A stretch of DNA of 64,000 bases, taken from contig NC_063012.1 in NCBI RefSeq assembly GCF_020509005.1, positions 10,230,001-10,294,000 of the forward strand, in the 5' to 3' direction. The notes under the pieces were generated by a model that was not told where the DNA came from, made no database searches, and saw nothing but the letters and a program-made list of their open reading frames with translations. Position 1 is the first letter of the stretch; each line of letters starts with the position of its first letter. Made by a program: the position numbers and the translations under genes. Origin of the DNA: Fulvia fulva (taxonomy: Eukaryota > Ascomycota > Dothideomycetes > Mycosphaerellales > Mycosphaerellaceae). Below are positions 1 to 64,000 of this stretch, piece by piece.

Positions 1-3000
1 GTAATAGGGACTAGACTTCACCCCCCTATACGTATACCTAGGAGGCAAGTTACTAGAAATTACCGCGAGCCGCGATATAGAACTAGCGACCCTAAAGGGT
101 ATAGAGACGTAGAAGGCGAGACTAAGCGTAAGTATAATTAACCTATACTTCCTCTCGAGAGAGCTAGTAACGAGACTAGATAAGTACCGCCCGAACCTCT
201 TACTCGAAGTAGGATTAGACTACATCCCGATCTAGATAACAATCGAGGTAGGAGTCGAGGAGGAACCTATAGCGGAGCTACGCCTAAACTAGAAGAAGGC
301 CCCGTAAGAAGAAATCCGAGGTAAACTAGCGGTACGACTATATAATAATAGAGTAAATACGGGACTAGAAGTAGGAATAGAAGTAGAACAAGAAGCCGAG
401 CTCGACAAAGAAGCCGAACGGATAACGACAGTCGTATAGGAGGTAGCTCGTTAGTATATACCCTACATTCGACCTTTTTAAAGACAGAAGCTATTCTAGA
501 CCCCGGCGTACGCGGAAAGGGTAAAGGAGGCGAGGAGGGCTAGACGAGAGTAGACAAAGGAGCATATATAAGTAATATAGGACGTATACTAAAGGGCTAG
601 CTAAGCTAAGAAAGCCTAGATACGTCGGGATAAACAGCTAGACTAGAGAACGACGGTAGGGCTCGTAATAGAGAATCCTAACTAGATATAGCGACTAGCG
701 AGGTAGGCGAGAGCTAGAGGGATAGAGAAGACGCCTTACTTCCCGCCTATAGTAGACATAACGGGGACGCTAAGGTTAACGCCGGAGGTAAAAGCGAAGG
801 CGTTTACGGACTACTTCTTCTTAATATAAGTCGACGCGGACCTAACGGTTATAGTAGGCACGTCGTACCCGGAACTACTAGATATATACTAGATAGTCTA
901 GCTAGGCGAGGTTAAGGCTATAATAGGACAGCTTAAGGGAAGAAAGGCCCTAGGGCCTAACAAAATCCTAAACCTCCTACTAAAGGAATATAAAGAGGAA
1001 ATCGCCCCGAGCCTAGCTAAGCTCTTTACTACTTATCTACGGAAAGGCTACTATCCGAAGCCGTATAGAGACTCCCTAACAGTAGCTATCCGGAAGCTAT
1101 AGAAGGAAGACTATAATAGGCTTAAGTTATATAGACCGATTACGCTCCTAAATATAGTAGGGAAGATCCTAGAGAAGGTAGTAGCCTAGAGACTTATAAA
1201 ACTAGTCGAGGAGAATAACATCCTCCCGGAGATATAGATAGGAGGGAGAAGTAACCGCTTAACCCTTACGGTAATAGAACTAATAACCGAATAGATCTAA
1301 ACCCTCTAGTACTATAGACGAAATAGAATAGTATTGCTACTCTCTCTAGACATCTCCGGAGTATTCGATAACGTCTCCTACGAAAGACTACTCTATATAC
1401 TCCGATAGAAGGGAGTCCCCGTATAGGCCACGAAATTTATATACTCCTTCCTTAAAGAGAGGACTATAAGAATAGTCCTCGGGAGGTATAAATCCGATAG
1501 GATATACGTAGAGACCGGAATCCCCTAAGGATCTACGCTATCCCCGATCCTATTCCTAATCTTTATAGCCGACCTCATTCCCTTACTTACGTCCCCTTAG
1601 ACTTTAGCGTTAGGCTTCGTAGACGATATAAATATCCTAGCCTAGTCCGTAATAACGGAGGAAAACTATAGACTACTTACGGAGAGATATAGAGTATATA
1701 AGGACTAGGCTAGACGCTACGGCGTCCGTTTTGCCCTAGAGAAATACTAGCTAATCCACTTTAGTAAAGCTAGGACCTACTATAATATATAGGTAACTAT
1801 AATAATCTAGGGATACGAGACGAAGCCCTACCCCGAACTCCGAGTACTAGGAATCTAGCTAGACCTAAAGCTAAGCTAGAACCTATAGATTAAGAAGGCC
1901 TAGAACAGAGTATAAGTAAACGAGGCATTAATAACACGTCTTACTAGGTCAACGTAGGGGGCGACCTTCGATAAAGTAAGAATAATATATAAAGTAATCG
2001 TTCGACTAGCGATACTTTACGGGGTATAAATCTAGGGTATAGGGGGAGTCGATAAGCTAGTACCGCGACGGATCGAATAGCCTCTTAATTGAACCTAAGT
2101 AGGCAACCTAAGAAGAATTCTCGGAGCGTATAAGACTATACCGACGAGAGTAGCCGAGATAGAGACCGGGATACTACCTCTCCGTTACTATATCTAAGGG
2201 ATAAGGATCTAATATATAGCGAAGACGATAGGGTACCTAGTATAGTAAACTATCTACGATAAGACAGTACGAATCGTATAGAGATATAGCCGGCTATATA
2301 TAGGACCGTACGTAAGGAGGTATTAGAAGCGGGACGACTTACGGGTTTTTAGGAAAATTTAAGGAACGCCGGAGTAGCTAGCGAGGGAGGAGGAGGACGA
2401 AGAACCCGGGAAAGGAAGGGGAATAAGGGAAAGTCCTAGAGCCTCGTAGAGTAGGTAGCCGGCTACCTATAGGAATAGGAATAGAATAGTAACCTACTAG
2501 CGAGAATAGGCCCCCTAGCCCTACGAACCTTCTAGAGATATAACTACCTCCTATACCGCGACCTTATAAGGGTAGAAGCAAGCGTAACAATCTAAATCCG
2601 GTCCGAATATATCGGGCTTTAGGCTTACTTATATAGGAGGAACGTCCTAGATATAGATAACCTAGCGTACGAGTATAGCTACCCGTCGTAGAACCCGGAA
2701 TATATAGTCGAACGGTACCTATAGTAGGTAGAAGGGCGGAGTAAACAGAGAGCGAGAGCAGCTAGACGCGACTACTAGTCGATCGTTACGAATAAGAGCG
2801 ACGTATAGAGGATAGTACGTTAGGTCCTAAGATAAGGATACCTTACCTAGTTAAAACTAGCTAACGAGACGGAGAAGTAGATAGAGAAGAGGAGGGAGAC
2901 TAAGGGGATGTAGACAAGGTAGTTATTAGGGTAGGCCTATAACACTAGTATACCCTCTATAAGGAAAGCGGGAAGGTAAATAACGGATAATAGTAGTATA

Positions 3001-3112
3001 GGAGAGGAGAGGGGTTTTTACCGCGAGCGGTTTCCCCTTCGAAGGATAGAAGTACATAGAATAGCTATATAGGCTAGGAGGTACTATAACAGCTTAATAA
3101 ATAATATATATA
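1..3112 (+). mobile_element. LINE (non-LTR retrotransposon), ORF2 part, RIP-degraded
   Basis: This is the 3' part of a non-LTR retrotransposon of the fungal Tad1/I type, cut by the window start. Reading through the TAG/TAA stops gives the end of an endonuclease domain (about 1-330; a DYIPIW stretch stands where SDHLPI is usual), a linker with the LINE pattern GRKALGPNKI (about 930-970), and a reverse transcriptase with DISGVFDNVSYERLL (about 1350), GIP.GSTLSPILFLIF (about 1515) and the catalytic FVDDINIL box (about 1617). The 3' UTR ends in an AT-rich (ta)n tail near 3090-3112. Most stops sit where CAG, CAA or TGG would be expected, so the element is inactive. Class is secure; clade is less so. 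Confidence 0.85.
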
Positions 3113-3220
3113 TATTATACGGAGTATAGATTTAGGGAATAGGAGGCGTAGGCAAGCCGATCCCGAAACGGATAGAGTAACCCCTAAATAGGATATAGGT
3201 AGGTAATCTACGTAGGATAC

Positions 3221-3381
3221 TATAACGGTTTATAGTCGTGTTGATATAAAGTAGCTAGGTACGTAGGAAAGAGGAGCGCGAGGTACGCCGAGGCTATATA
3301 TAAGCCGAGGTACTACGCTAGTACGCGCGGTCACGTGACCTACGTACTAGCTAGACATTCGCTAGGACTAGGGCCGTGATA
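3221..3381 (-). repeat. LTR-A 3' LTR
   Basis: 161-bp direct repeat of 10,234-10,394, beginning TATAACGG (ancestrally TG...) and ending GTGATA. It is the 3' LTR of a minus-strand element because the polypurine-tract complement adjoins its inner edge. Confidence 0.9.
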
Positions 3382-3559
3382 CTACCCCCCCTTCAAAATC
3401 GCGCTTAGTCCCTTAAGCTCGTAGTATAGCCGCTATAAACGCGGCGTCATCCTCTATATTATCCTCTATACCGTATTAACGTATATCCGGTACTTACCTA
3501 CTAACGGTCATCCTTCTTAAAGTAGCCGTCTATAGGCTATTATAAGTACTAGTATTAGG

Positions 3560-6500
3560 TTCGTAATACGTAACTACCGGAAGAGCTATAGGTACCTACG
3601 CGAATAACTTACGTAGCCTACCTATAGTTACTAGGTTAGACGTAACTATTAACGAAGCGTTTACGGCTAAAGCGTTTATTACTTCGCCGATTATAACGTC
3701 TTCGGGTATATCCTTATTAGGAATCTATCCTAGTAGCGGCGTAAAGCTAGCTAGCCTATCCTTCGTAGGATAGTTATAGTAGAAGTCCGCGATAGAGGCG
3801 GTAGTAGTATCTATTAACTCCTTAGCGGGCTCCTAGGTAGGCTTACTATAACCTACCTATTATATAAGGTATTTATACCTTCGTTCCTTCCTCCTACCGC
3901 GTAGCGCTAGACCTAGCGGTGATGTGCTCTTTACGTTAAGCACTATATCTAGAAGCTAATACGTATTTATATCTCCGTTATTATCTTCTACCTCGATCGG
4001 GGCCGGAGGTAGCTATACTTGTCCTAGTATTAGTGCGTATATAGGCATTAGTAAGTTAGCGTAAAAGCCGTTATAGAGGTTACTTAGGGATTAAGGGAGG
4101 TCTAGACGGTACGTATCGTATAGTAGTACCTTAGTAACTACGTATAGTCTAGTATAGCGGTAATTAAGCTTCTTTAATAGGCGCTTAGTACGCTAGTTAC
4201 GTATACTAAGGTGTACTAGGTCTCCGACTTCGTACCGTAGTATAATCGTTCTATACTTATTAGTATATTCAGCTTACGATACTTATACTATTACTATAGA
4301 GTCTCGTAGCTTATACCTAAGGTCTATTATACGTTATACGAATATATTTATAGACTCTACGTCTAATCGCTATTTATACGGAAGTAGTTATATAGGGAGA
4401 TTGAGTTTAGTATCTATATAACGTAGGTTCTTACTAATGTTCGCTATAAAAGGACTTACGCTAGTCGTTTCGGAGACGTAGTCGTTTATAGTAAACTCTA
4501 TAAGTAGGAGCTAATCTAGCTAGTTATCCTAAGCGTAACTAGTAAACGTACGTAGGTACTATTCTATTATCTTGTTAGTATTCTCGCTTTGACTATTAGT
4601 CTTAGGGTAATAGCCGGTTAAGATCTTACGCTTAATTTATAGTAACTCGTAGAGGCGTCCCTAGAAGGCTAATACCTATTAAGGACTACGATCCGACGTA
4701 ATTGTCTTTAGTAGACTATATCGGGAGAAGATATACTTTACGTAGATATATACGATATACTCCGCTATCATTTCTAATACTAAAATATAATGCCGCTCTT
4801 TACCTAAACGGTCTATAACTATAAGTACGTTTTTATAGTACTGACTATCTACCGTACACTTGGCCCTTAGTGGTTCGATAACGAAGTCTAAGGTAACGTC
4901 GTCCTACGTATCGAATAGGACTAGTAGTAGAGTAAGTAGTCTATATTAAGGTTCGTTAATACTACGGCTGTTACGGTATATACGGTATACTCGTACGAAA
5001 GATCTAATAAACCGTATTATTCGTAGCTATATATAGTAACGTAATACTAACCGGCTCGTAGTTATCTTACCGGGGTATCCTATAGTAGGTATATCGTAGA
5101 AGGCCTTAACGATACGTATACGTATAGTGTTTCCCTTATCTTCGGTAGGTAGGATAAAGAGACTATAACCGCTATATCTATTCTTAATATAGATCATCCT
5201 ATCGACTAGTATCGCGTACTTGTCGTCAATCTTGTTCTTTCGTAGTAGTTTAATAGGTTCGCCTACTACTAACTAGGTCGTAGCTTCGATTACATCGTCC
5301 TATTCGTATAGCTTACTAATGTCGGCTAATAGCGCTTTGTCTATTACTACTCCTTCAACTTCGGATACGCTTAGCCGTAGGATTTAGCTAGCGCTAATAG
5401 ATAAGAAGTGTTCTAGTTTAAGTAGTATACGATCCTACTATACGTACCGCGGATCTGATTTGTTATATAGAATCGCGTCCTATAAACGTCTAGTAAGGCT
5501 GTCTAGTTTAGCTCCTTAAACACCTAGACGATATATAATCTTAAAGAAGAATTATAAGAGGAACTCGGCCTATCTTACTTGTCGTCTATTTAGTTACTTA
5601 GAGGTCATAAAGTATTCGAGGTTCTTGTAGCCGCTATATACTAGTACTAGGTAGCCGCTTAGATTAGTAAAGTTCTTAAAGTCTAGTTCGTCGATATCGC
5701 TAGCTATAAGTTCGGGCTTCTACTCTTTAAATGCTTTGACGATAGTAAGTAGTTCCTTGTTATAAATGTCGTAATTACACTCCTACGGGCTTATCTTCTT
5801 AGATAGGTATACGATTGGCCTTAGGATGTTGTCCTTATCGTATTACGATAGGACCGTAGCCGTAATAAAGTCACTTATATCCGTTTTAAGTACTATTCTA
5901 CGTCCTAGGACAAACATCGCTAATATAGTGCCTTTAGTATCGGTAAAAGCTTGCTTTAGTCCGTCGAATGCCTTCCGACATTCCTCTATCTATTGCTAAG
6001 GGCAGTCCTTCTTAGTTAGCTTTACTATAGGTAGTACTATCTTACTATAGTCCTTAATAAAGCGCCGATAGAATCCGGAGAACCTATTAAACGTAAGGAC
6101 ATCTTTCACGTTTACTAGTGTTCCCTATTCCCTTATAGCTTGTACCTTAGCTAGGTCTATTAAGACTCCGTCCTTGCCGATAATAAGGCCTAGGTATTTA
6201 GTAGATTAGGTATAAAACTCACATTTAGTGATGTCGAGTTATAGGCCGGCTTTACTACATTTACGAAGTACCTTCTTAACATACTCTATATACTCCTTAA
6301 GAGTGTCGCTAAAGATAAGTATATTATCTAGGTATACCGACGTAAAGTCGTTAAGGAACTCTCGTAGTATATCGTTAATATAAGACTAGAAAGTACTAGG
6401 GGCATTATATAACCCGAATAGTATTACTAGGTATTCAAACTGTCTATATCGTATTATAAATACGGTTAGCTATTCGGAGCCCTCTACTATTCTAATACGA

Positions 6501-9500
6501 TTAAAAGCGGTAATAACATCTAGCTTAGTAAAGTACTTCTTACTAGTAATACGATTAAGTGTGTCTTATATCAAGGGTATAGGATACCTAGACTTGATCG
6601 TGCGTTCGTTGACTTGTCTATAGTCAATATAGACTCTTAATCCACCTCCTAGTTTCTTAATAATAAGCACGGGTAATAAAGTATCTACTCTACCTTCGTA
6701 TCTACGAATGCCCTTCTAGGCCAACTACTCTTAGACCTAGTACGCGATAACTTCGTCCTCCTAGTTTAATATCTAGTAGGGCCTACTAAAAGGCGGTATA
6801 GTTCCTAGCTTCAGCTTGATCTCGTAGTTAATACTAGGCCTATATAGTAGAAGCTCCTTCGTATCTTATTAAGAGAAGCAATATATAAATTCGTAATATA
6901 TAGGGAGAAGGTAGTCCTTTAGATCGATAGTCTCCTCCTTCTTACGTATAAATTTGTCTATATCGGCTTGTATATACATCTTGTAGGTAGAGAGAGTCGG
7001 ACTAACGCGTTACGCTACTAGTACGAACGCCGCTATACGTATATCAAGTCGCTCGATAGTCTTGTTATTAGAAAGCATCCTATAGCCGGTATTAGGCGAG
7101 TATATCGCTACATTACGTATATTACGGGCGCTTATAGCTTAGGTAGTAAGTAGGTCTATAGCACGTATATCGCTAGGTTACTATAGCTCGTTCCTATTAA
7201 AGATAAACATTATATATACCTCTACTCCTTTCCGCCTTACTATCTTCTTAATTGCCTCCGCGCTAACTTCCTAGATATCGATATCCGGTAGTATCGGCGT
7301 AGGTAGTTTCTTTTCGAATAATAGTTTAGCGGTTCGCGGGCGTTCCTTTATAATTATATTAGAGGTTTTAGTCTAGACAAAATCTCTATCGTTGTTTTCT
7401 TCGACAGTAGCTTAATACGCTAGTCGGGTCTTTAGGGTAGGTTCGAAGGTCTACTTAGTAATTACCGGTTCCTACTTATTATTAACACTCTATACCTAGA
7501 CTGGCTCGCTATCCTATAGGTAATACTCCTTATAGTGCTCCGAGTCGAGGGTTATAGTACCTAACGTAAAGTAGATACCTAGCTAGTATTTATTATACTA
7601 GGGCCTACCTAGCACGATGTTATACTCTAGATATATAACCTAGAAGGTTCTAGTCTCCTTATAACTAATACCGAGTATAAGTTCTAGACTTATACGGTAT
7701 TCTATTATTTCCGCGGCTATCGAGCCGTTTACTAACCTAAGGGCTAGTAGGTTATTAAGCTTAATTAAGGGCAGATTATGTTTTTACGTATAGGAGAAGT
7801 CGATATACTTAGAATTAGTACCGTTATTAAGGAAAGTAAATGCATTTTGCCTATTAGCTATCCCTAGTATTACGATATATAAGCCGATAATAGGGTTATA
7901 TTCTATTTCTACTATTCTAAGAACATATAATAATAGCTTAAGCCCTTCGGGTGGCTTTACTAGTAGTGCCTCTTCGTTATGTCTTATATTCTCCTTTTTA
8001 TGTCTACTAGTTATTGCGCTTAAGTAGTAGACTAGGCATTTTCCGCCGGTAGTATAACGGTAGTACCGCTAGCGTTAGTACCTAGACGTACTAGTATCTC
8101 GTACTCGGACAGCTCGTAAGTACGCTACTATAGGCGGTGACCGGGCTTACGACACTTCTTATAGAGGCGCTTACGTATATAGCGAGTGTTCTTAGCTTCG
8201 TCTATAGTATTACTAAGGCTACTCTTAAATAGTTTAGGTCGGGTAGACTAAGCCTTACGGGGCGGCTTATTAGAGCCTAAACCTACTAGCTTGTCGTCCT
8301 TATTGTCCTTATTACCGTCCTTCTTATCGTTCTTTAGCTTCTCGGAGCGTAGGTAGAGAGCGTCGAGGATCCTAAAGTCCTTATCTACTTAATAGAGATT
8401 GTTAATTATCTCTTATAATAATTCGGGACGGAAGTTAAGATACTTATTAAGATAGCGGACAGTTAGCTTACGTTATAGGTTGTCTATCGTATCTTTACCC
8501 TTAAGGCCTAGGATGTTAGTATTCTAGCGCTACTTAGGGAAGAAGGTCTAGAAGCTGTCCTTATTATCTATCTTAAGGTTAGTTAGGCGATTACGAGCCC
8601 TACTAATTAGGTTACGGTCTCCGTATCGCTTAGCGAGTTCCTAGATAAGCTCGTTAATACCCTTATACGTCTTCTTACTACTAGTTAGGCTACCCGAGAT
8701 AGTAGGGATCTTTAGTCTAACCAGTTCCTAAGCATTACCTAGTAAGGCTAGTAAGTCGTATACGAACTTAAGTACTACCTTCTTATCGCGAAAGACCGTA
8801 TAGTCGATAATAGTCTCTAACTCGGAGAAGAACTTCTCGAGGGAGGGTCTAGATAGCTTACTATCGATAGTACCGACGAACTTCTCTAGCTTATCTATAC
8901 TACGCTAAGTCTTAAAGGGCTGGCTAAGGTCTAGATCGTACTTAACTAGAGACTCGAAGTCGTAGACTAGCTTCTTCTTCTTAGAAGAGCGGCGATAAGC
9001 ACGAGCATCGCTATCCGACTCCGAGTCCTTCTCTAACTCCTTAGATAATAGATCGGAGTCGTTACTATTATCCTTACGTATAGACTTCTTAGCCTTCTTT
9101 CTAGTAGTACGGCGAGCTGCCTTATCCTCCTCGTCCTTGTTACTAGCTCTATTATTATCCTTATTATTGTCCTTAGATAGGGTTCGGCCGTTCTATAGAG
9201 CACGACGCTATAATATAGCGCGAGATAGTAAGGATCGTACTCGAGAGCGGCCTCGGCGGTCTTCGAGTTACTTCTTAAGATTATCTACCTAAGTCTACTA
9301 CGACTTGTTAAGATGCTTAATGTTGTTCTAGTAGGTTTAAGCTTCTATCTTATACGTATCGAGATCGAATTCGAGGGTCTTAATCTTCGAGTTATTGTTA
9401 GATAACTACTAAAGTACCTCCTTAGCTTACTTCTTTAGGGTGTCGTTCTTCGCGGTAAGTATACTAATCTCTACGGACATTACTACATTCGATAATACCT

Positions 9501-10130
9501 TAGGTCGGGCCTTTAGGTTATCGAGTTCCTTAACTAGAGTATCGTATTTATTATGTATCTATTAGTCGTAACTCTTCTATCTCCTAAGCTCTTACCCTAC
9601 TTTGCCTAACTACTCGTAGAGGATAGTCGCTATCTATATTACGTTCCTATACTCTTAATCGGCGCGTCGTAGGATAAAGTAGATAGCCGCGGCGGTCTCG
9701 GGCTCTACTAGGAGCTTAACGAGCTAGTCGATATCGAGTTAAAGGAGGTCGTTCGCGGGAATTCGGAGGGTTTTCGCGACTTATTATATATCCTCGCCCT
9801 TACCTTCCTCGGTCGCGCCGTCGTCGTCGTAGTCGACTACCGCTATAGTAACGCTGTTCTCGTCTTAGATCTCGTCGTCGTTTAGAAGGTCGTATAAGTT
9901 AAACTTACTAGGTAGGTTAGTGACTAGGCGCTATAAGTTCTCGAGTTTCTACTATATAGCGTCGTCGGTAGTCTACTACTACTCTTACGTTTGTCCTTAA
10001 GTCTATATATTAAATATAGACTCGCGCTATACTACTAGTCGTATAGCTAGTAGCGAGCCTCGCTATCCTTAGGGTCGTACTATATTAGGTACTACTTAGC
10101 CTATAGTAGTCTCTTATACCGAGTCGCGCG
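3560..10130 (-). pseudogene. LTR-A gag-pol (dead)
   Basis: Read right to left on the minus strand. A Gag region ends in a degraded zinc knuckle near 8130-8170 (C..C replaced by Y/R, then GKPGH-like K.PGHR). Reverse transcriptase shows FEYLVILFGLYNAPSTF (about 6390-6435) and YLDNILIFSD (about 6305-6348; the second D of the YVDD box reads N). Integrase shows a TSDRSP motif near 4680, containing a catalytic Asp. The C-terminus (about 3790-3960) carries a chromodomain-like block with YLI..VGYSKPT.EP. Chromodomains in this family are known to direct integration to methylated-histone heterochromatin. Stops are frequent; no functional product is expected. Confidence 0.8.
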
Positions 10131-10233
10131 TTTTTTATTATACGCCGTAATCTCTTATTACGGTTATTATTAATAATCTACGCTCTTATAGATCCTAATA
10201 TAGCTCTTCTACGGATATAGAGACCTAGCTAAG

Positions 10234-10394
10234 TATAACGGTTTATAGTCGTATTGATATAAAGTAGCTAGGTACGTAGGAAAGAGGAGCGCGAGGTACG
10301 CCGAGGCTATATATAAGCCGAGGTACTACGCTAGTACGCGCGGTCACGTGACCTACGTACTAGCTAGACATTCGCTAGGCCTAGGGCCGTAATA
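10234..10394 (-). repeat. LTR-A 5' LTR
   Basis: 161-bp partner of 3221-3381. Differences are few and include TG to TA changes typical of RIP. The primer-binding site should lie just left of 10,234; I could not assign a tRNA to it. Confidence 0.9.
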
Positions 10395-11386
10395 GTTACT
10401 AGGCGTATATAAGACAACGTTAATAAGTACGGTAGAAATAGAGATAGAAACACTACTAATCGGCTAATATATCCGGGGAATAAGAATTTAATACGCGGTA
10501 AAGACGATAGATTACCTAGTATAAACTACGATCTAGGAGGTAAAGAATAAGATAGAAAGCCGCTACCGGAGAGGGGCCGGATATAGGACAAACTAAAAAG
10601 AGGATAACTATACTACCTTTACGGCCGTATAGATAAGTACCGAATAGCTAGTACGAAAAGAGGAGGAGCGTAGGACTCGCTAGGCCGGCGGGAGTAAGGC
10701 TAAGACCTAAAGCCTAGCGGAATAGATAGCGAGCTACCTATAGGAGTAGGACTAGAAAAGGAAGCCCCCTAAGACAATAGGCCCGATAGTACTTAGAGCC
10801 TTCTAGAGACATAATTACTAGCTATATAGGGACCTAATAAGGGCCGAAGTAAGTATAGCGATCTAAATTAGGTCCGAATATATTAGATTAAGGGCCTACC
10901 TATTTAGGAGACGCGTACTAGATATCTATAGCCTAGCCTACTAGTATAGCTACCTATCGTAAAACCTAGAACATATACTACTACGATGCCTATAGTAGGC
11001 GAGAGGTAGAGAAAATTAGAGGTACTAAGCGGGAAGGAGAGACTATAAGTTAATTATTAGGGACAAAGGTAACATTCGCCGAATCTCTCGGTAGATACTT
11101 TAGTAGAGATACCTCTAGTAGTTTAGCCTCGCTAGCGAGACGGAGGAGTAGATAGATAAGAGGCGGAAGCTAGGGGGTGGTAAATAGGGTAGTTATTAGG
11201 GCAGGCCTATAACACTAGCGTACCCCTAATAAGGGAAATTTGAGACGATAACGAGGGGGAAAAGACAGGCGGGAAGGAGGAGGGGTTTTTACTAATACGG
11301 TTTCCCCTCTATATATACGAAAACAAGATAGTATAGCTATATAGACTAAAGGGCACTATAATAGCTTAATAAAATATCTATCTATC

Positions 11387-12115
11387 TATATCTACAAAAA
11401 CTATATTATCCTCTAGTCTACCTTATTTAGCTTAAGCATCCTCTAAACCCTTAATATCCTCCTTACTATCGATTACTATATCCGTCGGGCGGCTAAGCTA
11501 GTACGGCTATATAGAGGCTTAGGGTATATTACGATAAGACACTAACGGCGACTTCTTAGAGAAGCCCGTATAAGACAAAGCTATAGTATAGCTACCTATA
11601 GAAGAGCTATAAAGCCTAGTACTACTAAATAGCGGTACTTTTATAGTTACTAAGACGTATATAGCAATATCCTTATTCTAACGCTTATTATAGAGACTTC
11701 TATCCGCTATTATCCTTATAGAAGTAGGTATACGCGGTTCTATAGTAGCCCTAACGTATTAAGTATCCGAGCCTATGTCTATAGCGTTCGTTTCTATAGA
11801 GCTTAATAGGTTAACTATAGGCGTGTCGAACTCTATCGTACTCGTATTAAGTCTTATCGAGCGGCGTAACGTCCTTACTTATAGCTTAGACGCCGTTACG
11901 GGTGTATTAGTTTACGGTATAACTACCGATATAGACGTACTCGCGTTTTCCGTAGGTAACTACCTAGACTTAGTATAAGATCGTAGTATACTAGTAACTC
12001 GGTCCTTATTAGGTACCTAGTCGTACGGCGGCTTAAAGTCGGCGGGTATAGACTTCGTCGGAAAGTTATAGTAGAAGTCTATAATAGAGGCGGCTACTCC
12101 TACTAATACTTCTAA
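11387..12115 (-). mobile_element. Tail fragment of chromovirus C (no LTR)
   Basis: Reverse-complement match to chromovirus C from about 35,110 to 35,705, the end of its pol frame after the integrase core. Both ends are truncated and no LTR is present. Relative to C it carries about 130 extra bases (near 11,530-11,659) bounded by GTATAT on both sides, either an insertion here or a deletion in C. The open frame at 11,775-11,978 in this stretch is antisense to the dead pol and is not a gene. Confidence 0.7.
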
Positions 12116-12118
12116 GAT

Positions 12119-12302
12119 TATTACGGGTAGCCCGCGACCCCTTACTATAGCTACGTCGGCCCGGGTAAACCGCGGACCTTCCGTATCGGGTTAGCGCGGC
12201 TTAGCTTTACTTTATAACTTCGCCGCGCCTTACGCTCCTCTTTCGTAGCTTCGTAGAATAATAACTCTCTTATTCGGACCCTATAGTACGCGCGCCCTTA
12301 TA
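12119..12302 (+). repeat. Chromovirus B copy 1, 5' LTR
   Basis: 184 bp, begins TATTACGGG (ancestrally TG...) and ends CCCTTATA. Same length as its partner at 19,163 and as both LTRs of copy 2. Confidence 0.92.
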
Positions 12303-12649
12303 GTTTATTCTACTACCTTACCTAGATCGCGGATCGAGGTAAGGGACGCGTAATAATAGGAATAGACAGAACTATAGAACTCGAAGAACGCGTAGAGTCG
12401 TATTAGAATATAGAATACGGTAAGGCGTATAGCGCGTAAATACCTAGAGAACGTAACGCGGTAATATTATTAGTAGGTAGTCGCGCGCTCGTAGACAGTT
12501 AGGAAATAGGCCTCGTTACGCCTCTCCCGAACCTAGACAATATAACTTTATAGACAAACGGCGGTATACTACCGCTACTAAAGCCTAAGGGCAAAGGTAA
12601 GTAGCGTATATCTCTTTTCCCCGACCTCTCCTCTTTTCCTCGGAGTTAG

Positions 12650-15600
12650 AGACAGGACGATAACCGGCGGGTTATAGTAGGTACCGGTGTCGCGCTATAA
12701 TAGGAAATTAATAAAGCTTACTAGAAAGCCTTCGAGCGAGAAGAAGGTAGTAAGATTAACTTTATAGAACTGTTCGAGTTTAAGCTCGAAGAGAACCTAG
12801 GCGGCGACCTAGACGAGGTATATCTATTACTCGATAAGGTAGAGCACATTCTTATATCTAAATACTAGAATATTATACGAGACAAACTTACGACCCTCGT
12901 ATCCTAGTACCCGAAGACTACCTACGACTTCGTACTATAGGTAGTAAATATAGCGATTACTAAAGGTAGACAACTCGATATAATAGAGCGAGCTAATAAC
13001 CTCTAGAACACCTAGTATACTACGCTATATACCGAGTATAACCGTATCTATAAGATACTACGAAGCGAGGAGGCTATAATATAGAAGATAGCCGTAGACC
13101 TAAAGAGTAAGAAGGATTACGACCTAGTAAAGTTATAAGAGGAGAAGAAGAAGGTATAGGATACCGAAGCTAAGAACTAGGCTCTATAGAAGGAGGTTAA
13201 AGATCTAAAGACTCGACTCTAAGCTACTAAAGACACTATATAGAATAGAGGCCGCTCTAGTCGCCGACCCTCCTATTTACCTCCGCGCGAGACTTTACTC
13301 GAGTAGCTAATACATAAGTATCGTAAAGCTACTAGTAGAGGCGGCGGCGGAGGCGGTAGTAACGATAATAACGGCAATAGTAATAACAACCGAGGACGTA
13401 ATAGTAATAGAAACCGTCTACGACCTAATAATAATAACGTTCGCGACTCTCGAGCGCGTAATACCCGTATATAGACTCCCCTAACCGAACTTTTAGAACG
13501 CCTATTTACTATTAACCGTACCCTAATACGCGGTATCGAGGTTAGTAAGGGCGTACCTAACCCGAAGTACTTTAAGAACAATAACGACCCTAACTTCGAC
13601 AGTTAGTATAGTAGCGTACTTCTTAAGCTAACTATAACTACTTTCCGCTCCGAGGTAGACGGCCTACGTTTTATATATAGATAGATATAGGGTGACCCTA
13701 AGAGAAGTATTAAGCTAAGGATCCCCGTACCTAGATAACGATTATTTAACGAGTTCAAGACTAGTAAAGAACTACTAGATTAGATAACGCGCTAGTACGG
13801 CACCCGTAACGAAGGAACTAAGGCTATAGTTAACATCGCTACCTATAAGTAGGAGTAGAGCGAGACCTTTATTACCTTCTACGCTCGCTACTCGAAGCTA
13901 CGTGCTTAGATAGAGTAGACCGACGAGACTAAGCTAATACTATTTCGTAACCGCCTAAACCGTAAGTACTTTATTAAGACTTTCGGCGATAGGGAAGTAG
14001 ATAGACGCTTATACAATATATAGGATATTATTAAGGAATATACGGTACTAGATAAGAGCTTCTACGAGACCGACCGACTATATCTATAGAAGGAGCGCCT
14101 ACGTAGTAACCCTAATTCGAATAATAACGGCGTATAGGGCGGTAGTAATACCGTAGGCGCCGTAGCTATTAGTACGACCGCTATAGTCGTCTAGCGACTA
14201 CTATAATACGTAGGTACGAAGAAGAAGGAGGACCTACCGGTTTACTTATAGAACCTACCTTTATTAAACCGTAAGTAGCGGGAGGACCTTGAGAAGTAGG
14301 GTAAGTACTACCGCTACCGTATAGGCTCGTACGTATTAACGAACCCCGAATACCCGATATATAGTTACGACGGCGACTACCGCCCTCTACGCCTACGAAA
14401 TAACCCTATTCTTAGCTCCCTTACTACCGACCTATAGTAATAGGGAAATGGTACGACCGCTACCTAAGCGTAGTAGATAGCGGTTAGTAACCGAACTTTC
14501 TAAGATAGAAAGAGTATAAGATTAAGAGATATAGAATATAAGAGACGGAGTATAGTAAGGCGCTTAAGATATTAGTATACGTACTAGATAAGTAATAGCT
14601 AGCTATACACCCTTATATAGTATTACCCGTAATAATATAATATAGAAAGGCTCGAGGCCTTATAGATTCTACTTCTACCTCTCTCTTTCTTAACTAGAAA
14701 TTTATACGTAAATATATAATACCCCTAATCCCTTTGACGTAGAGCCGACGACTAACACTAGGAGATAGAACGGCTACTACGCGGTAGATTATATACGCGG
14801 CCCTTATAGACGTAGTTATTGGCGGTTATTACGAGTAAATATTATACTATATTACCGACCTCGAATACGATATCGTCTTTAGCCTACTATAGCTTATAGC
14901 GTATAACCTAAACATCTTCTAGGAGATAGGCGAGGTAGTATTTAGATCGGATTACTACTTTAGTTACTATCTATAGAATAAGATATTAATAACAGTATAA
15001 TCCCTAAACTACCGCGAGAAGAAGAAGTAGGTACTAGTACGGTACGGACTAGAGCCCTTTACTAGAGAAGAAGCGAGCTTTATAGTAGGAGGGGTAGAGC
15101 TAAACGTCTTATTATATAACCTAGAAGATATAGACGATAAAGAAGTAGACTACTAAGGCGTTTCTTAACGCGCGTAGGGGATATACGCGTACCGGCCTAG
15201 GGCTAAGTACTTCTATATTATACCTACTAGGCGTAAGAGCGACGGCGGAGAGCTTAAGCTAAGTGTAATAGCTACTAATAATCTAGACCAATTCTTAAAC
15301 AAGTAGTTTAATTATAACCCGAAGGAGAAGTTACCGCCGATATACTACGATATTACGGACGCTTTCTTAGCTAAGGATTATAAAGGACTCCTACCTTACC
15401 GACTAGGCGTAGATCATAAGATTTATATTAAGCCTAATAGTCTATAAGAGCTACTATACCGTAAGCCCTACGGCCTAGCTAAGAAGGAGAACGAGGTAGT
15501 TAAGAAATAGCTAGACAAGTAAATATCTAAAGGGAAGGTACGGAAAGTAGGGTAAAAGACGAGCTAGTCTCCTATACTAGTACTAGTAGTACGTAAGCCT

Positions 15601-18600
15601 AGAGGTAGGCTACGTGTTTATATCGACTATAGAGGATTAAATACGATTACTATTAAGAACCGGAATCCGATTCCCTTAATATAAGAGACGCTTAACCGTA
15701 TATACGGTAAGAAGTACTTTACGGAGCTAGATATTATAGTAGCCTTTAACAAGTTACAGATAGCTAAAGGGTACGAGTAGTTAACGGCGTTTACGACACG
15801 ATACGGTATCTACGAGTATCTAGTGTTGCTATTCGGCTTGTATAACGGACTAGTATTGTTCTAATTATATATTAATAAGGTCTTATAAGAACACCTAGAC
15901 GACTTTATATTAGCCTACCTAGATAACGTACTTATCTTTAGTAACACCTTAGAGGAGCATATTAAACACGTACGGAAGGTTCTTACTAAGCTACGCGATA
16001 TAGGACTTATAGTAGACATCGATAAAAGCGAATTCTACTAATTGAAGGTGAAGTATCTTAGGCTAATTATAACCCCTAACGGTATCGAGATAGACCCCGA
16101 GAAACTCGAATATATTTAGATATAGGAAGCTCCTAAGAACCTAAAGGATATAGAGGTCTTCCTTAGATTTACTAACTTCTATAGGCGGTTTATCGAAGCA
16201 TTTTTGCGTATAGCTACTCCTCTTATAAACCTGACTAAGTCGGACGGACTAAGCAATCATAAGAATAGAAGGATTTAATAGTCACTAGATTACTAACGAG
16301 CCTTTAACAATTTGAAAGCTACGTTTAGTAAAGCCGGTATACTCGTATATTACGTACTAGGTAGGGAAACAGTAGTAGAGATAGATTCTTTAGATTTTAT
16401 AAACGCCGGCGTACTTTCGTAGTATAACGAGAATAGTATACTATATCCTATAGCCTTCTACTCGAAGAATTTAAGTCTATAGGAGTGTAATTATAACATC
16501 TATAACAAGGAACTATTAGCTATTATTAAGGCTTTTAAGGAATAGAGACCCGAGCTCGCCTACGAGGTAGATAATAAGGACTTATAGCTAGTCAAGATTT
16601 ATACCGACTATAAGAATCTAGAATACTTTATAATAACAAAGTAGCTAAATCGGCGACAAGCGCGTTAGGCTAAGTTCTTATTATAGTTTAACTTTAAGAT
16701 AATATACCGTCTAGGACTTTAAGATATAAAGCTAGATAGCCTAACGAGACGTAGCTAGGACCTTCCGTAGGGGGTAGACGACCCTCGGAACTAGTATTAG
16801 TATTAGACATTACTACCTCCTAAGCGATTCCTTAAGATCGCCTTACTATAGGCAATAGTAGAAGATACGCCGGAAGAAGAGGAACTAGTATAGCTAAACC
16901 CTAAAGCTAAAGAGTTTATACCTATAGAACGAGATACGCCTACTAAATAACCGGCGACGCGTAAAAGTTAGTAGGAAGCCGAACTCGAGTATCGAATGTC
17001 GACGGCGTACGTAACTAATAACGAGCTTAAGACCGCGATTAAGGACCTATAGAAAGACCGTACTCCTATACTACTATAGAGAGCGAAGATTTACCTAGTA
17101 TACTATAAAGTAGATAGCGACCTACTATATATTCGAAATTAATACGACGGCTAGAGCTTATAGGTACTAAATGACTAAGCCTTATAGACTAGGATAATTA
17201 AGATAAACTATAACGCTCTAGTAGTAGGCTATCTAGGACGAGCTCGCACTTATAAACTCGTAGTACGTAAATTCTACTAGCCTAGATTAGCGAGATCCGT
17301 ACGTAGATATACCGCGAATTACTATACCTACCGTATAATAAAATCTCTACACTCCTAGCCACTAGGATTATTATAGCCACTTCCTGTTCTAGATCGGCCT
17401 TAGAAACATATTATAGTCGACTTCGTTATTAGACTCCTAGATAGTACTCTTAACGGTATAGTCTATAATAATATTATAACCGTTACCGATAGGCTTACTA
17501 AGGAAGTCGAGCTAATCCCTATTAGCGTAATAATAGTATAGAATACGGCAAGGCTTTTCCTTAAATATATGTTCTATCGGCGCGAGTTTCCTAATACTAT
17601 TATATAAGACCGTAGTAAGTAGTAGGTTACTACCTTCTAGAAGAAACTCTATAAAATACTCCGTATAAATCGGAAGCTAAGTTCTTTATATTACCTAGAA
17701 ACTAATAGACAGTTAGAACGTACTAACTAGGCGATAGAATAGTATCTTCGTATATTTACTAATAAGGTATAGGATAACTAGGTATAATAGCTATGCCTTA
17801 CTTAGTTCGCGATTAATAATTGCCTATCTAAGACTACTAGTATATCGCCGTTCTACGCTACCTTAGGCTACAACCCTATGTTTATAGAGCGAGTTGACCT
17901 AAACGCTAGAAAGGGGGGAGGACTAACTACTCTCTAGCGACTAGATATACGATTAGTAGAAACCTTTATACGTCGAATTTACGAGCTTTATAAGCACCTT
18001 TAAGAGAATATACGAAGGTTATAAGCTCTCTAAGTAGAAGTAGCAAACCGCTACTAAAGTATTCCTCTAGACTATAAGGTAGGTAATTAGGTATATCTTA
18101 GTACTAAGAACATCCGTACGACTCGACTATCTAAGAAGCTAGATAGGAGATATACCGGCCCTTACTAGATTACGGAAGTTATACCGGCTAGACTCTCTTA
18201 TTAACTAAAACTATTAGACGCTCTAGTAGAACTTAATAACTACTTCTATACCTTACTACTATAACGAGCCGACCACCCTAATTTCCTACTACTTAAAGGG
18301 TAGTATCTAGCGCCGCTACTACCGATAACTATCGAACCTAATACTACCGAGGCTAATATAGTAGCCGACATAGTAGTAGTACCTACGTATATATACGAGG
18401 TAGAAAAGATCCTTAATATATATACCCGTAAGCGGGTAGGTAAGGTAAAGAAGGGGTATAAGCGTAAGGTAGATATATAGTATAGGGTGAAATAGGCTAG
18501 ATATTAGAACGAGGAGGATAGTAAGACCTAGTAACCTATAGATAATATACTTAAACACGTAGCCGCCGCTATTATAGACTTTTACTATAACCGGCCGGAG

Positions 18601-18900
18601 TTATCTACGCCTATAGGCTTCGTAGCTCTATCTAACTAGTCCCTACTAGCTACTAAGGTACTCGGGCTTAATACGATTAGGGTCATTCCGAAAGACACCG
18701 TTACGAATAAGTCGCCTCGAGCCTTACCTCTAATAGAATCTACTCCGTATATATTTACTACGTACCGCTATATTAGCTAGGTTACGGGAAAGCCTACTAT
18801 TATAACTAGGGTCTCCGGTCTTAACTACCGCTCTTAGCTCTATAATAGTACCGGTAGTTATACCGATACTCGAGTAAAGCCTATAGAGCCTATAATAATA
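12650..18900 (+). pseudogene. Chromovirus B copy 1 gag-pol (dead)
   Basis: Conceptual reading through stops gives Gag (about 12,700-14,560), protease region (about 14,600-15,000), reverse transcriptase with [10 protein letters not shown] (about 15,710), LFGLYNG (about 15,830) and AYLDNVLIFSNT (about 15,912), RNase H with a TDYKNLEY-like stretch (about 16,600), integrase (about 17,300-18,200, VTDRLTKE at about 17,485), and a C-terminal chromodomain at about 18,395-18,540 (EVEKIL...KVDI.Y.VKWARY). Stops replace Gln and Trp codons throughout. The 102-codon frame antisense to Gag (13,273-13,581) recurs almost unchanged in copy 2 and is a shadow. Confidence 0.85.
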
Positions 18901-19162
18901 CCTAACTTTAGTTATAATATTATACGCGAGTACTAGCCGAAGACAGACTTAGGTCTAGGGTAAGCTAGCTAACTAGGTAATATATTTCTCGAAGGAAGCC
19001 GGTCGAGGATAGTCTTAATAGAGCGAATGCGATGTTATTAGATAACGACAGGGTACTAGAGGATAATTAGGCGTTCGCGCGATTATAGAGCTCGATAGGT
19101 AAGTAGCCTTATAAGGTAGATAACGCTTAGAGGACTAAGGCGTATTTTGAGAGAGGGGGTAC

Positions 19163-19346
19163 TATTATAGGTAGCCCGCGACCCCTTACTATAGCTACGT
19201 CGGCCCGGCTAAACCGCGGACCTTTCGTATCGGGTTAGCGCGGCTTAGCTTTACTTTATAACTTCGCCGCGCCTCGCGCTCCTCTTTCGTAGCTTCGTAG
19301 AATAATAACTCTCTTATTTAGACCCTATAGTACGCGCGCCCTTATA
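19163..19346 (+). repeat. Chromovirus B copy 1, 3' LTR
   Basis: 184 bp, preceded by the polypurine tract at about 19,149-19,162. Differs from the 5' LTR at only a few positions. Confidence 0.92.
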
Positions 19347-20430
19347 ACTTACTTAACGTTTAAGGAAATCTAATAAGCGTATACGGTAGGAGACGCTATA
19401 GCGAGAGACCTTATTAAGCTATAATAAATAGACGTAGACTAAAGGTAACGGATATATAATATCTTTACTACTACGCGATTAAATCTTACTACCTACCTTA
19501 TCCGAATAATAATAGAGCTAGAGTAAGAGCTAATATACGGCTAGAATACCCTTAGAGCGAAATACTAGGCTCTTAAGGATTAGTATAGCCTAGACGATAT
19601 ACTACGTAAGCGGTAACTTACGCTTAAGTTATCTAGGTATTAGAAGGCTAGCGTACGTAGGATCGATAACTAGTACTTAGACTAGTTAGTTTTATAGACT
19701 AAGATACTTAAGTATAACTACGCCGAGTATAACGACCTTAGTAGATACTTTCTACTTACTATTTAAAAGTAGGCTCTAGCCTACGGCGCCTCTCTATATA
19801 ACGAGTAGAAGCGGGATAAAGTATTACTATAAAAGCTTAGTATTACCGTACCGGCGTATATTTACTTAAACTCGTAGGTACGTACCTAGATCCCGCGCCC
19901 GCTAACTAATTCGACTAGCGGCTTAGCGCCTATATATAACTCTCGCGCCCTCCGCGCCTCTCTTAGATAGAATATCTAAGCGACTTATACCTTACCTAAC
20001 TACGTACTTATACCTACTTATAATACTTACTAAGCGTTATCTCGAGTAGATACGTAATATCGTACTAGTAATAACTAACGGTTAATTAGTCTTTAAAACT
20101 ATCTCTAGAGAACTCTTAGTAGAGAAGGAAATAGGGCCTACTTTATTAGGGGGTACTAGTTAAAAGGAGGGAAACCGTAGTAGTAGCTACGGTAATAAGG
20201 GCCGTAGTAATAGCTACGGCGATAAGGGTAAGAATAAGAATAAGGATAATAATAGGCTAAGCGGCTACTAGAATATTACTAGCGAGCCTAAGGATACCTA
20301 TTATAAGGGCCTATTATATATAATATAATTAAACCTAGTAAGCGCCTAGTAAAGGATTAGTACTTAGAGTAGTATTAACGAGTCGAGGGCCCCTTTAGAC
20401 CCTAAGATTTACGCGTCGAATCTCGTTAAC
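19347..20430 (+). pseudogene. Gag-like pseudogene D, middle part
   Basis: A long reading frame, open apart from RIP-type stops, runs from the edge of chromovirus B copy 1 (19,352) to the copia element. It contains LNLTTYLIRIIIELE and YSLDDILRKR, then after a solo LTR (19,841-20,025) a basic Ser/Gly/Lys/Asn-rich stretch (about 20,165-20,260) followed by a Cys/His-like segment. It resembles a Ty1/copia-type Gag with a C-terminal nucleic-acid-binding region; the family assignment is tentative. Its N-terminal part lies at 44,459-44,714 on the minus strand, separated by an inversion, and its C-terminal continuation begins at 25,972, beyond the copia insertion. Confidence 0.6.
19841..20025 (+). repeat. 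Solo LTR, family G
   Basis: 185 bp beginning TATTACCGTACC and ending TTATAATA, flanked by CTTAG (19,836-19,840) and CTTAC (20,026-20,030), a 5-bp duplication with one difference. An inverted 185-bp copy lies at 27,701-27,885. It interrupts the Gag-like pseudogene D and is the product of recombination between the two LTRs of one insertion. Confidence 0.8.
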
Positions 20431-20664
20431 TATTAAATAGGTACGAGTTACGTAGTAGTAGAAGACGGCGGATCATACGAAAGACAAAGAAGGACCTAAT
20501 AGGATAGCGTATATCTATATATAGTATCGCCGGTATTAGTATAGGTAGATACTAGGTGTCCGGATGTTTACTAGCCTATAGGCTAGTAAACCCTAGTCAC
20601 GTAATCTAGTTATATAACACACCTACACCTATATGCTTGTCCTACGGCCTATATGTTCTCAACA
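20431..20664 (-). repeat. Copia E 3' LTR
   Basis: 234 bp, TATTAAATAGG...CTCAACA; the ancestral ends would be TG...CA. Preceded by TTAAC. Confidence 0.92.
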
Positions 20665-20699
20665 CTCCTACTTAGGCTATATAGTCTCCTACAATCCCT

Positions 20700-23600
20700 T
20701 TACGTAAGCTAGAGCTACCTTATAAAATTTTAGAACTACTAGCTATTAAGCGGCTTTATTAACCTGTTAGTAGCTATGTCCTTTATATAGTAGTAGTCTA
20801 CTATAATCTTCTTCTACTACTAGAGATGTCTAACATAGTTATATATAACATTAATATGCCTTGACCTTTTGTATATATAGGCATCTTTAATAAGTGTTAA
20901 AGCGGCTTAGTTGTTACCTATAAGCTTAACTAGCCTTAGCTCGTTAACAGTACCCTTGCTTGCCCTTATACTCGGCTAGAAAGAGCTCTTTCCTACTAGT
21001 TCTAGGCACCCCATTTCCCTAAGGATAGTAGCAAGAAATTGTGACTACTTTACGGCTACGTTTATAGCTATAAACTCAGCTTCTATTATTAATATTATAA
21101 TAGACTTCTGCTTCCTACTTATCTAGGACATAGGTGATCTATAAAGGAACTATACGTATCCTAGAATTAAGACTCTATCCACTTTGTCTATCGCGTAGTT
21201 AGAGTCCGAGTATCCCTAGAGATTGCCCCCTCCCTTTCTATATATAAGACCTAGGTCTAGGTACGACCGTAGGTATCGGGAGAGCTTCTTTAAAGCCTTT
21301 ATATACTACTACAAGGGATTAGTAACAAATGAGCTAATTCTTCTAAGGGGGAATGCTAAGTCTAGCCTTGTTATTGTCATTAGCTATATCTAGGTACTAT
21401 TATAGCTCTAGTAATCCTATTTGTTACACCTCTTATCTATAGGTGCCGTAGGTACTAAATGCTCGTAGCTCTCTATAGGTAAGTAGGTTAGCGTAGCCTT
21501 CTCTCTAGCTATGTTCATCTTAGCTAAGTTAGCGTAGATATAGTGTCCTTGATCAAGCTTTAAAGTGCCTTAGGACCTGTCTCTTATAATCCTTATTCTA
21601 AGGATCTTCGTAGGTTTACTAAGATCTTTAATCTTAAACACTTTTCTAAGCTTAGCCTTAAACCACTGAACATCTAATAGCTTCGGAGCTACAAAAGGTA
21701 TGTTATCTATATAGGTAAGGACTATAAGGTCTCTATCCGTATAGATAAGTAGGCATAGATCTACCTAGGACTAGGTAAATCTAATCTTCTCTAGCTTCGT
21801 AACACAGAGCTTATTCTAGTCTCTAGCTGCTTACTTAAGCCTATAAAGGCTTTGTAGGACCTTGAACACTATGTTTAGAGGTGCTTTAACTCCTAGGAGT
21901 AGGATTATATAGATGTCTTTAAGAAGGCTACTTTAGGTAAAAGCATTATTCACATCTACTAGGTGCATCTCGAGATCTCTCTTACACACTACTACTATGA
22001 ATACTCGGAGAGTATTATGTCTAATAGTAGGTGTAAAGGTCTCTTCGAAGTCAACCCTATATTTCTATAAAAACCCTCTTATAACTAGTCTTACCTTAAA
22101 CTTCTTAATAGCTCTACTAATCATTCTTTTCACATTAAAGACCTACCTAGAAGTAATTAGATTCGTACCCTTTAGCGGTACAACTGCTTCCTAGGTGTTG
22201 TTACTTACTAAGGCAATAACTTCGTTCTCGATTACCTCTCTCTATATATGTCCCTATTCGGGGTCTCCTACGGCTACCTTATAGGACTTTAGGATTAGTA
22301 CTTCCTACTAATAGGCTATGGCCTACCTAATAGTAGCAAATGTATATTCTTCTACGTCGTTTAGAATCTCCTCTACCTAGCTTATTATAGGGTCTAGATA
22401 GAACATCTAGGCAATAAGAGCCTTATAGTGTTTAGCCTTATACTCTTTAGAGTTATTATCTCCGTCTCCCCTTAACCTCTTGTTACCTATAACCTAAGGT
22501 AGCGCTAGGTGTTCGGATAGGTCGAACTGAACGACATCCTCTTTTTCTTTTATTAGAGTACCCTGATCTCTAAACTTCTAGTATTCCCTAATGTCCTTTA
22601 GGGGAGGGGGAAGTTGTATAAATAGCAGTTACTATAGTATTAATGACTTAGGTAGGTTCTATATAGATCCACCGTTATTGGCCTTCGACAGTATTAAAAC
22701 CGCCTTAATATTTTCTCCTAGTCTTCGTAACGGTGTCTCTAATAATCCCCTATCGGAAAATTTCGCCCTAAAGGGCTTTTTCCTAATAGGATTACGCTAT
22801 AGTGCTCGACTCGGCTAGTTAGTAAAGGTAATACCAAAATCTATATCTCCCCCCTTCTTATTCTTAAACTAGTCGACGTGACTATACGCTTTTATTGCTT
22901 TTATGTCGGGGTCCTAGAATAGCTATTGTTTTGTGGTGTTTTCTAAGTAGCCTATAAACACGGCTTCTTTTCCTCGGTTTATTAACTTGTCTCTCCTTAA
23001 GCCTTAAGGTTAGGCTCTTAGGTCTATATAGACTATAGCTTTATATCCCTAGACGCGGAAATGGTCGACTAACGGTACTTAGCTAGTAAAGGCTTCTTCT
23101 AGTGAAAGAGCAATACTATTAATAATCGGACTATTAGGCAGTCTATTTCTGATTATAGTCTATACTTATAAAGCTTCTAGCTAGAACTTAACTAGTATAC
23201 TAGAGTCTTTAAGTATAGCCCGGACTATATTCTTAGAGGCTTGAATTGACCTTTCTATAGGTCCATTTTGAAGAGAGTTGTAGGCATTAGTAATGTCTAT
23301 CTAAGTACTAAACTCCTTCTCCTACTCTTTTAGTAAGGCGAGAATTTCCTTTATACTATTACTACGGATCGTAGACAGAAAGTACCTTGATTACCGTTCT
23401 GCCTAGACCTTCTAATCCCGTAGGGCTATAGGAGCGTCGCTCCTAGCCTTCAAAGGGATTACCTACTTCTTCCTAGAGAAGTTGTCTACAATCTTAAGCT
23501 AATATTTATATCCTAGCCTAGAGACTGCGCCCTAAAAAGGCCTATAGATGTCAATAGAGATAAGGGCCAGCCTCTCCCCTTTCCTCTCTATAGTAGGTCC

Positions 23601-25650
23601 TTTGAACTTCCTTATGTTTATAAGGGAGCAGACCTTACAATTCTGGTATTTAGAAGGAACAGGAATAGGATCTTTCTTATTAGTGACTCTATATAGGTTT
23701 CTTAGCAGTCCCTTACTAAGGTGTGCATATCTTCTATACTATAGCTCCTACTAATCTTCGGACTTAGTATTAGCTATAGCGGTACCGTCACGTTCTTAAG
23801 AGAGTATACTAGTATACTATAGCTTAAGAATTTCCGAGATCGAGTAGATAAACGGTACTCCTCCTCGAAGTTTAGTCTAGACAACGGGTTTACTAGACAA
23901 GGATTTTAGGGTGAAACTAGGTAGTTAGATAGTAAACTATTAGCTAAACTAATTCTACGAAACAAGACTAACTCTAAGGCTAGGAACAAACAGGACATTT
24001 TCTAAGACAATTTACTTTCTAGAAGGACTACCTATTACTACACTTCCTATATATATAGCTTGTAGATAGCTACCCCTAACCTTAATCTACTTCCTCTTTC
24101 AAAGAGGCTTTAGTGTCCTAAATAGTAAATCTTAGTCAGTTATATATAATGATGTATAAGAGTTAAGTAACTACTCGGACGAGGGGTACTTACCTTTAGC
24201 TTGTATAGTAGAATAGGCAACCTTATTAACATCATCATCTTCTAATAGTATCTTAGGGTCTAATACGTCTTCCTAGGTCGTATAGGCCCTTATAGGCTTA
24301 CTAGAGGAGGCCTTTGGCTTACGGCTCTCCTTTATCTACTTTATAAGGTCCGTTATTACCTTAAGGACATTACGAAGGTTTAGTAATAATGACCTCCTAC
24401 GAGGTAGTGACGGTTGTCTCTTAGTAGGGTAGGTAACCCTAGCTAGTTTGTCCTTGTTCCTAATAGCCTACTAAGCTATAGAAAGGTGTGGGCACTTGCT
24501 TATAAAATGGTCACTACTATAGAGATAGCACGTAAGCTTGCCCTAGAAACCCTTCTTAGCGAATATAGCTGTCCCTTAATAAATTATTGATTCTTACTTC
24601 TCCCTAAGAATTACAAGAATGTCTTATAGTAAGAGATTCACCTAGGTATTAATTGTATCGCGAATTGAGCTAAATGAGTCTAGTAGAGCTACTAAGAGTT
24701 ACTAGATCTTTCTATCCTTAGTCTTAATGTCTTAGAACTAAGGCGAGATTAAAACAGCCCTCCTTATAATTAAGCTAAGCTCCTACTAGTCGTCATCTAT
24801 AGACTAGTCCTCTATTATCACGAAATTAGTATATTGCTAAAGCAAACTTCTTCTAGTAGCGAGAAGTCTTCTCTTATATTTAGCTTTAGCCTATTCCTAC
24901 AACTCCTTCGTATACCGGATCTTGTATATTATCTCTTAGTTATCTATCGACAGACAGATATACATCTTATATAGGGCCGTTATATTGTGCCGTCTGTACG
25001 ATGCCTTCCTTATCGCTTAATCTAAAGGAAGGGATGACTCCGATAATGTAGAGGGTATCGCTATAGATAGGGTTGTAGCGGGAATGTCCGTAATAATGTC
25101 TTCGAGGACCTAGTTAACCTGCTTTAATACTAGGTATATTCTTATTAGCTTGAACTATATTTCGTGGTTCTCTCTTATTAGAAGAGGTGCTACTCTCTTT
25201 CTTATAAACCTAGTCTCGTTCTCTATTTTTATAAGTTAAGAGATAGGTTAGCTGCCCTTAGGTAAAAGGATATATTCGGTCGTACGCGATCGGATCGAAG
25301 TAGGATAAACCGAACGCGAGGTTAATAGCGGAGAGGATGGCTATCCGCCGGGAAGAGGAGGAAAGTCGGTCGGTAAGGATTGTATTAGTACTAAGACACT
25401 ATAGCGTAACTCTCTTAGTAGAGGAGGTTTCTAAGACACTACGGCTCTCTTAGAATAAACAGTTAGTCGATACGAACGCGATGTCCGGAGAGCGACTCTT
25501 CTTAGTAAGCTCGCCTACTTGTCTAAGGTATTAGTATAGGCTCCCTAACTCGGAGTCTAATAGTGCCTTACTAGGCTCTTTTACGTCTTATATATACCTA
25601 TAGCACGGCTGTAGCTTCCTATATAATACGGGTACGGCCTCTAGTCTACC
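20700..25650 (-). pseudogene. Copia E gag-pol (dead)
   Basis: Minus-strand reading shows Gag with a CCHC knuckle near 24,480-24,535 (C..., SSDHFISKC, second Cys mutated to Tyr), an integrase region about 22,900-23,700, and reverse transcriptase with the YVDD-type box reading YIDN at about 21,702-21,713, then a copia RNase H region toward 21,050. The order Gag, integrase, reverse transcriptase is the copia order. Stops and D to N type changes make it inactive. Open frames on the plus strand here (21,997-22,194; 22,591-22,818; 23,548-23,754) are antisense shadows. Confidence 0.8.
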
Positions 25651-25716
25651 TTCCTTTTGTTCTAAAGAGGAATAACTCTAATATAACTTTGTCGAGGGTG
25701 AAATACCGAGTTACTA

Positions 25717-25732
25717 ACTCGGGCTTATAACC
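25717..25732 (-). other. Copia E primer-binding site (half-tRNA-Met type)
   Basis: On the minus strand the first bases after the 5' LTR read GGTTATAAGCCCGAGT. With one RIP-type G to A change this equals GGTTATGAGCCCG, the complement of the initiator-Met tRNA anticodon arm. Copia-type elements use an internal half-tRNA fragment of tRNA-iMet as primer, so this independently confirms class and orientation. Confidence 0.7.
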
Positions 25733-25966
25733 TATTAAATAGGTACGAGTTACGTAGTAGTAGAAGACGGCGGATTATACGAAAGACGAAGAAGGACCTA
25801 ATAGGATAGCGTGTATCTATATATAGTATCGCCGGTATTAGTATAGGTAGATACTAGGTATCCGGATATTTGCTAGCCTATAGGCTAGTAAAACCTAGTC
25901 ACGTGATCTAGTTACATAACACACCCACACCTATATACTTGTCCTACGGCCTATATATTCTCAACA
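25733..25966 (-). repeat. Copia E 5' LTR
   Basis: 234-bp partner of 20,431-20,664, followed by TTAAC. Differs at scattered C/T and G/A sites. Confidence 0.92.
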
Positions 25967-25971
25967 TTAAC

Positions 25972-26240
25972 CTTTAATAGTTAATTACGTAGTAGGGGTA
26001 TATAGAGGTACTACTAAGATATATATAGTTAGGAGGCGACCTTAGTAGGAAGGTAGGATTTACGAAGAATCTCTCTATAAGTATTACGGGCGAGAGTACT
26101 ATAATAGGGTCGGGTAAAGACATATATAGTTACGTAAGCTATCTAAGAGAGCGCGAGAGGCGTAAGAAGATAAAGTAGTGCGAATTAAGCTAGCGGGTAC
26201 TAGCGGCCGCTAGCGCGCGGGCGTACGGCCGACGATACTA
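25972..26240 (+). pseudogene. Gag-like pseudogene D, C-terminal continuation
   Basis: Removing copia E and one copy of TTAAC joins PKIYASNLVNL in frame with sequence continuing to about 26,240 (SRKVGFTKNLSISITGES and onward), with stops only at RIP-type positions. I do not recognise a domain in this part. Confidence 0.45.
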
Positions 26241-26280
26241 TATTACGAGGCAGTTCGTAGAAAAGGGCTGTCTCGTAATA
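26241..26280. repeat. Short inverted repeat (13-bp arms)
   Basis: TATTACGAGGCAG at 26,241-26,253 and CTGTCTCGTAATA at 26,268-26,280 pair over 13 positions with one G-T type mismatch around a 14-bp loop. It may be a fold-back remnant or the fused ends of a deleted element. Confidence 0.5.
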
Positions 26281-26544
26281 ATAAGGCGAAAATACGGGAA
26301 TCTAAGAATTTCAGATTTATTATCTTTTAGGATCACTATATATATTTTACGGCCCGCGGACCGGTAAGTATATATACCTACGCGTAAGCTATCCTAAGGT
26401 TACTAGGCGCGCTCTTACTTACTAGGATAGTTAGTCGTCTATATTTTAGTAGTTAATAAGGGGGAGATTTAAGTATATACCTTATAGTATTATTAGTACA
26501 TTTTAGTAAAATTAAGGTAAAGGTCGACTCGAAGTCAAAATCTT
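26281..26544. other. Unassigned RIP-mutated DNA
   Basis: AT-rich, TA-rich sequence with no match that I can see elsewhere in the window and no coding pattern. It could be the 5' UTR of the LINE ORF1 that follows. Confidence 0.4.
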
Positions 26545-27700
26545 AAGGTATTAAGGTACCTAACTACCCCTAGAATTAAGGGAGTTCTACCTTATTTAAT
26601 TTAGATAGCTTAAAGTTCTTTTTACCCTATTTCTTTATCTCTAAACGCCGCGGAGGTACCTAGCTATATTAGGTAACTCCTAGCTAATAGTAGCATAGTG
26701 TTACGAGACTATAGTACGAGAGTATAAAGGTATAGTATTAACGAAGTCGATAGCTAAAGAGAGAAGAGAGTCTAAGAACGAGACCTATACTTAAAGGCCG
26801 AGGTGTCGGGCGTCGGTATCGGGCCGAGCTTAGTCATATAGGTCATATGACCCGGGGTCACGTAATTAGATTCGAATCCTTTACTTACGGAGCGGCCGTA
26901 ATACCTAGGCTATAGTAATACCGGCGCCTACGGCTCTATAGGCGAAGCTCCCCTAAGATAGCTAGTAGTAACTTATAGAGGACGTAAAAAGTATAGAAAC
27001 TAACGATTAGCTCCTATACCGGTCTCTATAGGTAATAATTACTTAGCTACGTACGGCGCTTATACTATCGTATTACTAAGGGCAATAAGAAATAAGGACG
27101 ACGTCTTAGGCGATTAATAAGGCCACCCGGAATTAATACCCCTATAGCTAGGTATCGGTTACGGTATTAATACTAGGCCCCCGCGTAACGTACGATATAG
27201 TTACGATCCGTATTATAGTAAAGGAAGACTAGGCCGAAGTTACGAAGCTACTAAATAAGGAGCTCGCCTAACGAATTAATTAACTAGGGGTGGTCGTAGC
27301 GAACTAATAGTCTAACGGTACTCTATAGATCTATACTAGCTCTACTACTACTAGGAGGCACCTAGAGGTATAGCTATAGTAGGCATCTAAGGTTACGGCA
27401 TTAGCGAAGGTCTTAACGAAGCAATTTACGATCCTAGTCTACGATATACCTAAGGAGTTCGACCTAACTAATTAAGGTTACCTACGTACTCTCTTAGAGG
27501 ATAACCCGGTTACTCTTAACTCTCTAATCTAGAAGGCGACTTAGCTCTATAGGAAATAGCTAGAAGGTAAGAAGGCCTCGGCGCTAATAGTATAGCTATA
27601 AGACGCGAAAGCGGCGGATCTAGTAATAGAACGAGGCCTAATCTAGTAATATAGCCTTAAGATAGTAGAAAAGTACTCCTTATCCTTTCGTATCCTCTAA
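26545..27700 (+). pseudogene. LINE ORF1 (gag-like), copy c
   Basis: Conceptual translation gives an ORF1 protein of the Tad1-like LINE type: a long N-terminal region, then KEFDLTN.GYLRTLLEDNP and a SLKIVEKYSLSFRIL block that normally leads into a CCHC zinc knuckle. Solo LTR F (26,699-26,903) interrupts it near the start, and an LTR of family G truncates it at 27,700. An inverted copy lies at 35,907-37,130; that copy continues through the zinc-knuckle region. Confidence 0.65.
26699..26903 (+). repeat. Solo LTR, family F
   Basis: 205 bp, TGTTACGAGAC...GCCGTAATA, flanked by CATAG (26,694-26,698) and CCTAG (26,904-26,908). The uninterrupted inverted LINE copy near 36,985 reads straight through the insertion point with a single CCTAG, which confirms both the boundaries and the target duplication. 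Strand is nominal. Confidence 0.85.
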
Positions 27701-27885
27701 TATTATAAGTAGGTATAAGTACGTAGTCGGGTAAGGTATAAGTCGAATAGATGTTCTATCTAAGAGAGGCGCGGAGGGCGCGAGAGTTATGTACGGGCGC
27801 TAAGCCGCTAGTCGGATTAGTTAGCGGGCGCGGGGTCTAGGTACGTACCTACGGGTTTAAGTAAATATACGCCGGTACGGTAATA
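27701..27885 (-). repeat. LTR of family G with polypurine tract (element stub)
   Basis: 185-bp inverted copy of the solo LTR at 19,841. The pyrimidine run CTACCCCCCCTCTCT from 27,886 is the complement of a polypurine tract, so this is the 3' LTR of a minus-strand element of which only about 72 bp of interior remains (27,886-27,957) before family F begins. Confidence 0.75.
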
Positions 27886-27957
27886 CTACCCCCCCTCTCT
27901 TAGAGTACGCTCCGGAGTACTCTCCTCTCCTCTTATATCTATCGTATCTATTATATC

Positions 27958-28147
27958 TATTACGAGACTATAGTATAAGAGTATAAGAGTATAGTATTAA
28001 CAAAGTCGATAGCTAAAGAGAGAAGAGAGTCTAAGAACGAGGCCTATACTTAAAGGCCGAGGTATTAGTCGTCGGTATCGGGCCGAGCTAAGTTATCTAG
28101 GTTACGTAATTAGACTCGAATCTTTTACTTACGGAGCGGCCGTAATA
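27958..28147 (-). repeat. LTR of family F with polypurine tract (element stub)
   Basis: 190 bp homologous to the solo LTR at 26,699, with a short internal deletion relative to it. CTACCCCCTCTCT follows at 28,148, the complement of a polypurine tract, so this is a 3' LTR on the minus strand. About 160 bp of interior (28,148-28,307) remain before chromovirus C. Confidence 0.75.
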
Positions 28148-28307
28148 CTACCCCCTCTCTAAAACACATTTGTCTCGAAGTATATATCCTTAAATCTTCC
28201 TTAGCGTAAATATAAAAGCTTTATTACCCTCTATATTATTCGTTTCGTCTATTAGCTCTAATAACTTACTAGAAGTAGGTACTAAAACCCTTTTAATATA
28301 GCTATTA

Positions 28308-28457
28308 TATTACGGTTCACTACTACCGTAACGTCGCGCGCCTTAGCGCTTCCTTATATATCTTACGCGCTTCGCGCTTCTCTTTCGTAGCCTTACTAAA
28401 CAACGCTTATTTTACGGCAACCCTATACTATCGTCTTATAGATTACTACCCGTAATA
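28308..28457 (+). repeat. Chromovirus C 5' LTR
   Basis: 150 bp, TATTACGGTTCAC...CCCGTAATA. Confidence 0.9.
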
Positions 28458-28511
28458 GTTTATTCGGTTAAATAAGCGGCCTATCTAGTTAGGCTAGTAG
28501 TTATAATCAAA

Positions 28512-28725
28512 TCGTACTAATAATAACTATAGTTACGTAAACAAGCGTATTAGTTAAGTTAATAGATCACCTCTCTCCTTCGCGTAAGACGCGTTAAGGT
28601 AGGTCAAGTTTACTATAGTTACTAACCGTCGAGTCGCGCGTATAGGCGTACTAATAATAACTATAGTCGCGTAAACAAGCGTATTAGTTAAGTTAATAGA
28701 TTACCTCTCTCCTTTACGTAAAACG
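28512..28725 (+). repeat. Direct repeat in the leader of chromovirus C
   Basis: A segment of about 75-80 bp starting CGTACTAATAATAACTATAG at 28,513 recurs at 28,647, a spacing of 134 bp. The copies differ mostly at C/T sites. It lies between the 5' LTR and gag, where leader, packaging or promoter elements usually sit. Confidence 0.75.
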
Positions 28726-28849
28726 CGCGCCTCCCTTCTCTTATAGGGCCCTTATATACCTACTAAGAGAGTAGTCTTATCTACTACGTAATAGTATAAT
28801 ATAGCTATACCCGGTAGTACTACTAACGGGGTACTCTTACCTAAGTAAC

Positions 28850-31800
28850 CTCTTTATCTAGATCTTAGTAAGTATAAGCATTAGTCGCTCGTACGCGCTA
28901 AGCTTTTCCTAACCGTATCTACTAAAACGTAGACACTCGATAACCTAGGTATCAATACCGCCCTAGGTACCTTCCCTTCCGACGACGACTCGAACGTATT
29001 CGCCGCCGAATAATAAGAGATCGAGAAGGACCTACTACCTAAAGAAGAGTAATTTGTCTTAACCTCCGACCCTATTAACTTTGTACAATTCCTCGACGAA
29101 GAATAGATATTAGAAGAAGGAGGGATTAAGGTGTATAAGATTATAGAGTTAAGAGATAATATATCTATATAAGATAGTAAAACTAATAATATACGCTAAC
29201 CTAAGGAGTAGGTAATTGCCTTAGAGTATACTACTATTAAGAGCCTAGCCGAGTTTACGACTCGTACTATAGTATACCCGGAGATTATATTTCACCTCGT
29301 TCGCTAGATATAGTCAGACTTTATTATACTTTTTAACTAGGTCGAGTCTATAAAGAAGGCTAATAAGGTTATATAGCGTAAGTACGCCGATATAAAGAAG
29401 GAACGTAATATCGTATCCGAGAGTCTTAGTTAACTCGAAAAGGATAAGGATGTTAAGGGCCTCTTTATAATCTACTTTAACAAATACTAGAAGTATTAGA
29501 GTTAGATATAAGACCTTAAGGAAGCTAATTAGCGCCTCTAATAGGATAACGATACGCTCTTTAGATAGGTCGAGGAGTCGTAGGTAGGTATATTACCTAC
29601 GGACATTAAAGCCCTATCTAAGCGTAATTAGGCTTTAAATAAGGAGGTAGTAGAGCTAAAGGCTTAGCTAGTAGCTAAGGATACGAACGGTACTAGCGAT
29701 ACTAGCGGTACTAACGGTAATAATAATAATAACTATAGTCGTTAGGTCCGCGTCTACTCCCCTCGTCGTAACGGTGTTTTACGATTACCTACGCCTCCTA
29801 CTTAGTAGGACCGTATAGGTAGAGGTACCCGACGAGGAGGTAGTAGAGGTAGTAGCGATAACGACGGAGACAACTCTAATAATGATAAGGGTAGAGATAA
29901 TAGTCGACTACGCCGTTACCTACGCCGTAACTCCTTACGACGAGAACGCTAGGGTATACCTAGTAGTACTTCTAGGGTAACTAGTAATACCGCCGTTAGC
30001 TAGTTCACTACTATCGAACCCTCCGTTAATATTATATATACTAATAAGTTAGTTAAGGACCTAGAAAGTAAGTTCGATAATAAGAATATTAACTTTGACC
30101 GTTAGCTCGATTAGCTAGAGATTAAGCTGTCCGTAATATAGTTCTAGACTATCGAGGACGGACTACGCTATATCCTTAACTACCTCGACGGGTACCCGTA
30201 CTAGCTATATAATCCGCGAGTACCCTCTAAGCGTACTAAGCGCAATTACGTTAACCCCTTTAAGTCTATCGATAGGATGATCTAATTCCTTATCGATCGG
30301 TATAGTAAGAAGGACGTCGTAGGTAAGGCCTTCTAGAAGCTCTAGGTCTTATAGTAGGGTAAGAACGAGTCATTTTCTATCTTTATCGCTAAGTACGACG
30401 AATAGCGTAACTTATACGACCTATTAGCTAAGACTAATCACCGCCTACTCGAGGGTAAGCTTAACTATAAATATATAGAGGCACTGCCTATAGAGACTAA
30501 GGACCGCGAAGACTTAGTCGACCTATACTATAAGCTCGAAGCTAAGTTCGAGCGCCTAAAGTCAAAGACCCTAGCTATACTACGACTACCTCGTAGTACT
30601 AGCGGTAGTAATAGCGGTAGTAACGGTACTATACCTACCGCGCCCGGCGTAGCCTAAGGTTTAGGCCTTAAGCTATACGCTTAGATACTACGCGAATTTA
30701 AGAAACTTAAGAAGCTCGAGCCTAAGGAGAAGGCTAGTATTATCGTAGTAGGCGGTTATGTCCGCTACCGCCGTATAGACTATAACTTATACTCGCTAGA
30801 CTACCCTATTAAGTAGTATAAGCGCCCTCCGCCGCGCGCGAATACTAGCTCTATAATATAGACACCGGCTAACCCTTAGTAATAGGGAAATAGCTAGACT
30901 AACGCTTAAGTACGATAACCGTTAGTCCTACTTACGAATATAATACTAAGAAGGAAATATAGCGAGATACGGTAATATAAGAACTAGAGTACGCTTTATA
31001 TATATTAGTAAGCTCTCTAACACCGCCTATTATATAAGGGGTACTAAGGCCGAGAGTGTCCCCTTACCTTATAATACTTAGTAGTATAGATAGTAATTAA
31101 GCTCTTACCTTCCTTAATTATGGAGCTACCTCTTAGTATATAAATTCTATATACGCTCGTATATATAATCTTCCTCGACTCTAGGAAGAACCTCTTTAAT
31201 TAGGACTAGCTAATAGCGGCTCCGCTAACGAGCTTATTACCGAGTCTACGTACTTTCCTTTTAATATCGGCGGCTACGTCGAAATCCTTAGCTACTATTT
31301 AGTAGAATTACTAGAGTATAATATTATGCTCGGCTCTAGTTAGTTCGTAGACTACGAACTAGAGATATAATAGGAGAAGGGTATTATAATATTGAATTAT
31401 TTGAAATGCCGTACCTATAAGGCAAACTAGAGGTCTAATAAGTACCTAATAGTATAGTCTATTAACTATCTAGCTACGCTAGTACTATTAGGTAGTTATC
31501 GACCGCCGAAAGTAGAAGATAACCCCGACGAAGTTACCGCTCCTACGCTATCGTTACCTAAGTATATACCCTAACTATAGTTCTATACGACGTTCGAGGA
31601 CAAAGAGGATGACTTCCGTATATATACTCGATAACCGTTACCGGTAGACGGCGTTAAGACGTTAAAGCGACCGTACCGATATATAAAATAAAAGTAACGA
31701 GTTATTAAACTAGAACTAGAGATCGATATCGTAAACATCTCCGCGGCCTACGTAGTAAAACTAGCTCGTAAGAAAGGAGCGGAAGTCTATATAATATAGA

Positions 31801-34800
31801 TTATACTACCTAGTCAGAAGTACTACGCTAATCTATTACGAGCCTACGTAATAGTAGCGACTAGGTAAGACTTCGATCCTACTAGGCTCTACGCTATAAA
31901 CCTTCGAAAGGTATAGTTAGTAAACCCCTTAATAGTATATATAATAATAGTAAATAGCGACTTCGACAGATTTATGAAAGGTAAAGACAAGGACTAAGAT
32001 ACTAAGGTCTACTTACCCTAGGAACTATACGATTTCGAGGACTGTTTTAATCGTTAGGATATATCGAAGATCCTACCTTACCGCCCTAGTAAAGACTATA
32101 AAATACACCTTAAAGACGAAACTAAGTCACCTCCTTTTAAGCGGCTATATGTAATGTCGTCTCGCGAGAATAAGGTAATTAAGAAGTAGGTCGATAATTA
32201 GCTAGAATCTAGAGCGATATAACAAAGTACGAGCCCGGCTTCTATACTAGTACTATTTATACGTAAACTAGGCGGCGGTCTACGGGTCTATATCGACTAT
32301 AGAGCTCTTAATACCCTTACGGTCAAAAGTAGATACCTAATACCGCTATTCTAAGAAACGCTAAACCGCCTAAATAGGAAGAAGTACTTTACTAAACTCG
32401 ATATCATCTCTACCTTTAACCGTATTCGTATTACGGAGGGCTACGAATAGAAAACTACGTTTAGTACTTACTATAATCAATTCGAGTATATAGTAATGCC
32501 TTTCGGCCTATATAATGCTCTAGGAACATTCTAATTATATATTAACAATACGCTTCGGGAGTATCTCGATAACTTCTATTTAGTATACCTAGATAATTTC
32601 CTAATCTTTAGCGACACATTCGAGGAACATATATAATACGTACGTAAAGTGCTATAGCGTATACGTAAAGCCGGCCTATAATTAGATATCGATAAATACG
32701 AGTTCTACTAAATAGAGACGAAGTACCTTAGTATTATTATAGGAGTCGACGGTATCCGTATAGACCTAGAAAAGGTCGACGTAGTCAAGAACTAGCTTAC
32801 TCTAATATACCTAAAGGATATAGAAGCATTCCTTAGGTTTAGAAACTTCTATCGAAGGTTTATATAGAACTTCTCTAAAATTTATATGCCTCTTACGAAT
32901 TTAATAAAGACTAGTAAGAATAGTAAGCCGATACTATTCGTTTAGATAATAGAATACGAAGTAGCCTTCTAAGGATTAAAAGATATATTCTTAACGGATA
33001 CGGTACTTATATACTTTGTACTAGGGTTAGAAACTATAGTCGAAATAGATGCCTTAGATTTCGTTACTACGGTAGTAATTTTATAGAAATACGGAGACGT
33101 CTAGAGACCGGTAGTATATATATCTAAGAAGATGTTACTATAGGAGTATAACTACGAGATTTACGACAAGGAACTATTAGCTATCGTCCTCGCCTTCGAA
33201 GAATAGAGACCTAAGCTCACCGTTAACTTAGACGATAATATAGACACCGATTTCGAGAATATAAAGGATATAGATAATATTCCCGTTATTATCTACTCCG
33301 ATTATAAGAACCTAGAATACTTTATAAGTACGAAACAACTTAATAGACGGTAGGCACGCTAGGTATAGTTCCTAGTACAGTTCGTATTCAAAATTAACTA
33401 TTGTCTAGGTATATAGGGTATAAAGCCTAATAGTCTTACTAGACGATCGTAAGATCTACCGTCGGATCTAAGCGATCTACGTCTATAGTATTAGAGCTAG
33501 GTTATCCTACCGCCCGCTCGCCTCGATATTAAGCTCAATTTAAGCGAGCTACGGGAGGGGGAGGTAGCGTAGTAGGTAGTATAGTAGGATTTACTTATAT
33601 AAGTCAAGGCTCTATATAACGAAGAGACCGTTTAGGCTACTATATAATAGCTATCCTAGAACTAGTAAGTACCCCTATTACGTAAACACAAGATCGACGA
33701 TCGTATATCTAAAGTAGAAGATACTATAATCTATATAAAGAACGTTTACGGAGGATATAGCTTATTTGTCCTAGAAGTTACTAGCGTAGTAGAACTTCGT
33801 ACTCTAATTACGAAACGTTTCTACGACATACCCGCGGCTAGGCATCCCGGCCGTAAAAAGACATTCGAGTTGATTAGTAGATACTACCGCTAGCTACGTA
33901 TAGTATAAACGATTAAGAGATTCGTCCGTAATTATATTATATATAGAATAACGGTTCCGTCAAATTAGTAGTATTAGGGCCTCCTTATACTATTGCCGGC
34001 ACCCTTTAGAGTATAGGAGGATGTCGCTATTAACTTCGTTATAGATTTGCCCGTAAGTAAGAGCTTAACCGATAGACAAACGTATAAGAACGTCCTTATA
34101 GTTACGGATAGGCTTACTAAGGAGAGACACCTAATCCTAGTACTATAGATAGACGCCCTAAATATCGTATATATCTTTATCCGCTACATCTTTGTACGTC
34201 CTAGCATTCCTAAGAGTATTGTCTCGGATCGGGGCTCCTAGTAGACGTCTACGTTCTAGAGACGAGTTTACTCCCTACTCGGTATTTAATAACGACTATC
34301 GACGGCCTTTTACCTAGAATCCGATAGATAGTCTAAAAACACGAATAAGGTTATAGAACGTTACCTTAGGGCCTTTATTAACTACGCCTAAGATAATTAG
34401 GTTGATTAGTTACTACTTACCGAGTTTACTACTAACAATTATATATTAGCTACTACTAGAGTATTACCCTTCTACGCTAATACCGGTCGTAACCTAGAAT
34501 TTACGGATACTAGTCTAACTACCCCTATAAAGCTTATACCCTATAAGTAACGACTCGATACAGAATCTACGAATGCGTTTACTAAGCGTATAAACTAGAT
34601 ATACGTATATCTAAGGTAAGAAATTGTATTAGCCTAGGCGTTATAAGTAGATTTTATAAACGTATATCGCTAGCTACCTCTAAACTATAATATCGGCGAC
34701 AAAGTTTATATTAATACTACTAACTAGTTAATAACACGCCCGTCTAAGAAGCTTAATATTAAGAACGTAGGGCCGTACGAGATTACCGTAGTACTCCCGT

Positions 34801-35720
34801 ATCAAAATGCTTACCGCGTTATAATACCCGATTAGTTAGGTAATCTCTATAACACTTTCTACGCCTCGCTCCTATAACTAGCTACTAATGACCCCGAACC
34901 TAGACAGATCCTAGTACCGCCGCCTCTAATCGAGATTACCCGCGATAACGACGGCGAAATATCTAAAGAGTACTTCGTAGAGGATATACTCGATAGGAAA
35001 TATTTTAAGCTAAAGGGAAGACTACTAAAATACTTACTACTAAAGTAAGACGAGTATAAGTACCTACTAAAGTAGAAAGGATACCGCGAGCCGAGCTAGG
35101 AGCTACTAGAAGTATTAGTAGGAGTAGCCGCCTCTATTATAGACTTCTACTATAACTTTCCGACGAAGTCTATACCCGCCGACTTTAAGCCGCCGTACGA
35201 CTAGGTACCTAATAAGGACCGAGTTACTAGTATACTACGATCTTATACTAAGTCTAGGTAGTTACCTACGGAAAACGCGAGTACGTCTATATCGGTAGTT
35301 ATACCGTAAACTAATATACCCGTAACGGCGTCTAAGCTATAAGTAAGGACGTTACGCCGCTCGATAAGACTTAATACGAGTACGATAGAGTTCGACACGC
35401 CTATAGTTAACCTATTAAGCTCTATAAAAACGAACGCTATAGATATAGGCTTAGATACTTAATACGCTAGGGCTACTATAGAACCGCGTATACCTACTTC
35501 TATAAAGATAATAACGGATAGAAGTCTCTATAATAAGCGTTAGAACAAGGATGTTGCTATATACCCTAAGCCTCTATATAGCCGTACTAGCTTTACCGCC
35601 CGACGGATATAGTAATTAATAGTAAGGAGGATATTAAGGGTTAAGAGGATGCTTAAGCTAAATAAGGTGGACTAGAGGATAATATAGTTTTTGTAGATAT
35701 ACTACTATAGAGATAGAGCC
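28850..35720 (+). pseudogene. Chromovirus C gag-pol (dead)
   Basis: Gag (about 28,870-30,900) has Ser/Arg/Gly-rich low-complexity stretches near 29,750-29,960 and a long helical region after it. Reverse transcriptase shows [10 protein letters not shown] (about 32,382), MPFGLYNA (about 32,490) and YLDNFLIFSD (about 32,585). Integrase includes VTDRLTKE (about 34,105) and IVSDRGS (about 34,220). A C-terminal chromodomain-like segment (about 34,970-35,110) reads FVEDILDRKYFKL then YLLKWKGYREPSWE. TAG/TAA stops occur throughout at Gln/Trp positions. Confidence 0.85.
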
Positions 35721-35756
35721 GTCCGAGGACAAATAGCGATCTAAAGGGGGGGGTAC

Positions 35757-35906
35757 TATTACGGTTTACTACTACCGTAACGTCGCGCGCCTTAGCGCTT
35801 CCTTATATATCTCGCGCGCTTCGCGCTTCTCTTTCGTAGCCTTACTAAATAACGCTTATTTTACGGTAACCCTATACTATTGTCTTATAGATTACTACCC
35901 GTAATA
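35757..35906 (+). repeat. Chromovirus C 3' LTR
   Basis: 150 bp partner of 28,308-28,457, preceded by the polypurine tract. Confidence 0.9.
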
Positions 35907-37130
35907 CTAGGGCGCTTATACCCGACCGCCGCTAGCTAGTTCCGGTATAGACTAGCGTTACGGTCGCTATAGAATCTTAGGGCGACGGTTCTATTTATAA
36001 TTGCCTTATTTTTTGCTACTTTCCGCTATAGGCATTCCGCGCTATACGATAGGTAGTACCCCGGACAGTTCGCGTACCGTCTCGTAGCCGATATATAGTC
36101 CCTAGATATATAGTCTTCTATATAGTTCGAGTAGGCCTACTTGTTTATATACGTATAGGTTTAGTGTCTATACTATTAGTATTTAAAGTATTAGAGGATA
36201 CGAAAGGATAAGAAGTACTTTTCTACTATCTTAAGGCTATATTACTAGATTAGGCCTTATTCTATCGCTAGATCCGCCGCTTTTACGTCTTATAGCTATA
36301 CTATTAGCGCTAAGGCCTTCTTACCTTCTAGCCATTTCCTATAGAGCCAAGTCGCCTTCTAGATTAGAGAGTTAAGAGTGACCGGGTTGTCCTCTTAGAG
36401 AGTACGTAGGTAACCTTAGTTAGTTAGGTCGAACTCCTTAGGTATATCGTAGACTAGGATCGTAAATTGCTTCGTTAAGACCTTCGCTAATGCCGTAACC
36501 TTAGATGCCTACTATAGCTATACCTCTAGGTGCCTCCTAGTAGTAGTAGAGCTAGTATAGATCTATAGAGTACCGTTAGACTATTAGTTCGCTACGACTA
36601 CCCCTAGTTAATTAATTCGTTAGGCGAGCTCCTTATTCGATAGTTTCGTAACTTCGGCCTAGTCTTCCTTTACTATAATACGAATCGTAACTATATTATA
36701 CGTTAGGCGGGGGCCTAGTATTGATACCGCGACCGATACCTAGCTATAGGGGTATTAATTCCGGGTATCCTTACTAATAGCCTAAGACGTCGTCCTTATT
36801 TCTTATTACCCTCGGTAATACGATAGTATAAGCGCCGTACGTAGCTAAGTAATTATTAGCTATAGAGACCGGTATAGGAGCTAATCGTTAGTTTCTATAC
36901 TTTTTACGTCCTCTATAAGTTCCTACTAGTTGTCCTAGGGGAGCTTCGCCTATAGAGCCGTAGGCGCCGGTAGTACCGTAGCCTAGGCTACTATTACCTA
37001 GGAGTTGCCTAATGTAGCTAGGTATCTCCGCGGCGTTTAGAGCTAAAGAAATAGAGTAAAGAGAACTTTAAGCTATCTAAATTAAATAAGGTAGAACTCC
37101 CTTACTTCTAGGGGTAGTAGCCTACTTTAT
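35907..37130 (-). pseudogene. LINE ORF1 (gag-like), copy d
   Basis: Inverted relative to copy c and matching it from about 37,110 down to about 36,195, without the solo LTR. Beyond the point where copy c is cut, it continues into a degraded zinc-knuckle region (CFKY..YRH, about 36,170) and a basic tail, as in Tad1-type ORF1. Its left end is cut by chromovirus C. Confidence 0.65.
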
Positions 37131-37212
37131 AGATCGTTAGAATAGCCTTAATAAGAGCTCTCGAATATATTGTATTTAGCGATATAAGGCGAAAATCGGT
37201 CCTCTCTATCTT

Positions 37213-37396
37213 TATAAGGGCCCGCGTACTATAGGGTCCGAATAAGAGAGTTATTGTTCTATAAAGCTAGGAAAGAGGAGCGCGAGGCGCGGCGAAGTTA
37301 TAAAGTAAAGCTAAGCCGCGCTAACCCGATATAGAAGGTCCGCGGTTCACCCGGGCCGACGTAGCTATAGTAAGGGGTCGCGGGCTACCCGTAATA
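37213..37396 (-). repeat. Chromovirus B copy 2, 3' LTR
   Basis: 184 bp, TATAAGGG...CCCGTAATA on the plus strand, followed by GTACCCCCCCTC, the complement of the polypurine tract. Confidence 0.92.
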
Positions 37397-37659
37397 GTAC
37401 CCCCCCTCTTAAAATACGTCTTAGTCCTCTAAGCGTTATCTATCTTATACGGCTACTTGCCCGTACTACTCTATAACCACGCGAAAGTCTAATTATCCTC
37501 TAATACCTTTTTATCGTCTAGTAATATATCTATATCCTATCTATCTATAACTAGCTTATCCGCGACCGGCTCCCTACGAGAAATATACTACCTAGCTAGC
37601 TAGTTTGCCCTAGACCTAAGTCTGTCTTTAGCTAGTACTCGCGTATAATCCTTATAGCT

Positions 37660-40600
37660 AAGGTTAGGTATTATTATAGGCTCTATAGGTTTTACTCGAG
37701 TATCGGTACTACTACCGGTACTATCGTAGAGCTAAGGGTAGTAGGTAATACCGGAGTCCTTAGTTAAGGTAGTAGGCTTTCCCGTAACCTAGTTAGTATA
37801 GCGGTATATAGTAAATATATACTAAGTAGATTCTATTAGAGGTATAGCTCGAGACAACTTATTCGTAACGGTGTTACTATTAACCCTAATCGTATTAAGC
37901 CCGAGGACCTTATTACTTAGGAGGACCTAATTAGATAGAGCTACGGAGCCTATAGGCGTAGATAACTCCGGCCGGTTATAGTAAAAATCTATAATAGCGG
38001 CGGCCGCGTATTTAAATATATTCTTAGCCGGTTACTAGGTCTTACTATCCTCCTTATTCTAATATCTAAGCTATTTCACCTTATACTAAGTGTCTACTTT
38101 ACGCTTCTACCCCTTCTTTACTTTACCTACTTACTTACGGGTATATATATCTAAGATCTTCTCTACCTTATATATATATAGGTGTTACGACTATATTAGC
38201 GACTACATCGGCTTCTATAGTGTCGGGCTCGATAGTTATCGGCGGTAGTAGTACTAGATACTAGCCTTCGAGTAGTAGGAAGTCGGGATAATCGGCTCGC
38301 TAAAGGAACGAAGTATAAAAGTAGTTGTCGAGTCCTACTATAGCGTCCGATAATCTTAGTTTATATAAGAGCTTGGCTAGTATAACCTCTATAATCTAGT
38401 ACGGGCTAGCGTATCTTCTATCGAGCTTCTTAGAAGGTCGAGTCGTACGGATGTTCTTAGTACTTAGGTATACCTAGTCGCCTACTTTATAGTCTAGCGG
38501 GATACTTTAGTAGCGGTTTACTACTTTAGCTTAGAGAGCTTATAATATCTATATGTTTTCTTAAAGATACTTATAAAGGTCGTAAATCCGGCGTATAAAG
38601 GCTTTAGCCGATCGCGTATCTAGTCGCTAGAGAGTAGTTAGTCCTCTCTCTTTTCTAGCGCTTAGGTCTACGCGCTCTATAAACTTAGGGTTGTAGCCTA
38701 AAGTAGCGTAGAATAGCGACATACTAGTAGTTTTAGAAAGGTAGTTATTGATCGCGAACTGAGCTAGACAAAGCTATTCTACCTAGTTATCTTATACCTC
38801 CTTAGTAAATATACGGAGATACTATTCTATTACTTAGTTAGTACGTTCCGACTGTCTATTAGTTTCTAGATAGTATAAAGAACTTAGCTTACGACTTATA
38901 CAAAGTATCTTACAAAGTTTCTTCTAGAAGGTAGTAACCTATTATTTCCCGCGGTCTAAAGTAATAGTGTTAGGAAATCCGCGTCGGGAGAATATATACT
39001 TAAGGAAAAGTCTTGCCGTATTCTATATAGTTATCGCTCCGATCGGAATCAGCTCGACTTCCTTCGTTAGCCTATCTATTACGGTTATAATGTTATTATA
39101 GGTTATACTATCGAGGGTACTATTAGGAAGTCCGACTACGAAGTCTACCGCGATATACCTCTAAGGTCGGTCCGGTACTAAAAGTAGGTATAATAATCTA
39201 GGTAGCTAGGAGTATAGAGATTTCGTCGTACGGTATATACGGTAATTCGCGGTATATCTACGTACTAATCTTACTAAGCTAGGCTAATAGAATTCTCGTG
39301 CTACGAGTTTATAGGTTCGAGCTCGTCCTAGATATCCTACTACTAGAGCGTTATAATTCATTCTAATAAGCCGAGTCCGTAGGGCCTAGTTATTAGGTAC
39401 CTATAGGCTCTAACTATCGTACTAGTTTCGTATATATAATATGTTACTATCTACCTTATAGTGCGCGGGGGTATCTTCGCCTTCTATAAGAGTAGAGGGA
39501 TAGTACTATCTTTCCGTAGTATCTTAATTACCGCCTTAAGTTCTTAGTCTAGGGCGTAAGTAGTCGTTATACGGTACTCGAGTTTAGCTTCGACTTCGGC
39601 TTTATTCGTAGTCTATACTTCCTAAGCTAGTACTAGCTATGTTTATAGTACCTGTTCTAGTTCTAGAATAAACTCGATTGCTTTAGGATTTAGGGGAGTC
39701 GTCTCTTCTTTAATAGTAGCTCGTATAGAGTCGATCTTTAGAAATCGCTCTAGCGGAAGTAATGTCTAATACTAGTGCTGATTTCTCGGATCGTCTACTC
39801 CCTACGGAAGGTCCTAGCTACGTCTCGTTAGGCTATCTAGCTTCGTTCCTTATATACCTAGGCGGTATATAATCTAGAAGTTAAATTATAATAGAAATTC
39901 TACCTATCGCGCTTATCGGCGATTTAGCTACTTCGTAGTTATAAAATATTCGAGGTTCTTATAGTCTATAAACACTTTAACTAGATCGCCGTCCTCGTCT
40001 ACTTCGTAAGTAAGCTCCGGGCGCTACTCTTCGAATACTTTAATAATCGCGAGGAGTTCCTTATCGTAGATCTCGTAATTATACTCCTAGGGGCTTAGCT
40101 TCTTCGAATAGAAAGCTATAGGATATAACACTCCCTACTCGTCGTATTATAAGAGCACACCTATATTAATAAAGTCTAAGGAGTTAGTCTCGACGATAGT
40201 CTACCTACCTAGTATATAGTATACTAGTATACCCGCCTTACTAAACGCTACTTTTAACGCCTCGAATACCCTCTAGTAATTATTAGTCTAGTTGATTCTA
40301 CGGTTCTTATGATTACTAGGCCTATCTGACTTCGTTAGGTTAGTTAATAGGGATGTAATACGAGAGAAGGCCTCGATAAACCTACGGTAGAAGTTCGTAA
40401 ATCCTAGGAAGGCTTAGATATCCTTAAGATTAGTTAGTACTTCCTAGGTCTATATACATTCTAATTTCTCCGGGTCTATCTCGATGCCCTAGGGTATAAT
40501 AATAAGGCCTAGATATTTTATACGTTCCTAGTAGAACTCGGACTTATCGATATTAATAGTAAGCCCGGTATCTCGTAGCTTAATTAATACCTTTCGTACG

Positions 40601-43600
40601 TATTCGACGTATTCCTCTAGAGTGTCGCTAAAGATAAGGACGTTATCTAGATATACTAACATAAAGTTATCTAGATATTCCTATAGAACCTTATTAATAT
40701 ATAACTAAAAGGTTACGGGTCCGTTATAGAGGCCGAACGGTAATACGAGGCATTCGTATATACCGTAGCGTGTTACAAAAGCTATTAGCTACTCGTGCCC
40801 TTCCGCGATACGTAACTTATTAAAGGCTACTATAATATCTAGTTTCGTAAAGTACTTCTTTCCGTATATACGGTTAAGCGTTCCCTATATTAATAGAATA
40901 GGATAGCGATTCTTAATAGTAATAGCGTTTAGCCTACGGTAGTTAATATATACTCGAAGCCCTCCTCTAGGCTTTCTTACTACTAATACCGGTGCCGGTG
41001 ACTAGCTTATTTTCTAACCGGCCTTACGTACCTTACCTTCTAAAGTCTATTCGAGTAACTTTTTCTTAACGGCTTTATTCTCCTTCTCGGCTAGTCCGTA
41101 TAGCTTTCGATATAGCGGTTCTTAAGGTCTACCGGGTTTGATATAAATCTCGTAGTCGATACCTAGTCGGTAAGGTAGGAGTCCCTCGTAATCCTTTACT
41201 AAGAAAGTATCTATAATGTCGTAGTATATAGGCGGGAGCTTCTCTTTAGGATTGTAGTTGAACTGCTTATTTAAGAACTGATCTAGGTCATTAGCTACTA
41301 TCGCGCTTAGTTTAAGGCTATTATCGTTATTATCGTTATCCTCGCGCCCCGTAGGTAAAATATAGAAGTACTCGGCCCTAGGCCGGTACGCGTATATCTC
41401 CTATACGCGCTACGAGACTTCCTAGTAATCCACCTCTTTATCTACCTCTAGAGCGGATATATTTAGCTCCGCCCCTCCGGCTATAAATCCTACTAATTTG
41501 CTAGTAAAGGGCTTTAGTCTATATTTCGTTTACTAGGTTCTACCGATATAGTTTAGAGATTATACTATTATCGATGTCTTATTATATAGATAGTAACTAA
41601 AGTAGTAGTTAGATCTAAACGCTACCTCGCTAGTTTCCTAGAAGATATTCAGGTTATACGCGGAGAGCTATAGTAGTCTAAAGACAATTTTATATTCGAG
41701 GTCGGTAACGTAATATAGTATTCGCTCGTAATAACCGCCGATAACCACGTCTATAAGGGCTGTATATATAATCTAACGCGCTATAGCCGATCTATCTCCT
41801 AGTATTAATCGTCTGTTCTTCGTTAAAGGGATTAAGGGGGTTATATATTTACGTATAAATTTCTAATTAGGAAAGAGAGAGGTAGAGGTAGAATCTATAA
41901 GGCCTCGAGCCTTTCTATATTATATTATTACGGGTAATACTATATAAGGGTGTATAGCTAGCTATTACTTATCTAGTACGTATACTAATATCTTAAGCTC
42001 CTTACTATACTCCGTCTCTTACATTCTATATCTCTTAATCTTATACTCTTTCTATCTTAGAAAGTTTAGTTACTAACCGCTATCTACTACGCTTAGGTAG
42101 CGGTCGTACTATTTCCCTATTACTATAGGTCGGTAGTAAGGGAGCTAAGGTTCGGGTTAGCGTTCGCGTTGTTTCGTAGACGTAGAGGGCGGTAGTCGCC
42201 GTCGTAACTATATATCGGGTATTCGGGGTTCGTTAATACGTACGAGCCTATACGGTAGCGGTAGTACTTACCCTACTTCTTAAGGTCCTCCCGCTACTTA
42301 CGGTTTAATAAAGGCAGGTTCTATAAGTAAACCGGTAGGTCCTCCTTCTTCTTCGTACCTACGTATTATAGTAGTCGCTAGACGACTATAGCGGTCGTAC
42401 TAATAGCTACGGCGCCTACGGTATTACTACCGCCCTATACGCCGTTATTATTCGAATTAGGGTTGCTACGTAGGCGCTCCTTCTATAGATATAGTCGGTC
42501 GGTCTCGTAGAAGCTCTTATCTAGTACCGTATATTCCTTAATAATATCCTATATATTGTATAAGCGTCTATCTACTTCCCTATCGCCGAAAGTCTTAATA
42601 AAGTACTTACGGTTTAGGCGGTTACGAAATAGTATTAGCTTAGTCTCGTCGGTCTACTCTATCTAAGCACGTAGCTTCGAGTAGCGAGCGTAGAAGGTAA
42701 TAAAGGTCTCGCTCTACTCCTACTTATAGGTAGCGATGTTAACTATAGCCTTAGTTCCTTCGTTACGGGTGCCGTACTAGCGCGTTATCTAATCTAGTAG
42801 TTCTTTACTAGTCTTGAACTCGTTAAATAATCGTTATCTAGGTACGGGGATCCTTAGCTTAATACTTCTCTTAGGGTCACCCTATATCTATCTATATATA
42901 AAACGTAGGCCGTCTACCTCGGAGCGGAAAGTAGTTATAGTTAGCTTAAGAAGTACGCTACTATACTAACTGTCGAAGTTAGGGTCGTTATTGTTCTTAA
43001 AGTACTTCGGGTTAGGTACGCCCTTACTAACCTCGATACCGCGTATTAGGGTACGGTTAATAGTAAATAGGCGTTCTAAAAGTTCGGTTAGGGGAGTCTA
43101 TATACGGGTATTACGCGCTCGAGAGTCGCGAACGTTATTATTATTAGGTCGTAGACGGTTTCTATTACTATTACGTCCTCGGTTGTTATTACTATTGCCG
43201 TTATTATCGTTACTACCGCCTCCGCCGCCGCCTCTACTAGTAGCTTTACGATACTTACGTATTAGCTACTCGAGTAAAGTCTCGCGCGGAGGTAAATAGG
43301 AGGGTCGGCGACTAGAGCGGCCTCTATTCTATATAGTGTCTTTAGTAGCTTAGAGTCGAGTCTTTAGATCTTTAACCTCCTTCTATAGAGCCTAGTTCTT
43401 AGCTTCGGTATCCTATACCTTCTTCTTCTCCTCTTATAACTTTACTAGGTCGTAATCCTTCTTACTCTTTAGGTCTACGGCTATCTTCTATATTATAGCC
43501 TCCTCGCTTCGTAGTATCTTATAGATACGGTTATACTCGGTATATAGCGTAGTATACTAGGTGTTCTAGAGGTTATTAGCTCGCTCTATTATATCGAGTT

Positions 43601-43930
43601 GTCTACCTTTAGTAATCGCTATATTTACTACCTATAGTACGAAGTCGTAGGTAGTCTTCGGGTACTAGGATACGAGGGTCGTAAGTTTGTCTCGTATAAT
43701 ATTCTAGTATTCAGATATAAGAATGTGCTCTACCTTATCGAGTAATAGATATACCTCGTCTAGGTCGCCGCCTAGGTTCTCTTCGAGCTTAAACTCGAAC
43801 AGTTCTATAAAGTTAATCTTACTACCTTCTTCTCGCTCGAAGGCTTTCTAGTAAGCTTTATTAATTTCCTATTATAGCGCGACACCGGTACCTACTATAA
43901 CCCGCCGGTTATCGTCCTGTCTCTAACTCC
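37660..43930 (-). pseudogene. Chromovirus B copy 2 gag-pol (dead)
   Basis: Mirror image of the copy 1 frame: Gag about 43,900-42,000, reverse transcriptase about 40,890-40,400 (YLDN box near 40,650), integrase about 39,300-38,350, chromodomain about 38,170-38,020. The same stops recur. The plus-strand frame 42,991-43,299 is an antisense shadow of Gag. Confidence 0.85.
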
Positions 43931-44269
43931 GAGGAAAAGAGGAGAGGTCGGGGAAAAGAGATATACGCTACTTACCTTTGCCCTTAGGCTTTAGTAGCGG
44001 TAGTATACCGCCGTTTGTCTATAAAGTTATATTGTCTAGGTTCGGGGGAGGCGTAACGAGGCCTATTTCCTAACTGTCTACGAGCGCGCGACTACCTACT
44101 AATAATATTACCGCGTTACGTTCTCTAGGTATTTACGCGCTATACGCCTTACCGTATTCTATATTCTAATACGACTCTACGCGTTCTTCGAGTTCTATAG
44201 TTCTGTCTATTCCTATTATTACGCGTCCCTTACCTCGATCCGCGATCTAGGTAAGGTAGTAGAATAAAC

Positions 44270-44453
44270 TATAAGGGCGCGCGTACTATAGGGTCCGAAT
44301 AAGAGAGTTATTATTCTACGAAGCTACGAAAGAGGAGCGTAAGGCGCGGCGAAGTTATAAAGTAAAGCTAAGCCGCGCTAACCCGATACGGAAGGTCCGC
44401 GGTTTACCCGGGCCGACGTAGCTATAGTAAGGGGTCGCGGGCTACCCGTAATA
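44270..44453 (-). repeat. Chromovirus B copy 2, 5' LTR
   Basis: 184 bp partner of 37,213-37,396, followed by TAAGT. Confidence 0.92.
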
Positions 44454-44714
44454 TAAGTAGGCTCTATTAGCCCGTTACTTAGTTAGTAAGGATCTATATA
44501 CTTCTAGATATATAAAGACTTTACGTAGAGCTCTAGCTAACGGTTAAACTTATCCTATTAGTTATAGCTCTTTATAACTATAGTACTCTAAGGTAGGGTA
44601 CCGGTAGTTACTACGGTCTCGGTAGTAGCTATAACTACGAATAGGTTATAAGTAGGCTAGTAAAATTTCTACGCGGGTTTACTAGGCCTAGGGGGTACTA
44701 CTATACTAGCTATA
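44454..44714 (-). pseudogene. Gag-like pseudogene D, N-terminal part
   Basis: On the minus strand this reads a Gag-type frame including DKFNR.LELYVKSLYI and ending GLIEPT at the edge of chromovirus B copy 2. After removal of one ACTTA it joins in frame to LTFKEI at 19,353, the start of the larger Gag part on the opposite strand. The Fot1-type element at 44,715 cuts its other side. The stop codons seen are of the RIP type. Confidence 0.6.
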
Positions 44715-45847
44715 ACGTACTTTACTACCGAGCGGGCTATACTACCGAGTAGGCTACTTTGACTAAGAACTATACTACTTCTACTTTAATTACGATAGTA
44801 TCTTAACACGACGACATCCTATAGAATCGTTACTAGGAGGACAATTCCTCTTTAGATTCTTCGCTATCTAGCGAGTCTACTTAATAGGTACGTACGTTAT
44901 GCCCCGACTCGCTATATCGCTTATAGCGTCGTAGCCTTAGTACTAGCCGAACACTATCTAGCGACTCTCTACTCACTTCCTACCTCCTAGTATCCTCTAG
45001 AGGTATCAATTGCGACGCCCTATCGAAGGTTAGAGACCCTCTAGACTGAATGTACTTACGCTTTCGTACTTTCTGCTATATAAGGGCCTCGTTAAACTTA
45101 CGTAGCTTACTAATCTCGCTTCGTATAAAAGCTATCTAATACGCTATCTCTCTACTCCCTCTCTATTACCCTATTAAACGACCTTCCTCTTTCTACTACG
45201 CCTTTCTAAACCCGTAACGACGCTCTAAGACGTAATAATACCTATTATAAACCCTATCTCGTTAAAGCTATAGGTGTCCTAGTTAAGGATACTATACTTC
45301 TCCTTTACATTACGTATAAGTAAGAACTACTTCTCGATAACGTCTAGATCTTCTATTAGGGCTCGCTAACGATCGTATCTACGTGTTATACGAACCTTTA
45401 GCTCACGATACCGCCTAATAAACCTGTCTATCTAATTAAGACTAGCGGGCTTAAGACCCTTCTCTTATAGTAATAAATCGGCTATTACTTATATACTAGC
45501 CTTTAATAGCGAGAAACCTCTAAGATCTAGCTCGAGTATATACTCAAGTATTACCCTCTCTTCTAGCTCTATAAGCTTCTTCGAATTAGGCTCGTAGTTA
45601 CCCCGAGGAGGTCGTCTATTTAATCGATACCCTAGTATAGTTCGAGACGCGTCGTATACCTTTATAGTAAGTCGATTCGTGATGATCGTATCGCGTTTCG
45701 TAGCCTAGATAGCTAAGGTCAGTTTAGCCTCGTTTAAAGACAATATACGCTATAATAGTAGTTATATAGCTATATCTATAGAAGTAGTACAGTTCTTAGC
45801 AAAAGTGGCCCGCTCGGTAGTATAGCCCGCTCGGTAGTAAAGTACGT
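44715..45847 (-). mobile_element. Deleted Fot1/pogo-type transposon, copy 1
   Basis: 1133 bp bounded by TA at 44,713-44,714 and 45,848-45,849, with terminal inverted repeats of about 64 bp that hold two copies of CCGAGCGGGC (RIP-altered). It is a full inverted copy of 46,009-47,141 and has exactly the same length, so both share one internal deletion. Confidence 0.85.
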
Positions 45848-46008
45848 TAGTAGTAGTATTATAATAATATAAACTCTACTTTAGGGCTTCCTTATTATAG
45901 CGAACGTTAGTAAGCGCTAACCGGGCTTATAACTATTACGTTAGAAGTATAGGAAGTTATTGTACGGGCTTATATAGGGTGTTTTAAAAGTAGAGTATAT
46001 ATTATATA
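45848..46008. other. Spacer between the two Fot1-type copies
   Basis: 161 bp. Its ends form an imperfect inverted repeat (TATAATAATATAAACTCTAC near 45,861 against GTAGAGTATATATTATA near 45,992), so it may be a small AT-rich foldback element. No coding content. Confidence 0.4.
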
Positions 46009-47141
46009 ACGTGCTTTACTACCGAGCGGGCTATACTACCGAGCGGGCCACTTTTACTAAGAACTGTACTACTTCTATAGATATAGCTATATAACTACTA
46101 TTATAGCGTATATTGTCTTTAAACGAGGCCAAACTGACCTTAGCTGTCTAGGCTACGAAACGCGACGCGATAATCACGAATCGACTTACTATAAAGGTAT
46201 ACGACGCGTCTCGAACTATACTAGGGTATCGATTGAATAGACGACCCTCTCGGGGTAACTACGAGCCTAATTCGAAGAAGCTTATAGAGCTAGAAGAGAG
46301 GGTGATACTTAAGTATATACTCGAGCTAGATCTTAGAGATTTCCCGCTATTAAAGGCTAGTATACGAGCAATGGCCGATTCATTACTATAAGAGAAGGGT
46401 CTTAAGCCCGCTAGTCTCAATTAGACAGATAGGTTTATTAGGCGGTATCGTGAGCTAAAGGTTCGTATAACACGTAGATATGATCGTTAGCGAGCCCTAA
46501 TAGAAGATCTAGACGTTATCGAGAAGTGGTTCTTACTTATACGTAATATAAAGGAGAAGTATAGCATCCTTAACTAGGACACCTACAACTTCGACGAGAC
46601 AGGGTTTATAATAGGTATTATTACGTCTTAGAGCGTCGTTACGGGTTTAGAAAGGCGTAGTAGAAAGAGGAAGGTCGTTTAATAGGGCAACAGAGAGGGA
46701 GTAGAGAGATAGCGCATTAGATAGCTCTTATACGAAGCGAGATCAGTGAGCTACGTAAGTCTAACGAGGCCCTTATATAGCGGAAAGCACGAAAGCGTAA
46801 GTACATTCAGTCTAGAGGGTCTCTAACCTTCGATAAGGCGTCGTAATTGATACCTCTAGAGGATACTAGGAGGCAGGAAGTGAGTAGAGAGTCGCTAGAT
46901 AGTGTTCGGCCAGCACTAAGGCTACGACGCTATAAGCGATGTGGCGAGTCGGGGCATAACGTACGCACCTGTCAAGTAGACTCGCTAGATAGCGAAGAAT
47001 CTGAAGAGGAATTGTCCTCCTAGTAACGATTCTGTAGGATGTCGTCGTGTTAAGATACCGTCGCAATTAAAGTGGAAGTGGTACAGTTCTTGGCAAAAGT
47101 GGCCCGCTCGGCAGTGTGGCCCGCTCGGTGGTGAAGCACGT
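46009..47141 (+). mobile_element. Deleted Fot1/pogo-type transposon, copy 2
   Basis: 1133 bp between TA dinucleotides (46,007-46,008 and 47,142-47,143) with terminal inverted repeats of about 64 bp beginning ACGTGCTT. The right end is nearly free of RIP, and its repeat reads CCGCTCGG..GTGTGGCCCGCTCGG. This is the last repeat before normal gene-bearing DNA. Confidence 0.88.
46090..47023 (+). pseudogene. Fot1/pogo transposase, internally deleted
   Basis: The frame shows an N-terminal region compatible with a helix-turn-helix/CENP-B-type DNA-binding part, then YNFDETGFIIG (about 46,587-46,619), the hallmark first Asp of pogo/Fot1 DDE transposases, and a basic KRKV..QGNRE segment near 46,670-46,695. 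It then jumps to the C-terminal tail: RKARKRKYIQSRGSLTF (about 46,778) and a zinc knuckle CGESGHNVRTC (about 46,939-46,971). The middle of the catalytic domain with the second and third acidic residues is missing, so the product cannot be a transposase. RIP stops are also present. Confidence 0.8.
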
Positions 47142-48004
47142 TATGTCTATCTAGAATAGACAAGTGTTGCTCTTGAAGAGGCTGCAGGTGACTAATCAGT
47201 CACCTGATTCTTGGCGTACGTGGCCTCAAGTTTTGATGATAATGGGCTGTTGCCCATGTGCACGCTCGGATCGCGACACCCACCTGCAATACCATCACGA
47301 CACCCATATCGCCTGCACAGATCTACAACAAAGAAAACCGTCAGACGGGGTTGACCCAGACTCTCTGCTTGCTCGGGTGATCATCGTCCCATTCGCGTCA
47401 CGGAAGATGTTAAGCACATGACAATCTCGCACTAGCGTCAAACATTATTACAGACTTCATCCACGGTCCACCCTCCCTGCAGCTTGCAGCGACTACAAAA
47501 AAGAACCTTTTTCCTCTCTCCGGATGAGATGGCAAGGGTCTTTTGAACTAGGCTAAAGTCATCCTGCCATCTCCACCCCACTCCGCCGCGCCGCATGTAA
47601 GCAACAAGTCATCACATCTGGAGTACATCTGCATTTGCACCTATCGGGTCTTCCGCGTTGTTGGGGATAACACACAAAGGCTGAAGCGCGTCCGCCTCGA
47701 TTTCGCGATAATTTGTGCCGGTAAACTTGAGCCTCCGCAATAGCAGCCGCTGACCCTGGGGCGTTCGCTGCAACGTCGCGAAACTCCGCATCGCTAGCTG
47801 CCAACCCTGACTCCCGCCAAAACGTGGCAAGCCTCATCGGTGCTGCCCATGTTTGCTCGGCACAAATTTATGGCTCCTTGTTGTACATATGAGGCTGGAA
47901 TGAAGAGCATGAGACGAGCTACATGAGTGCCAAGAGCACGAAATTTGGATCAAGCGGCTTTACGCTGATCTGCCATTTCTACTCTGCTGACAGTAAGGTC
48001 AAGA
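47142..48004. other. Repeat-to-gene boundary, no recognisable gene
   Basis: Composition changes abruptly to normal CA/TG content. Minus-strand frames at 47,559-47,837 (from MRLATFWRESGL) and 47,612-47,830 overlap in different phases. Neither resembles a family I know and neither shows clear splice partners. Part of the stretch is presumably 3' UTR of the AT-hook gene. Confidence 0.5.
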
Positions 48005-50104
48005 TTAACTCCTCATACTCTTCGGTACGAATGCGGCGATCTTTGAGAGAAGATCATCCAGATCCATGGCCGCGTCGGAGTCTTCCTCCCTGTCTGCGCG
48101 ACGCTTTGATGAAGTGTTCTTCCTGTTCGCCGTCGGCGGCCGCCTTGTCGTTGCTTTCTCGAACAGCCAGTCGACCTTCCGGCCTTCCTCGTTCTCGGCG
48201 GTTGGTTTGCGAGGCCCAGGGGGCTTCACAATGTTACCCGCAGATGTCACAACTTCCATCGCGGGCTCATCTTGTCTGATTGCTCTTCGACGTTTGTTTG
48301 GCACATCTGTGGCCTGCTCAATTGCCTTCTTTGCATGCACAGCCGCTGCAGGTTTCTTTGTCACGCGTCGCGAGGACTTGACTGTCGCGGCATCTGGTTT
48401 CAATGTAGTATGCTCTGTTGGTCTTGCGAAGCCTAAGGCGAAAGATTCGGGGTAGCAGTCCGGATTTCGCGAAGTAGGCTGCGTATCCTGATGTCCATCC
48501 TCTACTCTCGGTTCGGTTTGCTTCGTAATCTGTGCGTTGTTCACACTTGGCGCTTTGGCAGCCGCTGGAGCGCGTCGTATATGTCCAGCCAGAATCGATG
48601 CCTTTGCAGCGCGGTCAACATCTGCAGGGCTTATTCGCTGGTTTTCACGCGCGACCTTGGTGCCTTTGATCTGCTTTTCAGGTGACGGGGTCGGCGTGGC
48701 CATATTGGTATGCATTTCGGACAATGGCACACGCTGTTTGACGCGAGATCTCTGCTCGGGAATATTGACCGGCAACATCTCCGTTTCTTTGCTCGCAGGA
48801 TCCGGGAGGACCTTTGAGCGAGACTTAATCCGCCGGGTGGGTTTCTTTTCTGCCTTCTCTGAAGGTACCACTCGTTGGGGGTCTTCGTCTAAACTGTGGC
48901 CTGGAGCGTGAACTGTCTTGACTGATGGTCCATTCCCACTGCCTTCGATCCTCGCGAGCGTGGCGCTGCCACTTCCCCTGACCGACTTCGAACAATCAAG
49001 CGAAACTGCAGATGCCGTGACTTTGTTTCGACCTCGCTTAGAGACTGTCTCCAAGCCGGGATCCCTCCGCTTCTTGTCGATAGGAGCTTCTTCCTCAATG
49101 AAGCCCTCGGATACCTTGCTCATAGCTGCGGTAGCTGCCTGTCTGCGAGGCCTTCGAGTTGGTTCCGAAGCCGCTTGCTCTGGCTCGTGATGCCCCTGGC
49201 ATACTTTCTTGAGTTTCGGTAGCTCTCGTGCCCTGGCGACACTCGCCTCGAGTTCTACACTCGTTTCGACCTCTGCAGGAGACTCTAAAACAGCTGCCTG
49301 TGCTTTCCGTGGTCTGCCACGCTTCTTAGGCGGCGGCTTGACCTGCTTCACGGCAACGAGCGTCTCTGCTGCTCTCATATCTGGCACCACATCTCTGTGT
49401 CCCTCCAATGGAGTTGTGATTTTTGCTGACTCGGTTGACAAGGGCACGGTCACTCCAGAATCCGATGTCGCCTCTGGATCTTCAATGACCAGTCTTCTCG
49501 AAGGTCGGGCTCTTTTATTGGCAGGCTTCGATGGCTGTACTTCGATATGCTCCGGTGCCAGGGGAACGCCTATGTCGGATGCTTCATGCGTAGTAGCAGC
49601 CTTCTTCGGCCTCCCTCTCTTCTTCAATGTTATCGCCTGCTCCTGCTCCACTTCTATTGTTGGCTCAACCTGTACATCGTCATGTTGAGCGGTTGGTGGT
49701 GTCTTCTTTGGACGACCTCGCTTCCCCAGTGACTGCTTGGCTGCTAAGAAATTGTCATCTTGCTCCGCTGAGCTTCTCGTGAGGGAGGGTTGTGACCGTT
49801 CATCGTCTGAGAGCACCTCCAGCCGTCGTGGCTGCTTCCGTCTAGTCGCTGTTCGCCGGGTCGCTCTGTTCTCGCTAGGCTCAGAATCTTGCTGCGACTG
49901 GACTGTGGGCTTGTTAATGGCCTCTGTATCATTTGCAGGCGTGGACTTTCTTCGTTTGGCTGGTGGTTCCTCGTTATTTTGCTGCTCTGGTTGAAGTCCG
50001 AACGAGAAGCCAAAGCTGGTTGCGAGGTTACGCACACCGGCTCCTCGCTGACGGGCTAGATGCTTTTCTATTCTTTCCAGCTTAAATGGCGACCCTTGAG
50101 ACAT
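48005..50104 (-). CDS. AT-hook nuclear protein (uncharacterised)
   Basis: Single-exon gene for 699 residues. Three AT-hook cores are visible: KRGRPKK at 128-134, KRGRPKK at 162-168 and KRGRPRK at 261-267, plus a related KRARPSRR at 197-204. AT-hooks bind the minor groove of AT-rich DNA. The rest is basic, Ser/Thr/Pro-rich and probably disordered. The N-terminus has RGAGVRNLATSFGFSFG (20-36), and the acidic C-terminus ends with DLDDLLSKIAAFVPKSMRS, the most ordered-looking segment. No enzymatic domain is visible, and I cannot name the family; a chromatin or kinetochore role is only a guess from composition. It is divergent from the CX9C gene, with 212 bp between start codons, and is the first gene next to the heterochromatin-type block. 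Confidence 0.85.
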   Translation of the reverse strand: MSQGSPFKLERIEKHLARQRGAGVRNLATSFGFSFGLQPEQQNNEEPPAKRRKSTPANDTEAINKPTVQSQQDSEPSENRATRRTATRRKQPRRLEVLSDDERSQPSLTRSSAEQDDNFLAAKQSLGKRGRPKKTPPTAQHDDVQVEPTIEVEQEQAITLKKRGRPKKAATTHEASDIGVPLAPEHIEVQPSKPANKRARPSRRLVIEDPEATSDSGVTVPLSTESAKITTPLEGHRDVVPDMRAAETLVAVKQVKPPPKKRGRPRKAQAAVLESPAEVETSVELEASVARARELPKLKKVCQGHHEPEQAASEPTRRPRRQAATAAMSKVSEGFIEEEAPIDKKRRDPGLETVSKRGRNKVTASAVSLDCSKSVRGSGSATLARIEGSGNGPSVKTVHAPGHSLDEDPQRVVPSEKAEKKPTRRIKSRSKVLPDPASKETEMLPVNIPEQRSRVKQRVPLSEMHTNMATPTPSPEKQIKGTKVARENQRISPADVDRAAKASILAGHIRRAPAAAKAPSVNNAQITKQTEPRVEDGHQDTQPTSRNPDCYPESFALGFARPTEHTTLKPDAATVKSSRRVTKKPAAAVHAKKAIEQATDVPNKRRRAIRQDEPAMEVVTSAGNIVKPPGPRKPTAENEEGRKVDWLFEKATTRRPPTANRKNTSSKRRADREEDSDAAMDLDDLLSKIAAFVPKSMRS

Positions 50105-50316
50105 ACTGCTAGCATGTTATGCTATTATGTGTCGGAAAGTGAGAGAGCATGTGTTTGTGCTGGTGTTATGAGTTCACTTCCTTATCGAGAAGTGTCTGGT
50201 GGAGCTTTATCGAGCCAATCGGCTCGCTACCAGCATTGGCTACCGTTTGCTCATGTGCAAGTCGCCAGCATCCTTCGATCGAGACCACAACCTACACACT
50301 CTCTACCACATTCACG

Positions 50317-51375
50317 ATGGGCTGGTTTTGGGACTCGAATGCGAACGAACCGACCAATGATTCCTACAAGAAGCTCGACCCTGCTCTGCGCGACTTTCTA
50401 GACAAAGAGTCACCGCTGAAGTACGAAGATGTCAAAAGAAGAGAAACGCCCTCGAACGCACGACCCAGTGCATCATCACCGCCATCCACAGACGCCGCGC
50501 CGAACACATATCGATCGCAACTGGGTATAAGTACTATCGGAGCGGAGCAGGACCAGTCAGCTACAGTGCCACCAGAGAATCGGCCTGCAGTACCCGCAGA
50601 ATCGTTGTTCCAGGACGGCAGATACGCGCACTTATGGAAGAACTATCGTCCACAGGCAGAGATCGAGGCTGCTGGACGATCGGACCAGGATCGGCTGGCA
50701 GATGTGGTCGAAGCATACAACGATCGTAAAGCAGAAATTGGGCGAGCAGCAATCGAGAATTGCGTGGACTATCAGCTTGCTGCGAAGGAGTGCTTCTCGA
50801 ACGGTGGCTGGGCGAAGAAGATGACCATGTGTAGGGAGGAGAATAGAGCGTTCAACAGATGCTACACTATGCAAGGTCGCTTTCTGAAAGCGCTGGGATA
50901 TCTGGCACAACAGCGCTCCGCGGAAGAAGAGGAGCGCATACAAATGCATGCGGACAAGCTATATCATGAGATGCTCGAGCGAGAACGGATCGCGAAAGAA
51001 GCGCAGGAACAGGGCCTCGAAGCTCCAGAAATGCCGCCTCTCATACAAGCCGAGGCAACCACTCAAGCGTTAGGACAGGACAGTGCATGGGCGCGAGCAA
51101 GGCAGAAGGCGGCAGAGCGGGGCATTCCCCAGACCCTGAGCTCGTATCCGCCGGAGAAGCAGGAAGAGATCAAGAGGAGGATCGAAGGGTTGCCCCAGGA
51201 CCAGAAAGACCTTGAACTACAACTCATTGCAGCGGAAACCAGAGCTCAACTAGAGTATGCCGAGCAGGTCACCGAAAGGCTCGAAGAGGAGCGTGTCCAC
51301 CGAGCGCAACGAAGAGAACGAGGCAAGGAGACTGCTGGAGATGCTATCAAGAGAATGTGGGGCTGGGACAAATGA
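50317..51375 (+). CDS. Twin CX9C (CHCH/DUF3128-like) protein
   Basis: The start at 50,317 (MGWFWDS) is preferred over an upstream in-frame ATG at 50,149, whose 56 extra codons look like leader sequence. The product has 352 residues and no intron. The core contains Cys149, Cys159, Cys172 and Cys182, that is C-X9-C, X12, C-X9-C, the coiled-coil-helix-coiled-coil-helix pattern oxidised by Mia40 in the mitochondrial intermembrane space. Context and size recall the fungal DUF3128 (PANTS-like, Emi1) family. Unlike small CHCH proteins it has about 145 N-terminal residues, partly low complexity, and a long charged Glu/Arg-rich helical C-terminal half (about 200-352), probably coiled coil. Localisation is inferred. 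Confidence 0.85.
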   Translation: MGWFWDSNANEPTNDSYKKLDPALRDFLDKESPLKYEDVKRRETPSNARPSASSPPSTDAAPNTYRSQLGISTIGAEQDQSATVPPENRPAVPAESLFQDGRYAHLWKNYRPQAEIEAAGRSDQDRLADVVEAYNDRKAEIGRAAIENCVDYQLAAKECFSNGGWAKKMTMCREENRAFNRCYTMQGRFLKALGYLAQQRSAEEEERIQMHADKLYHEMLERERIAKEAQEQGLEAPEMPPLIQAEATTQALGQDSAWARARQKAAERGIPQTLSSYPPEKQEEIKRRIEGLPQDQKDLELQLIAAETRAQLEYAEQVTERLEEERVHRAQRRERGKETAGDAIKRMWGWDK

Positions 51376-51979
51376 AGGCGACTGTTGCAGTCAAGCCTCA
51401 ATCTGAGCTGTACAGAACAAATCGATGGAAGAGCTTCAGCGGTTGTGTGACAAGATACCACGCAACACGCCGTCAGCATGATCGTACGCGAGCTGCATCA
51501 TACGTTTTTGCTGCAAGCTGACCAGTCAAGACGTACATGACAGATACAGCGACTTTCACACTGGCTCTACAGCCCCGATAATGATGATCGCGCAACACAA
51601 GGCACCGTCATTGAAGTAAGGCTAGACGCGCTACAGAATGACTTGCATGAAATCGGCAAGCAGGGTTCATGTAAGCGAAAGCAACGGTCCGATATGCTTC
51701 GATCCTTCAACAACACCGAGTCCGTGCATTCAGTGAAACATGCCACCGACGACGTTGACTGCAATGGCACTGCTTACTTTACTTCCCGCGGCCTACAGTT
51801 TGTATGATGCGGCTGGCGCGCCTGCTTTGTGATTCGCGCTCTGCACATTTGGGTGGTCCATCAAGGTTCAGTCGGAAGTGGGTCGCTTCCACTTTTCTTA
51901 CAATACCTTACCTTCCACATGTCGACTTTCGAGATCCTTCAAACAAACACAAACCCCAACGGCACGGACAGAAAACAGT
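51376..51979. other. Intergenic region before the zinc transporter
   Basis: No coding pattern stands out. It holds the 3' UTR of the CX9C gene and the promoter of the transporter. GGTCCATCAAGGT (51,855-51,867), about 115 bp before the start, resembles a zinc-response element (ACCTTNAAGGT) with two mismatches, too weak to call. Confidence 0.5.
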
Positions 51980-53268
51980 ATGACCGACTGCACGACTGGA
52001 AACGAATTCGATGGCCGACTTGGGGTGCGGATAAGCTCCATCGTCGTCATCTTCATCGGATCTGCTCTTGGCGCTCTCTTTCCAGTATGGGCAGCCAACC
52101 ACAAAGGTGCTCATGTCCCGGAATGGACTTTCTTCGTTGCGAAATACTTCGGTTCGGGTGTTATCGTCGCGACAGCTTTCATACACGTAGGTGGACCCTA
52201 TCCAGAGGTGTAGAAACAGAAACTAAGTGCAAACAGCTGCTTGCACCAGCGCACGAAGCCTTAACCAACGAATGTTTAACGGGCCCAATCACCGAGTACG
52301 ACTGGGTTGAGGGCATCTGTCTAATCTCCATCTTCTTTCTGTTTATCGTCGAAGTCATGGTCATGCGCTTTGCCAAGTTCGGACATAGCCATAGTCATGA
52401 TCACGGTCACGGTCACGATCCAGAGCATGGCAGACCCCTCGAAGCAGGTTCGTCCAGTCCAAAGGAAACGGACCAGCAGCCACAGAAGTACCAAGACAAC
52501 CCGAGTAAGACCGAGTTGTCCGAAGGTGCAGCAGAGTCATCGGTAGGAGGCAACGATCAATGCCCTGTCGGCCCCTATGCTCCTGGTGATGACCACCTTT
52601 CACATGCTCGCGAACATGTTGATTCCCATGGAGAACCCAGCCGGACATTCGAGCCGGACTCTTACACTGCTCAGATGACTGCCCTTTTCATCCTAGAGTT
52701 CGGTATGTTTCCTGGTAGCAGCAACGATCTGATCCTGTCAATACTAACTCATGGCAGGCGTTGTGTTCCACTCCGTCTTCATCGGTCTCACCCTGGCTGT
52801 AGCGGGATCGGAGTTTATCACACTTTACGTCGTATTGGTGTTTCATCAGACCTTTGAAGGGCTGGCGTTGGGTTCTCGACTCGGAACGATGAAGTGGCCA
52901 CGTTCGAAATGGTGGACACCCTACCTCATGGGCCTTGGCTACGCTGTGTCAACACCGATCGCGATTGCTATAGGCCTCGGTGTCCGCAAAAGCTTCAATC
53001 CAGAAGGTCAGACGGCGCTGATTGCAAATGGTATCTTTGACTCGGTCTGTCCTCAATCTCGCCATCCTGTTCCGACTCGAGCACTCGCTAACAGTCATCT
53101 CAGCTTAGTGCCGGCATCTTGATATATACCGGACTCGTGGAGCTCATGGCGCACGAGTTCATGTTCAGCTCGCATATGCAGAAAGCACCAATGGGCACCA
53201 TACTTGCTGCAATCGGTTGGATGCTCCTCGGAGCGCTGCTCATGTCCATACTAGGAAAATGGGCATAG
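51980..53268 (+). CDS. ZIP-family zinc transporter
   Basis: Plasma-membrane type ZIP (Zrt/Irt-like) transporter that brings Zn2+ into the cytosol; 374 residues, close to yeast Zrt1/Zrt2. Exons 51,980-52,186, 52,237-52,702, 52,758-53,044 and 53,104-53,268; introns of 50, 55 and 59 bp with GT..AG ends and CTAAC-type branch points in the last two. Features: TM1 around 17-38, TM2 around 50-69, TM3 around 93-112, a cytosolic His-rich loop (HSHSHDHGHGHDPEH, 119-133), then TM4 with HSVFIG (His229) and TM5 with HQTFEG (His254, Glu258), the metal-binding pair of this family. The C-terminus ends MSILGKWA. All key residues are present, so it should be functional. The exact ortholog (high- or low-affinity) cannot be decided. 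Confidence 0.93.
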
Positions 53269-53511
53269 ATGTTGTTGGCGCAATCTTCCTTACGGCCGTT
53301 GACCAGCGGTCACTGACATGAAAGACAAGGACAACGATTGTAACTACCATGTAGATACGATAGAAATAGATTATGCAATGGTGAAATACCGGATCGTCTG
53401 ATGATATACATGCATGTCCTTGCCGCACGCGATCGGTGCCTTCCGCAATCCCACTGCTGGCATGTTGACGTGCGTCCGTGTCACTTAACCTTGTACACAT
53501 GGTATCCTAGA

Positions 53512-53714
53512 CTACAGCTTGTCAACGAACTCCTTGACGGTAAGGGTATCGCTGCTTAGTATTCTTGCAAGCATCGTCCGCGTGCTGGCCTGGGTAGGCC
53601 TGTCGTTCAGAACACCAGCCACAGCGTGGGGGCAGATTGAGTTCGGATGTCTTACATGCCTGACCCTCCTTTCACGCCTTCGATGTTAGGGTACGTAGGA
53701 GATAGCATTGTCAT
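53512..53714 (-). CDS. Possible small two-exon gene (48 residues)
   Basis: On the minus strand ATG at 53,714 opens MTMLSPTYPNIEGVKGGSG. The next codon is split by a GTAAGA donor, and reading on without splicing stops immediately. A 56-bp intron (53,600-53,655) with CTGAA/C branch-like sequence and CGACAG acceptor joins it in frame to MPTQASTRTMLARILSSD and an end of VKEFVDKL before TAG at 53,512. Intron size equals that of neighbouring genes. No domain, signal peptide or membrane segment is seen and I know no family. It is divergent from the dehydrogenase gene. It may be real, a last-exon relic, or chance. Confidence 0.35.
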
Positions 53715-53818
53715 TGTGCTACCAGCCCGGGCATGGGCGGATCTTCGCCTGCTTAAAACCGGACAAAGACTGGTGACCCCACTCGGTGCGACCACTGCAC
53801 CGGTGGCGTTGTTGATGG

Positions 53819-53827
53819 TATAAAATA
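53819..53827 (+). promoter_or_regulatory. TATA box of the dehydrogenase gene
   Basis: TATAAAATA, about 92 bp before the chosen ATG at 53,919. Its position supports that start rather than the in-frame ATG at 53,835. Confidence 0.5.
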
Positions 53828-53918
53828 TGGGTAGGTGGGCGTGGTTACGAACATCATAGACGGAGAGCTCTTTGCACCATCAGGGAACTTCAGTCGACAA
53901 TCAGGAAAAATCGACACG

Positions 53919-55161
53919 ATGTCTCTTGGCTACCTTCCCGGCTTCCTTCACAGCCAATTCCTCGTGACGCCGCCGGTCCCGACTCAAGACTGCACTGGGA
54001 AGACTATTGTGATCACTGGAGCCAATACAGGTCTGGGGAAAGAGGCTGCGCGCCGTTATGTTAGGTTGAATTGTGAGAAGCTTGTTATTGCGTGTCGGAG
54101 CGTTGAGAAGGGCGAGGCTGCGAAGCAGGAGATCGAGAGTTCCACTGGAAGGAGAGGTGTCATCGAGGTCTGGCCAGTGGATCTTCAGAGCTACGACAGT
54201 GTCAAGGAGTTCTGCAAACGGGTGAAGACGCTGAAGAGACTGGATATTCTGGTTGAGAATGCGGGAGTCGCTACTGGGAAGTATTACAATGTTGGTGGGA
54301 ATGAGAGCACGATCACGGTGAATGTCATTTCGACGTTCTTGATGGCGCTGTTGTTGTTGCCGAAGTTGCAGCAGGTATGGATATCGCTTCGAGCTGAAGA
54401 TAAGCTACTGGGCTATCAAGGCACTGCGTAACAGCACGGCTAACACCCTTCCCCTCGAATAGACCGGCCGCCAATACAACACCATCCCAACCCTCACAAT
54501 CGTCAGCTCGGAAGTCCACTTCTTCACCAGCGTAAGCCATCCCATCTCCCCATCCCTCTCCCACCACCCAATGACAACCCTTCCCAGTTCCCCGAACGCA
54601 AATCCGCTTCAATCCTCACCACCCTCAACACCGAATCCTCCGCCATAATGTCCGACCGTTACAACGTCAGCAAGCTTCTCGAAGTCCTAGTCTGCCGCGA
54701 GATCGCCCGTGAGCACTCCGCGGAGCAACTGGGCGTGACGTTGAACTTCGTCAATCCTGGGTGGTGCCATTCGGAGCTGATGCGGGAGGTGACGAATCCG
54801 TTTGTTAGATTGCTTAAAATGATTATGTGCAGAACGACGGAAGGTATGATAGCCTGTCAATCTTGCATCGCCTGAAGAAAGTCTAATGCTGTGTGTAGTT
54901 GGAAGCCGAACTTTGGTGCATGCGGGTTTGCAGGGAGTAGAGACTCAGTAAGTGGATGCATTTTATTCATTGCAGGGTGGAATGATGGGCTGACCTGAGT
55001 GTTCTAGTGGCAAGTTCATGTCCGACTCCAAGATCGCACATTGTGCGCCCTTGGTTGAGGGCCCAGAGGGACCTGAAGTGCAGAGGCGGGTGTGGACAGA
55101 GATCGCCGAGCAATTGAACCAGATCGAGCCAGGCATCACCAAAGTTCTCGATGCCCGGTAG
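53919..55161 (+). CDS. Short-chain dehydrogenase/reductase (retinol dehydrogenase-like)
   Basis: NAD(P)-dependent oxidoreductase of the classical SDR superfamily, 327 residues. Exons 53,919-54,374, 54,463-54,531, 54,588-54,843, 54,899-54,947 and 55,008-55,161. Visible motifs: nucleotide-binding TGANTGLG (33-40), ENAG in place of the usual NNAG, a catalytic Ser (167 or 168 in IVSSEV), and YNVSK with Tyr200 and Lys204. ACRS after beta-2 suggests NADP preference (Arg). The layout fits the retinol dehydrogenase/WW-domain oxidoreductase-like fungal group; substrate unknown. In the start region MSLGYLPGFLHSQF precedes the fold, as usual in this group. Introns are 55-88 bp, and splicing restores the SRTLVHAG block typical of the family's C-terminus. 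It converges on the aldolase gene with about 100 bp between stop codons. Confidence 0.9.
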
Positions 55162-55265
55162 AGAGGACACAGCTTCTCTTCTCTTTCACGGCAGTTCATG
55201 ATCAAACAGATGTATTCTACCAGCTTGACTTAGGCGTTTCCAGCCTTTTTCAAATCAACACCAAT

Positions 55266-56286
55266 CTACAACGAATCCTCAATCTTAATCATCTCCTCCA
55301 TCTTCGCCCTGATATCCTTCTTCACCGCATCTGTCGGCGGCTCATACGGCCTCCTCGGCACCAGCTTCGCTTCCGCATCCTCAATACCCGCACTCCTCGC
55401 AGTCGTAACACTGACTGCAAACTTCGTATTCGCTATGCCCGCCTTACTGAAACTCTCCGCATTAGCAGCAATCCCATGAAGCTTCAACGCCTCCTCATGT
55501 TTCCCCTGTTTGTAAAGCTCATAAATATGCCTCACAGTCTTCGGGAAGATGTTAGCAAAAGCAGCAATGCACCCAGCACTCCCTACAGCCAGCCCCCCGA
55601 TCAGGAAATCGGATTGGCCACCATAAGTCGCAAACTCTGAGGACTCAAAGGTCGACGCTAGACGAGTAATCTTGCCCACGCTCGCGCAGGTGAGCTTGGT
55701 TCCAACGATCTTGCCGGGGTACTTCTTTGCCAGGTCGACCATAACGTCCGAGTCGATGTCGATGCCGTTGCAGACTGCTGGGAAGTTGTAGATGACGATG
55801 GGTAGTGGGGACTTCTCTGCGACCTCGCTGTAGAAGGTATTGATGACTTTGGGCGTTGTCTGTTTCCCAAAGTACGCACAGGGCAGGACTAGAGCGTAGT
55901 TTGCTCCTGCTGCTGATGCGTCGGAGATGAATTCGAGGACTTGTTTGGTGGAGTGGCCTCCTACGCCGGCCTATTCACATCATGCATCAGCTATCATTCC
56001 GTCCATCCATCCCGTTGAGAGCTCTGTGATCATCGATACTCACCATAATAGGATACCCATCTCCGACAGCCTCCCTCGCCGTCTTCAACAACGCCGCCCT
56101 CTCATCTCTTGTGAGCATAAAGGTCTCCGCATTAGTTCCCAGAATCACAAGACCCGTCAAATGTTTGCTCATGTACTTGTAGTATTTCGCTTGGGAGGTG
56201 AGGTCCAGTTCATCGTTGTCGTAGAAGGTGACAGCTGGCGCCCAGATTCCGGCCGGTGGGACATTGCTGTGCGTTGATCCGTTCAT
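55266..56286 (-). CDS. DapA/DHDPS-family aldolase (lyase)
   Basis: Class I aldolase of the dihydrodipicolinate synthase/N-acetylneuraminate lyase family, 315 residues in two exons (56,286-56,044 and 55,970-55,266; 73-bp intron with GTGAGT donor). Family residues are visible: GTNAET (50-55) at the substrate carboxylate loop, Tyr142 in IYNFP, and the Schiff-base Lys173 in GTKLTC. Filamentous fungi make lysine by the alpha-aminoadipate route, so this is unlikely to be a DHDPS proper; 4-hydroxy-2-oxoglutarate aldolase, 2-keto-3-deoxy-sugar acid aldolase or a related pyruvate-dependent lyase is more plausible. No targeting signal is evident. The intron falls after PIM, just before the AGVGGHST turn. 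Confidence 0.9.
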
Positions 56287-56775
56287 CTTTGCTGTATTGC
56301 AAGGTTCAATGTTGTGGAAAGTGGAAAGTGGAAAGAGGTGATGTTATTAACACAGTCATATCATCAAGAAGTGAAGCGGCACCGGCTGCCGTCTTTCGGC
56401 AGGCACTTGCCCGACCTTGCCCGGATGCTGCTTCTCTTCGTTGGGGGGTAAAACTCGCTTACCTACTTCGTGTTATGTATGCATGGTGTGTTGGGTAAAG
56501 GTAAGCATATGCCAATGCTTGAGTGTACCAACATTGTGGGTTGGGAAAGGAAACAAAGGACAATGCCGTGGGCTTCCTGTGCAGAGAATTTGACGCTGAG
56601 ACGTGACACGTGTGGTAGATCCAAAATACACGCTCAAACATTATTATCATGTACGCTGTTACTACCAACCTAATAACTCATCAGGGTCATATCTGGGGTC
56701 CTGCGCTCGTACAGTATTACCGTCTCGCCTCCTAGGGTATAAAGCTGATGGTAACTTTCCAAGAACTAAGAAAAA
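56287..56775. other. Intergenic region between aldolase and PIL1
   Basis: Promoter side of the aldolase gene and 3' UTR of PIL1, both on the minus strand. A CACGTG E-box is present at 56,607-56,612. No coding pattern seen. Confidence 0.5.
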
Positions 56776-57901
56776 TTATGCTGCGACACGCTCATCCTCG
56801 CGGCCACGAGCATCAACCGAAGCATCCTCCTCATCGTACTCGCCATCCTGGTGCTGCTGGGCTGGGATCCAAAGGCCTGACTCACGGTCCATGTTTGCGT
56901 CCTGGCCGGAGAGGTCGTGGCCAGAGGCGTTGTTACGGCGGCGCTGGGACAAGGTTCGTGCACGGGTAGAGAGGCTGGACTTGACAGCTGCGTTCTGCTC
57001 GACCCAGTTGGTGAGAGCGTCTTCGCAATCCTGGATGATGGCCTTGGATGCCTCGTAGCCATCGTAAGCATTGCGGGTCTCGCCGGGAGTGACTGGGGTG
57101 TCGTCAACAAGCTCGAGCAAGTGCTTGCCGAAGCCTGCAATGATGGCCATCTTCTCGCTGTGCTCGCGAAGAGCATCGAACTGGTACGTGAAAGCAGCCT
57201 TCAGCTTTTCGCGAGTGATGTTGGACAGCTGGGCCTCGGCAACGAGCGACTCGGCCTCAGCACGGACAAGCTCCTGCTCGAGCACGACAATCTTTGGGCT
57301 GTTGGGCTCCTTGTACTTGAGCTGAGCGATCTGGTCGGTGATCTTCTGCTTGCGGTCTCGGCTTGGCTGAACGGATGCCTCGATGTTGCGGATGCTCTTG
57401 ATGGTGACTCTGTACTGGTCGTAGCGGTCGACGAACTGGTCTTCCAGCTCACCAATCTCGTAGATGAGCACACCGAGCTTGTCGGTGACATCGGAAACGT
57501 CGTCGTCGCAGCCCTCACCCCAGATCGACAATTGTTGCTGTGTGTGTTAGCTAGGTGCGCGCCATTGGATATCGCGTTTCTCATTACGTACTGCAACCTC
57601 CATGCGCTCTCTTCCGACCAGCTCCATGGAGCGCATGACGTTCTTCTCCATCTTCACCAGCTGCGAGAGCTTCTTCGCGAGGTCTGGGCCGAAGGCACCG
57701 ACATGGACGGACTTTCGGAAGGTGTGGCCTGAAACCATGTCAGCGTTGATACTACGTGAGTCGGATGAGCGCGGCAGACACACCAATGCTGGCCTTTCCG
57801 AACAGACGGCCGCCCTTGGTCGACGACGACGGAGGCGGTGGGTTCTGGATCTGCGACGCAGTTGGCGCACGCGACTGGCGCATAGAGTATGTGCGATGCA
57901 T
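56776..57901 (-). CDS. PIL1: Eisosome core component Pil1/Lsp1
   Basis: BAR-domain protein that assembles into the lattice of eisosomes under plasma-membrane furrows (MCC domains) and is regulated by Pkh kinases in yeast. 338 residues, almost the yeast length. Exons 57,901-57,784, 57,728-57,592 and 57,537-56,776; introns of 55 and 54 bp. The N-terminus MHRTYSMRQSRAPTASQ is the family signature, followed by the segment GGRLFGKASI and the FRKSVHVGAFGPDLAKKL block. The BAR region covers about 45-275 and includes QQLSIWGEGCDDD after the second intron. The C-terminus is acidic. The start is firmly fixed by the conserved N-terminus. Assignment to Pil1 rather than Lsp1 is by convention. Confidence 0.95.
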
Positions 57902-58824
57902 GCTGGGCTAGACTGTGTGGGTGGTGGTCTGTGATGTGAGGTGTTGTTTGTTTGAATGATACTTTTTTGCTGTGGGGGCAGTGTTGTTTCAAGCAGGGAG
58001 TGTGGCCGTGAGGAGTGGCAGCAGAGGGCGAGTATATACAGCGCGGAAGGAGGAGATGCACTACTGACGATGAACCGTTCGGGAGCGCCGCGGTACGTCA
58101 TATTTCCAAAAGACCGCTTTGAGGCCAGTGCGGCCCCTGTTCAATCGTCAAAGCATCAGACGCAACTCAGCACCACTCATTGTTGTCCAGGCTACCGGGC
58201 CTGTTCTAACATCTACCACAACACCGGACACGGCATCTTGCGGTCCAGCTCCTTCCCATTCGTCCACCCGACAGCTCTCATCTTGTTTCTCAATCAAGCT
58301 GTGCCCGTAGCGCGTGCAGCTGCACAACGCCGAATCTCCATAGCAACACAGACATTCCGCGCCAGCGACGTCAGACGCAAAGCTTATTCGCCCGGAAAGG
58401 AGACACGAGTTGGCTGAGGGCGGCAACGCGGTGGCTCGATCTTCGAAGCAGAAAGCAGTTACACGACTCATCATCATAAGTGCTTTCCTCGCGCTCCCGT
58501 AGTCAGCCTGACATCTTGTCATGAAGCATGTGAGTCACTCTGAGTCCGCGGGAAGCCTGTTGATGAGAGTGCAATGCTCAAGGACACGATTCAGGATATT
58601 TGTACATTAACGGTCGTGGCCCAAAGTCTACAAACTAAACGTACAGTCCCAGCAAGTGCATCAAGAACCACCTTCTGGACCATGTCTGTAACTCCTCAGG
58701 TCCGGGAAAGTACACTCCCCAATAGAACAACGCCTGTGCCGATCTGCAAGTAGAGTACATCCTCACGCTACTATGCTTCTTGCGCAAAATGCATGTTGGA
58801 GGCTGCTGAAGTGACAATATCAAT
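57902..58824. other. Region between PIL1 and the large nuclear-type gene
   Basis: Holds the PIL1 promoter and the 3' side of the next minus-strand gene. A plus-strand frame 58,070-58,417 (MNRSGAPRYVIF..., ends PGKETRVG) and an overlapping one at 58,119-58,310 starting with an Arg-rich MRPVRPLFNRQSIRRNS could be read as a small mitochondrial protein. They overlap in different phases, and a minus-strand frame (58,148-58,522) is open as well, so I do not call a gene. Confidence 0.4.
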
Positions 58825-61150
58825 CTATTGATCTATAACCACAGCTCCTGGATGAGGAAAGTTGGATCGTGACATGACCCCTTGGCCAGGCATGCCATTA
58901 CCCTGATTAAGCGCCGGAGACGCAGAGCCAGATTCATATCCAGATGGCTGTTTGTGGGCGACTCTGATAGTCTCCGGAGATGGAGTATCGGTCACCTCGA
59001 TTGGTGCTGAGTTTCGAGGAACCTGTGACAGTGGCGGTGGAAGATTGTGTACCCGCGGTGGAGCATTGACAGCGGTGAAGCCGCCAGTGACCGGCTTCAT
59101 CGTCTGAATAGCAGGGGCTGCTGTTTGTGCAGTGTGAGAATGATTTTCTCCAATGCCGTCGGTGTCGATCTCGATCGGACTACCAGCGTCACCCTTGACT
59201 GATTCTAGAATGCAATGTCAGCAACTCGTCTTGAGGGAATTTTCAATAGATCTTACCTGAACGAGGTCTGTGTTGACCTTGAGGACCAGCACTTGGGTTG
59301 CTATGCATGGCAGGAGACGCGCCTGCGGTTCCAGCGGGCTGCGCGGTCTGCCGTACAGCACTTGGAGACCGAGAAGGGGCCATGCCCTGAGGCGTGCCTG
59401 GCGCCTGTGATGTCACATGCAGTGGGTTGTTGTATGGCTGGCGAATGGCAAGCTGCACTGGTGGTCCCATGGTATTCTGGTCCCGTTGTCGTAACATGTC
59501 TTCTTCAGCCTTGGCATTAGCTTCCCTCTGCTTCCGAACCTTGGTCTTGTGGGCCGTGATCTGAGCTCCGTACGACATGCATTGCCAGTTCGTATTATCC
59601 TTGACGCCCTGGTTGATCAGATGATCGATCTGCATGTACAGACGTCGAAGAGCTCGAGACAGCTCGACGGGCAGAATTCCATTGACTTGTAAGCAGCCAG
59701 AGTCCAGGACCGACTGGAAGCTCTTGATTGCCATGCCCTCTGGAGTGTTGGCCATGTCAAAGTGGATGATTGGACCGAGAGTCAGTTGCTGTGCCGAGTC
59801 ATCATACCGTCGAGGCCGGCCTGGCCCACGCTTCACTGGCTGCATCTGCTGTTGCTGCATCTGGTGCTGATGCTGCGCTTGAAATTGTTGGGTGACCTGA
59901 TGGTTGATGCGCTGCTGTGCCCAAGACCTCAAGGCGTTTTGTATGAACTGGATGCCAAATGACAGAGGATTGTCGACCATGCCCGGCTGTGGGAGCATGC
60001 GATCCAGCGGGTCGCGAGTCTCCTCTTCGGTGGGCTCATCGTCGTCTTCATCCTCGTCGTCATCGTCGTCAAAGTTGGACAAGAAGTTAGCTACCTCGTC
60101 CCCACCAAGGTTCGGGCCTTGGCCAGGTTCAGCTGGCTTCTGAGCTTTGGCAGGCTTCGGTGGTTTCGCCACCTTAGGCGGCTGCTCGGATGGAGGCGTA
60201 TGCGGCATGGCCGGGACTCCACCAAAGTTTGTCAATGCTGAAGAGAGATTCTCGAGCTTGCGGATCATGACTAGGATGGTGTCGGGCTGCATTGGCTTTG
60301 GATCATGCACGATGTCAATAAAGTTGACAACTGGCTGAGGCATAGGAACAGGTCGCGGTGGTGGTGGAGGTCGCTGATGGACAGGAGGCGCTCGCGGATA
60401 AGGTGGTGGTATCTGAGGCCTTCCGCCTTGTTGTGGTACCTGGCCCGGTTGCGAGGGGACCTGGATTTGGGATGACATTGGAAGCGAGTGTTGATGGGTG
60501 TGTTGTTGTATAGGAAATTGAGGAGCTTGTGACTGAGGTGGCGGAAGTGCTTGGTCTCTTGGTGACTCGACAGATCTTGCAACCTGCACATGCGTAGCTG
60601 GAGCCTTCTTGGCAGGCTCCACTTTTTCTTTTCGCTTTGGAGCGGAGCTGGCCTTGGTGCCTTTCGGTTTTGCCACTGGGCCGCCAGCAACATAGTACGA
60701 CATGAAGTCACCGTACTGTTCCTCCTCGACAGGCTCAGGATCAATGAATGGAGACTCTGCTCTCTCCGAAGGCGGCGCAGAGGGTGGTGCGGATGACAGC
60801 GAGGACAGTCCTGACGATGGGGCAGGCGATGATTGACTCTGCCTGCCAGAGACCTGCTCCGGCTCTGGTCGCTCGACAGCATTTGAGGAGGCTCTAGATT
60901 TGACATGCCGTTGCGGGCGCGATACTGCAATGGTATCGCCTGAGGCTTCGTTCTGGTTTTCATCCTTGGCCCTGACATTGAGCTTCAGGCGAGGCTTCTT
61001 GGCGGGCGGTGGTTGATCATCTGGAGATGAGTCCGCTGCAGGAGTAGGTGTCTGCATTGGACTCTCGCTCGTTTCGTTGGAATGTTCTGACTTGGTTTTG
61101 TTGGGCCTGCCATTTGCCATGGGCATCGCGCCTCCGTTTCCGGGTGCCAT
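58825..61150 (-). CDS. Large low-complexity nuclear-type protein (uncharacterised)
   Basis: Two exons, 61,150-59,257 and 59,204-58,825, with a 52-bp intron (GTAAGA..CTAG), giving about 757 residues from MAPGNGG. An in-frame ATG at 61,300 would add 50 residues. The first half is Pro/Gln/Ser-rich with Lys-rich patches. A conserved-looking helical block (VNFIDIVHDPKPMQPDTIL, then RKLENLSSAL) is followed by an acidic run (NFDDDDDEDEDDDEP), and an AT-hook-like KRGPGRPRR. The most structured part is GPIIHFDMANTPEGMAIKSF through LRRLYMQIDHLINQGVKDN and a coiled, charged segment. The composition fits a chromatin or transcription cofactor, but I do not recognise the family. The C-terminal exon is again low complexity. 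Confidence 0.8.
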
Positions 61151-61300
61151 GCCTCGTTCTGTGGCCAGTTTGTATTTTCTTATTTTAGCCGTCGATATGC
61201 GGTTGGTGAAGTGAAACACGTCAACTTGTGGTGGGCGACTCGACATGTATGCGGCAAGAGGCAAATTTTCGAATGGACCAGAGTCGGAGGTAGCAAGCAC

Positions 61301-62016
61301 GCGCGTGGACCCACTTTGGCACGTGAACCAGGAGGCGTGAGCCTCAAATCATGCAAGCGATGCGCATGTGTATGTGAATGGAATCGCCACCAGATACGGC
61401 AGGCGCCAATATCGTATGGTGACTGCACGCTTCCGAGCGTGTCCAGCGATGGTATCGTGCTGGACGTTGTTGTTGTAATGAAAGAATCCAAGAAGGCGGC
61501 AGACCACTCCCCAGTCAAGACAACCTGGAGCAACGTCCGGAAGTTGCCGTGGATGAACAAAAGTCGACTCTAGGCAGGTGCACATCTCACACATCGACGA
61601 CTGGCAACACGATCTGATGGCTCTACATAATGTTTTCGTGCAGTATCAGATCTGTACGCCAGATCATAGTGTCTTCTTGTCCGCCTGCTCTTGAAGCAAG
61701 AGTGTTTCACATGGCCCAGCACGATAACAAGCTCTGTGCAATTGTACATTGCCAATAAGAGTGGAAATCCCTTTCGCTGTATGATATTGCGGGATGCCAT
61801 GCTGGTCTAGACTGATCTTCAAAGCATGTCAGAGCCGCATCGCGGTGCTCCGCGAAGACCGTTCCCCTCGATTCACTGCTCGTCGCTCGTCGTTCTTGCC
61901 AAGCCTGAGCACGCTAGGCCGAACGTTGATCCGAAGTGAGAGCTGTTCAAGACGTAGCTCTTCCCATGCCGTGAACAGTCAATCTTTCAAGCAACGGACC
62001 ACCTGTTCTTTTTACC
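61301..62016. other. Divergent promoter region
   Basis: Between the large minus-strand gene and SWP1. Overlapping short frames on both strands show no family pattern. A start at 61,300 for the large gene would use the left edge. Confidence 0.5.
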
Positions 62017-63025
62017 ATGAGACTGTTACAATCGCTTGGTGTGATCGCCATTGCCCTCTCTTCTGTCGCGACTGCCGCAAGCTTGTGGACCTTTGACGAT
62101 GCGACGTTGCAGATCGCAACCAAGGGCGCAGAGCCAGTGAAGCAGAAGTACGTCGTCGGCCAGCGACGAATTTGCTGAATATGGCTGATATGTGCTTGCT
62201 TAGACTCAACGCAGACTCGCCAGTCTCTTCTTCCTCACCAGTCACACTTCCTGCCGCATCGACGCTGAAGATTCTCCTGACCGCGAAGGAGGGCAAGACT
62301 GGCAAGCGACCGCACCAAGCCTTCCTTACCCTGCAAGATCCCGATACTGGTTTGGAAGAGTCGCTGGCATTCAGTGTGAAGGATAATGGCAAGGCGACTG
62401 TCGCCGTGGTACGTCAACAACCATCCATAAAAGCACCACGTCTCACGTCTACGTTGCGCTGCAAGGATGCCTCAGGCTAACACGAGTACGACGACAGGCT
62501 CCTAAAGACCTCCCATTCCAGCTTCTGACCAGGTCCAAGCCTCTCAAGGCTTCTATTACGCTCGCATCTTTCGGCTCGTCGACCCCATATAACAGCCAAG
62601 CGTTCAACCTAAAGATCGAGAAAGACACCAGCAACCCACCCGTGATCCCTTCCCCACCAGAGCGCTACACCAGCAAGCCCGAAATCCACCACGTCTTCCG
62701 CGAAGATCCCCGCCAGCCTCCCACCATCATCAGCCTGTTCTTTACACTCGCCATCTTGGTCACATTGCCAGCATGGATTGGAGGTGTGATGTATCTGGGC
62801 GGGAACTTTGACCACGTGGGCAAGGCATTTGGTGCTAACCCGGTGGCACATGGCTTGTTCTTCGGAAGCATCGTCGCCATGGAAGGCGTTTTCTTCCTAT
62901 ACTACTCAAGCTGGAACCTTTTTCAGACTCTGCCTGTGGCTGCGGTGGTGGGAATGGTGGCATATGTCAGTGGCAGCAGGGCCTTGACTGAGGTGCAAGA
63001 AAGACGCTTGGCTGGCGAACGATAG
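62017..63025 (+). CDS. SWP1: Oligosaccharyltransferase subunit Swp1/ribophorin II
   Basis: Non-catalytic subunit of the ER oligosaccharyltransferase complex that transfers the lipid-linked glycan to Asn-X-Ser/Thr. 287 residues, equal in size to yeast Swp1. Exons 62,017-62,147, 62,204-62,408 and 62,498-63,025; introns of 56 and 89 bp, the second with a CTAAC branch site. A signal peptide (MRLLQSLGVIAIALSSVATA) is followed by a lumenal beta-rich domain and a RPHQAFLTLQDPDTGLEES segment typical of the family. The YTSKPEIHHVFREDPRQPP linker precedes three membrane segments (about 197-220, 235-255 and 258-275), and the tail is short and charged. The start is fixed by the signal peptide. Confidence 0.92.
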
Positions 63026-63305
63026 ATGAGATATGGAGATACACGTCGAAGTGCTCGACATGTCGAATGTAGCATACCACAGGCACGGAGCCAGCAATGA
63101 CACGCAGAAGTGCTGTACAATACCCCACAGTTCCTGCGTCTGATGAAAGGATGAGGGCCTTCTTGAAACTCCCTAGCCACGCACTCTTATCAGGACTTGC
63201 ACCAGAAAGCAAGGAATGCCGTCAACAGCAGCAAGAGACGAAAAGCTCTTCCATAGAATCATCCAAATCGTCTACAAGACATCCAATTCACAACTGCGTC
63301 TGCAT

Positions 63306-63981
63306 CTATGCCTTGAGCAACCCATTGTCCTCCAAGTACTTTGTGATGATCACAACGGCCTCCTCAACGCTAGTCTTCTCGGAATGTATATGAATCTCCG
63401 GCTTCTCTGGTGCCTCGTAAGGAGCACTAATACCTGTGAACTCCTTAATCTCGCCAGCTCGTGCCTTCTTGTAGAGACCCTTAGGATCGCGCTTCTCTGC
63501 CTCCTCTACGGGAATGTCGACGAAGACCTCGATGAAGGGCAGTGGGGAGTCGGTGTTGATCGTATCGGCGTGGAGCTTGCGGGCGAGCTCACGGTCGGCT
63601 TTGTAGGGCGAGATGAAGGAGGTGAGGGCGATTGTTGTGGAGTCGGCGAAGAGTTTGGCGACCTGTGTTGGAGGGGAAGGTTAGTGGAGGGTGGGAAATG
63701 TGCATGAAGTGTGTTGTGTACCTCTGCAATTCGGCGAATGTTCTCCTCACGATCCTTGGGTGAGAAGCCAAGGTCTTTGTTCAAGCCGAATCGAACATTG
63801 TCGCCGTCGAGTCTGTATGTCTGCAGACCAAGGTGGAGAAGGTGCTGTTCGAGAGCTGTTGCAATGGTTGACTTGCCAGAGGCAGAGAGACCAGTGAACC
63901 AGACGGTCGCGCCCTTCTGCTTGCGGAGCTCGCTACGCTCCTTGCGGGACAGACCATCGTGCCATGTGATGTTGCTGTGCA
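63306..63981 (-). CDS. MET14: Adenylyl-sulfate (APS) kinase, 5' end outside the window
   Basis: Phosphorylates APS to PAPS in sulfate assimilation. Exons 63,981-63,722 and 63,662-63,306 with a 59-bp intron. A CTAACAG acceptor directly before TGCACAGCAAC implies that the start codon is split (A|TG) by a further intron whose first exon lies beyond 64,000. With that the protein is about 205 residues, like yeast Met14. P-loop GLSASGKST at 31-39, then [18 protein letters not shown] (substrate loop), [15 protein letters not shown] and the C-terminal lid region. All family motifs are present. An alternative GTG start at 63,982 is unlikely. Confidence 0.93.
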
Positions 63982-64000
63982 CTGTTAGACACGAATTCGA

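Follow-up and report, generated by a model that had tools for sequence, protein, structure and literature searches.

Two copies of one LTR-retrotransposon family, lying in opposite orientation at the ends of a segment of the Fulvia fulva genome, very probably recombined with each other after both had been inactivated by RIP, a crossover in their 5' parts together with copying of sequence having left an inversion with swapped target repeats. The stretch of DNA that was analysed (the window) comprises 64,000 nt, positions 10,230,001-10,294,000 of the forward strand of contig NC_063012.1 in GCF_020509005.1, an assembly of Cladosporium fulvum Race 5 made from PacBio and Hi-C data according to the available text of PMC9453070. 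The copies and their target sites are listed below in window positions, A and B denoting the elements assigned to the AAGAT and ACTTA sites.

12114-12118, + strand: AAGAT, half of the target-site repeat of element A
12119-19346, + strand: copy 1, with a 5' part of element A type that nearly matches copy 2 and a remainder from element B, an alpha/beta hybrid
12119-12302, + strand: 5' LTR of copy 1, identical to 44270-44453
19163-19346, + strand: 3' LTR of copy 1, with C at LTR position 47, the letter of the hybrid/beta lineage
19347-19351, + strand: ACTTA, half of the target-site repeat of element B
19347-37212, no strand: spacer of 17,866 bp, entirely within the proposed flipped segment
37208-37212, + strand: ATCTT (AAGAT on the - strand), second half of the target-site repeat of element A
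37213-44453, - strand: copy 2, assigned to the alpha subfamily wherever compared (copy positions ~1-4354 and 5558-7241)
37213-37396, - strand: 3' LTR of copy 2
44270-44453, - strand: 5' LTR of copy 2
44454-44458, + strand: TAAGT (ACTTA on the - strand), second half of the target-site repeat of element B

Read along the + strand, the locus has the layout AAGAT[copy 1]ACTTA ... ATCTT[copy 2]TAAGT, with the target-site duplications exchanged between the two copies. The original prediction had reported these two crosswise 5-bp repeats, the boundaries of both copies and four 184-bp LTRs, and all of these were found as described. It had also put chance agreement of both 5-mers at about one in a million; calculated with the 5-mer frequencies observed in the 46 kb of RIPped DNA, the probability is 3.7e-6 for this pair of words and 6.3e-6 when any words are allowed, figures obtained post hoc for one pair, with the other pairs a reader could pick left uncounted. 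As for the family, the chromovirus traits of paired 184-bp LTRs and a 5-bp target repeat are present, a sibling element having TATTA/TATTA. A Pfam scan of 10 open pieces from both copies placed a reverse transcriptase (PF00078) in one open piece per copy, with E-values of 4.2e-08 and 3.8e-07, and the other eight had no match. Near copy position 6363-6369 lies a motif which, judged by eye, we take to be chromodomain-like; the two chromodomain-like pieces, with stops read as X, gave no match in Pfam, and an Rfam search returned 0 matches.

The host sequence into which element B would have been inserted provides a test of the inversion independent of the 5-mers, as a repeat, R3, is split between the two ACTTA flanks.

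19347-19842, - strand: first contiguous stretch of the left half of host repeat R3, now parted by the flip from the right half
44459-44714, + strand: right half of host repeat R3

We joined these two flanks, now 25 kb apart, into the predicted uninverted ACTTA site, a 201-base query with the join after base 98. The predicted empty site was contiguous across the join in all 40 scored places (of 147 candidates) at 93-96% identity, the matches spanning query bases 6-199 or more, and the uninterrupted site was seen letter by letter in 20 of the 20 loci read. When one control join in the present order was searched in the same way, 0 of 40 scored places crossed the join, two of the 40 being the window's own halves; for a second present-order join, across copy 1, the comparison was confined to the window. 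In the scored places R3 is thus whole if the two halves are put together in the order expected before the inversion, which supports the earlier proposal of homologous recombination between inverted copies.

The corresponding flanks of the AAGAT site are also repeats, R1 and R2.

11387-12114, + strand: part of repeat R1, which breaks off at 12114 next to the AAGAT site
35907-37197, - strand: repeat R2, adjoining the AAGAT site

In 18 of the 18 other copies read, including the second one in the window itself, R1 continues differently. R1 had thus been broken earlier, at a point 4 bp ahead of the LTR; we count this against our preferred explanation. Within the window, the R1 continuation was present only in the R1 copy at 35106-33607, and that of R2 was not found, save that one query had two short matches elsewhere. 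Among the 19 R2 loci searched, the end of R2 was visible in 16. The joined AAGAT site was not found elsewhere among the best 40 of 817 candidates, these being filled by R1, and a search allowing up to 3 mismatches gave 0 matches. The empty-site witness of the inversion is thus the ACTTA site only, the AAGAT site being without an independent one.

The copies had been described as almost identical, a description that fits only their 5' ends. Overall, 1143 of 7268 alignment columns differ; identity is 2267/2274 (99.7%) at copy positions 1-2274, 272 of 292 columns at 2275-2554, and 3416/4518 (76%) at 2555-7044. Similarly, the 5' LTRs of the two copies are identical (184/184) and the 3' LTRs agree at 170 of 184 sites, while the LTR pair inside each copy differs at 8 and 10 sites.

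12119-14392, + strand: conversion tract in copy 1, 99.7% identical to 42180-44453
42180-44453, - strand: conversion tract in copy 2
14547-14673, + strand: older alpha-to-beta switch in copy 1, common to one sibling element

The likeness of the tract is not that usual for the 5' part in this family: among 631 candidates, the 40 other places that were scored are 90-96% alike to it, and at positions 185-2274, where copies 1 and 2 differ by 7 transitions, 0 transversions and 0 gaps, 44 of the 45 pairs among 10 alpha copies differ by 66-111 transitions and 12-28 transversions. Four of the seven differences are TpA against CpA or TpG. Furthermore, copies 1 and 2 have 23 states in common that are absent from 11 other copies, 22 of them within positions 113-2068; 76 of the 77 other copy pairs have 6 or fewer private states in common. 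A twelfth copy, L006, spans positions 1-1627, and comparison with it leaves 14 of the 17 states in that span private. We count against our preferred explanation that some of these states do recur in further copies (LTR position 113 in L003, L004 and L006; LTR position 114 in L003; positions 218 and 1280 in L006) and that one state exclusive to copies 1 and 2, at position 2432, lies beyond the tract. The right edge of the tract falls between copy positions 2069 and 2282 (14187-14400 in the window). Copying of these 2.2 kb from one element to the other took place after RIP.

Copy 2 belongs to one subfamily, alpha, in the parts compared, the state in which conversion would have left it, and copy 1 is a hybrid of two. 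The switch from alpha to beta in copy 1, at copy position 2429-2555, is also present in the one sibling hybrid found, which has its own target repeat (TATTA/TATTA), so the switch predates the inversion and was rejected as the crossover point; it probably arose by template switching during reverse transcription. The subfamily comparison used 8 of the 10 fetched alpha copies (L076 and L080 left out) and the pairwise tract count all 10; the count of diagnostic sites omits positions before 130, and its last bin (past 2700) lies beyond the end of the beta pieces and is uninformative. Copy 1 is additionally chimeric in that its tract and the letter at position 47 of its 5' LTR are set against its body and 3' LTR. 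LTR position 47 is C in the 3' LTR of copy 1, in both LTRs of the sibling hybrid and in the sole beta 5' LTR covering the site, and G in both 5' LTRs of the pair, the 3' LTR of copy 2, 10 of 10 alpha 5' LTRs and 6 of 6 other LTRs; L081 does not reach the site and was left uncounted. Because of this position, a single transversion, copying probably ran from the AAGAT element to the ACTTA element.

A crossover in the 3' part was rejected, since at LTR position 47 each copy has a 3' LTR in agreement with its body, and the copies are only 76% identical at 2555-7044. The flipped segment had been given as 19347-37212 (17.9 kb); the exchange lies inside the 2.2-kb 5' tract, so the segment extends to 27.8-32.3 kb. 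The sequence of events would be as follows. Element A (alpha, at AAGAT) and element B (alpha/beta hybrid, at ACTTA) would have inserted in opposite directions and both been inactivated by RIP. A later crossover in their common alpha-type 5' part, the stretch in which they are most alike, would have flipped everything between the exchange points and swapped the target repeats, and about 2.2 kb of the 5' end of A, including the LTR, would have been copied onto the 5' end of B in the same event or a separate step. The copying has to be added because a strictly reciprocal exchange leaves two mosaics and only one is seen; copy 1 alone keeps the parental mismatch because one-way copying accompanied, preceded or followed the exchange. 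A double-strand break in B, repaired from A and resolved as a crossover, would leave such a pattern. The swapped repeats, the divided host repeat, the near-identical tract and the subfamily composition are shown; the break in B, A as donor, and whether copying and crossover were a single event are inferred.

A variant of this explanation, in which conversion without crossover was followed by a later crossover in the near-identical 2.2 kb, or the reverse, is possible though the less likely course: near-identity over 2.2 kb would ease a later crossover, and the order is not given by the data, yet two events are invoked where one suffices. Far less probable is an assembly artefact, in which arms of 2.27 kb, 99.7% identical and bounding the would-be flipped segment, let the assembler flip the middle of a true order AAGAT-AAGAT, TAAGT-TAAGT. 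Per the available text of PMC9453070, the assembly has ~125x PacBio coverage with a mean read of 14.6 kb, twice the element length, no gaps, and Hi-C data free of visible misassembly. The arms also differ at 7 sites, all transitions, making it unlikely that a single stretch was used twice, and conversion would still be required to account for them. We consider it very improbable that template switching in reverse transcription, before insertion, made both the hybrid copy and the common 5' tract. The alpha/beta switch shared with a sibling that has its own target repeat fits such an origin, but the tract at 1-2274 is left unexplained, with its common RIP-type states absent from 11 other copies (0 of 11 compared copies carry the same set; L006 has 3 of 17 in its range), as are the disagreement at position 47 between the 5' and 3' LTRs of copy 1 and the swap of target repeats. 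The least credible reading, finally, dispenses with the inversion and supposes two insertions whose target repeats were unlike or have mutated, or else an agreement by chance: RIP alters letters, target repeats can decay and the AAGAT site has no witness of its own, but chance stands at ~4e-6 and R3 is split exactly as predicted.

The inversion with conversion is an event of a known kind, by a known mechanism, and here an unusually readable fossil. The Galileo inversions of Drosophila buzzatii, 2z3 above all, likewise involve inverted transposable-element copies, exchanged target repeats, chimeric copies and ectopic recombination, as presented in the available text of PMC2775673. Galileo is a transposon bounded by terminal inverted repeats, and chromosomes of the uninverted order were at hand there for comparison (same source). 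The Fulvia locus, in contrast, concerns an LTR retrotransposon in RIPped fungal DNA, spans 28-32 kb in one isolate, and has one copy still mosaic through conversion. Another RIPped fungal LTR element is crapaud of Podospora, in which the 5' and 3' ends do not match in 7 of 150 full copies, a mismatch ascribed to gene conversion or ectopic recombination; unlike for the Fulvia locus, swapped target repeats or an inversion between copies are not described in the available part of that account (PMC10787394). In C. fulvum itself, with Race 5 among five genomes, losses of Avr genes have been ascribed to recombination between neighbouring transposable-element copies, and the rearrangements include deletions, translocations and inversions of 1.2 Mb (Chr1, Race 2.4.9.11) and 654 kb (Chr10, Race 0WU); the present small inversion of 28-32 kb is not named in the portion of the main text available (PMC10823647).

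The locus documents, down to single bases, one rearrangement of a fungal genome rich in repeats, including the copies, the place, the probable direction of copying and its timing after RIP. We would tentatively suggest, at somewhat less than even confidence, that RIP-mutated, silenced retrotransposons are live substrates for crossover and for directional conversion of at least 2 kb, with the effect of making RIPped copies more uniform, resetting LTR "clocks" and inverting the chromosome between them, and that RIPped fungal genomes may hold many such small inversions, recognisable from swapped target repeats together with mismatched LTR pairs. The same reading, from swapped repeats, split host repeats and unlike LTR pairs, could be extended to every pair of elements in the five C. 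fulvum assemblies that have been published. The identical 5' LTRs of the present pair reflect copying and not youth, which calls for caution in dating elements by LTR likeness.

The two LTR retrotransposons of the window, G000:C1:10230001-10294000, lie in opposite directions, with their 5-bp target-site repeats (TSDs) arranged crosswise:

12119-19346, + strand: copy 1, preceded by AAGAT and followed by ACTTA
37213-44453, - strand: copy 2, preceded by ATCTT and followed by TAAGT (as read on the + strand)

We call the original AAGAT insertion element A (alpha subfamily) and the original ACTTA insertion element B (an alpha/beta hybrid). The two elements, the four 184-bp LTRs and the crosswise 5-mers were all found as the original prediction described them, and both 5-mer matches would occur by chance with a probability of 3.7e-6, given the 5-mer frequencies of the RIPped part of the window. 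The description of the copies as almost identical fits just their 5' part, here called the tract: 2267 of 2274 positions agree over copy positions 1-2274, while 1143 of the 7268 alignment columns differ overall, all but 7 of them past position 2274.

If the segment was flipped, the right flank of copy 1 (reversed) and the right flank of copy 2 are former neighbours, and a query was made by joining these flanks of the predicted ACTTA site with the 5-mer kept once. Among the matches listed (147 candidates), 40/40 scored places match this join at 93-96%, all running across the junction after base 98, and the site is uninterrupted in each of the 20 loci read. The ACTTA insertion therefore sat within a common host repeat, R3, which is now split, its halves in opposite directions. 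In the control, a present-order join of copy 2's flanks, none of the 40 scored places among the matches listed (1135 candidates) crosses the junction; the halves match separately, two of the places being the window's own halves. The other present-order join was compared within the window.

At the AAGAT site, the repeat to the left, R1, continues differently in 18/18 other copies read, which means that the break in R1 at this point predates the element's insertion. The right flank runs for ~15 bp and then enters a further repeat, R2, and the joined site retrieved no other place in the genome among the matches listed. The R1 fragment at 11387-12114 is also cut short. At 33607-37197, an LTR element (R1, start 35906, - strand) is inserted in R2 at CCCTAG; beyond this motif, the 16 R2 copies showing that end (19 searched) read GGCCGAG or a near variant, a continuation that a search of the window did not find.

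Across positions 185-2274, the differences within 44 of the 45 pairs among ten other alpha copies amount to 66-111 transitions with 12-28 transversions, versus 7 transitions and nothing else between copies 1 and 2. The exceptional pair, L073 (C10:1746164-1748245, -) and L074 (C10:1669893-1671972, +), is an inverted duplication of DNA RIPped beforehand: its flanks also match, giving ~5,080 bp at 99.84% identity, in opposite directions ~76 kb apart. Copies 1 and 2 have in common 23 states that none of 11 other copies carries, and 22 of these fall within positions 113-2068; 76/77 other pairs share six private states or fewer. Elsewhere in the genome, the LTR position 113 state also occurs in loci L003, L004 and L006 and the position 114 state in L003, and L006, with the states at 218 and 1280, has 3 of the pair's 17 states within its range. 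At four neighbour pairs (113/114, 344/345, 735/736 and 1598/1599) the tract has TA versus CG elsewhere, and CG to TA is the kind of change left by deamination and RIP. We infer from this that the tract was copied as DNA, after RIP. Its right edge falls in the range 2069-2282, where the copies start to differ in length, by 12 bp. With the crossover inside the tract, the flipped segment measures 27,773-32,335 bp; the extent first proposed, 19347-37212, is merely its spacer.

LTR position 47 bears on the direction of copying. It is C in the 3' LTR of copy 1 (element B), in both LTRs of a sibling hybrid and in the single beta 5' LTR covering it, and G in both window 5' LTRs, the copy 2 3' LTR, 10/10 alpha 5' LTRs and 6/6 further LTRs. 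From this one site, B's 5' LTR looks to have been overwritten by A's. A break in B's 5' part, repaired from A and resolved as a crossover, would yield the whole end state in a single step, and the outcome would be no different had the conversion and the crossover taken place at separate times. An assembly artefact is unlikely, since the Race 5 assembly is described in PMC9453070 as gap-free, with PacBio reads at ~125x (mean 14.6 kb) and Hi-C without visible misassembly.

LTR retrotransposons do not move by cut and paste. For that reason the hybrid-insertion model, considered for Galileo in PMC2775673, is inapplicable here. As for the later history of the window pair, 4 of the 7 sites differing between the arms (the two copies of the tract) are TpA in one copy versus CpA or TpG in the other. 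Just 26-27 CpA/TpG are left per arm, so few later RIP hits are not proof of a young event.

In other copies in the genome, the 5' module is followed by sequence of the copy 2 type (first 3.2 kb; copies among loci L071-L080), and the copy-2-type 3' end is present in L003, L005 and L007, copy 2 being compared on either side of copy positions 4354-5558. Copy-1-type sequence occurs in at least 39 other places (40 scored among 1335 candidates). By diagnostic columns drawn from 8 alpha and 2 beta copies, copy 1 is alpha up to 2429 and beta from 2555. C2:423239-424239 spans this switch at 96%, other full matches reaching 86-89% (40 scored, 603 candidates). It lies in the sibling hybrid, C2:419012-426221 (-; L083/L084), the only place besides copy 1, among the 40 scored, to match across the switch at 96%; its ends, as read, carry the TSD TATTA at both sides. 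Since a sibling with its own TSD has the same switch, element B was already hybrid at insertion, and the switch is ruled out as the inversion crossover; it probably arose by template switching. Separately, G000:C9:331622-368251 holds five alpha 5' modules with near-equal scores among the matches listed, the final four at a spacing of exactly 7,096 bp after a first gap of 14,074, and has the appearance of a tandem element array.

Swapped TSDs are a feature of both the window pair and the Galileo inversion 2z3, whose copies are chimeric (PMC2775673). PMC10787394 gives 7 of 150 full copies of Podospora crapaud with unlike ends. For C. fulvum, PMC10823647 reports Avr gene losses via recombination between element copies, three large rearrangements, and insertions or deletions as 697-822 of the 718-843 structural variants per isolate; the text read names no small inversion at this locus in Race 5. 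Among the papers listed by the literature searches, we recognised, by titles and abstract openings, none that describes an LTR-element inversion with swapped TSDs in a fungus whose repeats are RIPped.

The left 46 kb of the window is RIPped, with (CA+TG)/(AC+GT) at 0.05-0.38 per 2 kb, rising to 0.83 at 46-48 kb and 1.18-1.46 past 48 kb. Just right of copy 2, at 46000-48000, the RIPped repeats give way abruptly to gene-rich DNA (0.12 at 44-46 kb, 0.83 at 46-48 kb, 1.3 at 48-50 kb). Within the RIPped block, 20001-26000 has a weaker CpA/TpG loss (0.36-0.38) and fewer CpG than elsewhere, which suggests a different repeat or history. Past the border, the protein at 48005-50104 has its nearest named relative in Dothistroma septosporum, at 40% identity.
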